Shown here one piece after another: positions 1 to 64,000 of a DNA stretch of 64,000 bases. Source of the DNA: Streptomonospora alba (GTDB lineage Bacteria; Actinomycetota; Actinomycetes; Streptosporangiales; Streptosporangiaceae). Numbering within the stretch: position 1 is the first letter of the stretch; every line of letters begins with the position of its first letter. The position numbers and the translations under genes were made by a program. The notes beneath the pieces were generated by a model, which did not search any database, was not told the origin of the DNA, and saw nothing but the letters and a program-made list of their open reading frames with translations. The DNA lies in contig NZ_JROO01000027.1 in the NCBI RefSeq assembly GCF_000826685.1, forward strand, positions 62,001-126,000, given 5' to 3'.

Positions 1-610
1 GCTTGGCCCGGTGGAACCGTGCGTAGAGTTCGGCCGCCGCGGATGTGGCGGGAGCCGGCTCCGGCTCCGGCCCCGGCTCCGGCCCCGGCTCCGGCTCCGG
101 CGTCAGCAGGCCCGGTGCGTGGGTGGCGTCGAGTTCGTCGAGTTGCAGCCGGCCTCCCGGGCGCAGCGTGCGCAGGAGTCGGGCGAGCACCTGCTCGCGC
201 TCCGGCAGGTGCATGAGCACCAGTCGCGCGTGGACCAGGTCGAAGGCCTCCTCGGGAAGCGGGTCGCGCGCGATGTCGTGGCGCAGCACCGCCATACCGG
301 CCTTCTGCGGCATGCGCACGGGCTTGACGTCGGTGATCACCACCCAACCGTCGGGAGCGACGCGCTGGGCCAGCCACACCCCGACGCTTCCGCCGCCGGC
401 CCCCACCTCCAGGCACCGCCAACCGGAGCCGACACCCGTCTGGGCGAGACGCTCGGTGGTCGTCGGATCGTAGGCCGCGGCCAGGCAGCTGTGCTGCTCG
501 CCGGCGTGGTCGCTGTCGTTGTCGAAGGCGTAGGCCGTTCCGCTGTCCGGCGCCGCCTCCCCCGGCGCCTCCGGAGCCGCCCCTACCGCTGTCTCCGCCG
601 CCTCTGCCAC
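1..610 (-). CDS. SAM-dependent methyltransferase, class I (C-terminus beyond window)
   Basis: This gene reads leftward and runs off the left edge, so only about 203 N-terminal residues are visible. A GTG start at 610 is preceded by a GGGGGAG ribosome site just after the stop of the upstream ligase gene (8-bp gap), so it is the last visible gene of the leftward operon. Residues about 67-80 (CLEVGAGGGSVGVWLA) are the glycine-rich SAM-binding motif I. The later segments ITDVKP, HDIARDPLPEEAFDLVHAR and LLRTLRPGGRLQL are the usual motif II-IV surroundings of ubiE-like methyltransferases. Near residue 180 a run of Pro-Glu and Pro-Gly pairs interrupts the fold, encoded by hexameric DNA repeats at about 54-102. 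The substrate cannot be told; by position it may methylate a cluster intermediate. Confidence 0.88.
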   Translation of the reverse strand, partial: MAEAAETAVGAAPEAPGEAAPDSGTAYAFDNDSDHAGEQHSCLAAAYDPTTTERLAQTGVGSGWRCLEVGAGGGSVGVWLAQRVAPDGWVVITDVKPVRMPQKAGMAVLRHDIARDPLPEEAFDLVHARLVLMHLPEREQVLARLLRTLRPGGRLQLDELDATHAPGLLTPEPEPGPEPGPEPEPAPATSAAAELYARFHRAK

Positions 611-618
611 GTCTCCCC

Positions 619-2391
619 CTACCTGCTGTGCTCCGGCGCGACCGCGCCACCGACCTCCGCCGCCGACGCCGCCGCCGGGGCCCTCGCGGTGCCCGCGGTG
701 CCCGCGGTGCCGGACGCATGCTCTGCACCGGAGGCTCCCCATTCGGCGAGCGTGCGGTGGCAGACCTTGCCCGTGGCGCCCAGCGGCAACTCACCCAGGC
801 GAAGGAGCACCTCCGGCAGCTTCGCGCGCTCCAGGCCGATCCCCTCCTCGAGGAAGGTGTTCAGCTCCGGCAGGCTCAGCGGCTCGCTGCCCTCGTCCTG
901 CACCACGCACGCGCACAGCCGCTCGCCCAGGTCCGCGTCAGGAACCCCCACGCACACCGCCTCGGCGACCGCCGGGTGCGCGGCGGCCAGCTGCTCCACC
1001 TCGCGCGGGCTGATCGAGTAGCCGCCGCGCTTGACGACCCGCTTGAGCCTGTCGATCACCCGCAGCGCACCGTCGGGCTCGAACCTGCCGCGGTCGCCGC
1101 TGCGCACCCAGCCGCCCTCGGCCCTGTAGCGCGCATCCAACTCGGGTGCGTTCACATAGCACAGCGGACTCATGGGGCCGCGCGCCCAGATCTCGCCCTC
1201 GCCGCCCGGCTCGGCGTCGCGCCCGTCGGGCCCCACGATGCGGATCTCGGCCACCGCCGGATCGGGCGGCCCGGTGACGCCGCCCGGCCGGGCGCACGCG
1301 CCGACGGGCGTGTGGCAGTTCATCCCGTCCGCGGACCCGTAGACGGTGAGCACCGGCACGCCGAACCGCTCGCGCGCGGCGTCGATCACGTCGGCCTCGG
1401 CCACCGCAGAACTGGTGACCACCGCACGCAGCGACCGCGTGTGCTCCTCCGCGAGACGGGCGTGGGCCGCCATCCGCCGCAGCAGGGTGGGCACGGCGAA
1501 GAGGTGGGTGGGCTCGTGCTCACCGACCGCGCGCAGCGCAGCGGCGGGATCGGAGCTTCCCGGCACGATCAGCGTTCCGCCCAGTCCCGCGAGTGTCACC
1601 GGGACGCCCAAGGAGCCGTAGGAGGAGGCCAGCGGCACCAGCACCAGGTTGCGCATGGGCACCGAGCCGTCGTGCAGCGCGGCGACGTAGTTGGCGCGCC
1701 CGCCCGCGAACGCGTTGTGCGAGTAGGCGATCATCTTGGGTTCGGACTCCGAGCCGGAGGTCACCAGGATGCGGGCGGGCGAATCCGGGTGCACGGGTAC
1801 GCGGGGTCCGTCGCCGTCGAACCCGGCGCGGGCGCCCTCCTCGGCGGCCGCGTCCAGCGGCACGGCACCGGCCGGCGTGCCGCGGGCGTCGCCGAGGGAG
1901 AACACCCGCCGCAGATAGGGCAGTTCCCCGCGCAGCCGCGCCAGCTCGGTGAGCGGGTCGGTGCGGCCGGAGGGGTCGCCCGCGATCACGGCGCCGGCGC
2001 GCGAGCGCCGCAGCAGCGCGGCCATACCGGCGCGCCCGCGCATGGCCGGATACGGCAGCGACACCGCCCCCACGGCAGCGACCGCCAGTTCGGCGGCGAC
2101 GGCCCGCCACCCGTCGGGCAGTTGGACGGCGATGACGTCGCCCGCGCCGGCCCCCGCCTCGGTCAGCGCGGCGGCGATCCCGCGCACGCGCGCGTCCAGG
2201 GCTGCGTAGTCGAGTGTGCCCTCGGGACAGGCGACGGCGTGGCGGTGCGGGTGGTCGCGCACTCGGCGGCGGAAGAGCGTGTAGAGGTCGGTGTCGGGGC
2301 AGTAGCCCTCGTCCACCCACCTGCGGCGCAGTCCGGGGGGCACGAGGTCGGCCAGCACGATCCCGTTGGCGGAGGTCCAGGCGTCGGTCAC
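619..2391 (-). CDS. AMP-dependent acyl-CoA synthetase/ligase (ANL superfamily)
   Basis: This 590-residue ANL-family adenylate-forming enzyme would activate a carboxylic acid as an acyl-AMP, probably passing it to CoA. The GTG start at 2391 overlaps the CoA-transferase stop (GTGA), showing translational coupling. The P-loop region near residue 210 reads TSGSESEPK rather than the usual TSGTTGxPK. The A5-like YGSADG, A7 SGDRGRF, A8 RLKRVVKRGGYSISPREVE and A10 lysine (ATGKVCHR, near residue 540) are present, so activity is plausible. It most resembles aryl or cyclohexenyl carboxylate ligases, but the true substrate is unknown. A low-complexity Ala/Gly/Thr tail of about 40 residues follows the catalytic lysine. 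It belongs to the leftward operon. Confidence 0.87.
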   Translation of the reverse strand: MTDAWTSANGIVLADLVPPGLRRRWVDEGYCPDTDLYTLFRRRVRDHPHRHAVACPEGTLDYAALDARVRGIAAALTEAGAGAGDVIAVQLPDGWRAVAAELAVAAVGAVSLPYPAMRGRAGMAALLRRSRAGAVIAGDPSGRTDPLTELARLRGELPYLRRVFSLGDARGTPAGAVPLDAAAEEGARAGFDGDGPRVPVHPDSPARILVTSGSESEPKMIAYSHNAFAGGRANYVAALHDGSVPMRNLVLVPLASSYGSLGVPVTLAGLGGTLIVPGSSDPAAALRAVGEHEPTHLFAVPTLLRRMAAHARLAEEHTRSLRAVVTSSAVAEADVIDAARERFGVPVLTVYGSADGMNCHTPVGACARPGGVTGPPDPAVAEIRIVGPDGRDAEPGGEGEIWARGPMSPLCYVNAPELDARYRAEGGWVRSGDRGRFEPDGALRVIDRLKRVVKRGGYSISPREVEQLAAAHPAVAEAVCVGVPDADLGERLCACVVQDEGSEPLSLPELNTFLEEGIGLERAKLPEVLLRLGELPLGATGKVCHRTLAEWGASGAEHASGTAGTAGTARAPAAASAAEVGGAVAPEHSR

Positions 2392-4313
2392 GGTGCGAAC
2401 TCCCAGGGTGAGCGGACGAATGCGGCGCCTTCGGTCTCCAGGACGCCGGCGAACCGGGGGTCGGCGGCCAGCGCCGCCAGGTCGGTGCACACGGGGACCG
2501 CGTCCAGCCCGGTGCCGCGCAGCCGTCCGGCGAGTTCGGCCGCGCCGCGGTCGCGGCAGTGCGCGGCTACGGCGGCGCCCGGGTCGCCGCCCGGGGCGAG
2601 GCCCAGCACGCCGGCGAGGCGCTCGGGGGCGCTGCGGGCGCACGAGCTGAGCACGAGGTGGCCGTCTCGGGTGGGCAGGGGCTCGTGCAGCGGCCCCCAC
2701 AGCGGGCGCCGGGCGCCGAGTCGCTGCCCGGGCCCCTTCCCCCCGCCGCCGGATACGGCCGAGGCCGTCAGCACTTCGGCGGCGGAGTGGAGGGAGGAGT
2801 CGACGCGGGCGCCGCCGTCGCCGCGGCAGCGCGCCAGCAGCGCGGCGAGGACACCCTCGGCGCTGACCAGGCCGCCCAGCACGTCGGTCAGTGTCATCAG
2901 CGAGGGCGCGGGCGGCTCGCCCCGCGGGCGCAGCAGCGCGCCCAGTCCACTGTGCGCCTGCACCAGGAAGTCGGTGCCCAGCGGTTCGACACCGCCCATG
3001 GCGGATCCGGCCCCTACGGCGCGGCCCCAGCCGCCGGCGTGGGCGTAGACGAGGCCCGGCCGCACCGCCTGCAGGTCGGCGGCGTCCAGCCCGAAGGAGG
3101 CGGCCTTGCCCGGTGCCCAGTTGTGCACGAAGACGTCGGCGCCGGCGACCAGCTCGCGAACCTCGTGCTGCCCGGCGGCGGACTTGATGTCGATCTCGAC
3201 GACCCGCTTGCCGCGGTTCAGCGCGAGGAAGCGGGCCGAGCAGGTGCCCACCGTCGGCGGCATCCACCGCAGGGGATCGCCGCCGGGCGGTTCGACACGG
3301 ACCACCTCCGCGCCGAGCAGCCGCAGCACGTGCCCGGCCAGCGGTCCCTGGACCCTCCGGGTGGACTCCACGACGACGAGGCCCTCCAGCGGGAGCGCCG
3401 CGCCGGCCGGGCGGGGCCGCGGCGGATCCCCCGGTTGCGCCGGCGTCTCGGGCGTGAGGCGCCACGGAGCGACGCCGCCGGGCCCGCCGGGTGCCGGCAT
3501 GTCGGCGCCCCCGCGGACGCGGACGAGGCTGATGCCTGCGGCCTGGGCGGCACCGGCGATCTCGTGGAACACGTGCGCGGCGGCGGCGCTGTGCAGTTCC
3601 GGCGGCAGCGGGCACACCGCGGTGGCGTAGCGGTGCAGGAAGGGGCGCCACCCGTCGGCGAGCGTGGTGCGGTCGGCGCCCAGCAGCGACCAGAACCGCT
3701 GCCAGGGCTCGGGATCGAACGCCTCGATCTCGAAGCGCACCCCGTCGGCGGAGGTGAACGGCGGTCCGCCGGGTATCCGCGGGTGCGGGGTGCTGTCACC
3801 GGAAGCGGTCGCGGCGGCCAGGTACTGCCCGACACTGAGCAGCGCGGCCTGGGCGACCGACGTTCGAACCCCGGTCGTGGCACCGCCTCGCATCCGCGCG
3901 ATCGCCGCGGCCAGTACCCCGTGGACGGCGAGCACGCCGCTCACCGCACCGGCGTAGTCGACTCCGAGCGGTCGGGGACGGCCGGCGGAGCGGCCGTGGA
4001 CGTGCATGATGCCGCAGGCGGCTTGGACGCCGGCCTCGTCGCCCAGCGGGAGGGCGAGCGGACCGGCCCAGCCGATGTCGCAGGTGATTCGGCCGTCAGG
4101 GGTGTCGAACAGCAGTCGGCCGGCGGAGTCGGGGCGCGGCTCGGCCTCCGGTTGCGGATCATCGCCGGAGGAGGGAGCCCGATCGGCTCCGAGGAGCCGG
4201 AGATGCCCCTCGGCCACTCGCGCCGCTACCGAGTCTCCCGAGCGCCCCGCGGTGAACTCCGCGAGCGGCGCTGCCGTGTCGCCGGCGGCGATGCTCTCCG
4301 AAGACAGCGTCAT
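2388..4313 (-). CDS. Two-lobed family III CoA-transferase (CaiB/BaiF type), N-half degenerate
   Basis: Family III CoA-transferases move CoA between acyl-CoA donors and carboxylates through an aspartyl-CoA thioester. The C-terminal half (about residues 310-641) is a recognisable CaiB/BaiF domain: LEGLVVVESTRRVQGPLAGHV, LLGAEVVRVEPPGGDPLR and, near residue 504, ARVDSSLHSA, where the Asp matches the catalytic one. The N-terminal half (about 60-300) looks like the middle and end of a second copy. Its equivalent motif near residue 150 reads GVRTSVAQAAL, with no Asp, so this half should be inactive. The usual family length is near 400 residues; this protein has 641. The ATG at 4313 follows AAGGAAG. 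It sits between two acyl ligases. Confidence 0.85.
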   Translation of the reverse strand: MTLSSESIAAGDTAAPLAEFTAGRSGDSVAARVAEGHLRLLGADRAPSSGDDPQPEAEPRPDSAGRLLFDTPDGRITCDIGWAGPLALPLGDEAGVQAACGIMHVHGRSAGRPRPLGVDYAGAVSGVLAVHGVLAAAIARMRGGATTGVRTSVAQAALLSVGQYLAAATASGDSTPHPRIPGGPPFTSADGVRFEIEAFDPEPWQRFWSLLGADRTTLADGWRPFLHRYATAVCPLPPELHSAAAAHVFHEIAGAAQAAGISLVRVRGGADMPAPGGPGGVAPWRLTPETPAQPGDPPRPRPAGAALPLEGLVVVESTRRVQGPLAGHVLRLLGAEVVRVEPPGGDPLRWMPPTVGTCSARFLALNRGKRVVEIDIKSAAGQHEVRELVAGADVFVHNWAPGKAASFGLDAADLQAVRPGLVYAHAGGWGRAVGAGSAMGGVEPLGTDFLVQAHSGLGALLRPRGEPPAPSLMTLTDVLGGLVSAEGVLAALLARCRGDGGARVDSSLHSAAEVLTASAVSGGGGKGPGQRLGARRPLWGPLHEPLPTRDGHLVLSSCARSAPERLAGVLGLAPGGDPGAAVAAHCRDRGAAELAGRLRGTGLDAVPVCTDLAALAADPRFAGVLETEGAAFVRSPWEFAP

Positions 4314-4362
4314 CGCGCTTCTTCCTTTCGGTCGGTCGGTTCGTCTTCATCTGCCGCCTCCT

Positions 4363-5988
4363 TCATTCGTCTGCCGCTGCGGGGCCGGCGGCACGCGGGT
4401 GGGGGATGCGGCGGGACGTGCCCAGCAGGCGGGCGCGCAGCTCCGGCCGGCGGACCTTGCCGGTACCGGTGCGGGGAAGGTCGTCCCAGCTCACCACCAG
4501 GGGTTCGGCCATCGGCGGAAGGTCGGCGGTGGCGCGGTGCCAGGTGTCCGGATCGAGCAGGCCGGACTCGGTGACCACCACCGGCAGGGGCGGCCCCTCC
4601 TTGGGGCGCAGGACGATGCACTCCAGCACCGCGGGGATCCGGTCGTCGACGACGTCCTCGACCTCCACGCAGCTCATGCCCTCCACGGAGTCGATCTCGC
4701 GGTCGAGTATCCGCACCGAACCCCCGCGGGTCAGCACGCCGATGTCCTCGGTGTTCCACCAGCGCCCCAGCGCCTTCGCCGCCCACCGCTCGGGCTCGCC
4801 GACATAGCCCAGCCCCAGGGCCCCGGTGCGCGCCAGGACGAGTCCGGGCCGCCCGCGCGGCAGGGGCCGCAGGGTCGCGGGGTCGACCACGCTGATCCGG
4901 GTTCGCCCCGGTACGGGGCGGCCGAGATCGCGGGTGGTGGGGCGGCGCTCGCCCTCGGCGGCCACAGCCTTGCGGGTCAGCAGCCGGAAGGTGAGCGGCC
5001 CGGTCTCGCTTTGGCCCCAGCCCTGCAGCCACACCGGGCGGCGGTGCCCGCTGGCCGCGAGGAACGTGCGCACGGCCGGCGGGTGCACGGCGTCGAAGGT
5101 GCTGATGTAGAGCCGCACCCTGTGGAACACGTTCTCCGCGGCGTCGGCGCGGGCCAACCGCTGCCAGCGGACGTAGGTCGCCGGCAGCGCCTCCAGCGTG
5201 GTGGGCGGATGCTCGCGCAGGAACGGCTCGGCGTCGGCGGGTGCATGGTCGGCGATGAGGCCGACCTCGCGCGGGCACAGCCAGAACACACTGGCCGTCC
5301 AGGCGAACGCGCGGCCGTGCACGAAGGAGGTCGCCGCGGCGACGCTGTCGTCGGGGCGGCTGCTGAGCACCGGCCAGCGGTGGGCCTCGAAGCCGATGAG
5401 GCGGCGCACGATCGTGGCGCCGGAGTGGGCCACCAGCTTGGGGGTGCCGGTGGTGCCGGAGGTGTGCACGATGATCAGCGGTTCGTCGTCGCGGCGCCGA
5501 CGCGGCGCGGGCGCGCGGCGGCCGCGGACGTCGGCCAGCGGCACCGCGCCCGCAAGGGTCTCGGGCGGGCCGTCGAGCAGCAGCAGCCGCCGGGCGGTCG
5601 GTGCGATCCCAGCGGCGGCGAACCGCTCGGCGGCGGCGCCGTCGAGGACGGCGAGCTCGGGCTGCAACCGCGCCAGAAGGGTGCCCAGGGCGGGCGGGGC
5701 GAGGTGGGCGGCGATGGGAGCGGGCACCGCGCCGATGCGCACGGCCGCCATGGCCAGGAGCACGATGTCCCAGTGGTTGTCCTTGACGATGGCGACGCGG
5801 TCACCGGGCCCCGCGCCCGCGGCGGCCAGCCAGCCTGCCGCGTCCTCCACCAGCCCGGCGAGGTCGGCGACTCCGTGGGCGACCGCGGCGCAGGGGTCGA
5901 TGTCCAGCGGGCGGCTGAAGTAGGCGGTGGTTGGGCTGCGCCGGTCGGCGAGGGTGTCGAACAGCGTGGCGACGTCAAGCCGCTTCAT
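4363..5988 (-). CDS. AMP-dependent synthetase/ligase (ANL superfamily)
   Basis: This is a second 541-residue adenylate-forming enzyme of the cluster. It keeps the canonical P-loop TSGTTGTPK near residue 176, a GWGQSETGP substrate-loop motif, WNTEDIG in place of the usual SGD motif, and the A10 lysine in RTGTGKVRRPELR near residue 508. The hinge region (LDREIDSVEGMSCVEVEDVV) departs from the common GRxxDxIKxxGxxIxPxEVE, suggesting a divergent subfamily. The ATG at 5988 overlaps the upstream FAD-enzyme stop by four bases (ATGA) and has AAGGA upstream. A 49-bp gap separates it from the CoA-transferase. The acid it activates is unknown. Confidence 0.86.
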   Translation of the reverse strand: MKRLDVATLFDTLADRRSPTTAYFSRPLDIDPCAAVAHGVADLAGLVEDAAGWLAAAGAGPGDRVAIVKDNHWDIVLLAMAAVRIGAVPAPIAAHLAPPALGTLLARLQPELAVLDGAAAERFAAAGIAPTARRLLLLDGPPETLAGAVPLADVRGRRAPAPRRRRDDEPLIIVHTSGTTGTPKLVAHSGATIVRRLIGFEAHRWPVLSSRPDDSVAAATSFVHGRAFAWTASVFWLCPREVGLIADHAPADAEPFLREHPPTTLEALPATYVRWQRLARADAAENVFHRVRLYISTFDAVHPPAVRTFLAASGHRRPVWLQGWGQSETGPLTFRLLTRKAVAAEGERRPTTRDLGRPVPGRTRISVVDPATLRPLPRGRPGLVLARTGALGLGYVGEPERWAAKALGRWWNTEDIGVLTRGGSVRILDREIDSVEGMSCVEVEDVVDDRIPAVLECIVLRPKEGPPLPVVVTESGLLDPDTWHRATADLPPMAEPLVVSWDDLPRTGTGKVRRPELRARLLGTSRRIPHPRAAGPAAADE

Positions 5989-7331
5989 CGCAGGGTCCTT
6001 CCCGGGCGGACTGGGTGCGTGGACGTGGGGCGCTCGGCGGCGTGAGCGAGCAGGCGGGCGGCGGTGACCTGGGCGGAGGCGACCGCGCCCTCGCTGCAGG
6101 GGCGCAGCTGGGTCCAGTCGCCGGCGTAGTCGACAGCGCGCGCCGGGCGGCCGCGGAACGTGCGGTGCTCCCGCAGCGCCGCGGGGGTGGCCTCGGGCAG
6201 GCCGTGGGGGAACCGGTGGACGTGAACCCGGCGGACCAGGCTGCGCAGCCCCGGCAGGTAGCGTTCGGCGCGCTCGGCCAGGGCGGCGGTGGCCTCGGCG
6301 TCGCCGGCGCCCATGAGTGCGGCGGTGGCAGGCGGTGCGGCGATCAGCGAGACCAGGCCGCGTCCGTCGGGGGCGCGGTCGGGGTGCTTGTTGTGGTCGA
6401 GGGTGATCACGTTGAGCAGGTCGTCCTCGGCTGCGGGGATCAGCGTGGCGAAACCGCGCATGCCGCCGGCGGTGGCGGGCCTGCGCGCCAGCGCCAGGCT
6501 CACCCGCAGCATCGGCGCGAACGTGCACGATGCGAGGAACCCGCGCTCGTCGGCCGGTGCGCCGGGGTGGAGCCGCGCGGCCACCGGCGCGGGCACGGCC
6601 AGCACGGCAGAGCGCGCGGTGACCGTGCCGCCGTCGAGGGTGAGCCGGGCGCCGCCCGGCACCGCGGCGACCCTGTGAACCGCGGTACCGGTGGATACCT
6701 GCAGACCCGCGGCGAGCCGACGCGCCAGGGCGTCCATGCCGCCGCGGTAGGTACGCCAGTGCGCGGTGCTGCCGGTGGAGCGCAGGTGCGCCAGCAGCGG
6801 GGCCGCCGCGGACCGCTCGGGGCGCCAGCCGAAGAAGCCGGCGGCGAGCGGGTAGAGGAACCGTTCGCGCACCTCAGGGCTGCGGGACGCGGCGAACTCC
6901 TCCAGCGTCACCGGGTCCGCCGGTTCGCCGACGTCCCCGCCGGAACCCGCCTGCAGTCGCACCAGCTCCAGCCGAGCGCGCGGGGAGAGCCCGCCTCCGG
7001 TGAGCAGCCCCAGCGGCCGGCCGGCGTGGGGACGGGCACGGCCGCCGCGCCACAGCGAAAGGGCGCCGGGTACACGCGATACCTCGGCTGCCATTCCGAG
7101 CTCGCGGATCAGCGACCACGTAGCGGTGTAGCCGGCGGAGGGGAGCATCTCGGCGCCGGTGTCGATGCGCCAGCCGTCGCTGTGCAGCGTGCGCATCCTG
7201 CCGCCGACGGCGTCGGCCGCCTCGAACACGTGGACGCCGCGGCCCGCGCGGCCCAGGGCGTGGGCGGTGGCGAGTCCCCCGACGCCCGCACCCACGACGG
7301 CGGTGTCGATGTCGGGTGTCGCGGGCGTCAC
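5985..7331 (-). CDS. FAD-dependent amine oxidase/protoporphyrinogen-oxidase-like enzyme
   Basis: A 448-residue flavoprotein of the amine oxidase / protoporphyrinogen oxidase / phytoene desaturase superfamily. Residues 9-40 carry the FAD Rossmann motif (VVGAGVGGLATAHAL, then the acidic strand end VFEAADAVGGRM). The GGM-DALARRLA segment near residue 210 and the C-terminal FAD-contacting stretch (YAGDW, then SEGAVASAQVTA) complete the fold. Members oxidise C-N or C-C bonds or isomerise polyenes; here the substrate is unknown, although the adjacent UbiA gene suggests a prenylated one. The start is GTG at 7331 and a 73-bp gap separates it from UbiA. It lies in the middle of the leftward operon. 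Confidence 0.85.
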   Translation of the reverse strand: MTPATPDIDTAVVGAGVGGLATAHALGRAGRGVHVFEAADAVGGRMRTLHSDGWRIDTGAEMLPSAGYTATWSLIRELGMAAEVSRVPGALSLWRGGRARPHAGRPLGLLTGGGLSPRARLELVRLQAGSGGDVGEPADPVTLEEFAASRSPEVRERFLYPLAAGFFGWRPERSAAAPLLAHLRSTGSTAHWRTYRGGMDALARRLAAGLQVSTGTAVHRVAAVPGGARLTLDGGTVTARSAVLAVPAPVAARLHPGAPADERGFLASCTFAPMLRVSLALARRPATAGGMRGFATLIPAAEDDLLNVITLDHNKHPDRAPDGRGLVSLIAAPPATAALMGAGDAEATAALAERAERYLPGLRSLVRRVHVHRFPHGLPEATPAALREHRTFRGRPARAVDYAGDWTQLRPCSEGAVASAQVTAARLLAHAAERPTSTHPVRPGRTLR

Positions 7332-7404
7332 GGGCCACCGCCCTGCTGTTCGCGCCGGGAGGCGGCGCGCTTCCGCTGCGCGGAGCCCCGCCCCGCCCCG
7401 GCGG

Positions 7405-8397
7405 TCACAGGGGGCCTCCCGGCACCGTCGGTCCGAGCAGGTTCACCGCGATGAGCAGGGCGACGGTCACGCGGTGGATGGTGATACCGAGGTTGCGTGC
7501 GCGCAGGATGTCGCCGCGGGCGAAGCCGATGGTCCACTGCGCGGCGCGCAGGACCATGGTGGGCGCCAGGGCGATCGCGAACCACCAGGGCGCGATGCCC
7601 AGGGCGGTGGCACCGAGGATGACGGCCGCCTCGGCCGCGGAGACCGCTGCGACGAAGGCCGCGTTGCCGCGCGGCGAGGTCAGCACGGCGACGGTGCGGC
7701 GGTGTACGCGGGCGTCGCCGGGGATGTCGTTGGTGTTGGAGTACACGCCGAACAGCAGCGGACCCATCCCGAAGAGCACGCCCTGGACGAGCACGAACGC
7801 CCCCACGGTGCCTGCCAGCAGCCCGTAGGGCCCGGCCAGCAGCCCCACGCCCAGGGCGACCAGGAAGACCTCCTGCCACCCGCGGTAGCTGAGCTTGAGG
7901 CCCCAGGAGTACTGCACCGCGCACACCAGGCACAGCGCCAGCGCGGCGATCGCCCACAGCGGGCCGTGGGGCGCGACCGCCACCGCACCCGCCCACAGCA
8001 GCGCCGCCGCGACGGCGGCGAGCCGGCCGAAGCCGATCGCCTCGGCTTCGCTGAGCGTGCCCGCGATCAGGGGCTTGCGGACGAGTTTGCGCCGTGGCGC
8101 GTCGGGCCCGTAGTTGGCGGCGTCGCTGCCGTCGCGCAGCCCTGTGACGTCGTCGAACGAGGTCATGGCCGCGACCATGCACAGCTCGCCGGCCAGCAGC
8201 AGCGCCAGCGCGATCAGCACGGAGGGCTCGAAGCGCACGGCGGGGGCCAGCAGGCTCCACACGATCAGCAGGCCGAGGTAGTAGTCGATGATGTCGAGTT
8301 TGGCCAGGCGGGCGTAGGCGGCGATCTTGCCTTGGCGCACACCGCTCGGGGCGGGCCGGGGGGCGGATGCGGTGCGCGGAGGATCGTCGGGGGGCAT
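7405..8397 (-). CDS. UbiA-family prenyltransferase
   Basis: An integral membrane enzyme of 330 residues with about eight or nine hydrophobic segments. UbiA enzymes transfer an isoprenoid chain from a prenyl diphosphate to an acceptor using two Mg-binding Asp-rich motifs. Both are visible: SFDDVTGLRDGSD near residue 93 and NTNDIPGDARVHRRT near residue 235. The acceptor cannot be predicted; family members act on quinone precursors, porphyrins, aromatics and digeranylgeranylglycerol ether lipids. No prenyl diphosphate synthase or terpene cyclase is visible in the window, so the isoprenoid would come from elsewhere in the genome. The ATG at 8397 lies 8 bp after the upstream DegT stop, so this is an operon member. 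Confidence 0.9.
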   Translation of the reverse strand: MPPDDPPRTASAPRPAPSGVRQGKIAAYARLAKLDIIDYYLGLLIVWSLLAPAVRFEPSVLIALALLLAGELCMVAAMTSFDDVTGLRDGSDAANYGPDAPRRKLVRKPLIAGTLSEAEAIGFGRLAAVAAALLWAGAVAVAPHGPLWAIAALALCLVCAVQYSWGLKLSYRGWQEVFLVALGVGLLAGPYGLLAGTVGAFVLVQGVLFGMGPLLFGVYSNTNDIPGDARVHRRTVAVLTSPRGNAAFVAAVSAAEAAVILGATALGIAPWWFAIALAPTMVLRAAQWTIGFARGDILRARNLGITIHRVTVALLIAVNLLGPTVPGGPL

Positions 8398-8405
8398 GGA
8401 CGCTC

Positions 8406-9560
8406 CTAAGGTGCTCGGTGGCTCTGCAGGGCGGCCTCCTCCCGGCCGAGCCGGGCGAAGGCACAGACGGAATCGGCGATGTGCTCGACTTGGGCGTCGC
8501 TCAGGTGCGGGTAGAGCGGGATCGACACGTTGCGCCGTGCGGCGGACTCGGCCGCGGGCCAGCGGCCGTTCGGCGGGGCGTAGGGGGCGAACGCCGGCTG
8601 GTGCGGCAGCGGACGCGGGTAGTAGACGTGGCTGCCGATCCCCTCGCGCGCCAGGTAGGCCCTGAGCTCCTCACGGGCCTCGGTCAGCAGCGTGTAGACG
8701 TAGAAGCAGCGCCCGTCGCGACCCGGCGGCGGCGCGCAGATCCCGTGGTCTGCCAGGTCGGCGAATCGGTCGGTGTAGTAGTCGGCGATGTCGGCGCGGC
8801 GCTGGAGCCGCGCGTCGAGTCCGGGCAGCCGGTGCAGCTGGAAGGCCGCGAGGATCTCGTCGAAGCGGCTGTTGTAGCCGACGCGGTGGTGGACGAAGCG
8901 GTGCACGCCGTCCTGGCCGTGGTTGCGCAGCATCCGCACGTCCTGGCCCAGGCCGGTGTCGCGGGTGACGACGGCGCCGCCCTCGCCGGCCGTGCCGAAC
9001 GTCTTGACCTGCACGAAGGAGAACACACCGGCTTCGCCCCACAGGCCCGCCGGGGTGCCGCCCAGCTCGCCGCCCTGGGCCAGGGCCGAGTCTTCGACCA
9101 GGCGCAGGCCGCGGCGGCGCGCGATGTCGGCGAAGCGCGGCATGTCGGCCATCACCGAGAACAGGTGCGCGGGCATCAGCGCCCGGGTCCGGCCGGTGAC
9201 GGCGGCTTCTGCGGCGTCGGGGGCGACGACCAGCCGCCACGGATCGACGTCGGCGAAGACCGGGACGGCGCCGAGCGCGCAGACGGTGGCGGCCGGCGGC
9301 GCGCAGCCCAGTGCGGGGACCACGACCTCGTCGCCCTCGCCGACGCCCATCGCCGACAGCACCAGGCTCAGCGCGCTGGTGCCGCTGGAGCAGGCGACGG
9401 CGTCGGCCGCGCCCAGCCGCCGGCGCAGCGCGTCCTCGAACGCGGCGGTGCGCCCGCCGAGGATGAACCGCTGGTCGGCGCCGGTGCCCACGGCGTGCAT
9501 GATCTCCAGCAGGTCGGCCCTGTCGGCCTCGAACAGGTCGGGCGGGAAGAACGGGATCAC
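8406..9560 (-). CDS. DegT/DnrJ/EryC1/StrS-family PLP aminotransferase (second copy)
   Basis: PLP enzyme of 384 residues in the sugar-aminotransferase / AHBA-synthase family. The PLP lysine is in FVQVKTFGTAGEGG near residue 186. The phosphate-binding ACSSGTSALSL segment and the substrate-loop VYYPRPLPHQPAF are also present. The GTG start at 9560 overlaps the stop of the upstream paralogue (GTGA), so the two are translationally coupled. Family members aminate keto-sugars or keto-cyclitols, and a few aromatise aminodehydroquinate. The two copies are clearly diverged, suggesting two different amination steps or an aminotransferase plus a companion subunit, as in dimeric 2-deoxystreptamine or RifK-type systems (inference). 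Confidence 0.9.
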   Translation of the reverse strand: MIPFFPPDLFEADRADLLEIMHAVGTGADQRFILGGRTAAFEDALRRRLGAADAVACSSGTSALSLVLSAMGVGEGDEVVVPALGCAPPAATVCALGAVPVFADVDPWRLVVAPDAAEAAVTGRTRALMPAHLFSVMADMPRFADIARRRGLRLVEDSALAQGGELGGTPAGLWGEAGVFSFVQVKTFGTAGEGGAVVTRDTGLGQDVRMLRNHGQDGVHRFVHHRVGYNSRFDEILAAFQLHRLPGLDARLQRRADIADYYTDRFADLADHGICAPPPGRDGRCFYVYTLLTEAREELRAYLAREGIGSHVYYPRPLPHQPAFAPYAPPNGRWPAAESAARRNVSIPLYPHLSDAQVEHIADSVCAFARLGREEAALQSHRAP

Positions 9561-10801
9561 GCCGCCCCCTTCCCGGTGTAGAAGCGGGTGATGAGCGCGC
9601 AGACCCGGTCGATCCGGTCCACGGAGAGGTCGGGGTACAGCGGCAGCGCCAGCGCGCGGGCGCAGGCGGCCTCGGCGTTGGGGAAGTCGCCCTTGCGGTA
9701 GCCCAGGTGGGCGAAGCAGGGCTGCAGGTGCAGCGGCACCGGGTAATAGGTCTCGGTGCCCACGCCGTTGCGGGCGAGGTGGTCGGCCAGGTCGTCGCGC
9801 CGGTCGAACTCGGCCAGGTAGACGTAGAAGACGGGGTCGGCCGTCGCCCAGCGCTGCACCACGGTGGGCAGGCGCAGGACTCCGGGGACGTCGCGCAGCC
9901 GCTCGGTGTAGGCGGCGGCGAGCTCGGCGCGCCGGCGGATGTCGGCGGCCAGGTGCGGCAGCTTGGCCAGCAGCACCGCCGCCTGGAGGTCGTCCATCTT
10001 GCTGTTGTGGCCCACGAGGCTGGTGGGCGTGGCGATGCGGGTGAAGTCGGCTACTGTGTCGCCGCGGCGCCCGTGGTGGCGCAGCGCGGCCGCGGTGTCG
10101 GCGATCTCCGGGTCGTCGGTGATGACCGCGCCGGCGTCGCCGATGGCCCCCAGGGTCTTGGCGGGGAAGAACGAGAGCACCCCGCCGGCGCCGAGCAGGC
10201 CGGCGTGCACCCCGTTCCAGCGCATCCCGATCGCTTCGGCGCTGTCCTCGACGAGGGTGATCCGGCGGCGGTCCGCCAGCGCGCGCAGCTCCTCCATGTG
10301 GGCCATCTGGCAGAACAGGTGGACCGGCATCAGCGCCCGGGTGCGACCGGTGACCGCGGCCTCGGCGCAGGCGGGATCGACGGCGTAGGTGACCGGGTCG
10401 ATGTCGGCGAAGACCGGGCGGCCGCGGGCGAGGGCGACCGAGGAGCCCGACGCGATGAAGCTGAACGCCGGCACCACGACCTCGTCGCCGGGCTGCAGCC
10501 CCGCCGCGCGCAGCAGCAGCACGAGCGCGTCGGTGGCGGAGTTGACGCCGACGATGTGGCGGGCGCCGGTCCACTGCGCGAGCGCGGCCTGGAACTCGGC
10601 GACCTTGCCTCCATGGGAGAACTTGCCGGTGTCGAGGACGTCGCCGCAGTGGCGGCGGATGTCGGGCCACAGCCGCGCGAAGGTCTCCCGCTGGCTGAAG
10701 AACGGGATCGACGGCGGAGCCGCCTCCTCCGGCGGGAGCGGGGCCGGATCGCGGGCTGCGGCGGGCACGGTCGAAGCGGTGGCGGGAAAGGGGGGCTTCA
10801 T
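9557..10801 (-). CDS. DegT/DnrJ/EryC1/StrS-family PLP aminotransferase (first copy)
   Basis: First gene of the leftward operon, 414 residues. It has a Pro/Ala-rich N-terminal extension of about 30 residues before the family start IPFFSQRETFARLWPDI. The catalytic lysine lies in FFPAKTLGAIGDAGA near residue 215, and TYYPVPLHLQPCFAHLGY is the family's C-terminal substrate loop. Sugar aminotransferases of this family take nitrogen from Glu or Gln and place it on a keto-sugar or keto-cyclitol. The partner Gfo/Idh dehydrogenases across the divergent promoter could supply such a ketone. The ATG at 10801 follows GAGGGTGA. Confidence 0.91.
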   Translation of the reverse strand: MKPPFPATASTVPAAARDPAPLPPEEAAPPSIPFFSQRETFARLWPDIRRHCGDVLDTGKFSHGGKVAEFQAALAQWTGARHIVGVNSATDALVLLLRAAGLQPGDEVVVPAFSFIASGSSVALARGRPVFADIDPVTYAVDPACAEAAVTGRTRALMPVHLFCQMAHMEELRALADRRRITLVEDSAEAIGMRWNGVHAGLLGAGGVLSFFPAKTLGAIGDAGAVITDDPEIADTAAALRHHGRRGDTVADFTRIATPTSLVGHNSKMDDLQAAVLLAKLPHLAADIRRRAELAAAYTERLRDVPGVLRLPTVVQRWATADPVFYVYLAEFDRRDDLADHLARNGVGTETYYPVPLHLQPCFAHLGYRKGDFPNAEAACARALALPLYPDLSVDRIDRVCALITRFYTGKGAA

Positions 10802-11301
10802 ACGTCACCCTCGGGTTAATTCGGTCCGGACGAAAACGATTCGAACTACGGGGGGCCGTGTTTTCCGGTGACCGGTTTTCCAGATCCGCCGCCATTATGC
10901 CCCGCACCCTCTGCGGCTAACCGGAGAATCCGCGGAATCCGAGCAGCCGCCGCCGGTGCACGGCACCCTGCACGGCGATTTCCCCTCATTCCGACACAGC
11001 ACTGACAGAAACCGCACTTCACCGCGCTTCACCGCAAGCCAGGAAGCAAATGCACAGATTCAATCGCACCGGGGATCCACAGAGCGAAATCAAAGGTTGA
11101 CAACCGCATCACCGCGGCGTGAACCTGGATTCATTCGCACCGCACCCCCGGACGCCCCCCAAAAAATGCGCAATCTCAGAACGCCATGCGCATGACCGAA
11201 TCCCGTTCGCCAATGCGGAGCGTGAATTCCCTGGCCGCCTGTGCGCTGCACCCTCCCGCGCGCACTCGGAGGAGAACGAAACAGGAGGTGATGCACCCGC
11301 C
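10802..11301. promoter_or_regulatory. Divergent promoter region of the biosynthetic cluster
   Basis: About 500 bp separate the two divergent arms, and the base composition is visibly less GC-rich than the flanking genes. It must hold the promoters for both operons. A perfect TTGACA (11097-11102) faces right, but no good -10 element follows at 16-19 bp. An open reading frame from 11119 runs in frame into the rightward gene, but its codons look non-coding. I found no clear inverted repeat that would mark an operator. Confidence 0.6.
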
Positions 11302-12423
11302 ATGCTGCACACGCTCGTCGTCGGTCTGGGCCGTGCGGGGCGCGGCCTGCACCTGCCGGCGTTGGCGCGGGCCGGAGCCCTTGCCGGGCGCCGCAGCGTG
11401 TTCGCCCCCGGTCCCGCCCTGTCCTTCGACCCCCAGCCTGCGGCCGCCCCCGCCCCCGCGCCGCCCGCAGGCGCACACCAGGTCGCATCGCTGCGCGCAG
11501 CCGCCGCGGCCGCCGACCCCGCCCGCACCGTCGTCCACCTGTGCACCCCGCCCGGCGTGCGCACGGCGCTGCTGGAGGAACTGGCCGAGCTGGGCTACCG
11601 CCGCATCCTGGTCGAGAAACCGCTGGCCGCCGACGAGCGCGAGCTCGCCGCCGTACTGCGCCTGCGCCGCCGCTTCGATCTGCGGATGGCCGTGGTCGCC
11701 CAATGGCTGACCAGTGCCCTCACTCACCGCCTGCGCGCCGCCGCGCGCGACGGGCGCCTGCACGGGCTCGGCTCCCACGGCGGCGACGGAGCGTCACGTT
11801 CCGCGCCCGACCTGGGCCGCCTGCGCAAGGTTTCCGTCGTCCAGCGCAAACCCCGGTTCCTGCGCTCGCTGACCAGCAGAGCCCATCCCACCGTCTTCGA
11901 CGTCGAGCTCCCCCACGCGGTCGGAGTGGCGCTGGCCCTGGCCGGCGGCGCACGGGTGGAGTCCGCCTCCTGGAGCGACATGGCCCTGGGCAACGTCGAG
12001 ATCCCCCACTTGGGCCAGGCCCGTCTGGTGCTGGACCACCATTCGGGCGCCACCACCGAAGTATTCTCCGACCTCACCGCGCCCACCCGCGAGCGCCGCA
12101 TCACGCTGGACTTCGATCGCGGCACGCTGGTCGGCCACTACCCCTGCAGCGAGGACGACGACACCGCCCAGCTGCGCGCCGCCACCGAGGACGGGTCCCT
12201 ACACCTGGTCTTCCACGACGACGCGCTGGCCGACTTCATGCTCGGCGCCTACGAGCACTTCGCCGGACTGCGCCGCCTCCCCGAACAGGAGGCCTTCGGC
12301 CTGCAGGTGCGTGCAGTGCGCCTGCTCACGGCCGCCAAGGCGCTGTGCGCCGATCCGCCCGCCCCGACTGCGGGCGGCGGGCTCCGCGGAGAGGGGATGA
12401 TCAGCCATGCCGACCCCGCCTGA
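11302..12423 (+). CDS. Gfo/Idh/MocA-family NAD(P)-dependent oxidoreductase (first copy)
   Basis: Begins the rightward operon; 373 residues. The ATG at 11302 sits about 10 bases after AGGAGGTGAT, a near-perfect anti-16S match, so longer upstream starts were not used. N-terminal TLVVGLGRAGRGLHLPAL is the Rossmann nucleotide-binding motif, and ILVEKPLAA is the family's EKP signature with the catalytic lysine. The C-terminal domain is the usual alpha/beta substrate domain but somewhat divergent. Members oxidise or reduce sugar or cyclitol hydroxyls. It overlaps the next gene by 17 bp. The likely product would be a ketone for a DegT aminotransferase (inference). Confidence 0.84.
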   Translation: MLHTLVVGLGRAGRGLHLPALARAGALAGRRSVFAPGPALSFDPQPAAAPAPAPPAGAHQVASLRAAAAAADPARTVVHLCTPPGVRTALLEELAELGYRRILVEKPLAADERELAAVLRLRRRFDLRMAVVAQWLTSALTHRLRAAARDGRLHGLGSHGGDGASRSAPDLGRLRKVSVVQRKPRFLRSLTSRAHPTVFDVELPHAVGVALALAGGARVESASWSDMALGNVEIPHLGQARLVLDHHSGATTEVFSDLTAPTRERRITLDFDRGTLVGHYPCSEDDDTAQLRAATEDGSLHLVFHDDALADFMLGAYEHFAGLRRLPEQEAFGLQVRAVRLLTAAKALCADPPAPTAGGGLRGEGMISHADPA

Positions 12424-13354
12424 ACAGCGCCCCGGCCCCGTCCTGGAACCGGCCGCCGACCTGCCCGGGCCCGCACCCGGAATCGCCTTCGCCGGCATCG
12501 GCGACGAAGCAGGCGGCGACCCGGCCGACCAGCTGGACGCGCTCGAACGGCTCGGTTGGCGGTCCCTGGAGGTGCGCACCGTCGGCGGCCGACCCGTCGC
12601 CGACCTCGACGACGCCGCGTTCTCCGGATTGGCCGCCGCCCTGGACGAGCGCGGCATGTCCGTGTGCTGCCTGGACTCCGGCATCGGCAACTGGGCCCGG
12701 CCGATCACCGGCCCCTTCGACACCGATCTGCGCGAGCTGGAGATCCTCGCCGCGCGCTGCGCCGCCGTGGGCGCCCGCGCCGTGCGCATCATGACCTACC
12801 CCGACGACGGCCTCGGCGAGCGCGAGTGGCGCCGCCGCGCCGTGGCGCGCGTGCGCAGACTGTGCGCCGCCGCCGAACACCGCGGCATCGTCCTGCTGGC
12901 CGAGAACTGCGCCGGGTGGGCCGCCGACGACGCCGACCGCATGCTCGACCTGCTCGACACCGTGGCGAGCCCTGCCCTGGGACTGCTGTTCGACACCGGC
13001 AACGGCGTCGCCCACGGCTACGACGCCCCCGCGCTGCTCGCCGACATCGCCGACCGTGTCGCCCACGTGCACGTCAAGGACGCAGTGCCCGTCCCCGGCG
13101 GCGAACCCGCCTACACGGTGCCGGGGCGCGGCAGCGCGGGCGTCGCCGAGTGCCTGCGGCTGCTGCTGGAGCGGGGGTATCGCGGTACCTGGTCGATCGA
13201 GCCGCACCTGTCGCTGCTCCCCCACCGGGCCGCCGGGACCGGCGACGTCGACGCCTTCGTCGCCGCCGGCGAGGCGCTGCGACCGCTGGCCGCCGAGGCC
13301 GTGGCCGCCTCCGCGCGCCCGGAGCCCGCCGCGGAAACGGGGACGCCGCAGTGA
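12407..13354 (+). CDS. Sugar phosphate isomerase/epimerase-like TIM barrel (AP_endonuc_2 fold)
   Basis: A 315-residue xylose-isomerase-like TIM barrel. The metal-binding pattern is intact: Glu in LLAENC, Asp in LLFDTGN, the His-rich strand AHVHVKDA and the Glu of TWSIEPHL. Relatives include inosose dehydratase, hydroxypyruvate isomerase, ketose 3-epimerases and C-deglycosylases. Several of these act with Gfo/Idh dehydrogenases on 3-keto sugars, which fits the two such genes in this operon. Start ATG at 12407 with GGAGAGGGG upstream; its stop overlaps the next gene (GTGA). The precise reaction is unknown. Confidence 0.85.
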   Translation: MPTPPEQRPGPVLEPAADLPGPAPGIAFAGIGDEAGGDPADQLDALERLGWRSLEVRTVGGRPVADLDDAAFSGLAAALDERGMSVCCLDSGIGNWARPITGPFDTDLRELEILAARCAAVGARAVRIMTYPDDGLGEREWRRRAVARVRRLCAAAEHRGIVLLAENCAGWAADDADRMLDLLDTVASPALGLLFDTGNGVAHGYDAPALLADIADRVAHVHVKDAVPVPGGEPAYTVPGRGSAGVAECLRLLLERGYRGTWSIEPHLSLLPHRAAGTGDVDAFVAAGEALRPLAAEAVAASARPEPAAETGTPQ

Positions 13355-14685
13355 GCGCCGTGCCGCTGGAGGCCGGCGACCGCCGACTGCTGCTGCGGCT
13401 GCTGGAACTGCCCACGGCCGGCCGTCTGGAGACCGGCCCCGGCGCGGCGCCGCCGCGGTTGCGCGAGGCTCAGGACGCCTACGCCGACGCCGCCGCAGGC
13501 ATCGGTTTCACCTCCGTCCACCACGCGGCGCCCCAGCCGCGCGTCCTGGAGCGCTCCGGCGTCCCGCTGGCCGCACGCGAGGCCGCCGACGCACACCCGG
13601 GCTTTTTGGACGCCGAGCCCAGTCTGGTGCTGCGACTGGGGCCGCCGCGCCCCCGCGCGGCCACCGCCATGTTCAACGTCCACCTCGACACCGTCGCGGG
13701 CTGGGAGCCGCCGCGCTTCGACGGCACCGACGTGCACGGCCGCGGCGCCGCCGACGCTAAGGGCCCCGCCGTCGCACTGCTGGCGGGTGTGCGGGCGGCC
13801 CTGCGCAGCGACCCCTCGATCGGAACCGACTCCGGCATCGGCGTGCTGATCCAGGCGGTCTCCGGCGAGGAGGGCGGCGCCATGGGCGCCTTCGGCACCC
13901 GCCCGCTGGTCGAGCAGGGCTTCGTCGGGCGGCTGAACCTGTTCTGCGAACCCACGGGGCTGCGTTACCTGCCTCGCTCCACCGCCGCGATGACCGCCCG
14001 GGTGCGGGTGGCCGGGAGCGACGCGATCGACGACAGGCCGGGCGAGGGCCACAACGCCACGGTGCTGCTCGGCTTCCTCGCCCAGCATCTGGCCGGGGCG
14101 CTGTCGGCCCGCGCCGAAGGCGCCGAGCGCGCGTGCGTGGCCGGGCTGAACACCGGCACCCTGCACAACAGGGTCTACGGCACCGGGGAACTGCTGCTGA
14201 ACCTGCCCTACGCCGACGCCGCGGCCGGGCACCGCCTCGGCGCTGCGGTGGAGACCGCTCTGGACGAGGGCCTGGCGGAGTTCTCCGCCCGCTTCGCCGA
14301 CGCCCCGGCCTTCGCGCTGACCGCGGCCGAGGCCCGCGGCGTCACCCGCCTGGAGTGGCTCAAGCGCGGCCTGCCGACCCTCGACTGCGCCGACCCGTGG
14401 ATGCACCGCCTACTGGGCGAGGACGCGGGCCTGCCCCTCTGGCCCCCCGACGAACAGGCCTTCACCTGCGACGCCATCTGGATGGACGGCGTCGCCGGAG
14501 CCGCCGCCGCGGTGCTCGGCCCCGGTGACCTGGCCGCCAACAACGCACACGCCGACGGCGAATTCGCCTCGCTGGCCGAGCTGGGGGGCTTCGCCGACGC
14601 CGTCGCGCGCGTACTCACCGCCTTCGCCCGCGACCACCGCGCCGGCGCCACGCCCGCACCCCACCCGAGGGGGCAGGCGCGGTGA
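13351..14685 (+). CDS. M20-family metallopeptidase/amidohydrolase (ArgE/DapE/ACY1-like)
   Basis: A 444-residue protein with the di-zinc M20 plan. FNVHLDTVAGWEPPRF supplies the first His-Asp, GRGAADAKGP the bridging Asp, SGEEGGAMGAF the catalytic Glu pair, NLFCEPTG the next metal Glu, and ANNAHADGEF the C-terminal His. It contains a dimerisation-type insert. These enzymes hydrolyse N-acyl amino acids, succinyl-diaminopimelate or carrier-amino-acid amide bonds. In a biosynthetic operon such a hydrolase may remove a protecting acyl group (inference). The start GTG at 13351 overlaps the preceding stop. No LysW-type carrier protein is visible nearby. Confidence 0.85.
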   Translation: MSAVPLEAGDRRLLLRLLELPTAGRLETGPGAAPPRLREAQDAYADAAAGIGFTSVHHAAPQPRVLERSGVPLAAREAADAHPGFLDAEPSLVLRLGPPRPRAATAMFNVHLDTVAGWEPPRFDGTDVHGRGAADAKGPAVALLAGVRAALRSDPSIGTDSGIGVLIQAVSGEEGGAMGAFGTRPLVEQGFVGRLNLFCEPTGLRYLPRSTAAMTARVRVAGSDAIDDRPGEGHNATVLLGFLAQHLAGALSARAEGAERACVAGLNTGTLHNRVYGTGELLLNLPYADAAAGHRLGAAVETALDEGLAEFSARFADAPAFALTAAEARGVTRLEWLKRGLPTLDCADPWMHRLLGEDAGLPLWPPDEQAFTCDAIWMDGVAGAAAAVLGPGDLAANNAHADGEFASLAELGGFADAVARVLTAFARDHRAGATPAPHPRGQAR

Positions 14686-14930
14686 TCCCGACCGCGAAAG
14701 CGGGGGCAGCGGCGTCCGCCCCCAGGCGGCAGCACACCCGGGAATCACCCCACCCCTCGCCCCGGAGGCCGCGGCGGTGGGCGCAGCCCGCCCTGCCAGC
14801 GAGCCGACGTGCCGCCGAGCGGCGGTGCACCGTGCAGAACCCGTCCTCACGCTCGGCGGCGCGGCAAGAGCACGCGACGCGCAGCGCCTCCCGTCTCTCA
14901 TGCACCCGACCACGAAAGGCGGTATGCACC
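14686..14930. other. 245-bp non-coding gap inside the rightward operon
   Basis: The reading frame from a GTG at 14682 stays open across this gap and joins the next gene. Its translation is Arg/Pro/Ser-rich and unlike any Ldh2 N-terminus, so I treat it as untranslated. It contains a short hairpin-forming pair (GGGGGC near 14703, GCCCCC near 14720) and could hold a secondary promoter. Nothing else was recognised. Confidence 0.5.
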
Positions 14931-16124
14931 GTGGCAGCCCCAGACACCCGGCGCTCGGCACCCGCGCGCGGGCCTGACCTCCGCACCACGGAAGTCCGCC
15001 CGACAAGCCCCGGCGACGGCGGTCCCCGCGTCGACGCCGCCGAACTGCTGTCGTTCGCCGAGCGCGTCCTCACCTCCTACGGCCTGCCCACCGAACGCGC
15101 GCGGCCCGCCGCCGAGGCGCTGTGCTACGGCGACCTGTGCGGTCACCCCTCCCACGGCTCGGCCAACATCTCCCGCATCTACCTGCCCGCTCTGGCCGAC
15201 GGCCGAATCGACCCGTGCGCCGAACCGCGCACCTACGCCGACCGCGGCGCCGCCGTCCTCGTCGACGCCCGCCGCGCGCCGGGCCTGTGGCACGCAAGCG
15301 CGGCCATGGACACGGCTGTGGAGCGGGCGCAGCGGTACGGGGTCGGGTTGGTGTCCGTGCGCGGCGCCACCCACTTCGGCTGCGCCGGCCACCACGCCGC
15401 GCGGGCGGCCGAGCGCGGCATGATCGGGATCGTCGCCGCCAACTGCGGGCGCCAGCGCATCGCGCCCCCACCGGGCGGACGACTGCCGCTGCTGGGCACC
15501 AACCCGCTGAGCGTCGCCGCGCCCGCCGTGCCCGGCCGCCCGTTCGTGCTCGACATGAGTACGACGGCGGCGCCCACCGGCCGGGTGCGTGAGGCTGCGC
15601 GGTCGGGGCGCGACGTTCCCGCGGGCTGGCTGGCCGACTCCAACGGTGCGCCCGTCACCGACGCCACCGCCTTCGACCGCGGCGAGGCGCACCTGCTGTG
15701 GCTGGGCGCGGGCGAAGCCGCGCGCTCGGGCGGCGCCTACAAGGGGTTCGGGCTGGCTCTGGCAGTGGAGGTGCTGGCCGCGCTGCTGCCCGGCGCCGGG
15801 CTCGGGCCGGCCGACGGCGAGGAGGGCGAGGATGACGTGGCGGGCCGCCGCGACGACGACATCGGATTCATCGCCGCGGCCGTGGCCCCGAACCGGTTGC
15901 GTGAGGGCTTCGGCGCCGACGCCCGAGCCCTGTTCTCCGCGGTGCTCGCCTCTCCGCCGGCCGATCCCGACGAACCGGTGCGCTATCCCGGTTGGCACGA
16001 GGCCGAGCTGGCGCGTCGGCACCGAAGGGAGGGGGTTCCGCTGCCGCAGGCGCTGCTGCAGGAGTTGGCCGAGGTCGCCGACACCGCCGGAACCGCGCCG
16101 CCTTCCGTGATCGGGGGCCGCTGA
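14931..16124 (+). CDS. Ldh2-family malate/lactate/ureidoglycolate-type dehydrogenase
   Basis: NAD(P)-dependent 2-hydroxyacid or imine dehydrogenase of the Ldh2/YlbC/MdH family (397 residues against about 340-360 usual). The signature segments are ALCYGDLCGHPSHGSANISRIY near the N-terminus, VSVRGATHFGCAGHHAARA with the catalytic His, LGTNPLSVAAP, and YKGFGLALAVEVLAALLPGA. Relatives reduce pyruvate, oxaloacetate, Delta1-piperideine-2-carboxylate or other keto or imino acids. The start GTG at 14931 is chosen for the upstream AAAGGCGG and homology. Its stop touches the ATG of the next gene (TGATG). A keto-acid or imino-acid step in the pathway is implied. Confidence 0.85.
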   Translation: MAAPDTRRSAPARGPDLRTTEVRPTSPGDGGPRVDAAELLSFAERVLTSYGLPTERARPAAEALCYGDLCGHPSHGSANISRIYLPALADGRIDPCAEPRTYADRGAAVLVDARRAPGLWHASAAMDTAVERAQRYGVGLVSVRGATHFGCAGHHAARAAERGMIGIVAANCGRQRIAPPPGGRLPLLGTNPLSVAAPAVPGRPFVLDMSTTAAPTGRVREAARSGRDVPAGWLADSNGAPVTDATAFDRGEAHLLWLGAGEAARSGGAYKGFGLALAVEVLAALLPGAGLGPADGEEGEDDVAGRRDDDIGFIAAAVAPNRLREGFGADARALFSAVLASPPADPDEPVRYPGWHEAELARRHRREGVPLPQALLQELAEVADTAGTAPPSVIGGR

Positions 16125-17134
16125 TGCCCGACGCCCCGCTGCGTATCGGCGTCATCGGGCTGGGCTTCATCTCCCGGTTCTACGTGGCCGCGCTGAAACG
16201 CCTGCCGTCGCTGGAGCTGGCGGCGGTGTGCGACCGCGACCCCGAGGCGCTGACGCCACTGCGGGGCCGCGTCCCCTGCTATCTGGACCACCGCGATCTG
16301 CTGAGCGACGCCGGACTGGACGCGGTGGTCGTCAGCGCCCCCAACCACCTGCACGCCACGCTGTGCCGCGACGCCCTGGCCGCAGGTGTACCCGTATGCG
16401 TGGAGAAGCCCCTTGCCACCCTGCCCTTCGACGGCGCGGCGCTGCAGGCCGAGGCCCGGCTGCGCGGCGTCACCCTGTTCACCGCGTTCCACCGCCGCTA
16501 CAACCGATCGGTGCGCGCCCTGGTCGACCGCCTGCCGCGCGGGGCTCCGGTGGCCGCCGTGCGCGTGCGCTACCTGGAGCGCATCGAAGACCACATCGGG
16601 CGCGACTCCTGGTACCTCGACCCGGACCGGTGCGGGGGCGGCTGCGTCGCCGACAACGGCCCCAACGCCTTCGACCTGGCCCGGATGCTGCTGGGCGAGC
16701 TGTCGGTGACCGAGGCGCACATCGCCCGCGACGCCGAGGGGATCGACCGGCGGGCGTGGGTGCGGCTGCGCTCCCGGCCTCGCGCCACGGCGGCGGTGGA
16801 GCTGGACTGGTCCTACGGGGGCGAGTTGAAGGACGTGTGGGTGCGGCTGGCCGACGGGCGCACCGACTCCGCCGACATGCTCGGCGGGTACTCGGAGTTC
16901 AAGGAGTCGCTGTGGCACGAGTACGCGGAAGTGCTGCGCGACTTCGAGCACCGCCTGCGCAGCCCCGTCGCCCAGGTGGACGAGGCGGGGCCTGCCGCGT
17001 TGGGCCTCGTGGACGCGGCCTACACGGCCGCACCCCCGACGGGGGCCGGCGATCGGGAGCCGGCGCCGCCGGAAGCGGAGGCGGAGGCTGCGACGGAGGC
17101 CGCGGCGGCCGACACGGACGGAGGGAACCGGTGA
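16124..17134 (+). CDS. Gfo/Idh/MocA-family NAD(P)-dependent oxidoreductase (second copy)
   Basis: A 336-residue dehydrogenase, more canonical than the first copy. IGVIGLGFISRFYVAALKRL is the Rossmann motif, VCVEKPLATLP the EKP catalytic lysine motif, and the middle segment NGPNAFDLARMLLGE matches the family's substrate-site Asp region. Family members oxidise hydroxyls of sugars, inositols or UDP-sugars. The ATG at 16124 overlaps the Ldh2 stop by one base. The last 30 or so residues are a low-complexity Ala/Glu/Asp tail. Two such enzymes in one operon suggest two redox steps or an oxidation/reduction pair. Confidence 0.87.
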   Translation: MPDAPLRIGVIGLGFISRFYVAALKRLPSLELAAVCDRDPEALTPLRGRVPCYLDHRDLLSDAGLDAVVVSAPNHLHATLCRDALAAGVPVCVEKPLATLPFDGAALQAEARLRGVTLFTAFHRRYNRSVRALVDRLPRGAPVAAVRVRYLERIEDHIGRDSWYLDPDRCGGGCVADNGPNAFDLARMLLGELSVTEAHIARDAEGIDRRAWVRLRSRPRATAAVELDWSYGGELKDVWVRLADGRTDSADMLGGYSEFKESLWHEYAEVLRDFEHRLRSPVAQVDEAGPAALGLVDAAYTAAPPTGAGDREPAPPEAEAEAATEAAAADTDGGNR

Positions 17135-17562
17135 TCGGCGAGGACGGAGACAAGCGGATGGTCGCGGGCGCGGTGGTCAAGGTTCTGATCCACCGGCGCG
17201 AGGAGCGCGGCATGGAGCTGCTGCCGTTCGCGAGCCGGTGCGTGCGGGCCGGGGAGGTGCACGAACTGGTCGCCACCGACCACACCGAAACCGCAGAGGG
17301 AGCGCGGATCGACAGGGTGGCGTTCCTCGGGTTCGCCGAGATCGCCTGCGCGGGCGTCGTCGACCGCGGCGACGAGGTGCGGGTGAACGGGCGGGTGGTG
17401 GGCACGGTCCTGGGGTTCGACGGATGCCACTTCCCCAACCACTACAACATCCTCGTACACACCCCGGCGCCGCTGACGGGAGCCGAACTCGGCCTCGCCC
17501 CCGAAGACCGGGTGGAGTTCACGCAGGTGCGCGAGGAGGCCCCTGTGCTCAGCACCGGATAA
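17131..17562 (+). CDS. Small conserved-looking protein of unknown function, end of rightward operon
   Basis: A 143-residue soluble protein that I cannot assign to a family with confidence. The GTG start at 17131 overlaps the upstream stop (GTGA), so it is co-translated with the dehydrogenase. It has alternating hydrophobic strands, a polar His-rich loop (VHELVATDHTE) and a striking segment FDGCHFPNHYNILVH containing Cys, three His and Asn. These could form a metal or substrate site in a small beta-barrel (inference from pattern only). Its codon use matches its neighbours. It may be an accessory subunit of an operon enzyme. Confidence 0.75.
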   Translation: MIGEDGDKRMVAGAVVKVLIHRREERGMELLPFASRCVRAGEVHELVATDHTETAEGARIDRVAFLGFAEIACAGVVDRGDEVRVNGRVVGTVLGFDGCHFPNHYNILVHTPAPLTGAELGLAPEDRVEFTQVREEAPVLSTG

Positions 17563-17745
17563 GGAGCCCGGTGGTCCAGCGTGCGCAGCGTGCAAGGGAG
17601 GGATCACGCTCGGCGGCAAGGGGGCCGGGGCCGGCAAGGGGAGGGCACGCGGCGCGGAGCGTATCCGGTAGGTGGGGGAGGCTCGCTCGCTGAGCCGACT
17701 GCACCCCATCGCCGCAGTGACTAGGGCGAGCGGCCGGAGAGGTTC

Positions 17746-17791
17746 CCGGGGGGTTCCTCCCCACCGCACAAGGGCGGGAAGGAACCCCCGG
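17746..17791. terminator. Hairpin between convergent genes
   Basis: CCGGGGGGTTCCTCCC (17746-17761) pairs, with one bulge on each side, with GGGAAGGAACCCCCGG (17776-17791). It lies between the end of the biosynthetic operon and the oppositely oriented EF-hand gene. There is no T-run, which is common for actinomycete terminators. The rest of 17563-17893 shows nothing recognisable. Confidence 0.5.
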
Positions 17792-17893
17792 CTCACCGCC
17801 GGCCGCGCCCGAGGGGACCGGGGCGCGCCCGGCGGCGGCTGCCGGTCCGCCCGCACCCCCTCTGTCGCGGGCGGACCGGCGTGGCCGTGTGTG

Positions 17894-18421
17894 CTACCGG
17901 CCGAGGAGGGGGACGTCGGAACGTCCCAGGTGGTAATCGCGCACAGCGGCCATGAGCTCGTCCACGCTGAGGTAGCCGTTGCCGTTGGTGTCGATGCGGC
18001 CGAAGATGTCGCCGGGGTCTGCTGCAACGCCGACTGCGTCGAGCCAGCGCTTGAACTCGTCGGGACTGATGCGGCCGTCGCCGTCCGTGTCGAGGAGGTC
18101 GACGATGGCGCGGATGGTCGGGCGCAGCACTCGGCTGAAGCCGGCGTCGCCCTGGCTGATGATCTCGGCCTCGGCCACCGCCGCGAACTCGTCGGAGTTG
18201 AGGGAACTGCGGCCGGCCTTGCTCGCCAGGAAGTCCCACATCTGGGTGTAGGCGTCGTAGACCGCGCGCCCGCGGGGCGAGGTCTCGTCCTCGCCGAGGT
18301 TGCGCATGATCTCGCGCGCCTCGGCCTCGAAGTCGGATCGGTCGATGGTGCCGTCGCCGTTGTTGTCCCAGTGGACGAACCGCTCGTTCAGGCGCTCGCG
18401 CTCTTTCACATTGCTCGCCAT
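17894..18421 (-). CDS. Calerythrin-like EF-hand calcium-binding protein
   Basis: A 175-residue acidic cytosolic protein with no signal peptide. Three canonical EF-hand loops are visible: DNNGDGTIDRSDF near residue 19, DTDGDGRISPDEF near residue 111 and DTNGNGYLSVDEL near residue 143. Each has Asp at loop positions 1, 3 and 5, Gly at 6 and a Glu or Asp at 12. A degenerate site lies between the first and second loops. The four-hand plan with one dead site and this length match calerythrin and related actinobacterial sarcoplasmic-type calcium-binding proteins. The role is probably calcium buffering or sensing. It appears monocistronic. Confidence 0.92.
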   Translation of the reverse strand: MASNVKERERLNERFVHWDNNGDGTIDRSDFEAEAREIMRNLGEDETSPRGRAVYDAYTQMWDFLASKAGRSSLNSDEFAAVAEAEIISQGDAGFSRVLRPTIRAIVDLLDTDGDGRISPDEFKRWLDAVGVAADPGDIFGRIDTNGNGYLSVDELMAAVRDYHLGRSDVPLLGR

Positions 18422-18852
18422 TATCGACCTTTCAACAAGGGGCGATGGACACCCGGTTTACCGCGGCACCGGGAATGCGAAGCTTCATTGATTACGCTAT
18501 CACTCCGCACACGGCAGTCCACCGTCATGGCGAAATCGAATACCGAAGAATTGCGCGTTCAGACCAGCGCCACGAGCAGCGATTCCACTGCATTCCGACA
18601 CAAACCCACGGAAACCGTTCCAGCGATTCGCCGCGTTCGCAGGGACATATACACGATGGCAGGAACGCCGGAAAAGCCGGGAGGCCAGCCGATTCGTCCG
18701 CCCGGCCCGACCGGTGCCGCGGCGGCCGATTTCCCCGGCGTCACCGTTCAGGAGGGCCGGAATTATGGTACCGGACTCCCGCATCCGGTCCCGGCCGCGC
18801 CCAATCGCCGTCCCCGAAAACGTGAATCCGCTTCACCCGCCCACGCGCGGCG
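18422..18852. other. Intergenic region, nothing recognised
   Basis: About 430 bp upstream of the EF-hand gene and downstream of the YaaH-type transporter gene. GC content drops, as expected of a promoter region for the leftward EF-hand gene. A rightward frame from 18656 is open but runs into the oppositely oriented transporter gene and has no family resemblance. Confidence 0.5.
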
Positions 18853-19572
18853 TCACAGCCGCTCGCGCACGCCCGCCTCGCTTTCGATATCGCCCTGCTG
18901 GTCGCGGAGATCGCCCCATGCCGAGGTGCTGCCGACGCCGCGGCGGAAGACGGGCAGGACGGCGCGCTTGCAGACGTCCTCGAGCAGCAGAGCCAATGCC
19001 GCATAGAGGGCGATGACGCACAGCACCAACCCGACGAGGCCGGCGACCGTCGCCCACAGTTGAGCGCCGGTGAACTCGTAGCCGGCTGTGAAGAAGAAGC
19101 GCACCGACGCGGCCAGCAGCACGGTCGAGGCCAGCAGCTTTCCGGTCTCAGCGCCGCCCGCGACGGGCACGAGCAGAATGAGCGCCACGGCCAGCGTCAG
19201 CACCCCCAGCGTCGGGCTGGTAACGGTGCCCACCGGCAAGGTCACTTTGACCACGCCTGTCGCCAGCCAGGTGACGCTGAGGACGGCCATGGAGGTGCCG
19301 ACGACGGCGTCGCGCGCGAGGAAGCCGAACAGGCCGGCGATCAGCTGCAACGGAAAGGCGAACGTGATGACCGCGATGGACACGTGTGTGCCGTCGCCAT
19401 AGGACAGCCAGCCCAGCTGCAGCATGCTGAGCAGCAGCGTGGCCACGGCCAGGGCCGCGAAGCCCATCGGCGCGGGGCTGGCTACGGGGCGTAGACCGAT
19501 CCGCACGGCGGGTGGAGCGGAGCGTGCCGGCCGTTCGGATCCCGGCCCGGGTTCGGGTTCTGGCGCTGTCAT
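18853..19572 (-). CDS. GPR1/FUN34/YaaH (SatP)-family membrane protein, probable acetate/succinate transporter
   Basis: A 239-residue protein with six hydrophobic segments and short polar ends. It has the family layout: a Pro-rich cytosolic start, then SPAPMGFAALAVATLLLSM in place of the usual NPxPxGLxGFA, and a helix pair around FAFPLQLIAGLFGFLARDAV. The SatP family moves acetate, succinate or other small acids across the cytoplasmic membrane. The ATG at 19572 follows GAGGGGGAG. The C-terminal region after the last helix is charged and cytosolic. No metabolic partner is adjacent, so the substrate is uncertain. Confidence 0.8.
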   Translation of the reverse strand: MTAPEPEPGPGSERPARSAPPAVRIGLRPVASPAPMGFAALAVATLLLSMLQLGWLSYGDGTHVSIAVITFAFPLQLIAGLFGFLARDAVVGTSMAVLSVTWLATGVVKVTLPVGTVTSPTLGVLTLAVALILLVPVAGGAETGKLLASTVLLAASVRFFFTAGYEFTGAQLWATVAGLVGLVLCVIALYAALALLLEDVCKRAVLPVFRRGVGSTSAWGDLRDQQGDIESEAGVRERL

Positions 19573-19773
19573 CGGTGTCTCCCCCTCGGCTTGCGTGCGG
19601 CCGTTGTCCTTACCAGACCAGCTTGACGCCTGTGCCCTGCCTAAACGCGAACGACAGGCCGATCGCTCCGAGCCGCGGCGGCGGCAGCAGGGACCGGGAA
19701 CGGCCACCGGAACCCGCCGGAAGCGGGGTGCACGGGTCGGCGGAAGCGATGGACGGCGTCTAGGCTCCCCTCC

Positions 19774-20538
19774 ATGGACGAGTTGCGCGGCGACCGGGCG
19801 GACTGGCGCTTCGACGGGGAGACGGTGTCGATCCGCTTCCTCACCGGGATGTTCAAGGACGACATGCTCAAGGAGCTCGGCCGGTACATGGTCCCGGTCG
19901 CGGCGGTCGCCGCCGTCGACTTCGAGCTGTCCGACAGCAAGCGCAAACGCTGGGCGCTGCGGCTGCGGCTGCACGAGAGGACCGACCCCTACACGGCCGT
20001 GGGCGCGATGCTCAGCGAGGGCTCCCAGCCCTTCCGGCTGGTGGGGCCCGCCAAGTCGGAGCTGGTCGCCGAGTATCTGGCCGACCAGATCCGCTTCGCC
20101 GCCGGCAGGGCAGCCGAGGAAGGCGCGCGTTCGGAGCTCGGCGCCCCCGGCCCTCACCTGGCCACACGCCTGGTCCCGCCCCTGCCGCTGCACATCCAGA
20201 CCGCGGAGGGCACGGCCGCCTTCGACGGTTCGACCGTCCGGCTCATCTGGAGCGGCTCCTCGGCCGCGTCGCGCAAGAAGAAGGCGCACCGCCGCGAGTA
20301 CGCCCTCGCCGACATCACCGACGTGGAATGGGTCCCCTCCGACGGCTGGGAGTACGGCCACCTCCGCCTCAACACCACCGAGGAGGTCCGCCCGGAGGTC
20401 ACCAAGCCCAAGCACGACCTGGCCTGCCTCCTGTGCGACGAGGGCAAGGAGGGCGCCCAGGCCCTGATGATGGCCGCAACCATCACCGCCTACCTGTGGA
20501 CCCGCAACCAGGGCCCGAAGGGCCAGCTCGAAGCCTGA
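19774..20538 (+). CDS. DUF4429 domain protein
   Basis: A 254-residue cytosolic protein with two similar beta-rich halves. Each half opens with W-x-FDG-x-T-V-type strands (ADWRFDGETVSIRF near residue 9, AAFDGSTVRLIW near residue 149), the pattern of the actinobacterial DUF4429 family. Its function is unknown. A Ser/Lys loop (SSAASRKKKAHRREY) connects strands in the second half. The ATG at 19774 is chosen by homology. The palindromic repeat element begins four bases after its stop codon and may act as its transcription end. Confidence 0.8.
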   Translation: MDELRGDRADWRFDGETVSIRFLTGMFKDDMLKELGRYMVPVAAVAAVDFELSDSKRKRWALRLRLHERTDPYTAVGAMLSEGSQPFRLVGPAKSELVAEYLADQIRFAAGRAAEEGARSELGAPGPHLATRLVPPLPLHIQTAEGTAAFDGSTVRLIWSGSSAASRKKKAHRREYALADITDVEWVPSDGWEYGHLRLNTTEEVRPEVTKPKHDLACLLCDEGKEGAQALMMAATITAYLWTRNQGPKGQLEA

Positions 20539-20541
20539 ACC

Positions 20542-20610
20542 CCCCGTTGATCTTGTACCTACCGTCACGGGAAAACGCTCTCCCTCACGGTAAGTACAAG
20601 ATCAACGGGG
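20542..20610. repeat. Palindromic repeat element, copy 1
   Basis: A 69-bp element with 24-bp inverted arms (20542-20565 and 20587-20610) that begin CCCCGTTGATCTTGTAC and end GTACAAGATCAACGGGG, with one mismatch (a G-T pair). The 21-bp centre (20566-20586) contains GGGAAAACGCTCTCCC. A second copy occurs at 22511-22573 with the centre reverse-complemented. Transcripts would fold into a long hairpin. It resembles repetitive extragenic palindromes or small MITE-like elements. It codes for nothing convincing. Confidence 0.9.
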
Positions 20611-20680
20611 AATCGGGACGGCGAAGGGACAGGGACAGGGACAGGGATAGGGACAGGAGCGGGGCGGGAGCGGGGGCGGG

Positions 20681-21694
20681 TCAGCGGCGGTCGCTGCCGG
20701 CCACGGTGGCGAGGACGTAGGCGGGGCGGTAGGTGTCCTCCCAGGTGAACCGGACGATGCGCGTTCCGGGGTAGCTGGCCTGCAGGGCGTTCTGGCGCTC
20801 GCGGTCGTAGGCAAGGACCTCGGTCTGGCTGTGGGGGCCGAGGCCGTCGCACTCCCCGATGACCCGCAGGTCCTCCCACCACAGGTCCGCGACGGCGAAG
20901 ATCCGGCCGCGGGCGTCGGTGAACGGGCGTTGCAGGGACGTGGGCGGCAGTCCCCCGTCCACGCAGACGAGGCGGATCCGGGTCTCCAGCGGGCTCTGCG
21001 CCCGGTCGTCGCCCAACGCCCACCAGTCGCCGACGCGGCGGCACCCCTTGCGGCGCCGGTTGGCGGCGTGGAGCTTCGGAAGGTCGGTGCGGCGGACCAG
21101 CCCGCGGTTGAGCGCGGAGTCGATCAGGCAGACACCGGTCTCACGGTCGACGTGGAGCAGGGTGTCGCGCAGGGTACGGCCCGGAGTGGTCAGGCGGATG
21201 CCGGATTCGGTGGCGGTTACCTCGTCTTCAGCGGTGTCCCAGGTATGCAGGACGATGCCGCGCACGTGCCGCTGAGCGCCCAGGGCCGGGATGACCATGT
21301 GTACCTCCTGGCCGTCCCACCGCGGAAGCCCCTGCATGCCCCACAGGCGCGCGGCGGTCCCGCCCCCGGCGAACGCGGCGGAGCCGAGGGAGAGCTGGGC
21401 GGCCATGACCCGCTGATGCAACCGCCGGTTCTCGTCGGCGGGCTCGGGCATGCCACGGACTGCGTACACCCGCGGATACACCCTGGCCCAGTGCCGGCCG
21501 CGGAGGAGGCGCCGAATGAGACCGTTGTCGGCACCGCACGCCAACGCCTGGCCCCAGGTGATGAATCCGTGCTGCTGCGCGGCCAGCGCCGCAGCACGGT
21601 GAGCCGCAGCGGGGAACGTCGCGATGGCGCCGGGCGAGGCAGGCGATGGCGGTGGAGGAGTGCGCATACCTTCGATGCTGCTGCGCACCCCCAC
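20681..21694 (-). CDS. AbiEi-like N-terminal domain plus DUF559/Vsr-like nuclease-fold domain
   Basis: A 337-residue protein. Residues about 25-90 (AQQHGFITWGQALACGADNGLIRRLLRGRHWARVYPRVYAV) match the winged-helix domain of type IV AbiEi-type antitoxins. The C-terminal part (about 230-330) carries SPLETRIRLVCV, then VADLWWEDLRVIGECDG, then YDRERQNALQ and RFTWEDTYR. This is the DUF559/Vsr-like PD-(D/E)xK pattern, with candidate acidic residues in PLE, ADL and ECDG. No AbiEii toxin gene is adjacent, so it is an orphan of a family common in Actinobacteria and of uncertain role. The GTG start at 21694 has GGAGG five bases upstream; an in-frame ATG at 21667 is an alternative. Confidence 0.8.
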   Translation of the reverse strand: MGVRSSIEGMRTPPPPSPASPGAIATFPAAAHRAAALAAQQHGFITWGQALACGADNGLIRRLLRGRHWARVYPRVYAVRGMPEPADENRRLHQRVMAAQLSLGSAAFAGGGTAARLWGMQGLPRWDGQEVHMVIPALGAQRHVRGIVLHTWDTAEDEVTATESGIRLTTPGRTLRDTLLHVDRETGVCLIDSALNRGLVRRTDLPKLHAANRRRKGCRRVGDWWALGDDRAQSPLETRIRLVCVDGGLPPTSLQRPFTDARGRIFAVADLWWEDLRVIGECDGLGPHSQTEVLAYDRERQNALQASYPGTRIVRFTWEDTYRPAYVLATVAGSDRR

Positions 21695-21940
21695 CGGGCC
21701 TCCACCCGAACCGCCACCTTGTGGACGGTCGGCCGCGGAGGGCGTTCCCGGCGTACACCAGTCCGCCCGCCTGGGACCGCTCGTCCTGACCGGCTACCGG
21801 AACCGAGCCGGCCGGCCCTTCGATGGTTTTCCCCGGCGAGTACGCCATTACCGCAGTCGAAAACAACCGAACCGTCCCTGGAGCACACGAATTCCCCGTG
21901 TTAGCGTGATCGCGATTTATAACTCACCGAATGGGGGATC

Positions 21941-22162
21941 ATGAAACTCACCTTGCTCGCAAAGGACAAGCTGTCCGGCGCGAAAGGATGCCCCTCCGTT
22001 TACGTCGCCGACACGGGTGAACTGGTCGTTCAGGGGGTGGAGCTCACCGATTCCGAGATGTCGGCAGTACAGGACCCGCTCCCTGGAGAGGCGGCAGTGC
22101 GCATCGACCCGGAGATCGTCATGGAGGCGATCGAGCGATTCAGACAGAACGGAACCGCATAG
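21941..22162 (+). CDS. Small conserved-looking hypothetical protein (73 aa)
   Basis: A short acidic protein with an Asp/Gly-rich beta segment (GCPSVYVADTGELVVQGVEL) followed by an amphipathic C-terminal helix (DPEIVMEAIERFRQNG). I recall similar small orphans in actinomycetes, often near helix-turn-helix regulators, but I cannot name a domain. The ATG at 21941 follows GGGGGATC. A TATAAC hexamer at 21918-21923 could be its -10 element, giving a very short leader. The low GC immediately upstream supports a promoter there. Confidence 0.75.
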   Translation: MKLTLLAKDKLSGAKGCPSVYVADTGELVVQGVELTDSEMSAVQDPLPGEAAVRIDPEIVMEAIERFRQNGTA

Positions 22163-22691
22163 GCCGGCCAAGCACCCTGCCTCCTAAAACCGGGCAGCGA
22201 GTGAATTCCCCGGACGGTCGGAACGCCGACACGACGGCGATGCACCCCGGGGGCGCCGCCCTTCACGCGGCGCTCGCCACCGACCGCCCGATTCGACCGT
22301 TCTCGTCCTCCAGAATCGGCGAGAGTCGCAACCTGGTCGGTTCGCCGCCGTCGAGCGGTCATTGCGGGGAGGGCGTCGCCGTCGCCCGCTGGGGTGCGGG
22401 CGGGCGCTGGCCGCCGCGAGACCGACCGAGGAGGCGCGCGCCCGATTCACCCGCGACGCCGGGCTGAGGCACCCCCCGTACGCCGCGCCGCATACGCCGA
22501 CCGCCGAACCCGTTGATCTTGTACCTACCGTAAGGGAGAGCGTTTTCCCGTGACGGTAGGTACAAGATCAACGATGAAAGCGGTGGCGGGGCAGGGGCCG
22601 GGGCGGGCGCCGGGCTGACGCGGGGGTCGGTGGCGGGGCGGGGTGAGCGCGGGCTTCGGGAGCGGTTCAGCGGGCGTTAGGGTCGGTGGGC
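22163..22691. other. Intergenic region containing repeat copy 2
   Basis: About 530 bp with no convincing gene. It holds the second palindromic repeat (22511-22573) and the promoter region of the aldo/keto reductase, for which I could not pick clear -35/-10 elements. Confidence 0.5.
22511..22573. repeat. Palindromic repeat element, copy 2 (inverted relative to copy 1)
   Basis: Perfect 21-bp inverted arms at 22511-22531 and 22553-22573, beginning CGTTGATCTTGTACC. The 21-bp centre (22532-22552) contains GGGAGAGCGTTTTCCC and equals the reverse complement of the copy 1 centre at 20 of 21 positions. The element is therefore conserved over its whole length but sits in opposite orientation, 1.9 kb away. 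Confidence 0.9.
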
Positions 22692-23669
22692 ATGGACGAA
22701 CGCAAGCTCGGCAAGACCGGCAGGGACGTCAGCGCGATCGGGTTCGGCGCATGGCAGATCGGCGCGGCGTGGGGGGACGTCAGCGAGGAGGACGCGCTAT
22801 CGGCGCTGCGGACCTCGGTGGAGTCGGGGGTCAGCTTCATCGACACCGCCGACGTCTACGGCGACGGGCGCAGCGAGCGGCTGGTCGGGCGGATCCTCAA
22901 GGAGTACCCGCACCTGACGGTGGCGACCAAGATGGGGCGGCGGGTGCCCCAGGAACTCGGCAACTACAGCCCGGACAACTTCCGGGCGTGGAACGACCGC
23001 TCCCGCGCCGAACTGGGCGTGGAGACCGTCGACCTGGTGCAGCTGCACTGCCCTCCCGACGAGGTGATCGCCTCCGACGCGGTCTTCGACGATCTTGACG
23101 CGATGGTCTCCGAGGGCCGCATCGGCGCCTACGGGGTGAGCGTGGAGACCTGCGCGCAGGCGCTCGCCGCGATCGAGCGGCCGGGGGTGGCCAGCGTGCA
23201 GATCATCCTCAACGCCTTCCGGCACAAGCCGCTGGAGGAGGTGCTGCCGGCCGCGCGCGAGGCCGGGGTCGGCATCATCGCCCGGGTTCCGCTGGCCAGC
23301 GGCCTGCTGTCGGGCAAGTACACGGCTCAGACGTCCTTCGGTGAGGACGACCACCGCAACTTCAACCGCGCCGGCGACGCTTTCGACGTGGGTGAGACCT
23401 TCTCCGGCCTGGACTTCGAGACCGGCCTGGCGGCGGTGGAGCGCATCCGCGAGGTCGTGCCCGAGGGCATGACGATGGCGCAGTTCGCGCTGCGCTGGAT
23501 CCTGGACCAGCCGGGCGTGAGCACGGTCATCCCCGGCGCGCGCAACGGCGAGCAGGCGCGCGGCAACGCGGCGGCGGGCTTCCTGAACCCGCTGCCGCAG
23601 GAGGTGCACACCGCCGTGCGCGAGGTCTACGACGAACTGGTCCGCCCGCAGGTGCACCACCGCTGGTGA
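22692..23669 (+). CDS. Aldo/keto reductase family oxidoreductase
   Basis: A 325-residue NADPH-dependent TIM-barrel oxidoreductase. The catalytic tetrad is visible: Asp and Tyr in FIDTADVYGDGRSE near residue 50, Lys in VATKMGRR, and His in VDLVQLHCPP. The cofactor segment STVIPGARNGEQARGNAAA lies near residue 280. It resembles the YdhF/YhdN-type general aldehyde or ketone reductases; the substrate is unknown. ATG at 22692 was chosen over an in-frame GTG two codons upstream. It appears monocistronic and is followed by a strong terminator. Confidence 0.92.
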   Translation: MDERKLGKTGRDVSAIGFGAWQIGAAWGDVSEEDALSALRTSVESGVSFIDTADVYGDGRSERLVGRILKEYPHLTVATKMGRRVPQELGNYSPDNFRAWNDRSRAELGVETVDLVQLHCPPDEVIASDAVFDDLDAMVSEGRIGAYGVSVETCAQALAAIERPGVASVQIILNAFRHKPLEEVLPAAREAGVGIIARVPLASGLLSGKYTAQTSFGEDDHRNFNRAGDAFDVGETFSGLDFETGLAAVERIREVVPEGMTMAQFALRWILDQPGVSTVIPGARNGEQARGNAAAGFLNPLPQEVHTAVREVYDELVRPQVHHRW

Positions 23670-23728
23670 CAGCCGTCGGCGCGTACCGGCCCGTCGGCGG
23701 ACCGGCGACACGTGCCCGGCGATGAGGT

Positions 23729-23772
23729 GCCCCGGCACCGCGGCCTCCGCGCCGCGGTGCCGGGGCTCTTTT
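23729..23772 (+). terminator. Intrinsic terminator of the aldo/keto reductase gene
   Basis: A 16-bp GC stem (GCCCCGGCACCGCGGC at 23729-23744 with GCCGCGGTGCCGGGGC at 23751-23766) around a 6-base loop, followed by TCTTTT. It separates the reductase from the ArsR promoter region. Confidence 0.85.
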
Positions 23773-23805
23773 CTTCGGCTGTTCGGGAGCCCTCCGGACC
23801 CGCCC

Positions 23806-23862
23806 TTGACAAGCAACCTCTAGGTTGCGTAAATTGACAGGCAACCTTGCGGTTGCGTTTAC
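23806..23862 (+). promoter_or_regulatory. Tandemly duplicated promoter-operator of the ArsR-SRPBCC gene
   Basis: Two 28-bp units follow each other (23806-23833 and 23834-23861). Each starts with a perfect TTGACA, then a palindrome exactly filling the 17-bp promoter spacer, then a -10-like region. Site 1 is GCAACCTCTAGGTTGC (23813-23828) with GTAAAT or TAAATT after it; site 2 is GCAACCTTGCGGTTGC (23841-23856) with GTTTAC after it. The first unit has the better -10. A repressor bound at either palindrome would block RNA polymerase, so autoregulation by the ArsR domain encoded 20 bp downstream is likely (inference). Confidence 0.82.
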
Positions 23863-23877
23863 GATCGTTGGACGGAT

Positions 23878-24690
23878 ATGGACGAGGTCTTCAAGGCGTT
23901 GGCCGACCCCAGTCGGCGAAGACTGCTCGACGCGCTGAACGCGCGCAACGGGCAGAGCCTGCGCGAGCTGTGCGCCGGTCTGGACATGACGCGCCAGGCC
24001 GTCGCCAAGCACGTGGCGGTGCTGGAGGCCGCCGAACTGGTGACCACCGCCCGGCACGGCCGGGAGAAGCTGCACTACCTCAACGCCGCGCCCATCAACG
24101 ACATCGCCGACCGCTGGATCCACCGCTACGACCGCGCGAGGGCACGCGCCCTCGCCGATCTCCGACAGGCCTTGGAGGAAAGCACCATGAGCGGCGACGA
24201 CACCGGCGGCGCGACGAGCTTCGTCTACGTCACCTACATCAGCACCACACCCGAGCGGCTCTGGCAGGCCCTGACCGATTCCGCGTTCACCGCCCGCTAT
24301 TTCGAGGGCTGCTACCCCAGCTCCGATTGGCAGGTCGGCTCGCCCGTGCTGTGGAATACGACCGCCGACGACCGGAAGCACGACTGGGACCAGCGGGTGC
24401 TGGAGGCCGATCCTCCACGCCGGCTCTCCTACAGGTGGCACGGATACGAGCCCGAGATGCCCGAGTACACGGGCTGGAGCCCGGAGGAGTTCGAGAAGCG
24501 GCGCGGCGAGCGGCGCTCCAAGGTCACCTTCGACATCGAGACCGCCGGGTCGGCGGTGAAGCTCACCGTCACTCACGACGACCTCGAACCGGGCAGTGAG
24601 ATGCTGCGCAGCGTCAGCCGCGGCTGGCCGGTGGTCCTGTCCAACCTCAAGACGCTGCTGGAGTCCGGCGAGACGCTGCAGCTGGACTGA
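23878..24690 (+). CDS. ArsR-family regulator fused to an SRPBCC/AHSA1 domain
   Basis: A 270-residue two-domain protein. Residues 1-100 are an ArsR-type winged helix (VFKALADPSRRRLLDALNARNG, recognition helix MTRQAVAKHVAVLEAAELV, wing ARHGREKLHYLNAAPI) without obvious metal-binding cysteines. Residues about 112-270 are an AHSA1/SRPBCC domain (FVYVTYISTTPERLWQALTDS, YFEGCYPSSDWQVGSPVLW, VKLTVTHDDLEPGS, SRGWPVVLSNLKTLLESG), a hydrophobic-pocket fold. In many actinomycetes these are two adjacent genes; here one frame joins them, although an internal ATG at 24187 could also start the second domain. The SRPBCC part probably senses a hydrophobic ligand (inference). Confidence 0.88.
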   Translation: MDEVFKALADPSRRRLLDALNARNGQSLRELCAGLDMTRQAVAKHVAVLEAAELVTTARHGREKLHYLNAAPINDIADRWIHRYDRARARALADLRQALEESTMSGDDTGGATSFVYVTYISTTPERLWQALTDSAFTARYFEGCYPSSDWQVGSPVLWNTTADDRKHDWDQRVLEADPPRRLSYRWHGYEPEMPEYTGWSPEEFEKRRGERRSKVTFDIETAGSAVKLTVTHDDLEPGSEMLRSVSRGWPVVLSNLKTLLESGETLQLD

Positions 24691-24701
24691 AGGCGGGGCG
24701 C

Positions 24702-24744
24702 CCGGTGAGCGCACGGCTGGGTACCCCCGGCGTGCGCTCACCGG
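24702..24744. terminator. Bidirectional hairpin between convergent ArsR-SRPBCC and ROK genes
   Basis: Perfect 14-bp stem CCGGTGAGCGCACG (24702-24715) with CGTGCGCTCACCGG (24731-24744) and a 15-base loop. It lies between two converging genes, so it can end transcription from both sides. Confidence 0.7.
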
Positions 24745-24755
24745 AGGCGCTGCGC

Positions 24756-26036
24756 TCAGGTGCCGACCGGGCGTGGGGCGGCTCGTTCCGGGCGGGTGTC
24801 GCCGGGGATGCGGGTGCCGGGCTGGAGCGGAACCAGCTCCGACTGCAGGACCATGGTGGCCGCGCCGATGGCCGGGGCCGTGGCGGCCGAGGTGGAGATC
24901 TGCACGGCGACCGGGTGGGTGGCGCGGGAGAAGAACGCGCGGTCCAGCTCCTCCCGGACGACGGGCAGATACATCGAGCCTGCCACGGCCAGGCTCTGGC
25001 CGGTGAGCACGACGCGGTCCAGGTCGAGCACGTTGGCCAGGGTGCGGGTGGCCACCGCCAGGTAGCGCGCGGCGCGATCCACGATCGCGCGGGCGCCGGG
25101 CTCGCCGCGGCGCGCCGCGCGGGCCACGGCGGCGAAGTCGGCGGCCACCGAGGAGTGGCCGCGCCCGCCCGCCTCGTCCAGTCCCGCGGCCCGGGCGACC
25201 GCCGTGTCGGCGCGCGCCCGGGCGACGACCGCTGCCGGGCCGGCCAGGACCTCGGTGCACCCGCGCGCCCCGCACCAGCACTCGGGACCGTCGGGGTCCA
25301 GGCAGATGTGCCCGATCTCGCCGGCGTTGCCGCTGCTGCCGTGGTAGGGGATGCCGTTGATGAGGATGCCCGAGCCGATCCCCGTGCAGACGTAGACGGC
25401 GGCGAAGGTCGAGGAGCCGCTGACCGCGCCGGACCAGTACTCCCCCAGCGCCGCGGCGGTGGCGTCGTTGCCGAGCACGACCGGCAACCCGGTGGCGCGC
25501 CGCACCTCCTGGTCCAGCGGGAAGTCCTCCCAGTGCCGCATGATCGGCGGGGCCGGGCCCATTCCGGCGGCGGGGGTGAGCGGTCCCGGCGAGACCAGGC
25601 CGATGCCCAGCACACGCTCCTCGTCGACGCCCACGCCCTCGATCAGGGTGGCGACCTCGGCGGCCATGCGCTCCACGACCGCGGGCGGGTCGTCGGTGCC
25701 GGCGCCCGCGCGGGTCATGCGGGCGACGACGGAGCCGCCGAGGTCGGTGAGCACGTAGGCGATGCCGGAGTGGTCCAGGTGCACCCCCACGGCGTAGCGC
25801 GAGGACTGGTTGAGCTGGAGCAGCACGCGCGGTTTGCCGCCGGTGGACTCGGCGCGGCCGGTTTCGACCACCAGGCCGTCCTCGATGAGCTTGCGGACCA
25901 CGGTGGAGATGGTCGCGCCGGTGAACCCCGTGGCCTGGATGAGGCCGACGCGGCTGATGGTGCCCGCGGCGCGGATCACGTCGAGTACCGCCGCCCGGCT
26001 GCTCGCATGCGGTATGGCCCGAGCCGGCGCGCCCAC
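24756..26036 (-). CDS. ROK-family transcriptional regulator
   Basis: A 426-residue regulator. Residues about 8-65 form a winged helix (RAAVLDVIRAAGTISRVGLIQATGFTGATISTVVRKLIEDGLV). The rest is a ROK sugar-kinase-like domain with an ATP-type loop (AVGVHLDHSGIAYVLTDL), LGIGLVSPGPL, VVLGNDATAAALGEYWSG, and the zinc motif CWCGARGCTE preceded by a His. Such proteins bind sugars or sugar phosphates and control carbohydrate genes. The GTG start at 26036 has GGAGG six bases upstream. It is divergent from the secreted hydrolase gene and may regulate it (inference). Confidence 0.9.
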   Translation of the reverse strand: MGAPARAIPHASSRAAVLDVIRAAGTISRVGLIQATGFTGATISTVVRKLIEDGLVVETGRAESTGGKPRVLLQLNQSSRYAVGVHLDHSGIAYVLTDLGGSVVARMTRAGAGTDDPPAVVERMAAEVATLIEGVGVDEERVLGIGLVSPGPLTPAAGMGPAPPIMRHWEDFPLDQEVRRATGLPVVLGNDATAAALGEYWSGAVSGSSTFAAVYVCTGIGSGILINGIPYHGSSGNAGEIGHICLDPDGPECWCGARGCTEVLAGPAAVVARARADTAVARAAGLDEAGGRGHSSVAADFAAVARAARRGEPGARAIVDRAARYLAVATRTLANVLDLDRVVLTGQSLAVAGSMYLPVVREELDRAFFSRATHPVAVQISTSAATAPAIGAATMVLQSELVPLQPGTRIPGDTRPERAAPRPVGT

Positions 26037-26395
26037 GTGCAACCTCCGCTTCACCTTCCGTCGCGGTCCGGCGCAGCGCGGCCGACCCGCCCGGATGCCT
26101 CCGGCACCCGCGCAGTCTACCGCCGCTCCCGCCGCACCGGGCTGAACGGGCACGGCGGCCGCGTCCGAGCGTCCCGGGTTCCGGGGCAGCCGCGCCCGCA
26201 CCCGGGCGCGGCCTGTCGCCGCCCGTCGCGGGCGCAAACGGCGTGCGCGCTTTCCGCCGGCGGGCATCGGTAAAACGACCCGTATCACCGCAAGGCCCGT
26301 TGACGCCCTTTCCGCGATGCTGAATATTCAATTGTCAGGCGCCGGAAAACCGCCGGACGACAATTCCCCCGGCACAGCTCTTAAGGAGCAGTGAT
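26037..26395. promoter_or_regulatory. Divergent promoter region between ROK regulator and secreted hydrolase
   Basis: About 360 bp. A TTGACG (26300-26305) and a TATTCA (26325-26330), 19 bp apart, are a possible rightward promoter for the hydrolase. AAGGAG at 26383 is its ribosome site. I saw no clear operator palindrome. Confidence 0.45.
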
Positions 26396-27235
26396 ATGCG
26401 ACAGCGAAACCTCGCCCACCGGATTTCGGCCGCACTCATCGCGTTATCGGCCGCCGCAGCCCTGCTCGCAGGCTCGGCGGTGCCCGCATCGGCCGCCGGT
26501 ACCGGCCCCTTTAACGCCGAATACACCACCACCTTCAGGCTCGACGACCACACGATCTACCGTCCCGCGAACCTGCCCGAGGACGAGCGCCTGCCCATCG
26601 TCGTCTGGGGCAACGGCGCGTGCCGGGCCGACGGCACGATGTTCGAGAATTTCCTGCTGGAGATCGCCTCGCACGGTTTCCTGGTGATCGCCAACGGCCG
26701 CCCGGGCGGGTCCGGCAGCACCGACTCCGACATGCTCACCGAGGCGATCGACTGGGCCGTCGAGGAGGACGACCGGTGGTTCAGCAGCTACCGGGGACAC
26801 CTCGACACCGACGCGATCGCCGTCATGGGGCAGTCCTGCGGCGGCATCGAGGCCTACGAGGCCTCCGACGACGACCGCGTGGACACCACGGTGCTGTGGA
26901 ACAGCGGCATGCTCAGCGACCTGGACAACTGGCGCCTGCGCCGACTGGAGGCGCCCATCGCCTACTTCACCGGCGGTGAGAGCGACATCGCCCACGAGAA
27001 CGCGCTGGACGACTGGGACCGGATCCCGTCGGAGCTGCCGGCGTTCCTGGGCAGCCTCGACGTGGGCCACACCGGAACGTTCGGCGAGCCCAACGGCGGC
27101 GAGTACGGCCGGGTGGGCGCCGAGTGGCTGAAGTGGCAGCTCAAGGGCGACCAGCAGGCCCGCCAGGAGTTCGTCGGGTCCGACTGCGGCCTCTGCTCGG
27201 GTGACTGGGAGGTCCGGCAGAGGAACCTGCAGTAG
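26396..27235 (+). CDS. Secreted alpha/beta-hydrolase (dienelactone-hydrolase/cutinase-like)
   Basis: A 279-residue exported enzyme. Residues 1-34 are a Sec signal peptide (basic start, hydrophobic core, cut near PASAA). The mature part has an alpha/beta-hydrolase plan: oxyanion loop VVWGNGACR, nucleophile Ser147 in GQSCGG, acid in TGGESDIAHENAL and His in LDVGHTGTFGE. Two C-terminal cysteines (CGLC) may form a disulfide. It would hydrolyse an extracellular ester or lactone; the substrate is unknown. The ATG at 26396 follows TTAAGGAG. Codon 17 is TTA (26444-26446), a rare leucine codon in high-GC actinomycetes, so bldA control is possible. Confidence 0.85.
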   Translation: MRQRNLAHRISAALIALSAAAALLAGSAVPASAAGTGPFNAEYTTTFRLDDHTIYRPANLPEDERLPIVVWGNGACRADGTMFENFLLEIASHGFLVIANGRPGGSGSTDSDMLTEAIDWAVEEDDRWFSSYRGHLDTDAIAVMGQSCGGIEAYEASDDDRVDTTVLWNSGMLSDLDNWRLRRLEAPIAYFTGGESDIAHENALDDWDRIPSELPAFLGSLDVGHTGTFGEPNGGEYGRVGAEWLKWQLKGDQQARQEFVGSDCGLCSGDWEVRQRNLQ

Positions 27236-27270
27236 GAGGCACGGTCCCCCGTCCGACCGGCTCCGCTCAG

Positions 27271-27329
27271 GGGCCGGCGAGCGCACCTCCCCTCGGCCGT
27301 CCGCGACCGAAGCGCTCGCCGGCCCTTTT
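27271..27329 (+). terminator. Intrinsic terminator after the secreted hydrolase gene
   Basis: GGGCCGGCGAGCGC (27271-27284) pairs perfectly with GCGCTCGCCGGCCC (27312-27325), followed by TTTT. The 27-base loop is GC-rich and may pair further. Confidence 0.8.
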
Positions 27330-27374
27330 CGCACGGAATTCGCGGAGCGTTTATGGGAAACGACCTGCACTGAT

Positions 27375-27394
27375 CCATGGGAGCCCTCCCATGG
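27375..27394. promoter_or_regulatory. CelR/CebR-type operator
   Basis: CCATGGGAGCCCTCCCATGG has 9-bp perfect arms around CC. Its core TGGGAGCCCTCCCA (27378-27391) differs at one central position from the TGGGAGCGCTCCCA box bound by the cellobiose-responsive LacI-type repressors CelR (Thermobifida) and CebR (Streptomyces). It lies 136 bp upstream of the sugar dehydrogenase start. No celR gene is in the window. Confidence 0.8.
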
Positions 27395-27529
27395 AAGGCG
27401 GAACATCCCTGGCGGCGGAGCGCTATACCGGTTTACCCTCGTGGCTGCAATGACCACTCCGAGCGAGGTGGCACACACTGGGGGATTCGCGTGCCGAGTG
27501 GGTGGATTCCGTATTCCCAGGAGCCGAAA

Positions 27530-29116
27530 ATGTCGAACCACCGATGGGCGCGGCGGGTATCCGCGGCGGCGAGCGCGCTCGCCTTCGCGGCGCTGACCCT
27601 GGCCGCGCCCGCCGCCGCCGACGAGACCGCGGGCTCGGGCGCGCAGACGCCCGCCTCCGCCTCCTCCGCCCAGGCTCAGCTCCCGCTGGAGCGGCTACAG
27701 GTCACCAGCACGCGCACCGACGCCGACCGCCTCGGACGACCGACCGACATCGAGTCGGCCGGCGACGGCAGCGGGCGGATGCTCATCACGGAGAAGGAAG
27801 CCGGTGCGGTCCGCGTCTACCACCCCGACACCGGGCTCGCCGCCGACCCGCTGCTCGACATCGGCGACCGCATCACCAGCGAAGGCAACGAGCAAGGGCT
27901 GCTGGGTATCGCCACCCCGCCCGACTTCGGGAACGATCCCGAGCTCTACGTCGCCTACACCAGTGCCGACGAAGGAACCCTCACTCTCTCGCGCTTCCCG
28001 ATGGAGAGCCCTGACCAGGCGAGCGTTCCCGCCGACGGCGAAGAGGTGCTGCTGACCGAGGAGCACAGCGAGTACACCAACCACAACGGCGGCGAGGTGG
28101 AGTTCGGCCCCGACGGCCACCTCTTCTGGAGCCTGGGCGACGGCGGCAACGCCGGGGACAGCCTGGACAACGGGCAGGACCTCACCACGCTGCTGGGCAC
28201 CATCGTGCGGCTGGACGTCGGCGACTCCTGCGCCGACGCCTACTGCGTGCCCGAGGACAACCCGTTCGTCTCCGTGCCCGACGCCCGCCCGGAGATCTGG
28301 GCCTACGGCCTGCGCAACGCCTGGCGCTTCTCCTTCGACCCGGCGGACGGGTCGATGTGGATCGCCGACGTCGGCCAGGGCAGCTGGGAGGAGGTCAACC
28401 ACCTGCCGGCGGGAGAGGGCGGCGCCAATTTCGGCTGGCCCTGCCGCGAGGGGCCCGACGAGTTCGACGCCGAGCGCTGCGAGACCGGGGCCGACTACAC
28501 CGACCCGGCGTTCTCCTACGACCACCAGGACGGCAACTGCTCGGTCACCGGCGGCGTGGTCTACCGCGGCGGCGAGTACGCCGACATCGCCGACGGGACC
28601 TACGTCATGACCGACTACTGCAGCGCCAACACCTGGGGCATCCGGCCCACGGGCGACGGGGAGTACGCCACCGAGCCTATCGGGGAGCTGCCCATCCAGG
28701 TCACCGCGTTCGGCGCGGACGCCTCCGGCGAGCTGTACGCGGTCACCGACCTGCCCGGCGGCCTGCACCGCGTCGGCTTCGAGGCCCTTCCTCCGCCCGT
28801 GTACTGCACCGTCGACTACAGCGTGGACAGCGACTGGGGCGAGGGGTTCACCGCGTCGGTGGAGGTGACCAACACCGGCGAGGATCCCGTCGACGGCTGG
28901 ACCGCGGAGTGGGACTACCCCGGCGACCAGGAGGTCACCAACGCCTGGCAGGCCGAGGTCACCCAGGAGGGGGCCACGGTTTCGGCGAGCGACCTGGGAT
29001 GGAACAGCGTGATCCCGGCGGGCGGGACTCGGCGCTTCGGCGTCCAGGCGACGTTCTCCGGTGACAACCCCCCGCCTGAGGAGTTCCGGGTCAACGGGTC
29101 GGTCTGCGAGGGCTGA
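27530..29116 (+). CDS. Secreted PQQ-type glucose/sorbosone dehydrogenase with C-terminal CBM2
   Basis: A 528-residue exported protein: signal peptide (about residues 1-31), a glucose/sorbosone dehydrogenase beta-propeller (about 45-420) and a family 2 carbohydrate-binding module (about 425-528). The propeller keeps GRPTDIESAGDGSGRMLITEKE, the EGNEQGLLGIA and NHNGGEVEFGPDGHLFWSLGDGG segments, and ARPEIWAYGLRNAWRFSFDP, typical of soluble PQQ sugar dehydrogenases. The CBM2 shows the terminal Cys pair and the exposed Trps (DGWTAEWDY, NAWQAEV, LGWNSVIPAGG). It would oxidise sugars at the surface of cellulose, possibly feeding electrons to LPMOs (inference). The ATG at 27530 follows AGGAG. The upstream CelR-type box suggests induction by cellobiose. 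Confidence 0.88.
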   Translation: MSNHRWARRVSAAASALAFAALTLAAPAAADETAGSGAQTPASASSAQAQLPLERLQVTSTRTDADRLGRPTDIESAGDGSGRMLITEKEAGAVRVYHPDTGLAADPLLDIGDRITSEGNEQGLLGIATPPDFGNDPELYVAYTSADEGTLTLSRFPMESPDQASVPADGEEVLLTEEHSEYTNHNGGEVEFGPDGHLFWSLGDGGNAGDSLDNGQDLTTLLGTIVRLDVGDSCADAYCVPEDNPFVSVPDARPEIWAYGLRNAWRFSFDPADGSMWIADVGQGSWEEVNHLPAGEGGANFGWPCREGPDEFDAERCETGADYTDPAFSYDHQDGNCSVTGGVVYRGGEYADIADGTYVMTDYCSANTWGIRPTGDGEYATEPIGELPIQVTAFGADASGELYAVTDLPGGLHRVGFEALPPPVYCTVDYSVDSDWGEGFTASVEVTNTGEDPVDGWTAEWDYPGDQEVTNAWQAEVTQEGATVSASDLGWNSVIPAGGTRRFGVQATFSGDNPPPEEFRVNGSVCEG

Positions 29117-29202
29117 CCCAGGATTCACGGGCTCACGGGCTCCCGGGCGCGTCCCGGCGGGCTCCGGGGGCCAGGACCGGCTACGGGGCGGTCCGAACGG
29201 CG

Positions 29203-29241
29203 ACGCCGGCATACCCGCGCGCGGCGCGGGGGTGCCGGCGT
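29203..29241 (+). terminator. Long hairpin after the CBM2 dehydrogenase gene
   Basis: ACGCCGGCA (29203-29211) pairs with TGCCGGCGT (29233-29241), and CCCGCGC with GCGCGGG inside. There is no T-run after it. It sits about 90 bp downstream of the stop codon. Confidence 0.6.
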
Positions 29242-29290
29242 TCGTCATGCGACCATGACGTGGGCCTTGCCGTAGGGCGAAAGCCTCGAT

Positions 29291-29319
29291 TGACTTACTT
29301 TATTCGCTGACGTAAGAAT
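29291..29319 (+). promoter_or_regulatory. Candidate promoter of the mannoside operon
   Basis: TTGACT (29291-29296), a 17-bp spacer and TAAGAA (29314-29319) give a sigma70-type promoter about 100 bp before the beta-mannosidase start. CTTAC (29295-29299) and GTAAG (29313-29317) form a small inverted repeat straddling the spacer that could be a repressor site. This is an AT-rich patch in GC-rich surroundings. Confidence 0.55.
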
Positions 29320-29417
29320 CTCTCCGAGCCCCGAGATCCGCCGGCGAGCCCCGGCGCCCCGCCGACACCCTTCCACCCCTGCCGCCCGCGGCGGCCCCAG
29401 CCTGGAGTGATGCGCAG

Positions 29418-31916
29418 ATGAAGCGTCAGACCCTGCACGAGGACTGGCTGCTGTCCACGACGGCAGGACCGGTGCCCGAGGAGATCGCCGGGCGCAGCGT
29501 CCCGGCGCAGGTGCCCGGGAGCGCGCACACCGACCTGCTCGCCGCCGGCCTCATCGGCGATCCCTATCTCGACACCGCCGAGACCGGCCTCGCCTGGGCC
29601 CACCGCACGGCGTGGCGCTACACGCTCACCTTCGACGCCGCGGCGCCGCAGCCCGGCGAGCGGGTCGACCTGGCCTTCGACGGGCTCGACACCGTCGCCA
29701 CCGTGCACCTCAACGGCCACCGGCTGGGCAGCACCGCCAACATGCACCGCGCTTACCGCTTCGACGTCCGCGAGGCGCTGCGCGGCGGCGCGAACGAACT
29801 CACCGTCGACTTCTTCCCCGCGCTGGACTACGCCGAGCAGGAGCGCGAACGTCTGGGCCACCGCCCGCACACCAACGCCCACCCCTACAACATGGTCCGC
29901 AAGATGGCCTGCTCCTTCGGCTGGGACTGGGGCCCCGACCTGCAGACGGCCGGCATCTTCAAACCGGTGCGGCTGGAGCGGTGGAAGCGCGCCCGGATCA
30001 CCGGCGTGCGCCCGCTGATCACCGTCGACGAACACGGCACCGGCCGTGTCGAGGCGCATGTCGGCATCGAGCACGCCGAGAGCGGCGGCACGGGCGCGGA
30101 CCTGGTCGTCACGGCGCGCGCGGGCGGAGTGGAGACCCGCGTCGGCGTGCCCGCCGGGGCGAGCGAGGCGGTGGCCGTGGTCGAGGTGCCCGACGCGCGG
30201 TTGTGGTGGCCGGCCGGCTACGGGGACCAGCCGCTCTACGACCTCGATGTCACACTCTCCGCGGCGCCCGGCGCCGCGGAGCCGGAGGCCGGCCTGGACG
30301 CCGCGCACCGGCGGATCGGGTTCCGCACGGTGACCGTGGACACCTCCCCCGACGAGTTCGGCGAGCGCTTCGTCGTCACGGTCAACGGCCGGCTCGTCGC
30401 GGTCAAGGGCGCCAACTGGATCCCCGACGACCACTTCCTCACCCGCATCACCCGCGAGCGGCTCCAGCGCCGTGTCGACCAGGCGCTGGGCGCCCACATG
30501 AACATGCTGCGGGTGTGGGGCGGCGGCGTCTACGAGACCGAGGACTTCTACGACGTCTGCGACGAGCGCGGTGTGCTGGTGTGGCAGGACTTCGCGCTGG
30601 CCTGCGCCGCCTACCCCGAGGAGGAGCCGCTGGCCGCGGAGTTCGAGGCCGAGGCGCGCGAGAACGTCGCGCGGCTGTGCTCGCACCCCTCGCTGGCGGT
30701 GTGGAACGGCGGCAACGAGAACCTGTGGGGCTTCGCCGACTGGGGCTGGCAACAGGAGCTGGACGGCCGAACGTGGGGCGAGCACTACTACTACGAGCTG
30801 TTCCCGCGCGTGGTCGCCGAGCTCGACCCCACCCGGCCCTACGTCGAGGGCAGCCCGTGCAGCCCCGGCCACCGGCCCGGCGGGGTGCATCCCAACGACC
30901 CCGACCACGGCTGCCGCCACGAGTGGGACGTGTGGAACCAGTCGGACTACACGCATTACCGCACCACGGTGCCGCGCTTCTGCGCCGAGTTCGGCTTCCA
31001 GGGCCCGCCCACCTGGAGGACCCTGACCACCTGGATCCACGACTCCCCGCTCACGCCCACCTCGCCGGCGTTCCTGCTGCACCAGAAGGCCAACGACGGC
31101 AACGGCAAGCTGCACCGCGGGCTGGAGGGCCACCTGCCGGTGCCCGAGGACTTCGCCGACTGGCACTGGGCCACCCAGCTCAACCAGGCGCGGGCCGTCG
31201 CCTTCGGCGTCGAGCACTTCCGGTCGTGGTGGCCGCGCACCTCCGGCACGCTCGTGTGGCAGCTCAACGACTGCTGGCCGGTGACCTCGTGGGCCGCGGT
31301 CGACGGCGACGAGCGCCCCAAACCGCTTTACTACGCCCTGCGCCACGCCTACGCGCCGCGCCTGCTCACCTTCCAACCGCGCGATGGCGGGCTCGCTCTG
31401 GTCGCGGTCAACGACACCGACGAGGACTGGAGCGGCCATGTGCACCTCCAGCGGCAGGACTTCGCAGGCGAGGCGCTGGACGCGGCTAGGATCGAGCTGG
31501 CCGCAGGAGCCCGGTCCGCCGTCCGACTGGAGGTTCCCGGCTCCCTGAGCACCCCGGCCGACCCGAGCAAGGAGCTACTCGTGGCCGCCACCGACGACGC
31601 GCGCACCGTGCACACCTTCGGCGAGGATCCCGAACTGGCCTACGACCCCGACCCCCTCAGCGCGGTGGCCACCGCCGTGCCCGAGGGCTACCGGGTCGAC
31701 GTGCGGGCGCGGGGTTTCGCCCGCGACGTCGCGATCCTGGCCGACCGGGTCGCGCCCGACGCCGTGGTCGACGACATGCTGGTGCCGATGACGGCCGGGG
31801 AGACGCGCTCGTTCACCGTGCGCACCGGCGCCCGCATAGCGCCCGAAGAGCTGACCGGTCCGCTGGTACTGCGCTGCGCAAACGGACTGGTCGCGCACGC
31901 GGCCGGCGCTGCATGA
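29418..31916 (+). CDS. GH2 beta-mannosidase
   Basis: An 832-residue cytosolic glycoside hydrolase family 2 enzyme releasing mannose from the non-reducing end of beta-mannosides. The jelly-roll N-terminal domain includes MACSFGWDWGPDLQTAGIFKPV, and the TIM barrel includes RVWGGGVYETEDFYDVCDERGVLVWQDF. The acid/base is Glu434 in WNGGNEN and the nucleophile is Glu524 in FCAEFGFQG. It ends with the usual C-terminal beta-domains. There is no signal peptide, so it acts on imported oligosaccharides. Its stop overlaps the ATG of the next gene (ATGA), and it heads the mannose operon. No sugar transporter gene is visible next to it. Confidence 0.93.
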   Translation: MKRQTLHEDWLLSTTAGPVPEEIAGRSVPAQVPGSAHTDLLAAGLIGDPYLDTAETGLAWAHRTAWRYTLTFDAAAPQPGERVDLAFDGLDTVATVHLNGHRLGSTANMHRAYRFDVREALRGGANELTVDFFPALDYAEQERERLGHRPHTNAHPYNMVRKMACSFGWDWGPDLQTAGIFKPVRLERWKRARITGVRPLITVDEHGTGRVEAHVGIEHAESGGTGADLVVTARAGGVETRVGVPAGASEAVAVVEVPDARLWWPAGYGDQPLYDLDVTLSAAPGAAEPEAGLDAAHRRIGFRTVTVDTSPDEFGERFVVTVNGRLVAVKGANWIPDDHFLTRITRERLQRRVDQALGAHMNMLRVWGGGVYETEDFYDVCDERGVLVWQDFALACAAYPEEEPLAAEFEAEARENVARLCSHPSLAVWNGGNENLWGFADWGWQQELDGRTWGEHYYYELFPRVVAELDPTRPYVEGSPCSPGHRPGGVHPNDPDHGCRHEWDVWNQSDYTHYRTTVPRFCAEFGFQGPPTWRTLTTWIHDSPLTPTSPAFLLHQKANDGNGKLHRGLEGHLPVPEDFADWHWATQLNQARAVAFGVEHFRSWWPRTSGTLVWQLNDCWPVTSWAAVDGDERPKPLYYALRHAYAPRLLTFQPRDGGLALVAVNDTDEDWSGHVHLQRQDFAGEALDAARIELAAGARSAVRLEVPGSLSTPADPSKELLVAATDDARTVHTFGEDPELAYDPDPLSAVATAVPEGYRVDVRARGFARDVAILADRVAPDAVVDDMLVPMTAGETRSFTVRTGARIAPEELTGPLVLRCANGLVAHAAGAA

Positions 31917-32791
31917 GCCCTTCGCCGGACGCCGCCGCCGCGGCGGGCGCGATCGGGCTGGTGCTGGCGCGGCCGGCCCACCTGCTCAGCGTCGAGCCGT
32001 TCTTCATGGAGTTCATCGGCGGGATCGAGGAGCGCTTGGCCCGGCGCGACATGTCGGTGCTGCTGCACATCGTCGCCGATCAGCGGGCCGAGCTGGAGGC
32101 CTACCGCCGCTGGGCGGCGCGGGGACTGGTCGACGCGGTGGCCGTGGTCAACCTGACCGCGGGCGACGAGCGGCCGGGCGTGCTGGCCGAGCTGGGGCTG
32201 CCCGCGGTGCTCGTAGGCACGTGGGAGGGCGCCCCGGACGCTCCGTCCGTGCGCACCGACGACGCCGCTCCGGTGCGCGAGGCGCTGCGGCACCTGCTGG
32301 ACCTGGGCCACCGCCGCGTGGCCCGGGTCAGCGGGCCCACCACCCTCCTGCACACCCACAAGCGCACCGCGGCGCTGGAGGAGGGGTGCCGCGAAGCCGG
32401 CGTGGAGCCGCCGATCGTCGTGGAGGGCGACTACTCCGCAGAGTCCGGGGCCGAGCTGACCGAAGCGCTGCTGCGGCGGCCGGACGCGCCCACGGCCGTC
32501 CTCTACGACAACGACGTCATGGCGGTGGCGGGCCTGCAGGCGGCCACGGAGCTGGGCGTGCCGGTGCCCGAGCGGGTGAGCCTGGTGGCCTGGGACGACT
32601 CCACGCAGTGCCGGCTCTCCTCGCCGCCGCTGACCACGATGAGCGTGGACGTCCACCAGTACGGGATCACCGTGGCCGAGTCGGTCCTGGAGGCCGCCGC
32701 CGGCGCGCCGGTGGCCGAGCGCTGGTCGCCGGCCGCTCGCATCACCCCGCGCGGCAGCACGGCCCGCCCGGTAGTGCACGCTGCCGTGTAG
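31913..32791 (+). CDS. LacI-type ligand-binding protein lacking the DNA-binding domain
   Basis: A 292-residue protein that begins (after about 12 residues) exactly where LacI repressors leave the hinge helix, at AIGLVLARPAHLLSVEPFF. The whole periplasmic-binding-protein-like core follows, with VLVG, LLDLGHRRVARVSGP, PTAVLYDNDVMAVAGLQAATELG and VSLVAWDDSTQCRLSSPPLTTM. The roughly 60-residue helix-turn-helix region is absent. The start ATG overlaps the mannosidase stop, and no HTH coding sequence exists in any frame upstream. It is closely similar to the full repressor encoded next. It may bind the same sugar and modulate that repressor by heterodimerising (inference). Confidence 0.85.
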   Translation: MSPSPDAAAAAGAIGLVLARPAHLLSVEPFFMEFIGGIEERLARRDMSVLLHIVADQRAELEAYRRWAARGLVDAVAVVNLTAGDERPGVLAELGLPAVLVGTWEGAPDAPSVRTDDAAPVREALRHLLDLGHRRVARVSGPTTLLHTHKRTAALEEGCREAGVEPPIVVEGDYSAESGAELTEALLRRPDAPTAVLYDNDVMAVAGLQAATELGVPVPERVSLVAWDDSTQCRLSSPPLTTMSVDVHQYGITVAESVLEAAAGAPVAERWSPAARITPRGSTARPVVHAAV

Positions 32792-32979
32792 GGGCGGCGC
32801 CCGGCGCCGGTCCTGTCCGTGCCCCGGCCTCGGGAGGCGCTAGATTTGCCGGTGCCGGGGGTTGGTCCGCGTGTGCCGGGGTACCTCCGACCGGGCCGGT
32901 GGGCACGGACCGGCTCCTGCCGGTACGGCGCGGCCGCAGCCGGTACCGTCGGTCCGCCGAGTCGCAAAGGAAGTTCACC

Positions 32980-34011
32980 GTGCGCCGTCCCACCATCGCC
33001 GATATCGCCCAGGCAGCGGGAGTCTCCAAGGGATCGGTCTCCTATGCGCTCAACGGCAAGCCCGGCGTCTCCGAGGCCACCCGGCTGCGGGTGCTGGCCA
33101 TCGCCGAGGAGCTGGGCTGGGCGCCGAGCACGGCGGCGCGCGCGCTGTCGGACGGTCGCGCCGACGCCATCGGCCTGGTCGTCGACCGGCCCGCGCGCAC
33201 GCTGGGGCTGGAGCCGTTCTTCATGGAACTGATGTCGGGGGTGCAGACGGCGCTGTCGCAGACCTCCACGTCGCTGCTGCTCCAGGTGGCCGCCGACCAG
33301 GACCACGAGATCCGCACCTACCGCCAGTGGCATGCGCAGCGGCGTGTGGACGGTGTGCTGGTGCTGGACCTGCTCGACGAGGACAAGCGGCCCGCGGCGC
33401 TGGAGCGGATGGGCCTGCCTGCCGTGCTGGTGGGCGGCCCGCTGCCGGGCGCGGCCCAGCCGTGCGTGTGGTCCGACGACGCCGCCTGGGTGGCGATGGC
33501 CATGCGCCACCTCGCCGACCTGGGACATCGCCGCGTCGCGCGCGTGGCGGGCCCACAGGCGCTGATGCACACCTCGCGGCGGACGCGGGCCTTCACTGAG
33601 GCGGCGGACGAGCTGGGGCTCACCGACTACCCCGTCGTGCACGCCGACTACAGCGACGAGGCCGGCGCCCGGGCCACGCGCGGGCTGCTGTCGCAGGTCC
33701 CGCGGCCGACGGCGCTGATGTTCGACAACGACCTGATGGCGGTCTCCGGGGTGAGCGTGGCCCAGGAGATGGGCTTCTCGGTGCCCGCAGACCTCTCGGT
33801 GATCGCCTGGGACGACTCGCCGCTGTGCCGCATGACCCGACCGGCGCTGACGGCGATCAGCCGCGACGTCAACGGCTTCGGCGAGCAGGCGGCCCGGGCG
33901 CTGATGGAGGTGCTCTCCGGACGCTCGGCGCAGGACAGGCGCGCCGACGACGCCGGGCTGATTCAGCGCGCGAGCACCGCCCGGCCGCCCGGGGCTCCGA
34001 ATGGGCGGTAG
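32980..34011 (+). CDS. LacI-family transcriptional repressor
   Basis: A 343-residue full-length repressor. Residues 1-60 hold the HTH and hinge helix (TIADIAQAAGVSKGSVSYALNGKPGVSEATRLRV, then ASTAARALSDGRADAIGLV-like hinge). The effector domain follows with VLVGGPLPG, HLADLGHRRVARVAGP, PTALMFDNDLMAVSGVSVAQEMG and LSVIAWDDSPLCRMTRPALTAI. The recognition helix SKGSVSYAL differs from the usual SxxTVSRVL, and the Val-Ser pair is kept. The GTG start at 32980 has AAAGGA upstream. It probably controls the surrounding mannoside genes in response to a sugar. Confidence 0.93.
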   Translation: MRRPTIADIAQAAGVSKGSVSYALNGKPGVSEATRLRVLAIAEELGWAPSTAARALSDGRADAIGLVVDRPARTLGLEPFFMELMSGVQTALSQTSTSLLLQVAADQDHEIRTYRQWHAQRRVDGVLVLDLLDEDKRPAALERMGLPAVLVGGPLPGAAQPCVWSDDAAWVAMAMRHLADLGHRRVARVAGPQALMHTSRRTRAFTEAADELGLTDYPVVHADYSDEAGARATRGLLSQVPRPTALMFDNDLMAVSGVSVAQEMGFSVPADLSVIAWDDSPLCRMTRPALTAISRDVNGFGEQAARALMEVLSGRSAQDRRADDAGLIQRASTARPPGAPNGR

Positions 34012-34226
34012 CGCGGTGGCCGCCCCGGCGGTCGAGGGGTCCCGTCGCGGCGGGTGTACGCTCCCCGGTGGCGCCGGGAGAGGGGCACTCCGGTGTGACC
34101 AGAGGAATCTTGGCCCTTAATCGGTTCAGTGGTGTCTGTGCCGGTTGCCCCCGGCCGGGCCGCCCGGGTCACCGACCGCGGCCCGCCGCCGCGGACAAGC
34201 ACGTGCCGTGTAGGAAGGACGCCGCC

Positions 34227-35462
34227 ATGGACTACTCCGCCGAGGATCCGGCTCCGCCGGAGTGGACGCGGGAACAGGGCAGCGGACTCGTCGCCTGGGC
34301 CGGGCACTCCCGGCAGGCGCACGGGTTCGCCTGGCTGGACGACGACGGGCGCCCGCGCCCGGAGCAGGGCGTGCAGTCCTGGATCACCGCACGCACCACG
34401 CACGTCAGCGCACTGCACGCACGCGAGCACGGCGGCGCTGCGGCCGATCTCGCCGAGCACGGCGTGCGCAGCCTGCGCGAATCGCTGCGCGACGCCGAGC
34501 ACGGCGGCTGGTTCTCCACCGTGTCCTTCGACGGCTCCCCCATCGACACCGACAAGGCCGGCTACCAGCACGCCTTCGTCCTGCTGGCCGCCTCCACCTC
34601 GACCTCCGCCGGAGTCCCTGAGGCCGCCGAGCTGCTCGCAGACGCTTCGGCCACGGTCCTGGACCGGTTCTGGGACGCCGAGGCCGGGCGCGCCGCCGAA
34701 TCCTTCGACCGCTCCTTCTCCCGCGGCGAGGACTACCGCGGCGCCAACAGCAACATGCACATGGTCGAGGCGTTCCTGGCCGCGGGCGCCGCCACCGGCG
34801 ATCCCGCCTGGGCGCAGCGGGCGCTGGCGATCGCCGAGTTCCTCATCCGCGACCAGGCCGCCGCGCACGGCTACCGGCTGCCCGAGCACTACACCGCCGA
34901 CTGGCGCGTGCTGCCCGACTACAACCGGGACCGCCCGGCCGACCCCTTCCGCCCCTACGGCTGGACACCCGGCCACTCGCTGGAGTGGGCGCGCCTGCTG
35001 CTGCACGTCGAGGCCGCGGTGGAGCGACCCGCCGCGTGGCTGCTGCCGGCCGCGGAGGAGCTGTTCTCCACCGCGGTCGAGGCCTCGTGGGCGCGCGACG
35101 GCGCCGACGGGTTCTGCTACACGCTGGACTGGGACGACCGGCCGGTGATCCGCGAGCGCATGCACTGGGTGGCCACGGAGGCGTGCGCGGCGGCGCACGC
35201 CCTGCACGCCCGCACCGGCGGCGCCGGCTACGCCGAGTCGGCCCGGAAGTGGTGGGCCCACGTGCGCGCGTACTTCGTCGACGCGGCGCAGAACTGGCGC
35301 CACGAGACCGACCCGCACGGCCGGCCCAGCACCACCGTCTGGAGCGGTCGGCCCGACGTCTACCACGCGTACACGGCGCTGTCGTTCGCGGCGGGGACGC
35401 CGATCCCGGGGTATGCCGTACTCGGCGCCGGGGCCGCACCTGAGGGGAAGGCGAGCACGTGA
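34227..35462 (+). CDS. N-acylglucosamine 2-epimerase (AGE)-family sugar isomerase, probable mannose isomerase
   Basis: A 411-residue alpha6/alpha6-barrel enzyme. Diagnostic segments are YQHAFVLLAAS near residue 113, the metal-free active-site region YRGANSNMHMVEAFLAAG, GWTPGHSLEWARLLLHVEAA, HWVATEACAAAHALH, and WRHETDPHGRPSTTVWSGRPDVYHAYTAL, with the family's catalytic His residues. These match the mannose/lyxose isomerase branch (YihS-like) that converts aldoses such as mannose to ketoses. The ATG at 34227 follows TAGGAAGG. Its stop overlaps the kinase start. Next to a beta-mannosidase and a ketose-type kinase, conversion of mannose to fructose is the best reading. Confidence 0.88.
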   Translation: MDYSAEDPAPPEWTREQGSGLVAWAGHSRQAHGFAWLDDDGRPRPEQGVQSWITARTTHVSALHAREHGGAAADLAEHGVRSLRESLRDAEHGGWFSTVSFDGSPIDTDKAGYQHAFVLLAASTSTSAGVPEAAELLADASATVLDRFWDAEAGRAAESFDRSFSRGEDYRGANSNMHMVEAFLAAGAATGDPAWAQRALAIAEFLIRDQAAAHGYRLPEHYTADWRVLPDYNRDRPADPFRPYGWTPGHSLEWARLLLHVEAAVERPAAWLLPAAEELFSTAVEASWARDGADGFCYTLDWDDRPVIRERMHWVATEACAAAHALHARTGGAGYAESARKWWAHVRAYFVDAAQNWRHETDPHGRPSTTVWSGRPDVYHAYTALSFAAGTPIPGYAVLGAGAAPEGKAST

Positions 35463-36397
35463 GCACCCGAGAGAACGCGCCGGGCCCGCAGGCGGCGATC
35501 GCCGGCGAGCACGTGATGGACCTGCTGCCGGAGACGGGCGGCGTGCTGCGGCCGGTGCCCGGCGGCGGTCCGGCCAACATCGCCGTGGCCACCGCCAGGC
35601 TGGGCACGCCGACGATGCTGCTGTCGCGGTTCGGCGCCGACGCCTTCGCCGAGCGGCTGCGCGCGCGGATGGCCGCCGAGTCGGTCGACCTGAGCCGCTG
35701 CCCCGCCGGCCTGGGCTCTTCGGCACTGGCCGTGGCCACACTGGCCGACGACGGGTCCGCGCGCTACGACTTCTGGCTGGAGGACGCCCCCGACTGGTCG
35801 TGGACACGCGACGAGCTCGCCGGTGCGCTGCCCGACTCGGTGCGGGTGCTGCACCTGGGCTCGATCGCGGCGCTGCGCCCGCCCGGCGACGCCGAGCTGC
35901 TGGAACTGGCACGCCGCGAAGGGCGGCACCGTACCGTCACCTTCGACCCGAACGTGCGCATGGCGACACTGCCCGGCGCCGACCACGCCCGCTCGCGCGT
36001 CGAGGACTTCTGCCGCGTCAGCCACCTAGTCAAGGCCAGCGACGACGACCTCGCCGAACTGTATCCCGACGCGTCCGCCGAAGCGGCGGCCGAACACCTG
36101 CTGGGACTGGGTCCCCGCGCGGTGGTGGTCACGCGCGGCGGCGAGGGCGCCGTCGCACTCAGTGCCCAGGGGCGCGCCGAGGTGCCTACGCCGCGGGTGG
36201 CGGTGCACGACACGATCGGCGCCGGCGACACCTTCATGGGGGCCCTGGTCAGCGAGTGCGCCTCGGGCGCAGCGGTGCCGACGGGCGCGGAAGACCTGCG
36301 CCGACTGCTGGCCTCCGCCGCCGCCTGCGCCGCGATCAACTGCACCCGCCCGGGTGCCGACCCGCCCACCGCGGCCGAGCTGGCCGCGTTCGGCTGA
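35459..36397 (+). CDS. PfkB-family carbohydrate kinase, probable fructokinase
   Basis: A 312-residue ribokinase/PfkB-type kinase. GGGPANIAVATARLG near residue 36 is the first PfkB signature, and DTIGAGDTFMGALVSE near residue 254 is the second, with the catalytic Asp in GAGD. The substrate lid region LRARMAAESVDLSRC and the segment LVKASDDDLAELYP are typical of fructokinases. GTG at 35459 overlaps the isomerase stop (GTGA), so the two are coupled. It would phosphorylate the fructose produced from mannose and feed glycolysis. Confidence 0.88.
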   Translation: MSTRENAPGPQAAIAGEHVMDLLPETGGVLRPVPGGGPANIAVATARLGTPTMLLSRFGADAFAERLRARMAAESVDLSRCPAGLGSSALAVATLADDGSARYDFWLEDAPDWSWTRDELAGALPDSVRVLHLGSIAALRPPGDAELLELARREGRHRTVTFDPNVRMATLPGADHARSRVEDFCRVSHLVKASDDDLAELYPDASAEAAAEHLLGLGPRAVVVTRGGEGAVALSAQGRAEVPTPRVAVHDTIGAGDTFMGALVSECASGAAVPTGAEDLRRLLASAAACAAINCTRPGADPPTAAELAAFG

Positions 36398-36847
36398 CTC
36401 GGACTGCGGCCGGGGGCGACGGCGGCGGGTGGCCGGGCTCTCCCGGCGGCGGTGCGGGGCTCCGGATTCCGTCGAGCGTGGCGCTGGGGCCACGCTCGGC
36501 GCGCTCGGGTGCCCTGCGCCCGCACCGCCGTCGACCTCGCCGCCGGCTTCGACGAGCAGTGGCCACAGCGAGTGGCCGGAAGCGGCCAGCGCCGCGGTCG
36601 CCCGGCGCCGGCGGGCGATCCGCACGCACCGCCAGGTACCGGGCGGAAAGGACGGAACCGGCACCGAGCGGCCTCCGTCCTACGGAGTGCCGCAATGCCG
36701 GGCAGTCGGGCAGCGGCCGACCTACGGCCGGTATCGGCCGGTGACCGGCATCGGCCCGGTCAGCTCCCCGGCCCCCGCTGTACGCTTTTCCGGCCCCCGG
36801 AACTCGCATACGCCACAAAAGCCGCACAACGACCGACAGGAACCTCC
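36398..36847. other. Intergenic region, nothing clear
   Basis: 450 bp between the kinase and the DUF4352-like gene. It contains imperfect CCGGTATCGG/CCGGCATCGG repeats at about 36729-36756 that could form a hairpin. I saw no gene. Confidence 0.4.
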
Positions 36848-37450
36848 GTGTACTCTCAGTATCCGCCCCAGCCTCAGCCCTACCCGCCGCCCCAGCCCGA
36901 GAAGAAGCCCAACTACTGGCTGATCGGATGCTTCGGCTGCGGCGGTGCGCTGGCCCTCGTCCTCGGGGTCGTCCTCATCTTCGCCGTCGTGGTGAACAGC
37001 GGCGGGGACGACGAAGCCGGCGGCTCGGGCGGCGGGGCCTCCGCTTCCCCGGAGGAGGCCGGCAACGGGCAGGGCGAGGAGACCGCTCCCGTCGAGGAGG
37101 AGCCGGTCGGCAGCGGCGAGCCCGTCGAGATCGTCGCCGAGCCCGCCGAGTACCGGCCCGGGCCCCTGGCCGACGGCGGCGACTACGTGGCCGCGCAGGT
37201 CACCATCACCAACAACGGCGACGAGACCCTCGCGGTGAACCCGCTGTACTTCAGCATGGAGGACGGCAGCGGCCAGTCCAGGGACGCCAGCCTGACGGAG
37301 ACCGTCGGCCAGGACGACGGCTTCGAGGCGCTCGAACTGGACACGGGCGAGAGCGAGAGCGGCGTCGTGGCCTTTCCCGGCACATCCGAGCCGGTATCCG
37401 TCACGCACACCAGCGTGATGGGCGAGAGCTACACCGCGGAAGTGGGCTGA
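36848..37450 (+). CDS. Membrane-anchored DUF4352-like protein
   Basis: A 200-residue protein with a Pro/Gln/Tyr-rich cytosolic start (about residues 1-22), one transmembrane helix (about 24-50, IGCFGCGGALALVLGVVLIFAVV), a Gly/Ser/Glu-rich linker and an extracytoplasmic Ig-like domain (about 95-200; DYVAAQVTITNNGDETLAVNPLYFSMED, then SGVVAFPG). The C-terminal domain has the DUF4352 pattern seen in telokin-like lipoproteins of Actinobacteria. The GTG at 36848 follows CAGGAA. Its function is unknown, and there is no operon partner. Confidence 0.8.
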   Translation: MYSQYPPQPQPYPPPQPEKKPNYWLIGCFGCGGALALVLGVVLIFAVVVNSGGDDEAGGSGGGASASPEEAGNGQGEETAPVEEEPVGSGEPVEIVAEPAEYRPGPLADGGDYVAAQVTITNNGDETLAVNPLYFSMEDGSGQSRDASLTETVGQDDGFEALELDTGESESGVVAFPGTSEPVSVTHTSVMGESYTAEVG

Positions 37451-37605
37451 TTCGGCAGCTTCCGGCGCGAGGGAGCCCGGCCGGTCCGCGGGGGCCCGCC
37501 GGGCTCCGCCATGCCGGAGCCCCCCGCGGGCGGGCAGCGGCGCACGGCTGCGACACGCGTGGCTCGGATCGCCCTATGAGGCGGGGATCCCGCTATGGTG
37601 GCTCC

Positions 37606-38031
37606 GTGGCTTCCATCACCGATCCCCGGGTACGCGAACTTCTGCAAGAGGGCACGCGCACCGGCACGCTCGCCTACACCGCTTCCGACGGCCGCCCGCT
37701 GGCGGCACCCGTCTGGTTCGTCCTCGAAGGCGACGAGATCGTCTTCAACACCGGCAAGGCCACGGCCAAGGGCAAGGCGATCGCCCGCGACCCCCGCCTG
37801 GCCCTGGTGGTCGACGACGAGACCCCGCCGTACGCGTTCGTGCAGGTCCAAGGCGTCGCCGAGGTCTCCGAAGACCCCGATGAGCTCCTGCGCACCGCCA
37901 CCACCATCGCCGGCCGCTACATGGGCGAGGATCGCGCCGAGGAGTACGGGCGGCGCAACGGTGTTCCGGGCGAGCTCGTCGTCCGCATGGGCGCCGCAAA
38001 GGTCGTCACCGGCTTCGACATGGCGGACTGA
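37606..38031 (+). CDS. PPOX-class F420-dependent oxidoreductase
   Basis: A 141-residue split-barrel protein of the pyridoxamine-5'-phosphate oxidase fold. Family landmarks are the GTLAYTASDGRPLAAPVWFVLEGDEIVFNTG strands, KGKAIARDPRLALVVDDE (phosphate contact) and VQVQGVAEVSEDPDE. The short length and these motifs match the actinobacterial F420-binding PPOX group. These reduce diverse substrates or bind haem or F420; the target is unknown. The GTG at 37606 was chosen by homology. Monocistronic. Confidence 0.87.
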   Translation: MASITDPRVRELLQEGTRTGTLAYTASDGRPLAAPVWFVLEGDEIVFNTGKATAKGKAIARDPRLALVVDDETPPYAFVQVQGVAEVSEDPDELLRTATTIAGRYMGEDRAEEYGRRNGVPGELVVRMGAAKVVTGFDMAD

Positions 38032-38537
38032 GCCCGCGCACTCGGGCGGCGGTCGGCCGCCTCAGGCGTCCGGCCCGATCCGGCCGTCGCCCCCTGCGCT
38101 CACGTCCTCCCAGGTCACCGCGTAGAACCGGCGCGTTCGGCCGCCCGTCCTACACCGTTTGCGGCACGGGCGGAATCAGGAAAGCGGCGGCGGGGTAACT
38201 AGTTATCGAGACAACCGCTCAGTAGGGAGCACGTCCGGACGGCCGCCCGTCGGCCATGGCCTCGCCCGAGCAGCGCTCGCCCCCTGAACCGGAGTCGCCG
38301 ACGACTCCGGCCGGTCTGCACCGCGAAATCCGCGGCGTCCGGCACGCGCCCCTCCGACAGCGCCGGGAGGTGGTAGTGGACGATGACTGAGGAAGTGGCC
38401 ACGACGACGTCGCCGGGTCGCGCCGACCCGCCATGGCCACGCAACATCCGGCAAGCGGGAGTCGCTCCCGCTTCTTCGCATGCGCGGAATCAGCACCGCG
38501 CCTAACCGTCGTCCAATCCACACCCGTTTCTAACGGT
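38032..38537. other. Intergenic region between convergent genes
   Basis: About 500 bp. A 40-codon rightward frame (38383-38505) has GGAGG 12 bases upstream but no recognisable features, so I do not call it a gene. Several leftward frames overlap and look random. Confidence 0.4.
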
Positions 38538-39452
38538 CTACCAGTTCCATGCAAGCCCCGAGTGGAATTCGTCTACCCCGGTGAAATCCTGGAAATAGAA
38601 TCCACTGGCGTTGTCTGGAATCAGGCGATCGGGTCGCGCAGGGGCGGCCCGCTCGGTCTCGAACAGATCCCGCTCGCGAAACCACCACACCTCCCGCGGC
38701 AGGGCTGGAGGTGTGAAGAGAACCCGCAGCGCATAGCGCCGCCGACCGGGTCGGGCACGGTAGCGGAGCATCGGACGGCACGGAATGGAGCTGTCCACCT
38801 TGAGCCGGTAGCTGAACGCATACGAGTCATCGGTCCTGGGGTCCAGCTCGCGGTGCAGTCTGATGATCACGGAAAGGTACCCGAACCTCATCTCGCGAGT
38901 TGAAGCGATAGTACACCCCTGCCCCGCTTCGACTGTCAACACACCCGCCGCGTCGTTGTGATAGTTGTGCGTGAGGCAGGCCAGGGACACCCCCGGGTAT
39001 AGCGGCGATATGACCCGGATTATGTCGACTTCGGAAACCACGCCCCGCTCGTCGAGGCGGTAGTAGGCCTCGGTCTCGGTGACCTCGTAGCCGCTGCGGA
39101 TGGTGTCGGCCGGCGAATCGGGGGTGATGGTCAGCGGTGGGGCGAGCCGGTGGCGGTTGCGCTGCTGGATGCGCTGGCTGCGGCGCCGCTCCTCGCTGAC
39201 TTCGCGCGCCTGGGCCAGCGCCCGGCGGACCAGGTCCTCGTCGCAGCCGAATTCGATCACGTAGAAGTACACCAGCTCCGAGGACGGCATGACGTGGCCG
39301 TTCTCGACGTTGGAGATGTGGCCGGAGGAGTAATAGGCGACGTCCCGGGTGGTGGCTCCCGCCGCCTGCCGCGCGTCGCGGAGCAGGCGGCCGAGTCTGC
39401 GGTGCTCCTCACTCACGGGCACGCGGTCGCGCGGCCCCGGCTCTCTCGGCAT
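38538..39452 (-). CDS. XRE-type helix-turn-helix regulator with large C-terminal domain
   Basis: A 304-residue protein. Residues about 15-80 are a Cro/C1-type HTH (LGRLLRDARQAAGATTRDVAYYSSGHISNVENGHVMPSSEL). The C-terminal 200 residues (about 100-304) are beta-rich and include WWFRERDLFETER; I do not recognise the domain. The C-terminal coding region is visibly less GC-rich than neighbouring genes, which may signal transfer. The start ATG at 39452 fits the HTH boundary. It is probably a ligand-responsive regulator of unknown targets. Confidence 0.8.
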   Translation of the reverse strand: MPREPGPRDRVPVSEEHRRLGRLLRDARQAAGATTRDVAYYSSGHISNVENGHVMPSSELVYFYVIEFGCDEDLVRRALAQAREVSEERRRSQRIQQRNRHRLAPPLTITPDSPADTIRSGYEVTETEAYYRLDERGVVSEVDIIRVISPLYPGVSLACLTHNYHNDAAGVLTVEAGQGCTIASTREMRFGYLSVIIRLHRELDPRTDDSYAFSYRLKVDSSIPCRPMLRYRARPGRRRYALRVLFTPPALPREVWWFRERDLFETERAAPARPDRLIPDNASGFYFQDFTGVDEFHSGLAWNW

Positions 39453-39734
39453 CCGCCCATTATGGAGTCCCTCCCCGCGTTGCGGGAGGGCCGCCCTCGC
39501 GGCGGAACCGGGCCGCGCCCGGTTCCCGATCGCCTTTCCGCACCCGGCCGACGGCCGCGGGAGTGTGCTTGCCTCTCTTGCTTGCCTCGTCTTGCTTGCT
39601 TGCCGCGGAAACTCGCCTATCGGCAAGCAGCCGAGGGACGTGATGCCCTTTTTCCCAGATGGTCTCCACCCGGATGTCCAACGGCGGCCACGGGGGTGGG
39701 AGCCCACCGGTCCCCTCAGGGAGGGAGAGAGTCA

Positions 39735-39914
39735 ATGGCTGTCCTGATCGTCTCGATCGCCGCGCTCGTGTGCGGTTTCGCCGCCGGCTGGGTGTTCATG
39801 TCGTCGTACTCGGCCTGGGAGATGAGCCGGATCGTCAACCGCCAGCAGCGGGAGATCATCGCGCTGCGCGAGCACAACGCCGAACTGGCCGAAAGCCGGC
39901 ACACGGCTTCCTGA
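39735..39914 (+). CDS. Small single-pass membrane protein (59 aa)
   Basis: MAVLIVSIAALVCGFAAGWV is an N-terminal transmembrane helix and is followed by a charged cytosolic helix (IVNRQQREIIALREHNAELAE) with a coiled-coil look. The ribosome site GAGGGAGAGAG precedes the ATG. I do not recognise a family; the role could be membrane scaffolding. It is followed by a hairpin. Confidence 0.7.
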   Translation: MAVLIVSIAALVCGFAAGWVFMSSYSAWEMSRIVNRQQREIIALREHNAELAESRHTAS

Positions 39915-39971
39915 AAAGCCGGGGCTCTGCGGATTCCTCCGCACGGCCCACGAGGAACCGACCGTTGAGAA

Positions 39972-40008
39972 GAGCGGGAGCGCGGGTCCGGCAGGGCCCC
40001 TCCCGCTC
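39972..40008. terminator. Hairpin downstream of the small membrane protein gene
   Basis: GAGCGGGAG (39972-39980) pairs with CTCCCGCTC (40000-40008), with GGGTCC/GGGCCC pairing inside. There is no T-run. The ArsR gene ends on the other strand 245 bp further on. Confidence 0.6.
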
Positions 40009-40252
40009 CGAACGGCACCACACCCCACCGCCGCCGAGCCGTCCCCGCGGTCCGCACCGCCTCCTCCACGCGGATGGTCCGTACGGTCCCCGAGGCGGTG
40101 CCGGAACGACCGTGAAGTCGGCACCGCGCACGACCCCGCAGGACAGCCCGCCGTGGGATCCTCCGTGGGATTCACGATGTCCGCAGGTCCCGCCGACCCT
40201 TCGAGGCGAATAGTGCACCTGCTGCTGCGCGACGGCGCGATGACCGCCGCTG

Positions 40253-40609
40253 TCAGTGGTGCGGGGGTTCGCCCGTGACCACGTGGTCCGCGTGGTTGAC
40301 GGCTTCGAGGACGAGGCGGCGCAGGTGGCCGTCCCGCAGGCGGTAGATGGCCCGCCGGGACTGCTTGCGCGACTCCACCAGTCCGGCCAGGCGGAGCTTG
40401 GCCAGGTGCTGGGAGACGGCTGTGCGCGAGGCGGCGCAGGCCTCGGTGAGCTCGGTGACGTCGGCTTCGCGGTGGCCCAGGACCCACAGCAGATGCAGCC
40501 GGGTGGGGTCGGCGAGGAGCCGGAAGACGTCGGCGGCCACCGCCAGGCGCTCGGCCTCGGGCGGTGTTTCGTGGGACAGGCTCGCGGCCGCGGACTCTCC
40601 AGACTCCAT
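40253..40609 (-). CDS. ArsR/SmtB-family metal-responsive repressor
   Basis: A 118-residue winged-helix repressor: VFRLLADPTRLHLLWVLGHREADVTELTEA, recognition helix SRTAVSQHLAKLRLAGLV, and wing ESRKQSRRAIYRL. The C-terminal helix reads LVLEAVNHADHVVTGEPPHH. The spaced His/Asp/His set and terminal His pair resemble the alpha-5 site of the nickel/cobalt sensors NmtR and KmtR (family knowledge). It lies 94 bp downstream of an MFS exporter in the same direction, so both probably form one operon that is derepressed by metal. Confidence 0.9.
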   Translation of the reverse strand: MESGESAAASLSHETPPEAERLAVAADVFRLLADPTRLHLLWVLGHREADVTELTEACAASRTAVSQHLAKLRLAGLVESRKQSRRAIYRLRDGHLRRLVLEAVNHADHVVTGEPPHH

Positions 40610-40703
40610 GGGGGCAGTCTAGGTCTGCGCAGGGCGCCCGGGACGACACCGCGTTCTCGCCCGCCGGCGCCGGCGCCGGGCGGTGCTGCGCCTGCCGACC
40701 CTC

Positions 40704-41945
40704 TCAGCGCCCTGCTGCCGACACCGCGCCGGTGCGCGCGGACGCCGACGCGGACGGCGGCTCGCGCCACAACAGGACGGCGGCGCCTCCGGCCACAGCG
40801 GTGAGCACGGCCGTGCCCGCGAAGGCCGCCTCCGGGGCCAGATGGGAACCCGCCCAGCCGGCGAGGGGGTAGGTGACCAGGAAGCACGCGTGGGAGAGGG
40901 AGAACTGCGCGGCGAACAGCGGCGGCAGGCCGCAGTGCCCACCGCAGTCGCGCAGCACCCGGCCGGTGAGGGTGGCGATGAGCGAACACCCCGCGCCCAG
41001 CGCGGCCCAGGCGGCGGCCAGCAGCGCGGGGGCGGGCGCCACCGCCCACCCGGCGGCGAGCGTCGCGGCGGCCGCCGCGACCACGGCCGGGCCCGTGAGC
41101 ATCACCGGGCGTACGCCCCCGGGCATGCGCAGTCGCGGCAGTGTGAGTGCCACGGCCATGGATCCGGCGCCGAAGCACGCCAGCGCCAGCGCGACACCGG
41201 TGTCGGTCCCGCCAAGCGGCCCGCGCACATAGACGACGGTGTCGACGAGCACCAGCGCCGTCGGTGCCGCCACGGCCAGGTTGAGTGCCGCCAGCGCGCG
41301 CAGCGGCGGCCGGGCCGCGAAGGCGCGCACGCCGCCCAGCGCACCCGCCAGCCGCGACGGCGACCCGCGCCCGGTGGCGCCGGGCAGCCGCGTGCTCGCC
41401 ACCAGCAGTGCCGACACGGCGAACCCGACGGCGGTGCAGGCGAACAGTGCGCTGAAGGGCACGACCAGCAGGAGCGCGGCGGCGAGCACCGGGGAGGCGA
41501 CCGCCTCAAGGTCGTAGGCCAGTCTCGACAGCGCCAGGGCGGCGGTGTAGTCGGCGTCGTCGACGATCTCGGGGATGAGGGCCTGGAACGCGGGAGTGAA
41601 CGCGGCGGACGCGGTCTGCAGCAGCGCCACCAGGGCGTACACCTGCCAGACCTGGTCGGCCCAGGGCAGCGCCGCCACCGCGCAGGCGCGCACGGCGTCC
41701 GACCCGACGAGGACTGCGCGGCGCGGCAGGCGCAGGGTCAGGCCGGTGAGCAGCGGCCCGGCCACGACGTAGGCGACCATTTTGATCGTCAGCGCGGTGG
41801 CCATGACGCGGGAGGCGTCGTCGCCGGCGAGCCGGAAGGCGAGCAGTCCCAGTGCGACCGTCGCCAGACCGGTCCCCGCCAGGGCCGCCACCTGGGCCGC
41901 CAGCAACCGCCGGTAGGTCTTCGCACGCAGCAGCAGCCCGACCAT
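40704..41945 (-). CDS. MFS efflux transporter, probably metal or drug export
   Basis: A 413-residue protein with about 11-12 hydrophobic segments of the major facilitator superfamily (MFS_1/NreB-like layout: LLRAKTYRRLLAAQVAALAGTGLATVALGLLAF at the start, LPRRAVLVGSDAVRACAVAALP in the cytosolic loop). Two His/Cys-containing stretches (LRDCGGHCGLPPLF and FSLSHACFLV) sit in the C-terminal half and could take part in metal handling. The ATG at 41945 follows GAGGAG. With an NmtR-like repressor behind it, export of a divalent metal such as nickel is a reasonable inference. Confidence 0.85.
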   Translation of the reverse strand: MVGLLLRAKTYRRLLAAQVAALAGTGLATVALGLLAFRLAGDDASRVMATALTIKMVAYVVAGPLLTGLTLRLPRRAVLVGSDAVRACAVAALPWADQVWQVYALVALLQTASAAFTPAFQALIPEIVDDADYTAALALSRLAYDLEAVASPVLAAALLLVVPFSALFACTAVGFAVSALLVASTRLPGATGRGSPSRLAGALGGVRAFAARPPLRALAALNLAVAAPTALVLVDTVVYVRGPLGGTDTGVALALACFGAGSMAVALTLPRLRMPGGVRPVMLTGPAVVAAAAATLAAGWAVAPAPALLAAAWAALGAGCSLIATLTGRVLRDCGGHCGLPPLFAAQFSLSHACFLVTYPLAGWAGSHLAPEAAFAGTAVLTAVAGGAAVLLWREPPSASASARTGAVSAAGR

Positions 41946-42000
41946 GACGCCTCCTCACCGCCCCGAACCGGCCGACCGTCCGACGGCGCCAACATAACAA

Positions 42001-42024
42001 ACATGTGCGTATATGCGCACTTGT
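42001..42024 (-). promoter_or_regulatory. Candidate ArsR operator upstream of the MFS-ArsR operon
   Basis: ACATGTGCGTA and TGCGCACTTGT form an imperfect inverted repeat (9 of 11 positions) around TA, inside an AT-rich patch about 56 bp before the MFS start. The size and spacing match ArsR/SmtB operators. It is the only such palindrome seen near the operon. Confidence 0.65.
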
Positions 42025-42214
42025 AATAGGTGATGCCGGCCGCCGCATGAGGAGCGCCGACGGAAGTCGGACGATCGGGGCGATCGGGGACCGCGCCGGC
42101 GATGAGTTCTCGCGTCCGAGGGAGTCGGTACCTCCGAACCGCCGCGACGGGGCGGTCGCCCGGATCGCGGGCCGCGCCCGCGGCTTGCGCGCTGAGAGAG
42201 GAAGGACGATCGAA

Positions 42215-42595
42215 ATGGCGAACGGAACCGGTCTCGACGGAATGCTCCTGGCCAGCCGCGTCCCCGAGCGGCTGCGGGAGTGGTATTCCTCCGCGCTGGA
42301 GCCGCAGGAAGCCTCCGAGGTGGATCAGTACCGCATCCTCACGTTCCGCGGCTTCTACCTGATCATCGACCGCCGCGACGACATCGCGGCCACCAACCCC
42401 GACCCCGGGCGGGTCGTCCTCAACTTCGACGTCGAGGACGCCCGCGCCACCGTCGAAGGCATCGAGAAGGCGGGGACCCGGTGGGTCGCGCCGCTCGAGG
42501 ACCGCGACGGCAGCCTGTTCGCCACGGCCACCGACCCCGACGGCAACTACGTGCAGGTCGTCCAGATCAGCGAAGAGCACCGCGCGGCCATGTAG
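42215..42595 (+). CDS. VOC (glyoxalase/bleomycin-resistance)-fold protein
   Basis: A 126-residue protein with paired beta-alpha-beta-beta-beta modules. Landmarks are LASRVPERLREWYSSALEP, FRGFYLIIDRRDDI, VVLNFDVEDARATVEGIEKAGTRWVAP and the closing ATATDPDGNYVQVVQISE, the classic VOC C-terminal motif with the metal-site Glu position replaced by Gln (YVQVVQ). Loss of that ligand suggests a binding rather than catalytic role, or a different metal site. The ATG at 42215 follows GAGAGAGGAAGG. Monocistronic, with a strong hairpin after it. Confidence 0.87.
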   Translation: MANGTGLDGMLLASRVPERLREWYSSALEPQEASEVDQYRILTFRGFYLIIDRRDDIAATNPDPGRVVLNFDVEDARATVEGIEKAGTRWVAPLEDRDGSLFATATDPDGNYVQVVQISEEHRAAM

Positions 42596-42615
42596 CGGCC
42601 CGGCACGCGCGGCGG

Positions 42616-42672
42616 TCCCGCCCGCCTCTCGGGTGGTCCGCACGGCCGCCCGGACGGGAGAGGCGGGCGGGA
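42616..42672 (+). terminator. Strong hairpin after the VOC gene
   Basis: Perfect 15-bp stem TCCCGCCCGCCTCTC (42616-42630) with GAGAGGCGGGCGGGA (42658-42672) and a 27-base GC-rich loop. It starts about 20 bp after the stop codon. Confidence 0.75.
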
Positions 42673-42763
42673 GACCGGCCCGCGCGCCGGTGCGGCGTCG
42701 CGACCGCTTGCGGTTGCGTACGTCGCGGTGAATCCACCGGCGCTCAGCGGGTAAAAAGGCGGC

Positions 42764-42979
42764 ATGCTGCCCACGCTGACCCTCGAATCGCTCCGCTCGG
42801 CGGTGCGCCGGCTGCTGACGGGCGGGGTCTGGCTGTGCCCCATCCTTCCCGCCGACGCACTCGGTGCCGCGGCGGGCGACGACCGCGCCCCGCGGTCCGC
42901 GCGCGCCGCCGACCTGGACCCCGCACGCGTCGAGGAGCTGTGGTCGGATCTGATACGCCGTGAACTGCCCGACTGGTGA
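42764..42979 (+). CDS. Small hypothetical protein (71 aa)
   Basis: Reads MLPTLTLESLRSAVRRLLTG and ends DPARVEELWSDLIRRELPDW, with an Ala/Asp-rich middle. AAAAGGCGG lies about 5-10 bases before the ATG, and the ends look like short amphipathic helices. I do not recognise a family and cannot exclude a chance frame in GC-rich DNA. Confidence 0.5.
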   Translation: MLPTLTLESLRSAVRRLLTGGVWLCPILPADALGAAAGDDRAPRSARAADLDPARVEELWSDLIRRELPDW

Positions 42980-43852
42980 TCCGCGGCGAAGCGGGTGCCG
43001 CCGTCGTGCGCGCACATCCGGAGCGGCGGCGGGGCCGGATCCGGCCGCGGCACGCGTGAGTTCGCGCCGGATTGCACCCCGTACCGGACGACGGTTCCCG
43101 TGCGCTCGCGCCCAGCCGCCGGGAGCGGACGCGGAGCCGTCCGCACCCCTTCGCACACTGCGCCACCTGCCCGGATGGGCATTACACCGAAGATCACCGC
43201 TTGCGAGGAATATCGCACCCGTTGCGACATGAACCCGCCGCAACAGGGTAAAGAGCGCACAGGCACGAACTCCGATGCCCGCTGCGCAGCAGGGATCCAC
43301 TCCCCCAGCCCTGCACCTGTCTGGGAGGATTCCCCTGCGCCACAAGGGTCGCGGCCGTGCCACACGGACATACCGGACACTGCCGCATCGCACCTATCAT
43401 GGCGCCCCGGCGGCCGCCGCTCGGTGCCGCCCGTGACATCGCGGGCCTTGGGACGCCGACCGGAGACGACAGGAGAGGAGCGTTGCGAAGGCGAACAAGG
43501 AACAACGAAATTCGCGATTTCGGCTCCGTGTCGCAACCGCGGAGCGCAGCAGCCGCTGCGCTAACGTCATCACGCACGAACCGGGGCGCACATTGTCCCG
43601 ACGCGACAGCGCCGGGGTCAATATCCTATAACCATCCGGCACGCATTGGCGAAGTATGCACCGTTTGGCCGTAGGGTTTCCGGTCGAGGACTGCGAATAG
43701 CGCAACGGAATTTACTCCGGCACCAGCAGCGGTCCCGTGCAGGAACCTTCACGGGGTCGGGAGGAGAGGGCCAGGCCCTGCACAGCGAAGGCCCGTCAGG
43801 AAGACGGTACCTGCCCCGGGACTCCCGGTCCGGACCTCGGGAAGGAGTTGTC
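42980..43852. other. Long intergenic region upstream of the BCCT transporter
   Basis: About 870 bp without a convincing gene; short frames occur on both strands and overlap each other. The last 250 bp are less GC-rich. TATAAC at 43627-43632 may be a -10 element for the transporter, although no matching -35 was found. GAAGGAG at 43841 is the probable ribosome site of the transporter. Confidence 0.5.
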
Positions 43853-45571
43853 ATCTCTCGATTCAGGTCCTACATACAAGAACACACGAACCCACCGGTC
43901 TTCTTCATCTCCGGCGCCATCGTCCTGCTTTTCCTGATTTGGGGCGCCCTGTTCACCGGTGGACTCTCCTCCGCCGCCGGCAGCGCGGTTACGTGGATCA
44001 CCACGTATTTCGGCTGGTTCTACATTATGGCGGCCACTTTCTTCCTGGTGTTCGTCCTCTGGCTGATGTTCAGCCGCTTCGGCAACATCCGCCTCGGCCC
44101 TGACTCGTCGCGGCCGGAGTTCGGGACGACCGCCTGGTTCGCGATGCTGTTCACCGCCGGCATGGGTATCGGCCTGGTGTTCTACGGGGTCAGCGAGCCG
44201 GTTACCTACAACGCCGGCGGCGGCCCCAACCCCGAGGTCGACGCCAACACCCAGGAGTCCGCCTCCGAGGCGATGAACTTCACGCTGTTCCACTGGGGCG
44301 TGCACCCGTGGGCCATCTACATCGTGCTCGGCCTGGCACTGGGCTACTTCTGCTTCCGCAAGGGCCTGCCGATGCGGCCGGCCTCGGCGCTGTACCCGCT
44401 GATCGGCAACCGCATCTACGGCTGGGTCGGCAACCTGGTCGACATCCTCGCCGTGTTCGGCACCCTCTTCGGCCTCGCCACCTCGCTGGGCATCGGCGCG
44501 CGCCAGGTCAACGCCGGCCTGACGTCGCTGTTCGGGCTCCCCAACGTCTGGTGGATGCAGGTCCTCATCGTCGCCGTGATCACCAGTGTCGCGGTACTCA
44601 GTGTGATGCTGGGCATCGACAAGGGCATCCGCCGCCTGTCGGTGATCAACCTCTGGCTGGCCGTCGCCCTGATGCTCGCGGTGTTCATCTTCGGCCCGCG
44701 GCTGTACATCCTCACCGGCATGGCCGACTTCGCCGGTTACTACCTGCAGCACCTGCCGGAGACCAGCCTGCACGTCGCCAACCCGGAGACCGATCAGGCC
44801 GGCTACGAATTCCAGCAGGCCTGGACGCTGTTCTACTGGGGCTGGTGGATCGCCTGGTCGCCGTTCGTGGGCATGTTCATCGCGCGCATCTCCTACGGGC
44901 GCACGATCCGCCAGTTCATCACCGGCACGCTGTTCGCCCCGGTCGGCGCCTCCATCGTGTGGTTCAGCGTCTTCGGCGGCGCCGGCATGTTCTACGACAA
45001 CCTCCGGAACGCCGGTATCTCGGAGGTGGACGCCCCCCTTGCGATGTACGAACTGCTGGAGAACCTGCCGATGCCCGCCATCCTGGTCGGGCTGCTGTCG
45101 ATCCTGACGGTCGTCGTGGTCGTACTGTTCTTCGCGACCTCGTCCGACTCGGGATCGCTCGTCATCGACATGCTGACCAACGGCGGGGATCCGCACCCGA
45201 TCAAGCTGCAGCGGTTCTTCTGGGCCGTCACCGAGGGCCTGGTGACCATAGTGCTGCTGATGGCGGGCGCCGGCATGGTCGAGGGCGACGCAGACCCGGT
45301 CACCGCGCTGCAATCGGCGTCGCTGGTCACGGGCCTGCCGTTCGCGGTCGTCCTCATCATCATCTGCTTCGGCGTCCTGAAGGCGTTGCGGAGCGAGGAC
45401 GTGCGGGTAATGGTCCCCGGAACCACGCCTCCCTCCCGCGGGGGCGACAGCAAGGTGCACGTCGGCCCGCCCGGAGACATGGACCGGCCCAAGGCCCGCT
45501 CGGGCTCCACGTCCGGTTCCGGATCGACGGAGTCGGGCCCGTCGTCGGACAGCAGCGACAGCGGTGCTTGA
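43853..45571 (+). CDS. BCCT-family betaine/choline/carnitine transporter
   Basis: A protein of about 572 residues with 12 transmembrane segments and a Ser/Gly/Asp-rich cytosolic tail of about 60 residues. GMGIGLVFYGVSEP near residue 100 is the glycine-rich unwound helix, and the Trp-rich WGWWIAWSPFVGMFIARIS near residue 338 is the family signature. It imports compatible solutes such as glycine betaine or choline with sodium or protons. Homology puts the N-terminus at SRFRSYIQEHTNPPVFF, directly after GAAGGAG, but the codon in start position is ATC (43853-43855). No ATG or GTG exists in frame upstream; only TTG at 43646 does, which would add 69 low-complexity residues. Hsp20 follows 22 bp downstream. 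Confidence 0.88.
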   Translation: MSRFRSYIQEHTNPPVFFISGAIVLLFLIWGALFTGGLSSAAGSAVTWITTYFGWFYIMAATFFLVFVLWLMFSRFGNIRLGPDSSRPEFGTTAWFAMLFTAGMGIGLVFYGVSEPVTYNAGGGPNPEVDANTQESASEAMNFTLFHWGVHPWAIYIVLGLALGYFCFRKGLPMRPASALYPLIGNRIYGWVGNLVDILAVFGTLFGLATSLGIGARQVNAGLTSLFGLPNVWWMQVLIVAVITSVAVLSVMLGIDKGIRRLSVINLWLAVALMLAVFIFGPRLYILTGMADFAGYYLQHLPETSLHVANPETDQAGYEFQQAWTLFYWGWWIAWSPFVGMFIARISYGRTIRQFITGTLFAPVGASIVWFSVFGGAGMFYDNLRNAGISEVDAPLAMYELLENLPMPAILVGLLSILTVVVVVLFFATSSDSGSLVIDMLTNGGDPHPIKLQRFFWAVTEGLVTIVLLMAGAGMVEGDADPVTALQSASLVTGLPFAVVLIIICFGVLKALRSEDVRVMVPGTTPPSRGGDSKVHVGPPGDMDRPKARSGSTSGSGSTESGPSSDSSDSGA

Positions 45572-45593
45572 GATTCAGTGAGGAATGACGAGC

Positions 45594-46067
45594 ATGCCGA
45601 CTAAGAAGAAATGGAACAACCCGTTCCGCGGCGTCATCGACATGATGAGCGAGATGAACCGCATCTCCGACACCATGTCCAGCCTGGAGAGCAACTCCGG
45701 GACGGCGACGCCGCGCGGGCACTCCGACGCCTGGAGCCCGCCCACCGACATCTTCGCCATGGGCGAGGACCTCCACATCCGGTGCGACCTGCCGGGCGTC
45801 CTCCCCGAGAACCTGGAGGTGGCGTTCTCGAACGGCACGCTGACCATCGCCGGCGAGCGCAAGAGGGACGACACCGAGGTGATCTACTACGCCTCGGAGC
45901 GCTACCTCGGGAACTTCCGGCGGGAGATCACCCTGCCGGCGGGCATCGACGACGATGACATCGAGGCCACCTTCGACGAAGGCCTGCTCACGGTCCGCGT
46001 GGCCGGTGCCGCCGACGCCGATGGGCCCCGCACCATCCAGGTGACGAGCCAGAAGAAGCAGCGCTAA
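45594..46067 (+). CDS. Small heat-shock protein, Hsp20/alpha-crystallin family
   Basis: A 157-residue ATP-independent holdase chaperone. The alpha-crystallin domain runs from about residue 48 to 145: PPTDIFAMGEDLHIRCDLPGVLPENLEVAFSNGTLTIAGE, YYASERYLGNFRREITLPAGID, and the end motif ATFDEGLLTVRV. The N-terminal arm (MMSEMNRISDTM) is Met-rich, as usual. ATG at 45594 is preferred over ATG at 45585 because GTGAGGA is then nine bases upstream. It is 22 bp behind the BCCT gene, so the two may be co-transcribed as a stress pair. Confidence 0.92.
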   Translation: MPTKKKWNNPFRGVIDMMSEMNRISDTMSSLESNSGTATPRGHSDAWSPPTDIFAMGEDLHIRCDLPGVLPENLEVAFSNGTLTIAGERKRDDTEVIYYASERYLGNFRREITLPAGIDDDDIEATFDEGLLTVRVAGAADADGPRTIQVTSQKKQR

Positions 46068-46091
46068 GCGCTGATTCACCGCCGTACAAGC

Positions 46092-46132
46092 GCGAAGGCG
46101 CCCGGCCGATCCGCTCGGCCGGGCGCCTTCGC
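46092..46132. terminator. Bidirectional terminator between hsp20 and the M16 peptidase gene
   Basis: Perfect 18-bp stem GCGAAGGCGCCCGGCCGA (46092-46109) with TCGGCCGGGCGCCTTCGC (46115-46132) and a 5-base loop, between converging genes. Confidence 0.88.
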
Positions 46133-46171
46133 GTGTAAGGCACAGCGCGTCACAGCGCCGATGCGGCCGCC

Positions 46172-47506
46172 CTAGAAGACCCGCCCCTGCTCGTAGGGAC
46201 CGATCACCGCGAGCATCTCGGGGCGGTTGAGGACGTCGGCGGCCACCTCGGCCACGTCCTCCTCCGTGACCGCGTCGAACAGGGCGAGGTCGTCGTCCAG
46301 CGAGAAATGCCGCGGGTAGTCGAGCTCGTGCACCGTCAGCCGCCCCATACGGGCGTTGCTGCCCTCGCTGCCCAGCACCCACGAGCCCTTGAGCTGGCCC
46401 TTGGCGCGCTCCAGCTCCTCGCGCCCGATGCCGGTGGCGGCCGCCTTGGCCAGCTCCTCGCGGCACACGCCCAGCACCTCGTCGATCTTGTCGGGCAGGC
46501 AGCCCGCGTAGACCTGGAAGGCGCCGGTCTCGGCGTAGGAGCTGTGGAAGGACTGCACGGCGTAGGCGAGTCCGCGCTTCTCACGCACCTCTTGGAACAG
46601 CCGGGACGACATCCCCCCGCCCAGCGCCGATCCCAGCACCCGCAGCGCATACCAGCGCTCGTCGGTGCGCGCCAGGCCCTCGCGGCCCAGGATCAGGTGC
46701 GCCTGCTCGGTGTCGCGGCCGACCAGGCGGGTGCCGCTGTAGGCGCGCACCGGGTCGCCGCCGACGCGCGGGCGCGCGGGACGGGCGTCGCCCGCGGCCG
46801 CCGACTGCTCCGCGAAGACGGCGGCGACCTGCTCGACGACCGCGTCGTGGTCCAGGTTGCCCGCCGCCGCGACGACCAGCTCACCGGGCACATAGGCGCT
46901 GCGGTACTGCTCCATGATGCGGTCGCGGGTCAGGGAGGCGATGGACTCGTTGGTGCCCAGGATGGGCCTGCCCAGCGCGGAGTCGGCGAAGACGTGCTCG
47001 GCGAAGACGTCGTCGATGAGGTCGGCGGGCTCGTCCTCGTTCATGGCGATCTCTTCGAGGATCACCCCCCGCTCGGTCTCGACCTCGCCCGCGTCCAGCA
47101 CCGACGCGGCGACCATGTCGCCCACCACGTCCACCGCCAGCGGCAGGTCCCGGTCCAGGACCTTGGCGTAGTAGCAGGTGTGCTCCTTGCTGGTGTAGGC
47201 GTTGTGGTCGGCGCCGACACTGTCCAGCAGCGCGGAGATCTCCATCGCGTCGCGCCGCCGGGTGCCCTTGAACAGCAGGTGCTCCAGGAAGTGGGCCGAG
47301 CCCGCGTGGGCGCGGTCCTCGTCGCGCGAGCCGGTGGTGGCCGATATCCCGAAGGCCGCCGAGCGGAGGCCGGGCATCGCCTCGGTCACCACCCGCAGCC
47401 CGCCGGGCAGGACCGTCCGCCGAACCAGCCCGGAACCGGTGTCCGGCTCCATCACGGTGACGGTGCTGCCTGGCTCCTGCTCGGCGGCGATGGGCACAGA
47501 GCTCAT
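46172..47506 (-). CDS. M16-family zinc metallopeptidase (processing-peptidase-like)
   Basis: A 444-residue protease of the pitrilysin/MPP-beta type. The inverted zinc motif HxxEH is HFLEH at residues 72-76, and the third ligand is in ERGVILEEIAMNEDEP. The second, inactive M16 half covers about residues 230-430 (RLFQEVREKRGLAYAVQSF). It is usually placed next to pnp in Actinobacteria and is thought to degrade peptides. ATG at 47506; it lies 145 bp downstream of the pnp stop in the same direction. Confidence 0.92.
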   Translation of the reverse strand: MSSVPIAAEQEPGSTVTVMEPDTGSGLVRRTVLPGGLRVVTEAMPGLRSAAFGISATTGSRDEDRAHAGSAHFLEHLLFKGTRRRDAMEISALLDSVGADHNAYTSKEHTCYYAKVLDRDLPLAVDVVGDMVAASVLDAGEVETERGVILEEIAMNEDEPADLIDDVFAEHVFADSALGRPILGTNESIASLTRDRIMEQYRSAYVPGELVVAAAGNLDHDAVVEQVAAVFAEQSAAAGDARPARPRVGGDPVRAYSGTRLVGRDTEQAHLILGREGLARTDERWYALRVLGSALGGGMSSRLFQEVREKRGLAYAVQSFHSSYAETGAFQVYAGCLPDKIDEVLGVCREELAKAAATGIGREELERAKGQLKGSWVLGSEGSNARMGRLTVHELDYPRHFSLDDDLALFDAVTEEDVAEVAADVLNRPEMLAVIGPYEQGRVF

Positions 47507-47651
47507 ACTCGGTTTCGCCTTCCTCGTCGGGTGGCGTAGTGGGGTGAGGCGACCGCGGGCGGGGCCGCCGCGCAGGGCCGCATGGAGGCCGACAATGACG
47601 CGGGGCGGCCGCACCGCAAGGTGCGACCGCCCCATCGATCATAGACAGCGA

Positions 47652-49961
47652 TCAGGTGTTCTCACCGCTGCTGCTGCGGGTACGGCGCCGCCGCCGCGTG
47701 CCGGAGCCGCCGGCGGACTCGTCCTCGCCGCCCTCGTCGGCCTGCTCAGCGGCCTCGGGGGCGGGCTCGGACCCGTTGGCGGAGCCGGACTCGGCCTCGA
47801 CGACCTCGACGGGCACGAGCGAGAGCTTGCCGCGGTCGTCGATCTCGCGGATCTCGACCTGGATCTTCTCGCCGATGCTGACGACGTCCTCCAGGTTCTC
47901 GATCCGATTGCCGCCGTGCAGCTTGCGGATCTGCGAGATGTGCAGGAGGCCGTCCTTGCCCGGAAGCAGCGAGACGAACGCGCCGAAGGCCGTCGTCTTG
48001 ACGACGGTGCCCAGGTAGCGGTCGCCGACCTCGGGCATGGTCGGGTTGGCGATGCTGTTGATCGTGTCGCGCGCCGCCTCGGCGGACGGGCCGTCGGTGG
48101 CACCGATGTAGATCGTGCCGTCGTCCTCGACCGTGATGTCGGCGCCGGTGTCCTCCTGGATCGTGTTGATCATCTTGCCCTTGGGGCCGATGACCTCACC
48201 GATCTTGTCGACGGGGACCTTAACGGTCAGCACGCGCGGCGCGTTCGGGCTCATCTCGGCCGGACGCTCGATGGCCTCCTGCATGACCTCCAGGATGGCC
48301 AGCCGCGCGCCGCGGGCCTGCTGCAGCGCCTGGGACAGCTGCGAGGCGGGAATGCCGTCGAGCTTGGTGTCCAGCTGCAGCGCGGTGATCAGCTCGCGGG
48401 TGCCGGCGACCTTGAAGTCCATGTCGCCGAAGGCGTCCTCAGCACCGAGGATGTCGGTCAGCGTGACGTACTCCTCGCCGTCGCTGACCAGGCCCATCGC
48501 GATGCCCGAGACCATCTCCTTGAGCGGTACGCCGGCCTGCATCAGCGACATGGTCGAGGCGCAGACCGAGCCCATGGAGGTGGAACCGTTGGAGCTGATC
48601 GCCTCCGACACCTGCCGGATGGCGTACGGGAAGTCCTCGCGCGAGGGCAGCACCGGCAGGATCGCCCGCTCGGCGAGCGCACCGTGGCCGATCTCGCGCC
48701 GCTTGGGCGAGCCCACCCGGCCGGTCTCGCCGGTGGAGTAGGGCGGGAAGTTGTAGTTGTGCATGTAGCGCTTGGTGCGGTCCGGGTTCAGCGTGTCGAT
48801 GAACTGCTCCATGCGCAGCATGTTCAGCGTCGTCACGCCGAGGATCTGGGTCTCGCCGCGCTCGAACAGCGCCGAGCCGTGCACCCGCGGCACCACGCCG
48901 ATCTCGGAGCTGAGCTGGCGGATGTCCTTGGGACCGCGGCCGTCGATGCGGACCTTGTCGCGCACCACCCGCTCACGCATGAGCTGCTTGGTCAGCGACC
49001 TGAACGCCGCGCCGATCTCCTTCTCGCGGCCCTCGTAGTCCTCGCCGAGCTTCTCGGCGGCCAGCGCCTTGACGCGCTCCAGCTCGTCCTCGCGGTCCTG
49101 CTTCTCGGCGATGGTCAGCGCCTGGGCGAGCTGCTCGCGCACCGCCGATTCGACCGCGTGGTAGACGTCGTCCTCGTAGTCGAGGAAGACGGGGAACTCG
49201 CCGGTCTCCTTGGCGGCCTGGTCGGCCAGCGCCTGCTGGGCCCGGCACAGCACCTTGATGAACGGCTTGGCGGCCTCAAGCCCCTCGGCGACCGTCTGCT
49301 CGTTGGGGCCCACGGCCCCGTCGGCCACGAGCTGCAGCGTGTGCACCGTGGACTCGGCCTCGACCATCATGATGGCGACGTCGCCGTCGTCGAGGACGCG
49401 GCCCGCCACCACCATGTCGAAGGTGGCCTCCTGCAGCTCGGTGTGGGTGGGGAAGGCCACCCACTGACCGCGGATCAGTGCCACGCGCACGCCGCCGATC
49501 GGGCCCGAGAAGGGCAGGCCGGCGAGCTGGGTGGACATCGACGCGGCGTTGATGGCGACCACGTCGTAGAGGTGCTCGGGGTCGAGCGCCAGGATGGTCT
49601 CGACGACCTGGATCTCGTTGCGCAGTCCGTGCTTGAAGGACGGGCGCAGCGGGCGGTCGATCAGCCGGCAGGTAAGGATCGCGTCCTCGGAGGGGCGCCC
49701 TTCGCGGCGGAAGAACGAACCGGGGATGCGGCCGGCGGCGTACATGCGCTCTTCGACGTCGACCGTGAGCGGGAAGAAGTCGAGATTCTCCTTCGGGCGC
49801 TTGGAGGCCGAGGTCGCTGAGAGCAGCATCGTCTCGTCGTCGAGATAGGCGACGGCGGAGCCGGCGGCCTGGCCTGCCATGCGGCCGGTCTCGAAGCGGA
49901 TGGTCCGGGTGCCGAAGGTACCGTTGTCGATCACGGCTTCGGCGGAATACGCGCCCTCCAT
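47652..49961 (-). CDS. pnp: Polyribonucleotide nucleotidyltransferase (PNPase)
   Basis: A 769-residue phosphorolytic 3'-5' exoribonuclease / RNA polymerase; in streptomycetes it may also do the poly(A)-like tailing. The order is RNase PH domain 1, helical linker, catalytic RNase PH domain 2 ([18 protein letters not shown] with the metal-site Asp region), KH domain ([18 protein letters not shown]) and S1 domain ([19 protein letters not shown]). It ends with an acidic stretch and an Arg-rich tail ([15 protein letters not shown]). ATG at 49961 is chosen because AGGAGG lies just upstream, inside a longer in-frame start at 49976. The rpsO-pnp gene order is conserved. Confidence 0.97.
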
Positions 49962-50351
49962 GGGCGTCCTCCTCATAAAGGGTTACGGCTATTCGGTTGT
50001 CCCGCGCCCGCAGCCCCGGAGGAGTCGTCGAGAGTCGCTGCCGCCCGGCGGCGCGGGCAGCGCAATGCCTGCCGGCGCAGCAGGACCGCCAGCGGCCGGC
50101 CATCGATCGAAGCCTGCGGCTCGCCCGGAAGACGGGCCGCAGACCACTACCGAGGACCGGCCTCGACGCGGCAGCCGAGGTCGGGAGCGCGAGAGCACTC
50201 TGCCACGAGCCTTGCGGTTCGGATGCGGTTGTGGTTTGCGTTGTGCGACGTATCGCCGGTTCGGACGATACCCGCTGGCCACGGCTGTGGCCGACAGGTC
50301 CACACTACTAAGAAGGGGAGTGGCCGAGGCCACTCCCCGATCCCTGCGTCG
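49962..50351. terminator. rpsO-pnp intergenic region with hairpin 50315-50338
   Basis: 390 bp between rpsO and pnp. GGGGAGTGGCC (50315-50325) and GGCCACTCCCC (50328-50338) form an 11-bp stem just downstream of rpsO, followed on the minus strand by TTCTTAG. It may act as a terminator, attenuator or RNase III-type processing site for pnp. The rest probably contains the pnp promoter and leader. Confidence 0.65.
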
Positions 50352-50621
50352 TCAGCGGCGCAGGCCCAGCCGCTGAATGAGGCGGCGGTAGCGGTTGATG
50401 TCCTGCTTCTGGATGTACTTCAGCAGGCGCCGGCGCCGACCGACCATCAGCAGCAGCCCGCGGCGGCTGTGGTGGTCCTGCTTGTGGGTCTTCAGGTGCT
50501 CGGTCAGCTCCGTGATGCGGTGCGTCAGCAGCGCGACCTGGACATCAGGAGAACCGGTGTCGCCTTCCTTCGTGCCGAAGTCGGCGATGATCTGCTGCTT
50601 CGTGGCGGTGTCGGTCGACAC
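50352..50621 (-). CDS. rpsO: 30S ribosomal protein S15
   Basis: 89 residues, the standard S15 length. The start GTG is preceded by AAGGAG. The protein shows the conserved core [53 protein letters not shown] in order, ending in the usual basic IQRLGLRR. It binds 16S rRNA helix 22 in the early 30S platform. It is followed by pnp, as in most bacteria. Confidence 0.98.
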
Positions 50622-50876
50622 GTCACTCCTTCTCGCGTTCTCGGTACGCAGACGTCAGGGACCCCGAGCGCGAGACGTCCGGTCCGGTCGCAGTCCGGTC
50701 GGGAATCGCGCACGGGCCGGTGACCACGCGTACGAACAGTCACCGTCAGCGGTCCGGGATCGCCCGCGGGAACTCAGCGGGCACCGCATCCGGCCGCTTC
50801 GCCCGGAGGGAATCCGGACATGCGCATGCGGTCTTGCGGCTCCAGTCTATAGCACCGCGCGGGCCGCGGTGACATC

Positions 50877-50908
50877 GCGCAGCGAGCGGCGGCCGCCGCT
50901 CGCTGCGC
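50877..50908 (-). terminator. Perfect 32-bp palindrome just after ribF
   Basis: GCGCAGCGAGCGGCGG (50877-50892) is followed directly by its reverse complement (50893-50908). It starts 8 bases after the ribF stop and has no T-run. A terminator of the nus-infB-ribF operon is likely. Between it and rpsO (50622-50876) lies the rpsO promoter region. Confidence 0.75.
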
Positions 50909-50916
50909 GGCCGCCG

Positions 50917-51867
50917 TCAGGACCCGGCCGTCAGCTCGCGGGCGGTGTCCACGTCGCGCGCCATCGCCTCGACCAGCTCGTCGACGCTGTCGAAGCGCAG
51001 TTGACCGCGGATGCGATGGGTGAACTCGATGGCGACGCGCCGGTCGTAGAGGGCCAGGTCGTCACGGTCGAGCGCGTAGCCCTCGACGGTGCGCGCCGCC
51101 CCTTCGAACGTGGGGTTGGTGCCCACCGAGATCGCCGCGGGCCAGGACGACTCGGCGCCCTCTTCGGCCCCGCTGAGCAGCATGCGTCCGGCGTATACGC
51201 CGTCGGCGGGCACCGCGGTGCCGGGCGGGCAGTCCAGGTTGGCCGTGGGAAAGCCCAGCAGCTCCCGGCCGCGCGCCGCGCCGTGCACCACCACGCCCTC
51301 GACCCGGTGCGGGCGGTCCAACTCCCGGCCGGCCCCTTCGACGTCGCCGGCTTCCAGGCAGGCGCGGATGCGCGTGGAGCTGACGGTGTCGCCCCCGGTC
51401 ACCAGCTCCAGGCCCTCCGCCGTGAAGTCGTACTTCTCCCCCAGCCGGCGCAGCGTCTCGACCGTGCCGGAGGCCTTGTGCCCGAACCGGAAGTCCTCGC
51501 CCACGACCACCGCCGCCGCGCCCAGGCCCTCGACCAGCACCCGGCGCACGAAGTCCTCGGCGCTGAGCCGGGACAACTCGGCGGTGAAGGGCAGCACGCA
51601 CACCGCGTCGGCTCCGTATTCGGCCAGCAGTTCGGACTTGCGCGGCTCGGGGGTCAGCACCGCGGGCGGCTCGCCGCCGCGCACGACGGCGTCGGGGTGG
51701 GGGTCGAAGGTGACGACCACGACCGGCAGCCCCCGCGTGCGGGCCCGCTCCACAGCGGTGCGCAGGATGGCCTGGTGCCCGCGGTGTACGCCGTCGAAGA
51801 CCCCGACGGTCACGACGGAACGCCCCCAGTCGCGGGGCACGTCCTCCAGACCGCGCCAGAACCGCAC
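50917..51867 (-). CDS. ribF: Bifunctional riboflavin kinase / FAD synthetase
   Basis: A 316-residue enzyme making FMN and FAD. N-terminal FMN adenylyltransferase: TVGVFDGVHRGHQAILR (HxGH-type motif), VVGEDFRFGHKASG and STRIRACLEAGDVEGA. C-terminal riboflavin kinase: GRELLGFPTANLDCP, ADGVYAGRML, AISVGTNPTFEG and the catalytic Glu in RVAIEFTHRIRGQLRFDSVDELV. GTG at 51867 is preferred over the TTG three codons upstream, because GGAGGGGAG is then nine bases away. It is the last gene of the long leftward operon, 197 bp after truB. Confidence 0.95.
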   Translation of the reverse strand: MRFWRGLEDVPRDWGRSVVTVGVFDGVHRGHQAILRTAVERARTRGLPVVVVTFDPHPDAVVRGGEPPAVLTPEPRKSELLAEYGADAVCVLPFTAELSRLSAEDFVRRVLVEGLGAAAVVVGEDFRFGHKASGTVETLRRLGEKYDFTAEGLELVTGGDTVSSTRIRACLEAGDVEGAGRELDRPHRVEGVVVHGAARGRELLGFPTANLDCPPGTAVPADGVYAGRMLLSGAEEGAESSWPAAISVGTNPTFEGAARTVEGYALDRDDLALYDRRVAIEFTHRIRGQLRFDSVDELVEAMARDVDTARELTAGS

Positions 51868-52064
51868 GTCCAACAGCTCCCCTCCGATGCGTGGCCGCAC
51901 ATCCGCCGACCAGCTTCGCACGGCGGCCGCGAGTGCCGCGCGCGGCGGGCCGTGTCCTGGCTCACACGGGCGCGCCGCCGGGTTCCGGCCCTCGGCGGCG
52001 CCGGTCACCGACTCGGCCCGGCTCAACCGTACCGCCCGGCCGGGCGCGGCCGACGACCCAGGTC

Positions 52065-52952
52065 TCAGGCCGCCTCGAAGACGACGATGGGCTTGGCGTG
52101 GTCGGGGCGGTCCTCGGCGAGGGCGACCACGGTGCCGTCGGGCGCGAACAGCCCGACGGGGCCGGGGCCGACTTCGCCGCGGGAGATGCGGTTGCCGTGG
52201 GCGATCCTGCGGACCTCGTCGGCGTTGAGCACGCGGACCGGAAACGCCGCCGCCACCGCCTGGGCCAGCGGCACGGCGGTGAACTCCTCGGCCAGCTGCT
52301 CCAGGGTGCGGGCCTGGGCGAGGTCGTAGGGTCCCACCCGGGTTCGGCGCAGCGCCGTGAGGTGCCCGCCCACGCCCAGTGCGGCGCCCAGGTCGCGGGC
52401 CAGCGCGCGGATGTAGGTGCCGCTGGAGCACGCGACGCGGGCGTCGAGGTCGACGAAGGTCCCGCCGGCGTCCTCGACGCGGCGGATGTCCTCCACCGCG
52501 AACTCCGAGACGGTGACCTCGCGGGCGGCCAGCTCGACCTCCTGCCCCGACCGCGCGGACTTGTAGGCGCGCTTGCCGTCCACCTTGATCGCGCTGACCT
52601 GCGGCGGGACCTGGCTGATGGTGCCGGTCAGCGCGGCGGCTCCGTCACGCACCGCCTCGTCTGTGACACCGGAGGCGTCGGCGCGCTCCCCCGGCTCGCC
52701 CTCGGCGTCGTCGGTGTTGGTCCCCAGCCCCAGCCGCAGCGTGGCCGTGTAGGTCTTCTCGGTGAGGGTGAGGTGCCCCAGCAGCTTGGTGCCCTTGCCG
52801 ATGCCGAGCACGAGCACCCCGGTGGCCATGGGGTCCAGCGTGCCGGCGTGGCCGACCTTGCGGGTGCCGGCGAGTCTGCGGGTGCGGGCGACCACGTCGT
52901 GGGAGGTCCAGTCGGCCGGCTTGTCGACGATCACGACGCCGCTGTCGGTCAT
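52065..52952 (-). CDS. truB: tRNA pseudouridine-55 synthase
   Basis: A 295-residue enzyme converting U55 of tRNAs to pseudouridine. KPADWTSHDVVARTRRL and GHAGTLDPMATGVL (catalytic Asp40) form the TruB core, with YTATLRLGLGTNTDDAEG and the insert VACSSGTYIRALARDLGAALG. The C-terminal PUA-like domain is shortened to the actinobacterial form. The ATG at 52952 follows GAGGAAA. A 109-bp gap separates it from rbfA. Confidence 0.96.
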   Translation of the reverse strand: MTDSGVVIVDKPADWTSHDVVARTRRLAGTRKVGHAGTLDPMATGVLVLGIGKGTKLLGHLTLTEKTYTATLRLGLGTNTDDAEGEPGERADASGVTDEAVRDGAAALTGTISQVPPQVSAIKVDGKRAYKSARSGQEVELAAREVTVSEFAVEDIRRVEDAGGTFVDLDARVACSSGTYIRALARDLGAALGVGGHLTALRRTRVGPYDLAQARTLEQLAEEFTAVPLAQAVAAAFPVRVLNADEVRRIAHGNRISRGEVGPGPVGLFAPDGTVVALAEDRPDHAKPIVVFEAA

Positions 52953-53061
52953 GGGGCTGGGGTTTCCTCGTCGGCACGGGACGCCTCCACCGGCCGGGCG
53001 GGCGGGGCCGCGCCGACGGCGGAGGCGTCGGGTCGGATGGGGGACGCGCGGCTGCGCGAGG

Positions 53062-53502
53062 TCAGTCTTCCTCGTCCTCGGGCTGCCGGGGCGTCTTGTA
53101 GGGATCGGGCTCGCCGGCCGGGGCGGCGTCGGTGGCGGCGCGCGCCACCTCGGCGTCGGAGCGGCGGGCCTGGTCCAGCAGCGACTCGATGTGGGCGGCG
53201 TTGCGCTGCACATCGTCGCTCTTGAACGTCAGGCTGGGCGTGTGCCGCAGGCCCGTCTGGCGGCCGACCTCGGTGCGGATGATGCCCTTGGCGCTTTCCA
53301 GGGCGGCGGCGGTACCGGCCTTCTCGTCGTCGGAGCCGAACACCGTGTAGTACACCGTGGCATCGCGCAGGTCGTTGGTGAGCCGCGCATCGGTCACGGT
53401 GATGAAGCCGAGGCGCGGGTCCTTGACCCGGCGCTCCAGCATCTCCGCCACGATCCGCTGGATACGGTCGGCGAGTTTGCGCGCTCGTGCGGCGTCAACC
53501 AT
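53062..53502 (-). CDS. rbfA: 30S ribosome-binding factor A
   Basis: A 146-residue 16S maturation factor. The KH-like fold is visible: ARKLADRIQRIVAEMLERRVKDPRLGFITVTDARLTNDLRDATVYYTVFG and GIIRTEVGRQTGLRHTPSLTF. An acidic C-terminal tail (QPEDEED) is typical in actinomycetes. It starts 5 bp after the YlxP stop. Confidence 0.95.
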   Translation of the reverse strand: MVDAARARKLADRIQRIVAEMLERRVKDPRLGFITVTDARLTNDLRDATVYYTVFGSDDEKAGTAAALESAKGIIRTEVGRQTGLRHTPSLTFKSDDVQRNAAHIESLLDQARRSDAEVARAATDAAPAGEPDPYKTPRQPEDEED

Positions 53503-53507
53503 GGTCT

Positions 53508-53804
53508 CTAGTCTTCCTCTGGGCTGAAGAGCCGCTGCCTCGCGGAGAGCAGCTCGACCTCGGGGCGCTCCGCGACGAGCTGCTCGCAGGTCTGGAGCAG
53601 GTGCGAACAGTGGGCGGCGGTTGCGGCCACGACGGCCACACCGATCTCGGACCTGCGGTACAGGTCCTGGTCGCCGGTCTCGGCGACCGAAGCGGAGCAC
53701 GCGCGCTGCAGGTCGGCCACGATGGGCCGCACTACCGAGCGCTTCTGCTTCAGGGAGCGCACGTCTCCGAGCAGGATGTCCAGCGTCAAGGCTCCGACGA
53801 ACAT
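53508..53804 (-). CDS. ylxP: DUF503 family protein (YlxP)
   Basis: 98 residues. MFVGALTLDILLGDVRSLKQKRSVVRPIVADLQRAC is the family's beta-alpha start, followed by RRSEIGVAVVAATAAHCSHLLQTCEQLV. Its position between infB and rbfA is conserved in Gram-positive bacteria. The function is not settled; an RNA or ribosome-assembly role is likely from context. ATG at 53804. Confidence 0.92.
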   Translation of the reverse strand: MFVGALTLDILLGDVRSLKQKRSVVRPIVADLQRACSASVAETGDQDLYRRSEIGVAVVAATAAHCSHLLQTCEQLVAERPEVELLSARQRLFSPEED

Positions 53805-53973
53805 GCGCTCACCCCGTGTGCCGCGCGCCGCGGATCGCGATTCAGATGTCATGTGGCGGCCGCATGACGGAGCGGCCGGACCGTTCGCAAGGAGGAACGG
53901 GCGGCTCCCCGGTCCGCGGACCCCCGGCCTGGACGACCGGGGGTCCGCGGCGAGGCGGGCCCGTGGGCGCGGA

Positions 53974-56900
53974 TTACTCGCGGGGCTTCTCGCGCATCTC
54001 GTAGGTCTCGATCGTGTCGCCCACGCGGACGTCGTTGTAGCCGACGCCGATACCGCACTCGAAGCCCTCGCGGACCTCGGTGGCATCGTCCTTGAACCGC
54101 TTGAGCGACTCGACGTTGAGGTTCTCGGAGATGACGATCCCCTCGCGGATGATCCGCGCCTTCGTGTTGCGCCGGATCGTGCCGCTGCGGACGATCGAGC
54201 CGGCGATGTTGCCGATCCGCGGGACCTTGAAGACCTCGCGGATCTCGGCGGAGCCGAGCTGGACCTCCTCGTAGATGGGCTTGAGGAGCCCCTTGACCGC
54301 CGCCTCCACTTCGTCGATCGCCTGGTAGATGACCGAGTAGTAGCGGATGTCTACGCCCATACGGTCGGCGAGCTGGCTGTTCTTGCCCTCGGGCCGAACG
54401 TTGAACCCGACGATGATCGCCCCGGCCGAGGCGGCCAGGTTGATGTCGTTCTGGGTGATCGCACCGACACCGCGGCCGATGACGCGGATGTCGACTTCCT
54501 CGCCGCCCGCGTCGATCTTGGACAGCGACTCCTCGAGCGCCTCGACCGACCCGGACATGTCGCCCTTGACGATCAGCAGCAGCTCGTTGCGCTCGCCCTC
54601 GGCCAGCGCGTCCTTCCAGGTGTCGATGGTGACCCTGCGGGTGGCGCGGCTCTGCTGGGCGAAGCGCTCGCGCGCCTCGCGCTGCTGGGCGATCTGGCGG
54701 GCGACCCGGTCGTCCTTGACGACCAGGAAGCTGTCGCCGGCGCTGGGCACGTTGGTCAGCCCCAGCACCTGCACCGGACGCGAAGGCTCGGCGCTCTTCA
54801 CGTTGGTGCCGTGCTCGTCCAGCATCGCCCGCACACGCCCGTAGGCGTCGCCGCAGACGATCGAGTCGCCGACGTTCAGCGTGCCGCGCTGCACCAGGAC
54901 CGTCGCCATGGAGCCGCGGCCGCGGTCGAGGTAGGCCTCGATCGCGAGCCCCTGGGCCTCCATGTCGGGGTTGGCCCGCAGGTCCAGCGCCGCATCGGAG
55001 GTCAGCACGACCGCTTCGAGCAGCGCATCCAGGTTCTCACCCTTCAGCGCCGAGATCTCGACGCACTGGACGTCGCCGCCGAGCTCCTCGGCGACCACGC
55101 CGTACTCGGTCAGCTGGGCGCGCACCCGCTGCGGGTCGGCCCCCTCGACGTCGAGCTTGTTGATCGCGACCACGATCGGGACGTCGGCCGCCTTGGCGTG
55201 GTCGATGGCCTCGGCCGTCTGCGGCTTGACGCCGTCGTCGGCCGCGACCACCAGCACGGCGATGTCGGTTGCCTGAGCACCGCGCGCACGCATGGCGGTG
55301 AAGGCCTCGTGGCCCGGGGTGTCGATGAAGGTGATCTTGCGATCCTCTTCGTCGACCACGGTGGAGACCTGGTAGGCGCCGATGTGCTGGGTGATGCCGC
55401 CGGCCTCGCCGCCGACCACGTTGGTGCTGCGGACGGTGTCCAGCAGCTTGGTCTTGCCGTGGTCGACGTGGCCCATGACGGTGACCACCGGCGGGCGCGG
55501 GCGCCGGTCGGCCTCGCCGCCGACGTCGCCGAACCCGATGGAGAAGGACTCCAGCAGCTCGCGGTCCTCGTCCTCGGGGCTGACGACCTCGACGGTGTAG
55601 CGCAGCTCGTCACCGAGCAGCTGCAGCACCTCGTCGCTCAGCGACTGCGTGGCCGTGACCATCTCGCCCAGGTGCATCAGCACCTGAACCAGCGACGCCG
55701 GGTTGACGCCGATCTTGTCGCCGAAGTCGGCCAGGGACGCCCCGCGCGACAGGCGGATGGTCTGCCCGTTGCCGCTGGGGATCTTCACGCCGCCGAAGGA
55801 CGGCGCCTGCATGTCGTTGAACTCTTGACGACGCTGCTTCTTCGACTTGCGCTGGCGCCCCGGACGACCGCCGGGACGGCCGAAGGCGCCTGCCGTGCCG
55901 CCGCCGCGGCCGCGACCGGCACCGGGACGACCGGCGAAACCGCCCGGACGACCGCCGCCACCGCCGCTGCCGGGACGTGAACCCGTGCCGGTGCCCGCAG
56001 GGGCGCCGCGACCGCGGCCGCCGCCACCACCGGCACCGCCGCCGGGGCGGCCGCCACCGCCGCCGCCGCCACGGCCGCCGGAAGGCGCCGGACGCGACGA
56101 GGGCATGTTCATCGGGCTGGGGCGCGGACCGGACGGACGGACGTTGGCCGGAGTCGGCCGGGGACCGCCGCCGCCGGGCGGACCCGGACGCGGCGCACCG
56201 CCGCGGTCACCGCCGCCGGAACGGGTGCCGGCGCCGCCCTGGCCACCCTGGCCCTGGCCGCCTTGACCGCCCTGGCCTTGGCCACCCTGGCCGCCCTGGC
56301 CGCCGCCCTGCTGACCCGAGCGCGGACCCGGACGCGGCGCGGGCTTGGAGCCCATGCCGGTGGCCGTGGAGGCGAACGGGTTGTTGCCGGGGCGCGGCCC
56401 GGTCTGGCGCGGCCCCGGACGCGGGGCCTTGCCGCCCTCGGACGAGGATGCGGGGCGCTCGCTCTTGTCGGAGCGGCTGCCGGGCTTCTCGGGCTTGGAC
56501 GGCTGGCGCGGACCGGGCTTGGGGCCCGGCTTGGGCGCGTTGCCCTTGGGCGGACCGGAGCCGGCGCCTGCACCGGAGCGCGGGGCGGACTGCGGCGCCT
56601 GCTCGCCGGCGCTCTCGGCCGCACCCGTGCTCTGGGCCTGGCCGGCGCTCGCGGTCGGGGCCGCACTGGCGGCCTGACCGGCGTCTGCGGCCTGACCGGC
56701 GTTCGCCGGCTCCTGGCGCGGACCGGGCTTGGGACCCGGCTTGGGCGCCGAGGGCCGCGCGGTGGACGTGGAGCCCGCCTCGGCCCCGTTCGCGGGGGCC
56801 TGCTGCGGGCGCGGCTTGCGCTCCCCGCCGCCGGACTGTCCCTGCCCGGACTCCTGCTGGGGACGCGACTCGCCGGAACCGTTGTTGAAAGCTTCCTTGA

Positions 56901-57036
56901 GACGACGAACGACGGGCGCCTCGATGGTCGATGACGCCGACCTGACGAATTCACCCATCTCGTTGAGCTTGGCCAGAACAGCCTTGCTCTCTACTCCGAA
57001 CTCTTTGGCGAGTTCGTATACCCGGACCTTGGCCAC
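53974..57036 (-). CDS. infB: Translation initiation factor IF-2
   Basis: A 1020-residue GTPase that positions fMet-tRNA on the 30S subunit. Residues 1-55 are the IF2_N helix domain ([26 protein letters not shown]). About 56-410 is a very Gly/Pro/Gln/Arg-rich linker including GGQGG repeats. The G domain starts near residue 520 ([23 protein letters not shown] near 625), followed by the beta-barrel domains and the C2 domain ending in [21 protein letters not shown]. The GTG at 57036 follows AGGAGA. A small hairpin (CGGTCCGG/CCGGACCG, 57051-57080) lies in the leader. The length is at the upper end for actinomycetes because of the linker. Confidence 0.97.
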
Positions 57037-57251
57037 TGCTCTCCTCTACTCGGTCCGGGACATGGGCTTGTTCCGGACCGTCGCTAGCTTGACGTACTCA
57101 TCGCTGCGTACTCATCGAGCGCTCATCGCAATCTCGACCCGCTTCCTCGTCGTTACACAACAATGGGTCGGCCACGTCTTCCTGCCGACATGGCGAGACC
57201 CGCCGCCGTTACGGTCTTTGCAACCAACGGGGCGGCGTGATCATTCCAACC

Positions 57252-57566
57252 CTATCCGGATCCCGATGCGTCGCCAACGCGCGAAGCGGCGCCGAACAGG
57301 GCGTCGACGCGTGACGTGTCGAGGCTCTGCACGGTCCGAAACGCCCGCTGCCAGACCCTCCGCCGCTTCGCCGACTCCCGGCAATCGGGGTCCGTGTGCA
57401 GATACGCACCACGACCAGGCATGCGCCCGGCGGGGTCCGGCACCACTGCGCCGGAGTCGGCCACCAGCCGCATGAGGTCGGACTGAGCTGCCCGCGACCT
57501 GCACCCGACGCACGTGCGTACGGGCCGGGAGCGGCCGCGGCCCCCCATCCTAGCGTGTCGGCGCAT
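57252..57566 (-). CDS. ylxR: YlxR family RNA-binding protein (DUF448)
   Basis: 104 residues. [19 protein letters not shown] carries the family's CxxC and is followed by the [28 protein letters not shown] segment with the GRGA-Y signature. YlxR proteins bind nucleic acid and, in Bacillus, interact with RNase P (family knowledge). The first ATG at 57566 overlaps the nusA end by 17 bases; ATG at 57548 is an alternative. A 215-bp gap then leads to infB. Confidence 0.92.
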
Positions 57567-58602
57567 CTGCGTGCCCGGTGGGCCCTCCGGGCTCGTCCTC
57601 GGGCGAGGCGTCGATGACCGTCTCCTCGGGGTCGCCCGGATCGGAGTCGGAGCGGATGTCGATCCGCCATCCGGTCAGCCGGGCCGCCAGTCGGGCGTTC
57701 TGCCCCTCTTTGCCGATCGCCAGCGACTGCTGGTAGTCGGGAACGGTGACGCGAGCCACCTTTCCGGCCTCGTCGAGCACCTCGACGTCGCTGACGCGTG
57801 CGGGGGACAGCGCGTTGCCCACGAAGACGGCGGGGTCCTCGGAATGGTCGATGATGTCGATCTTCTCGCCGTTGAGCTCGGACATGACGTTGCGGACCCG
57901 GCTGCCCAGCGGGCCGATGCAGGCGCCCTTGGCGTTGACGCCGGACTTGTGGGAGTGCACCGCCATCTTGGTGCGGTGCCCGGCTTCACGGGCGATCGCC
58001 GAGATCTCCACCGTGCCGTCGGCGATCTCGGGCACTTCCAGCTCGAAGAGTTTGCGCACGAGGTGCGGATGGGTGCGCGAAAGCGTGACGGAGGGGCCGC
58101 GGTGGCCCTTGCGCACCTGGACCACATAGGCGCGCAACCGCTCCCCGTGGCCGTAGGTCTCGCCGGGCACCTGCTCCTGGGGCGGCAGGATCGCCTCGAC
58201 CTTGCCCAGGTCGACCAGCACGTTGCGCGGGTCCTTGCCCTGCTGGATCAGACCGGAGACGATCTCGTACTCGCGCCCGGCGAACTCTCCCAGGGTCAGT
58301 TCGTCCTCGGCGTCGCGCAGACGCTGCAGGATGACCTGCTTGGCGGTCGAGGTGGCGATGCGTCCGAAGCCGGTCGGCGTGGCGTCGTACTCGCCGACCT
58401 TCGTGCCGTTCTCATCGGTCTCGGCCGCCCACACGGTCACGTGCCCGCTGGTGCGGTCCAATTCGACGCGCGCGCGGACCTGGCTGCCCTCCTGGCGGTG
58501 GTAGGCGATCAGCAGAGCGTCCTCGATCGCCTTGACGACGAGGTCAACCGAGATGTCCTTCTCGCGCTCAAGACTGCGCAGGACACTCATATCGATATCC
58601 AC
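57550..58602 (-). CDS. nusA: Transcription termination/antitermination protein NusA
   Basis: 350 residues, the short actinobacterial form. The N-terminal domain binds RNA polymerase ([28 protein letters not shown]), the S1 domain follows at about 110-180, and two KH domains at about 190-330 ([25 protein letters not shown] and [24 protein letters not shown]). A short acidic/Pro tail ends the protein. The GTG at 58602 follows AGGGGGAG. It starts 12 bp after the rimP stop. Confidence 0.97.
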
Positions 58603-58614
58603 GGGGCTCCCCCT

Positions 58615-59097
58615 CTAGTCCGCCGCATCTACGTCGGCTCCGCGGCGGAATTCCACCTGGATCTTGCCGCGCCCCAGGTCAGAATAGCCATAGGAGCGGT
58701 TCTGCCCGTCGATCTCCAAGGTGACACCGGAGTCGTCGGCGTCGGCCACGCGCCCTTCGACCTCGCCGCCGTCGGCGGTGGCGGCCCGCACGAGCCGACC
58801 GCGCGCACGCCGCCAGTGGCGGGGCTGGGTGAGCGGACGGTCGACTCCGGGGGAGGTCACCTCGAGGGTGTAGGCCGCTTTGCCCATGGCGTCGGAGCCG
58901 TCGAGCACCGCGGAGATCTCCTGGGTCACCTCGCCCACGGAGTCGAGGTCGACCCCCTCGTCGGAGTCGACGATGATCCGCAGCAGCCGGCGCTTGCCCG
59001 CCGGGGTGACCTCGACCGCCTCCAGCTCCAGACCGGCTTCGGCAAGCACGGGCTCCACCAGTTCGGCGAGACGGTCGTGGCGAGCCTGCGCGCTCAT
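58615..59097 (-). CDS. rimP: Ribosome maturation factor RimP
   Basis: 160 residues. LAELVEPVLAEAGLELEAVEVTPAGKRRLLRIIVDSDEGVDLDSVGEVTQEISAVLD and YTLEVTSPGVDRPLTQPRHWRRARGRLV are the hallmarks. It acts in late 30S assembly. It is the first gene of the rimP-nusA-ylxR-infB-ylxP-rbfA-truB-ribF series. The ATG at 59097 follows GAGGAT. Confidence 0.95.
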   Translation of the reverse strand: MSAQARHDRLAELVEPVLAEAGLELEAVEVTPAGKRRLLRIIVDSDEGVDLDSVGEVTQEISAVLDGSDAMGKAAYTLEVTSPGVDRPLTQPRHWRRARGRLVRAATADGGEVEGRVADADDSGVTLEIDGQNRSYGYSDLGRGKIQVEFRRGADVDAAD

Positions 59098-59551
59098 CGG
59101 TGATCCTCCTCGGCGAATTCCACCCGCGGAACCGGTGTCCGGGGCGGTCCAGCTATAGCTGTCGTCCACCGCTGGTCGCGGCGACGTCGTGTGATGTCAA
59201 GGGTATCCACTGTGGGCCCTTGCCCATGCCCGAACATCGGCCCTTGTCGGCGGACGCCCCGCACAGGCGGTGCCGACGTGGTCCTCCGACGGCGCCGAGC
59301 CGCCCGCGGGAGCGGCCCTCAGGGCCGGGACGCAGGCGAGCACGCGGCGCGCGGGACCGGCGGGGGCGAGGGGCGGCGGTGCACCTCGCGCACGCACGGC
59401 ACCGATCATGGAAAGATGGGGACCGATCCGCACCCCGGTGTCCGGGATGTCGGCGGCGTCCGCCGCGATCCCCGCAGGTGTGCGGCACCCCGCTGGCACG
59501 GCGAACGCATCTCATCCCGGCAGGACCGGGGCTTCCTGGTAAGGAGGGAAG
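59098..59551. promoter_or_regulatory. Divergent region between rimP and the lipoprotein gene
   Basis: 454 bp. It must hold the promoters of the long leftward translation operon and of the rightward pair. A TTGACA on the minus strand at 59195-59200 has no good -10 at normal spacing. Nothing else is recognised. Confidence 0.45.
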
Positions 59552-60064
59552 GTGGGCAACGACGACGGGGCCGTCAACCGCCGTACTGTCGTCGTCGGCG
59601 CGCTCGCGGGGATCGCGGCCGCGGCGCTGAGCGGCTGCCAGGGGCCCCGGTGGTACCCCAGCGAGATCAGCCCCGACGAGTACGTGCTGCGCTCGGCGAT
59701 CACCGAGAAGCGGCGCCTGATCAAGCGTTACGAGGCGAGCATCGCAGCCGGGGACGGCCCGGCCGACCTGCTGAAGCGGCTGGTGGGCCACCATCGCGAG
59801 CACGTCGCCGCGTTGCGCAAGCGGCTGCCCGAGCAGCCGGGGCGACCGCGCGGCGAGGAGAACGGGGAGGAGAGTCCCCGCCCCAGCCCGGCGCCCGTGG
59901 GCGACGGCCCGGTGCCGGTCGAGGATCTGCGTGTGGCCGAGCAGAGCGCCGCCGCTTCGCGCGCCCGCCAGCTCACCCGCCTGTCCGACACCGGTCTGGC
60001 GCAGCTCATCGCCGCCATAGGCGCCTGCGAGACCGGCCATGCCCGACTGCTCTCGGAGTCCTGA
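59552..60064 (+). CDS. Lipoprotein of unknown function
   Basis: A 170-residue protein beginning with a twin-Arg signal (NRRTVVVGALAGIAAAALSGCQ). The lipobox is LSGC, with the cysteine near residue 29. The mature part is mainly helical and rich in His/Arg/Glu (LKRLVGHHREHVAALRKRL), with a Pro/Glu-rich linker. The helical spacing resembles a ferritin-like bundle, which would match its coupled neighbour. Its stop overlaps the next start (TGATG). The same two-gene pair sits beside proS in mycobacteria (Rv2843-Rv2844 region, recalled from gene order). Confidence 0.8.
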   Translation: MGNDDGAVNRRTVVVGALAGIAAAALSGCQGPRWYPSEISPDEYVLRSAITEKRRLIKRYEASIAAGDGPADLLKRLVGHHREHVAALRKRLPEQPGRPRGEENGEESPRPSPAPVGDGPVPVEDLRVAEQSAAASRARQLTRLSDTGLAQLIAAIGACETGHARLLSES

Positions 60065-60549
60065 TGACCGCCACACCCGAGGACGCGCAGACGGCGACGC
60101 CCGACACGGGCGAGCCCGCAACCGTCCCCTCCCTGCAGGCTGCGCTGCGCGCAGAGCACGCCGCAGTCTACGCCTACACCTACATCGGCGCCCGGTCCGA
60201 CGACGAGCGGCGCGATCGCTGCTACGAGCACCTGGACGCCCACCGCGCCCAGCGCGACACGCTGCGGGTCGAGATCGGCGATCGCGGCACCAGCCCCCAG
60301 CCGGGCGCCGCCGCCTACGAGCTGCCTGAGAGCGACGGCGACGCGGACCTGGACGGCTACGCCCGGCGCGTGGAACGCCAGGCGGCGCAGGCCTATCTGG
60401 AACTGGCGGCCTCGCCCGACACGGCGGTACGGGACCTGGCCCTGCGCTCCCTGCAGGACGCGACGCTGCGCGGCATGGAGTGGGGCGGCGAGCTTGGTGT
60501 GTTCCCGGGATTTCCCGAGGGCGGGCCCCCGGCCCAGGCCGGCGGTTGA
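60064..60549 (+). CDS. Ferritin-like DUF4439 protein
   Basis: 161 residues. SLQAALRAEHAAVYAYTYIGAR is the DUF4439 entry helix, and the remaining helices carry repeated Glu/His positions (CYEHLDAHRAQRD, RVERQAAQAYLELAAS) as in a four-helix ferritin-like bundle. No complete diiron ExxH set is evident. The function is unknown. The ATG at 60064 overlaps the lipoprotein stop, so the two are coupled. It converges with proS. Confidence 0.88.
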   Translation: MTATPEDAQTATPDTGEPATVPSLQAALRAEHAAVYAYTYIGARSDDERRDRCYEHLDAHRAQRDTLRVEIGDRGTSPQPGAAAYELPESDGDADLDGYARRVERQAAQAYLELAASPDTAVRDLALRSLQDATLRGMEWGGELGVFPGFPEGGPPAQAGG

Positions 60550-60610
60550 CGACGCGTGCGGGGTCGGCGCGGCCGGGCCCGCCCGCGTCGCCCTGAACGC
60601 GTACTGCGGC

Positions 60611-62359
60611 TCAGCCCGCCGCGACGGCGGACGCCACGCGGTCGACGGCCTCCTCCAGGCCGATCTCCTCCTGCTCGCCCGAGGCTCGGTCGCGCAGCTC
60701 CAGCCGGCCCTCGGACAGCCCCTTGCCCACGATGAGGCAGGTGGGCACGCCCAGCAGCTCGGCGTCGGTGAACTTCACGCCGGGCGAGACGCCCTTGCGG
60801 TCGTCGACCAGCACCCGCACGCCACGCTGCTCCAGCTCCTCGGCGATGCGCAGCGCCACGTCGATCTGCTCGCCCTTGCCGGTGCCCACCACGTGCACGT
60901 CGGCGGGGGCCACCTCGCGCGGCCACACGACGCCCTTCTCGTCGTGGCACTGCTCGACGACCGCGGCGACCACCCGCGAGACGCCGATGCCGTAGGAGCC
61001 CATCGTGACGCGCTTGGGCTTGCCGTCGGCGCCCAGCGCGTCCAGCTCGAAGGCGTCGGTGTACTTGCGGCCGAGTTGGAAGATGTGGCCGATCTCGATG
61101 CCGCGGGCGGTGTAGAGGGTGCCCTGCCCGTCGGGCGAGGGGTCGCCCTCGCGGACGTCGGCGGCCTCGACGGTGCCGTCGGGGGTGAAGTCGCGCCCGC
61201 AGACGAGGTTCATCACGTGGTGGTCGGGCTTGTCGGCACCGGTGATCCAGGCCGTTCCCTCGACCACGCGGGGGTCCACGACGTAGCGCAGCTTGTTGGC
61301 GAGCAGCGCGTTGGGGCCGACGTAGCCCTTGACCAGGAACGGGTGGGCCTCGAAGTCGGCTTCGTCGAGGAGCTGGACCTCGGCCGGGTGCAGCGCGGCC
61401 TCCAGGCGCTTCATGTCGACCTCGCGGTCGCCGGGCACGCCTACGCCCATGACCTCCCAGTCCGCGGAGCCGGGCTCGCGCGTCTTGACCAGGACGTTCT
61501 TCAGGGTGTCGGCGGCGGTGAAGGTGCGCCCGAGGCCGGCGGCGTTGAAGAAGTCGACCAGCGTCTCGATGGTGGGGGTCTCGGGGGTGCGGTGCACCTG
61601 GGCCTCCGGCAGGCCCTCGACGGACCCGGCCGGCGGTGCTGGGGTGTGCACGGCCTCGACGTTGGCGGCGTAGTCGGACCCGGTGCTGCGGACGAAGGTG
61701 TCCTCGCCGGTGGGGGTCTCGGCCAGGAACTCCTCGGAGGCCGACCCGCCCATGGCGCCCGACTGCGCCGAGACCACCACGAAGCTCAGGCCCAGCCGCT
61801 CGAAGATCCGCACATAGGCCTCGCGGTGCAGGTCGTAGGAGCGCTGCAGGCCCTCGTCGTCGATGTCGAAGGAGTAGGAGTCCTTCATGTGGAACTCGCG
61901 GCCGCGCAGCACGCCGGCCCGGGGGCGGGCCTCGTCGCGGAACTTCTCCTGGATCTGGTACAGGACCACCGGGAAGTCCTTGTAGGAGCTGTACTCGCCC
62001 TTGACCAGCCAGGTGAACAGCTCCTCGTGGGTGGGGGTGAGCGCGTAGTCGGCGCCCTTGCGGTCCTTGAGCCGGAAGAGCGCGTCGCCGTACTCGGTCC
62101 AGCGGCCGGTGGCCTCGTAGTACTCGCTCGGCAGCAGTGTGGGCAGCAGCATCTCCTGCGCGCCGATGCGGCCCATCTCCTCGCGGATCACCGCGGCGAC
62201 GTTGTCGAGCACGAGCTTGCCCAGCGGCAGCCAGGAGTAGATGCCGGGCGCGGCACGGCGGACGTAGCCCCCGCGCGCCATCAGCCTGTGACTGGGCACC
62301 TCGGCGTCCGCCGGGTCCTCGCGCAGGGTGCGCAGGAACAGGGTCGACATCCGCAGCAC
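60611..62359 (-). CDS. proS: Prolyl-tRNA synthetase, bacterial type
   Basis: A 582-residue class II synthetase charging tRNA-Pro. Motif 1 is at the [24 protein letters not shown] region, motif 2 in [26 protein letters not shown], and motif 3 in [17 protein letters not shown]. Residues about 225-385 are the YbaK-like editing insert ([19 protein letters not shown] and following) that clears Ala-tRNA-Pro. The anticodon-binding domain is C-terminal. GTG at 62359 is preferred for GAGGAGT five bases upstream; ATG at 62350 is an alternative. Confidence 0.96.
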
Positions 62360-62671
62360 GGGCACTCCTCAAGTCGGTCGACAAGTCCAGTCGGATCCGC
62401 GAGCCGGTCCGGTCCACGGGATCCGGTCTCGGGTGATCCCTTCGAGATCCGCGGTCCGCGGAAGACGGGGCCGCCCGCCGCGGGCGATACTCAGAGGAGT
62501 TCCAGGCTAGCGCGCACGGCGCGCGCCCAGGCACCCCGAACGGCAGCAGGCCCATGCGATACGGGCGGGGCGGGCATGCCGCCCGCCGAGCGCCGGCGGC
62601 CCGCCCGGAGCCCGTACCGTTGGACACGGATCGGCACACGGCGAAACGGCAGGCGATCGGGCGGTATCGGC

Positions 62672-63511
62672 ATGGCAGCGCACGGAATCGGAAGCGGAAC
62701 GCGGCAGCCCGAGGTGGAGTTGATCCGCGACGCCGACCGCGCCGAATCCTGGTTGCTGATGGTCGACGGCACCCCGCAGTCGCACGTCGACCTGTCCGAC
62801 CCGACCTACCTGGACTTCGAATACGTCCAGCGGATCGGGCACACCGTCGACCTGGCCTTTCCCGCCGGCCGGCGGATCCGCGCGCTGCATCTGGGCGCGG
62901 GGGCGCTGACTCTGGCCCGCTACGTCGCGGCCACCCGCCCGGGATCCCGTCAGCGGGCCGTGGACAACAACCCGCGGTTGGTCGAGCTGGTGCGCGAGTC
63001 GCTGCCGTGGGACCGCCGCACCGATCTGCGAGTGGGCACCGGCGACGCGCGAGAGTGGCTGGCCCGGCGCCAGAGTGGCAGCGCCGACCTCGTGGTCTGC
63101 GACGTGTTCGCCGGCGCGCAGACGCCTGCCGCTCTGACGTCGGTGGAGTTCTTCGCCGACGCCGACCGGGTGCTGGACGAGGGCGGGGTGTGCGCGGCCA
63201 ACGTGGGCGACGGCCGGCGGCTGCGGCACGTACGCGCCCAGGCGGCCACGCTGGCCGAGGTCTTCGCTCACACCGCGCTGATCGCGGCTCCCGGGGTACT
63301 GCGCGGGCGGCGGTTCGGCAACTTCGTACTGCTGGGGTCGCAGCGTCCGCTGCCCGCCGGGGAGCTCACGCGGCGCGCGCACCGCGATCCCGACATGGCC
63401 CGGGTGCTGGAGGGCGAGACGCTGGAACGGTTCGTCGCCGGCGCGGCCGCGGTGCGCGACGCCGCGGCGACCGATTCGCCGGCGCCGCCCGACGACGTGT
63501 TCGCGCGCTGA
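62672..63511 (+). CDS. Spermidine-synthase-like methyltransferase-fold protein
   Basis: A 279-residue protein with a class I methyltransferase fold of the spermidine-synthase type. RALHLGAGALTLARYVAAT is motif I, RAVDNNPRLVELVRESL the acidic strand with the NxP pattern, and DLVVCDVFAGAQTPAALTSVEFF the polyamine-synthase-like DxF motif. The N-terminal beta-strands (DRAESWLLMVDGTPQSHVDLSDPTYLDFEYVQRIG) fit the PABS domain start. The aminopropyl-donor site is not clearly conserved, so the reaction is uncertain. Conserved next to proS in several actinomycetes (recalled). Confidence 0.85.
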   Translation: MAAHGIGSGTRQPEVELIRDADRAESWLLMVDGTPQSHVDLSDPTYLDFEYVQRIGHTVDLAFPAGRRIRALHLGAGALTLARYVAATRPGSRQRAVDNNPRLVELVRESLPWDRRTDLRVGTGDAREWLARRQSGSADLVVCDVFAGAQTPAALTSVEFFADADRVLDEGGVCAANVGDGRRLRHVRAQAATLAEVFAHTALIAAPGVLRGRRFGNFVLLGSQRPLPAGELTRRAHRDPDMARVLEGETLERFVAGAAAVRDAAATDSPAPPDDVFAR

Positions 63512-63550
63512 GCACGCCCGCGCCGCTCGCGGGTCGCGGTCGGACCGGGC

Positions 63551-64000
63551 TCAGTCGGGCAGTTCGTGGTCCAGCAGGAACGAGAACTCCGGCGTCTGCC
63601 TGATGCCTACTCCGCCACTGGGGTCGGGCTGGGTTCCCATGCCGGTGACGCGCCCGTTGCGCCACCAGATGATCTGGTCGGTGACGGGGGCGCCGTCCTG
63701 CACCAGGCTCTGGAAGGCCTGGTAGAGGAACGGGATGAGCGACAGGGACCGCTTGCTGCGCAGCACCGCGTACAGCATCGTGTTGGCCGAGGGCAGCATG
63801 ACCACCGCGCCGTACGGCAGGGGCTCCTGGGCCACCTCGACCAGCCGCATCACGTGTGCCGATCCCGGCCATCCGATCCCGTGCACGACGTGGACCGGGG
63901 TGTCGGCGTCGGTGCGGAGGCTCTGCAGGTCGAGAGGCTCGTGGGCGAGGTTGTGCATCGCCGCGAACCACAGGTCCTGCTTGCTGACGCCCCACGCGCG
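63551..64000 (-). CDS. Uncharacterised protein, N-terminus beyond window
   Basis: The leftward frame is open to the right edge, so only the C-terminal ~150 residues are seen. The visible part begins WGVSKQDLWFAAMHNLAHEP and ends with TPEFSFLLDHELPD. The opening segment weakly recalls UPF0354/YtpQ-type proteins, which share a WGVxxxDLxxxAxxNL pattern. The middle contains VVMLPSANTMLYAVLRSKRSL. The function is unknown. Confidence 0.7.
   Translation of the reverse strand, partial: RAWGVSKQDLWFAAMHNLAHEPLDLQSLRTDADTPVHVVHGIGWPGSAHVMRLVEVAQEPLPYGAVVMLPSANTMLYAVLRSKRSLSLIPFLYQAFQSLVQDGAPVTDQIIWWRNGRVTGMGTQPDPSGGVGIRQTPEFSFLLDHELPD

Follow-up and report, generated by a model that had tools for sequence, protein, structure and literature searches.

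The left end of the window (the whole stretch of DNA analyzed here, 64,000 nucleotides, positions 62001–126000 of one contig in a draft genome of 5.9 Mb and 110 contigs) carries 14 genes at 1–17562 that form two divergent operons (Table 1). Genes were called with a simple codon-usage caller, and domains were assigned with Pfam at E ≤ 0.001. The domain assignments of the sequence-only reading were all confirmed by Pfam, and its picture of two tightly packed divergent operons was upheld by Pfam, the gene calls, and the overlapping junctions: B/C, D/E, G/H, J/K, and M/N overlap by 4 bases, L/M by 1 base, and I/J by 17 bases, and the spacer between A and B is 8 bases. The 14-gene inventory also stood, with the qualifications that A is incomplete in the window, starting at 610 and running to contig position 61708, and that a 15th gene, encoding an EF-hand protein, often belongs to the set. 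As that reading had noted, there is no familiar core enzyme: PKS, NRPS, and terpene-cyclase models, as well as sugar-phosphate-cyclase models, had no match in the 14 genes (Pfam). No exporter was detected within the 14 genes either (Pfam).

Table 1. Features of the cluster, in window coordinates.
Feature	Position	Strand	Evidence and remarks
A: SAM methyltransferase, 300 aa	1..610	-	Pfam Methyltransf_11 3.6e-12; C-terminal part beyond the window's left edge
B: acyl-CoA-ligase-type AMP-binding enzyme, optional	619..2391	-	Pfam AMP-binding 8.5e-53 and AMP-binding_C
C: CoA-transferase family III, 641 aa, optional	2388..4313	-	Pfam CoA_transf_3 2e-70
D: adenylate-forming ligase, candidate N-acylating enzyme	4363..5988	-	Pfam AMP-binding 3.8e-45
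E: FAD amine-oxidase/HpnE-like oxidoreductase	5985..7331	-	Pfam Amino_oxidase 4.1e-37
F: UbiA-superfamily prenyltransferase	7405..8397	-	Pfam UbiA 6.6e-11
G: DegT aminotransferase 2	8406..9560	-	Pfam 3.4e-89
H: DegT aminotransferase 1	9557..10801	-	Pfam 1.2e-104
Divergent intergenic region, putative promoters	10802..11301	.	500-base gap between H and I
I: Gfo/Idh-type dehydrogenase 1	11302..12423	+	Pfam 1.9e-5; start uncertain, ORF open from 11119; 12-row alignment
J: xylose-isomerase-like TIM barrel	12407..13354	+	Pfam AP_endonuc_2 3.2e-31
K: M20 amidohydrolase	13351..14685	+	Pfam Peptidase_M20 1.4e-9
L: Ldh2-family dehydrogenase	14931..16124	+	Pfam Ldh_2 2.9e-96; start uncertain
M: Gfo/Idh-type dehydrogenase 2	16124..17134	+	Pfam 2.2e-22
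N: DUF6917, small beta-rich protein	17131..17562	+	Pfam 1.3e-55
EF-hand calcium-binding protein, conserved neighbor	17894..18421	-	Pfam EF-hand_7 4.3e-22

Conservation of the two arms

Short exact UbiA patterns, a type of search limited to close relatives, recovered 13 loci from 84,980 species genomes. The divergent arrangement of both arms was the same in 12 of them; the 13th (L006) stops at a contig edge, and the DUF6917 gene of its genome lies on another contig. A profile search with F matched 119 of 341 family genomes, and strong matches (E ≤ 1e-47) numbered 61 places in 56 genomes, two fragments being excluded. DUF6917 occurred in 53 of the 341 family genomes, counting one place per genome, and in 47 of these it shared a contig with a strong F match, 3.6–30.7 kb away; three further genomes had the two split between contigs, and three (G398, G616, and G647) had no strong F. 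Six F-positive family genomes lacked DUF6917. Among 396 genomes across the phylum, the window's own genome was the only one positive for DUF6917.

We examined 33 family stretches, a subset of the matches, among which two were duplicates of L005 and L006, eight carried F paralogues without a DegT pair, three carried DUF6917 without F, and 20 were usable, making 19 loci (L047 and L048 belong to one genome). Together with L004–L017 and the window, these gave 34 loci, each chosen for having F and H, that span 13 genera. In this selected set, G was present in 34 loci, D in 33, and E in 30, while I–M were found in 32, or 33 when L079, the continuation of L004, is counted. The plus arm was present in 33 of the 34 loci, the exception being L006 at its contig edge. 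Given that G accompanied F and H in every locus and I–M did so in 32 of 34, the gene grouping is not due to chance. The variable genes were A (25 loci), the EF-hand gene (24), B (18), and C (17); the CoA-transferase and the first ligase, listed as members in the sequence-only reading, are therefore present here but optional. Five of the nine loci without a separate A have B-A fusions (L037, L038, L042, L058, and L069), the stretches of L060–L062 end in or at the end of B, and none was found in L047.

In 11 loci, all genes lie on a single strand in the order I-J-K-L-M-N-EF-hand-H-G-F-E-D-C-B, with the EF-hand gene between N and H in all 11. Arm-to-arm distances were correlated across 32 loci (r = 0.88, with 0 of 2000 permutations as high), a value to which shared species ancestry contributes. 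The two arms are one conserved cluster.

DUF6917 was present in 33 of the 34 loci: it was called in 29 and detected by tblastn in L008, L052 and L065 carry it fused as a C-terminal extension of M, and in L079 it precedes DXS in a fusion protein of 775 aa. The protein is predicted to be beta-rich (best model pLDDT 84; five models range from 51 to 84). Foldseek gave no match to the model at E ≤ 0.001, the best VIA Z was 4.4, and no convincing solved relative was found; open-licence full-text literature yielded no mention of the domain. Away from the cluster, in L055, L057, and Thermomicrobium roseum, DUF6917 has acetolactate-synthase-like thiamine-diphosphate enzymes nearby. In L056, the four scanned neighbors were not thiamine-diphosphate enzymes, and one was a Gfo/Idh protein. 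We treat a link between DUF6917 and thiamine-diphosphate enzymes as a lead, and the DXS fusion offers a way into a protein family of no assigned function.

Seven shared genes and their variable partners

Protein searches of 72,556 plasmids revealed relatives of J, K, and I in three Rhizobium plasmids, in which DUF6917 was not found. The gene order was taken from the region of Rhizobium sp. T136 alone (plasmid NZ_CP088011.1), where an operon runs ectB, Gfo, DegT, DegT, TIM, M20, Ldh, Gfo, EgtD-like methyltransferase, MFS, and ATP-grasp, with no UbiA prenyltransferase. Seven window genes had one-to-one reciprocal best hits in this operon, with identities of 47% (H), 44% (J), 42% (M), 37% (K, L, and G), and 34–36% (I). 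The pairing of G was the weakest by margin, its T136 partner matching H nearly equally (37 vs 33%). Phylogenetic analysis placed the first rhizobial DegT with H (SH-aLRT 92) and separate from three other DegT proteins, and left the second unplaced on a long branch. The modularity of the cluster is the new result here: on sequence comparison, the seven genes appear to be a transferable cassette that supplies a diamino building block. Given the shared cassette and its differing partners, the seven-enzyme product is perhaps acylated by the ATP-grasp enzyme in Rhizobium and decorated by the UbiA enzyme and D in actinobacteria, where UbiA probably adds a prenyl chain to the building block, which is also likely to be methylated and N-acylated.

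Within the 34-locus set, L047/L048, L050, L051, L052, L065, and L004/L079 have a second architecture, in which the cassette lies alongside different finishing genes. Isoprenoid-supply genes accompany the cassette in five of these six loci: LytB and a polyprenyl synthase in L048, L050, and L051, a polyprenyl synthase alone in L065, DXS in L050, L051, and L079, and GcpE in L051, with its start in L050. The DXS of L051 scored above its equivalog cut-off (629.6 vs 466 bits). No isoprenoid-supply genes were seen in the examined stretch of L052, and all six polyprenyl-synthase matches of the window genome lie on contigs other than that of the cluster. In one genome (G684), KS-AT-ACP, glycosyltransferase, P450, and acyl-CoA dehydrogenase genes are also present, so its cluster may be larger or composite. 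P450, glycosyltransferase, SnoaL, LuxR-/SARP-type regulator, and MMPL genes occur in some relatives or flanks, 6 of 15 loci, and two more, have UDP-glucose-dehydrogenase-like genes nearby, related epimerase genes occur in L004 and L071, and L004, L047, and L071 each have two D-like genes.

Family-2 encapsulin shell genes and a prenyl synthase gene were located near the cluster in six of eight Actinokineospora loci, with two shell genes in five loci and one at the stretch end in L014 (Pfam, one member per family); in the window genome, the corresponding set is on another contig. With encapsulins present in 289 of 341 family genomes, this co-occurrence is uninformative, and we dropped the link.

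Predicted pathway and alternative readings

The catalytic Lys residues of H and G were kept in all 34 loci. Both aminotransferases scored highest against 2oga, which we take to be the desosamine 3-aminotransferase DesV, a sugar 3-aminotransferase, followed by a group that includes WbpE, QdtB, and a scyllo-inositol transaminase entry; for H, AHBA synthase reached 118.6 bits vs 246.5 bits for 2oga. The best NCBIfam models of J and M were IolE (inosose dehydratase; 42.5 bits vs a cut-off of 290) and IolG (inositol 2-dehydrogenase; 62 bits vs a cut-off of 355), respectively. In J, residues E166, D196, H222, and E265, presumably a metal site, were invariant in all 12 alignment rows, and the predicted structure had a normal fold (pLDDT 87.9). 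Epimerases, IolI, IolE, 3-keto-glucal hydratase, and AsbF matched the J model about equally (Z 24–26), and a role as aromatizing dehydratase was set aside given that the fold search did not discriminate. Scores of J and M far below the IolE and IolG cut-offs, together with a J fold about equally near several families, leave the case for an inositol route weak. M had Asn in 32 of 32 loci at what we take to be the usual catalytic His site of Gfo/Idh enzymes, and Lys and Asp are conserved; M may therefore catalyze an unusual reaction.

Both Asp-rich motifs of F were invariant in 14 rows (D82, D83, D89, D92 and D224, D228), and the sole solved match of its profile at E ≤ 0.01 was UBIAD1 (E 0.0018). 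Given that the window genome encodes three other UbiA proteins and only one other full-length DegT, F is probably not a housekeeping copy. The eight F-paralogue loci without a DegT pair (32–49% identical to the window F; L064 and L066 at contig ends) indicate that F-type UbiA enzymes also serve other pathways. For E, the best NCBIfam model was HpnE (71.4 bits vs a cut-off of 283), and a diazotase role for D was rejected on a weak NCBIfam match (68.5 vs 975 bits).

On balance, we lean toward a modular pathway for a prenylated, N-acylated diamine, that is, an amino-meroterpenoid, with a diaminocyclitol from inositol as the preferred block. Gene content, linkage, reciprocal best hits, and fusions are observed; beside these, we infer the chemical steps, their order, and the identity of the block as follows. 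The I-J-K-L-M and H-G cassette would yield a polyhydroxylated diamino building block, for which each Gfo/Idh enzyme would oxidize a ring or sugar hydroxyl to a ketone, J would epimerize, isomerize, or dehydrate beside that ketone, the two DegT enzymes would install one amino group each, K would remove an amide, and L would provide an additional redox step. The resulting inositol-derived diaminocyclitol, possibly aromatized, could then receive a prenyl chain from F, be methylated by A, and be oxidized by E, with D coupling an acyl group to the amine, B and C, where present, preparing a CoA thioester, and N assisting M and, in relatives, DXS.

An amine-bearing block is favored by the two DegT enzymes, nearest to keto-sugar and inositol transaminases and with their catalytic Lys always kept, by the rhizobial ATP-grasp gene, and by the paired D-like genes of three loci. 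Prenylation is favored by the invariant motifs of F and the isoprenoid-supply genes of the second architecture. The preference for inositol follows from IolE and IolG being the best NCBIfam models of J and M, though far below cut-off. The sequence-only reading had envisaged an aminated sugar or cyclitol, an activated acid, and a prenyl chain joined in one molecule; the gene set agrees with this view, which the rhizobial cassette and the isoprenoid-supply genes of relatives strengthen, while the product itself remains a prediction. An inositol-to-diamine route offers M20 and Ldh2 enzymes no evident role, and the unplaced second rhizobial DegT and the F paralogues without a DegT pair also count against the preferred pathway.

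The reading that ranks close behind the cyclitol one, and to which we give a lesser but real chance, keeps the same modular logic with an open or nucleotide-linked aminosugar or aminosugar acid as the block (e.g., from GlcNAc or UDP-glucuronate), M20 deacylating a substrate that is N-acylated from the start and Ldh2 acting on a 2-keto acid. It draws on the best scores of H and G against 2oga, the presumed DesV, with WbpE and QdtB close, on the lack of any other evident amide substrate for M20 in the core, on the related epimerase genes of L004 and L071, and on the UDP-glucose-dehydrogenase-like genes near several loci, which suit a nucleotide sugar. However, such a gene is absent in the rhizobial operon and in the examined stretches of the 11 one-strand loci, and the usual acceptors of UbiA enzymes are aromatic rings or lipid phosphates. 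A cell-bound specialized lipid or quinone, rather than a secreted product, would agree with the distant resemblance of F to UBIAD1, the lack of an exporter inside the 14 genes, and the accompanying EF-hand protein, but we consider it quite unlikely given the three other UbiA proteins in the genome, the patchy distribution (one DUF6917-positive genome in 396 across the phylum), and the P450, glycosyltransferase, SnoaL, regulator, and MMPL genes in some relatives or flanks.

The sequence-only reading had also raised the prospect of arms that are unrelated in other genomes, and comparison came out for linkage. Gfo/Idh, TIM, M20, and Ldh2 families are common in sugar catabolism, which could make the plus arm a catabolic operon that merely neighbors the other. 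However, 33 of 34 loci have both arms, 11 of them on a single strand, and the DegT pair in Rhizobium is inserted inside the Gfo-TIM-M20-Ldh2-Gfo order, so that this reading is largely refuted and has very little probability left. It is also unlikely, somewhat less so than the lipid or quinone, that the pathway is already known, with a product assigned in MIBiG or in a paper outside the open-licence literature: the cluster is not rare (DUF6917 in about one family genome in six) and actinomycetes are much mined, but full-text searches of open-licence papers listed none that appears to describe a pathway with this gene set.

Returning to the preferred amino-meroterpenoid pathway, a bolder form of it, which we offer as speculation with the odds clearly against it, is that the cassette constitutes an undescribed two-phylum route in which inositol would be turned into a diamino ring and aromatized without shikimate or polyketide chemistry, the ring would be prenylated in actinobacteria to a new amino-meroterpenoid class, and DUF6917 would be a new partner domain coupling the route to thiamine-diphosphate enzymes such as DXS. 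Recurrence in 13 sampled actinobacterial genera with no product matched makes the cluster a practical target that could yield a class of compounds. Since the transferable cassette is paired with different finishing enzymes in Actinomycetota than in Rhizobium, its amino building block may be a reusable one, and the occurrence of the cassette in two lineages makes product identity directly testable.

Comparison with known systems

Oxidation by a Gfo/Idh enzyme followed by DegT amination occurs in streptamine, spectinomycin, kanosamine, and WbpB/WbpE-type pathways. The window shares this pairing with aminocyclitol and aminosugar pathways, having two of each enzyme, but its 14 genes include no cyclase, kinase, phosphatase, or glycosyltransferase, and add TIM, M20, Ldh2, DUF6917, and UbiA proteins. 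Several specific types did not correspond: for 3-amino-5-hydroxybenzoate (AHBA), no DHQ-synthase model matched and H is far closer to 2oga than to AHBA synthase; for 2-deoxystreptamine, no 2-deoxy-scyllo-inosose synthase model matched the 14 genes; and for the myo-inositol iol enzymes, J and M fell under the IolE and IolG equivalog cut-offs. A C-glycoside deglycosylase (DgpA/B/C) operon, with Gfo, TIM, and small partner proteins, may be an analogy; the DUF6917 model had no convincing PDB match, and DgpB was not among the fold matches listed.

With F as a putative prenyltransferase that has both Asp-rich motifs, the cluster would be of the UbiA-dependent meroterpenoid type. BE-40644 of Actinoplanes is a farnesylated valiolone-derived compound, and a UbiA-superfamily enzyme is thought to prenylate its cyclitol-derived unit (excerpts of PMC5133447 and PMC4044012). 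The likeness lies in a UbiA-superfamily enzyme and a cyclitol-derived unit in an actinomycete. However, as described in these excerpts, BE-40644 starts with a sugar-phosphate cyclase (EEVS), for which no model match was found in the window's 14 genes, and the excerpts mention neither a DegT pair nor an arm like I–N. The ebo operon, proposed as an isoprenoid-cyclitol pathway, has in EboC and EboE a UbiA-superfamily protein and a xylose-isomerase-like TIM barrel (excerpts of PMC5133447), the only superfamilies in common with the 14 genes; the EboD cyclase, EboB hydrolase, EboF phosphodiesterase, and EboA are without counterpart in the 14 genes, and no aminotransferase appears among the six Ebo proteins as given there, whereas the window has two DegT enzymes.

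By reciprocal best hits, the T136 operon shares seven enzymes with the window, namely two DegT, two Gfo/Idh, the TIM barrel, M20, and Ldh2, and differs in its partners, with ectB, the EgtD-like methyltransferase, MFS, and ATP-grasp in Rhizobium vs UbiA, the FAD oxidase, the AMP ligases, and DUF6917 in the window.

Fused frames

Ligase B and methyltransferase A are joined in a single frame at five loci. In two genomes DUF6917, the family of protein N, forms one protein with the Gfo/Idh enzyme M, and on a Streptomyces plasmid it is joined to DXS. Acetolactate-synthase-like thiamine-diphosphate enzymes lie close to DUF6917 genes located outside the cluster (loci L055, L057 and L081).

Coordinates of features (G000, genome of the window; C, its contigs; L, stretches fetched from relatives or flanks)
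Feature	Location	Strand	Replicon or accession
B-A fusion	L037:2157-4661		
B-A fusion	L038:2047-4560		
B-A fusion	L042:15520-18048		
B-A fusion	L058:1888-4392		
B-A fusion	L069:14626-17388		
M-DUF6917 fusion	L052:2967-4289		
M-DUF6917 fusion	L065:17619-18962		
DUF6917-DXS fusion	L079:8031-10358		Streptomyces plasmid
Histidine-kinase/MMPL frame	L002:13976-18016 = G000:C32:55976-60016		
Encapsulin/polyprenyl-synthase set	G000:C46:55995-59297		
Actino-pnp RNA	window 50095-50161	-	Rfam RF01688
Mevalonate pathway set	L094:9158-15575		NZ_CP107870.1
Seven-gene cassette operon	L080:7320-19561		NZ_CP088011.1

Flanks and related gene sets

Immediately left of the cluster, one 1346-aa frame encodes histidine-kinase and then MMPL transporter domains; its neighbours include genes for a response regulator and for a SARP-type regulator. 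Elsewhere in this genome, two tandem family-2 encapsulin shell genes precede a polyprenyl synthase, and similar sets lie near the cluster at six Actinokineospora loci. The Actino-pnp cis-regulatory RNA is an ordinary feature. A second recurring cluster type (L049, L053, L054 and L068) combines a UbiA paralogue of F with DXS, GcpE and a large LuxR-type regulator and has no DegT pair; three of these four loci contain PPS and LytB as well.

Plasmid-borne relatives

The Streptomyces NBC_00490 plasmid additionally bears a mevalonate pathway set, with SAM-recycling genes farther along. In the Rhizobium plasmid operon, the seven-gene cassette is accompanied by ectB, an EgtD-like methyltransferase and an ATP-grasp gene; this operon is an unassigned pathway of its own.
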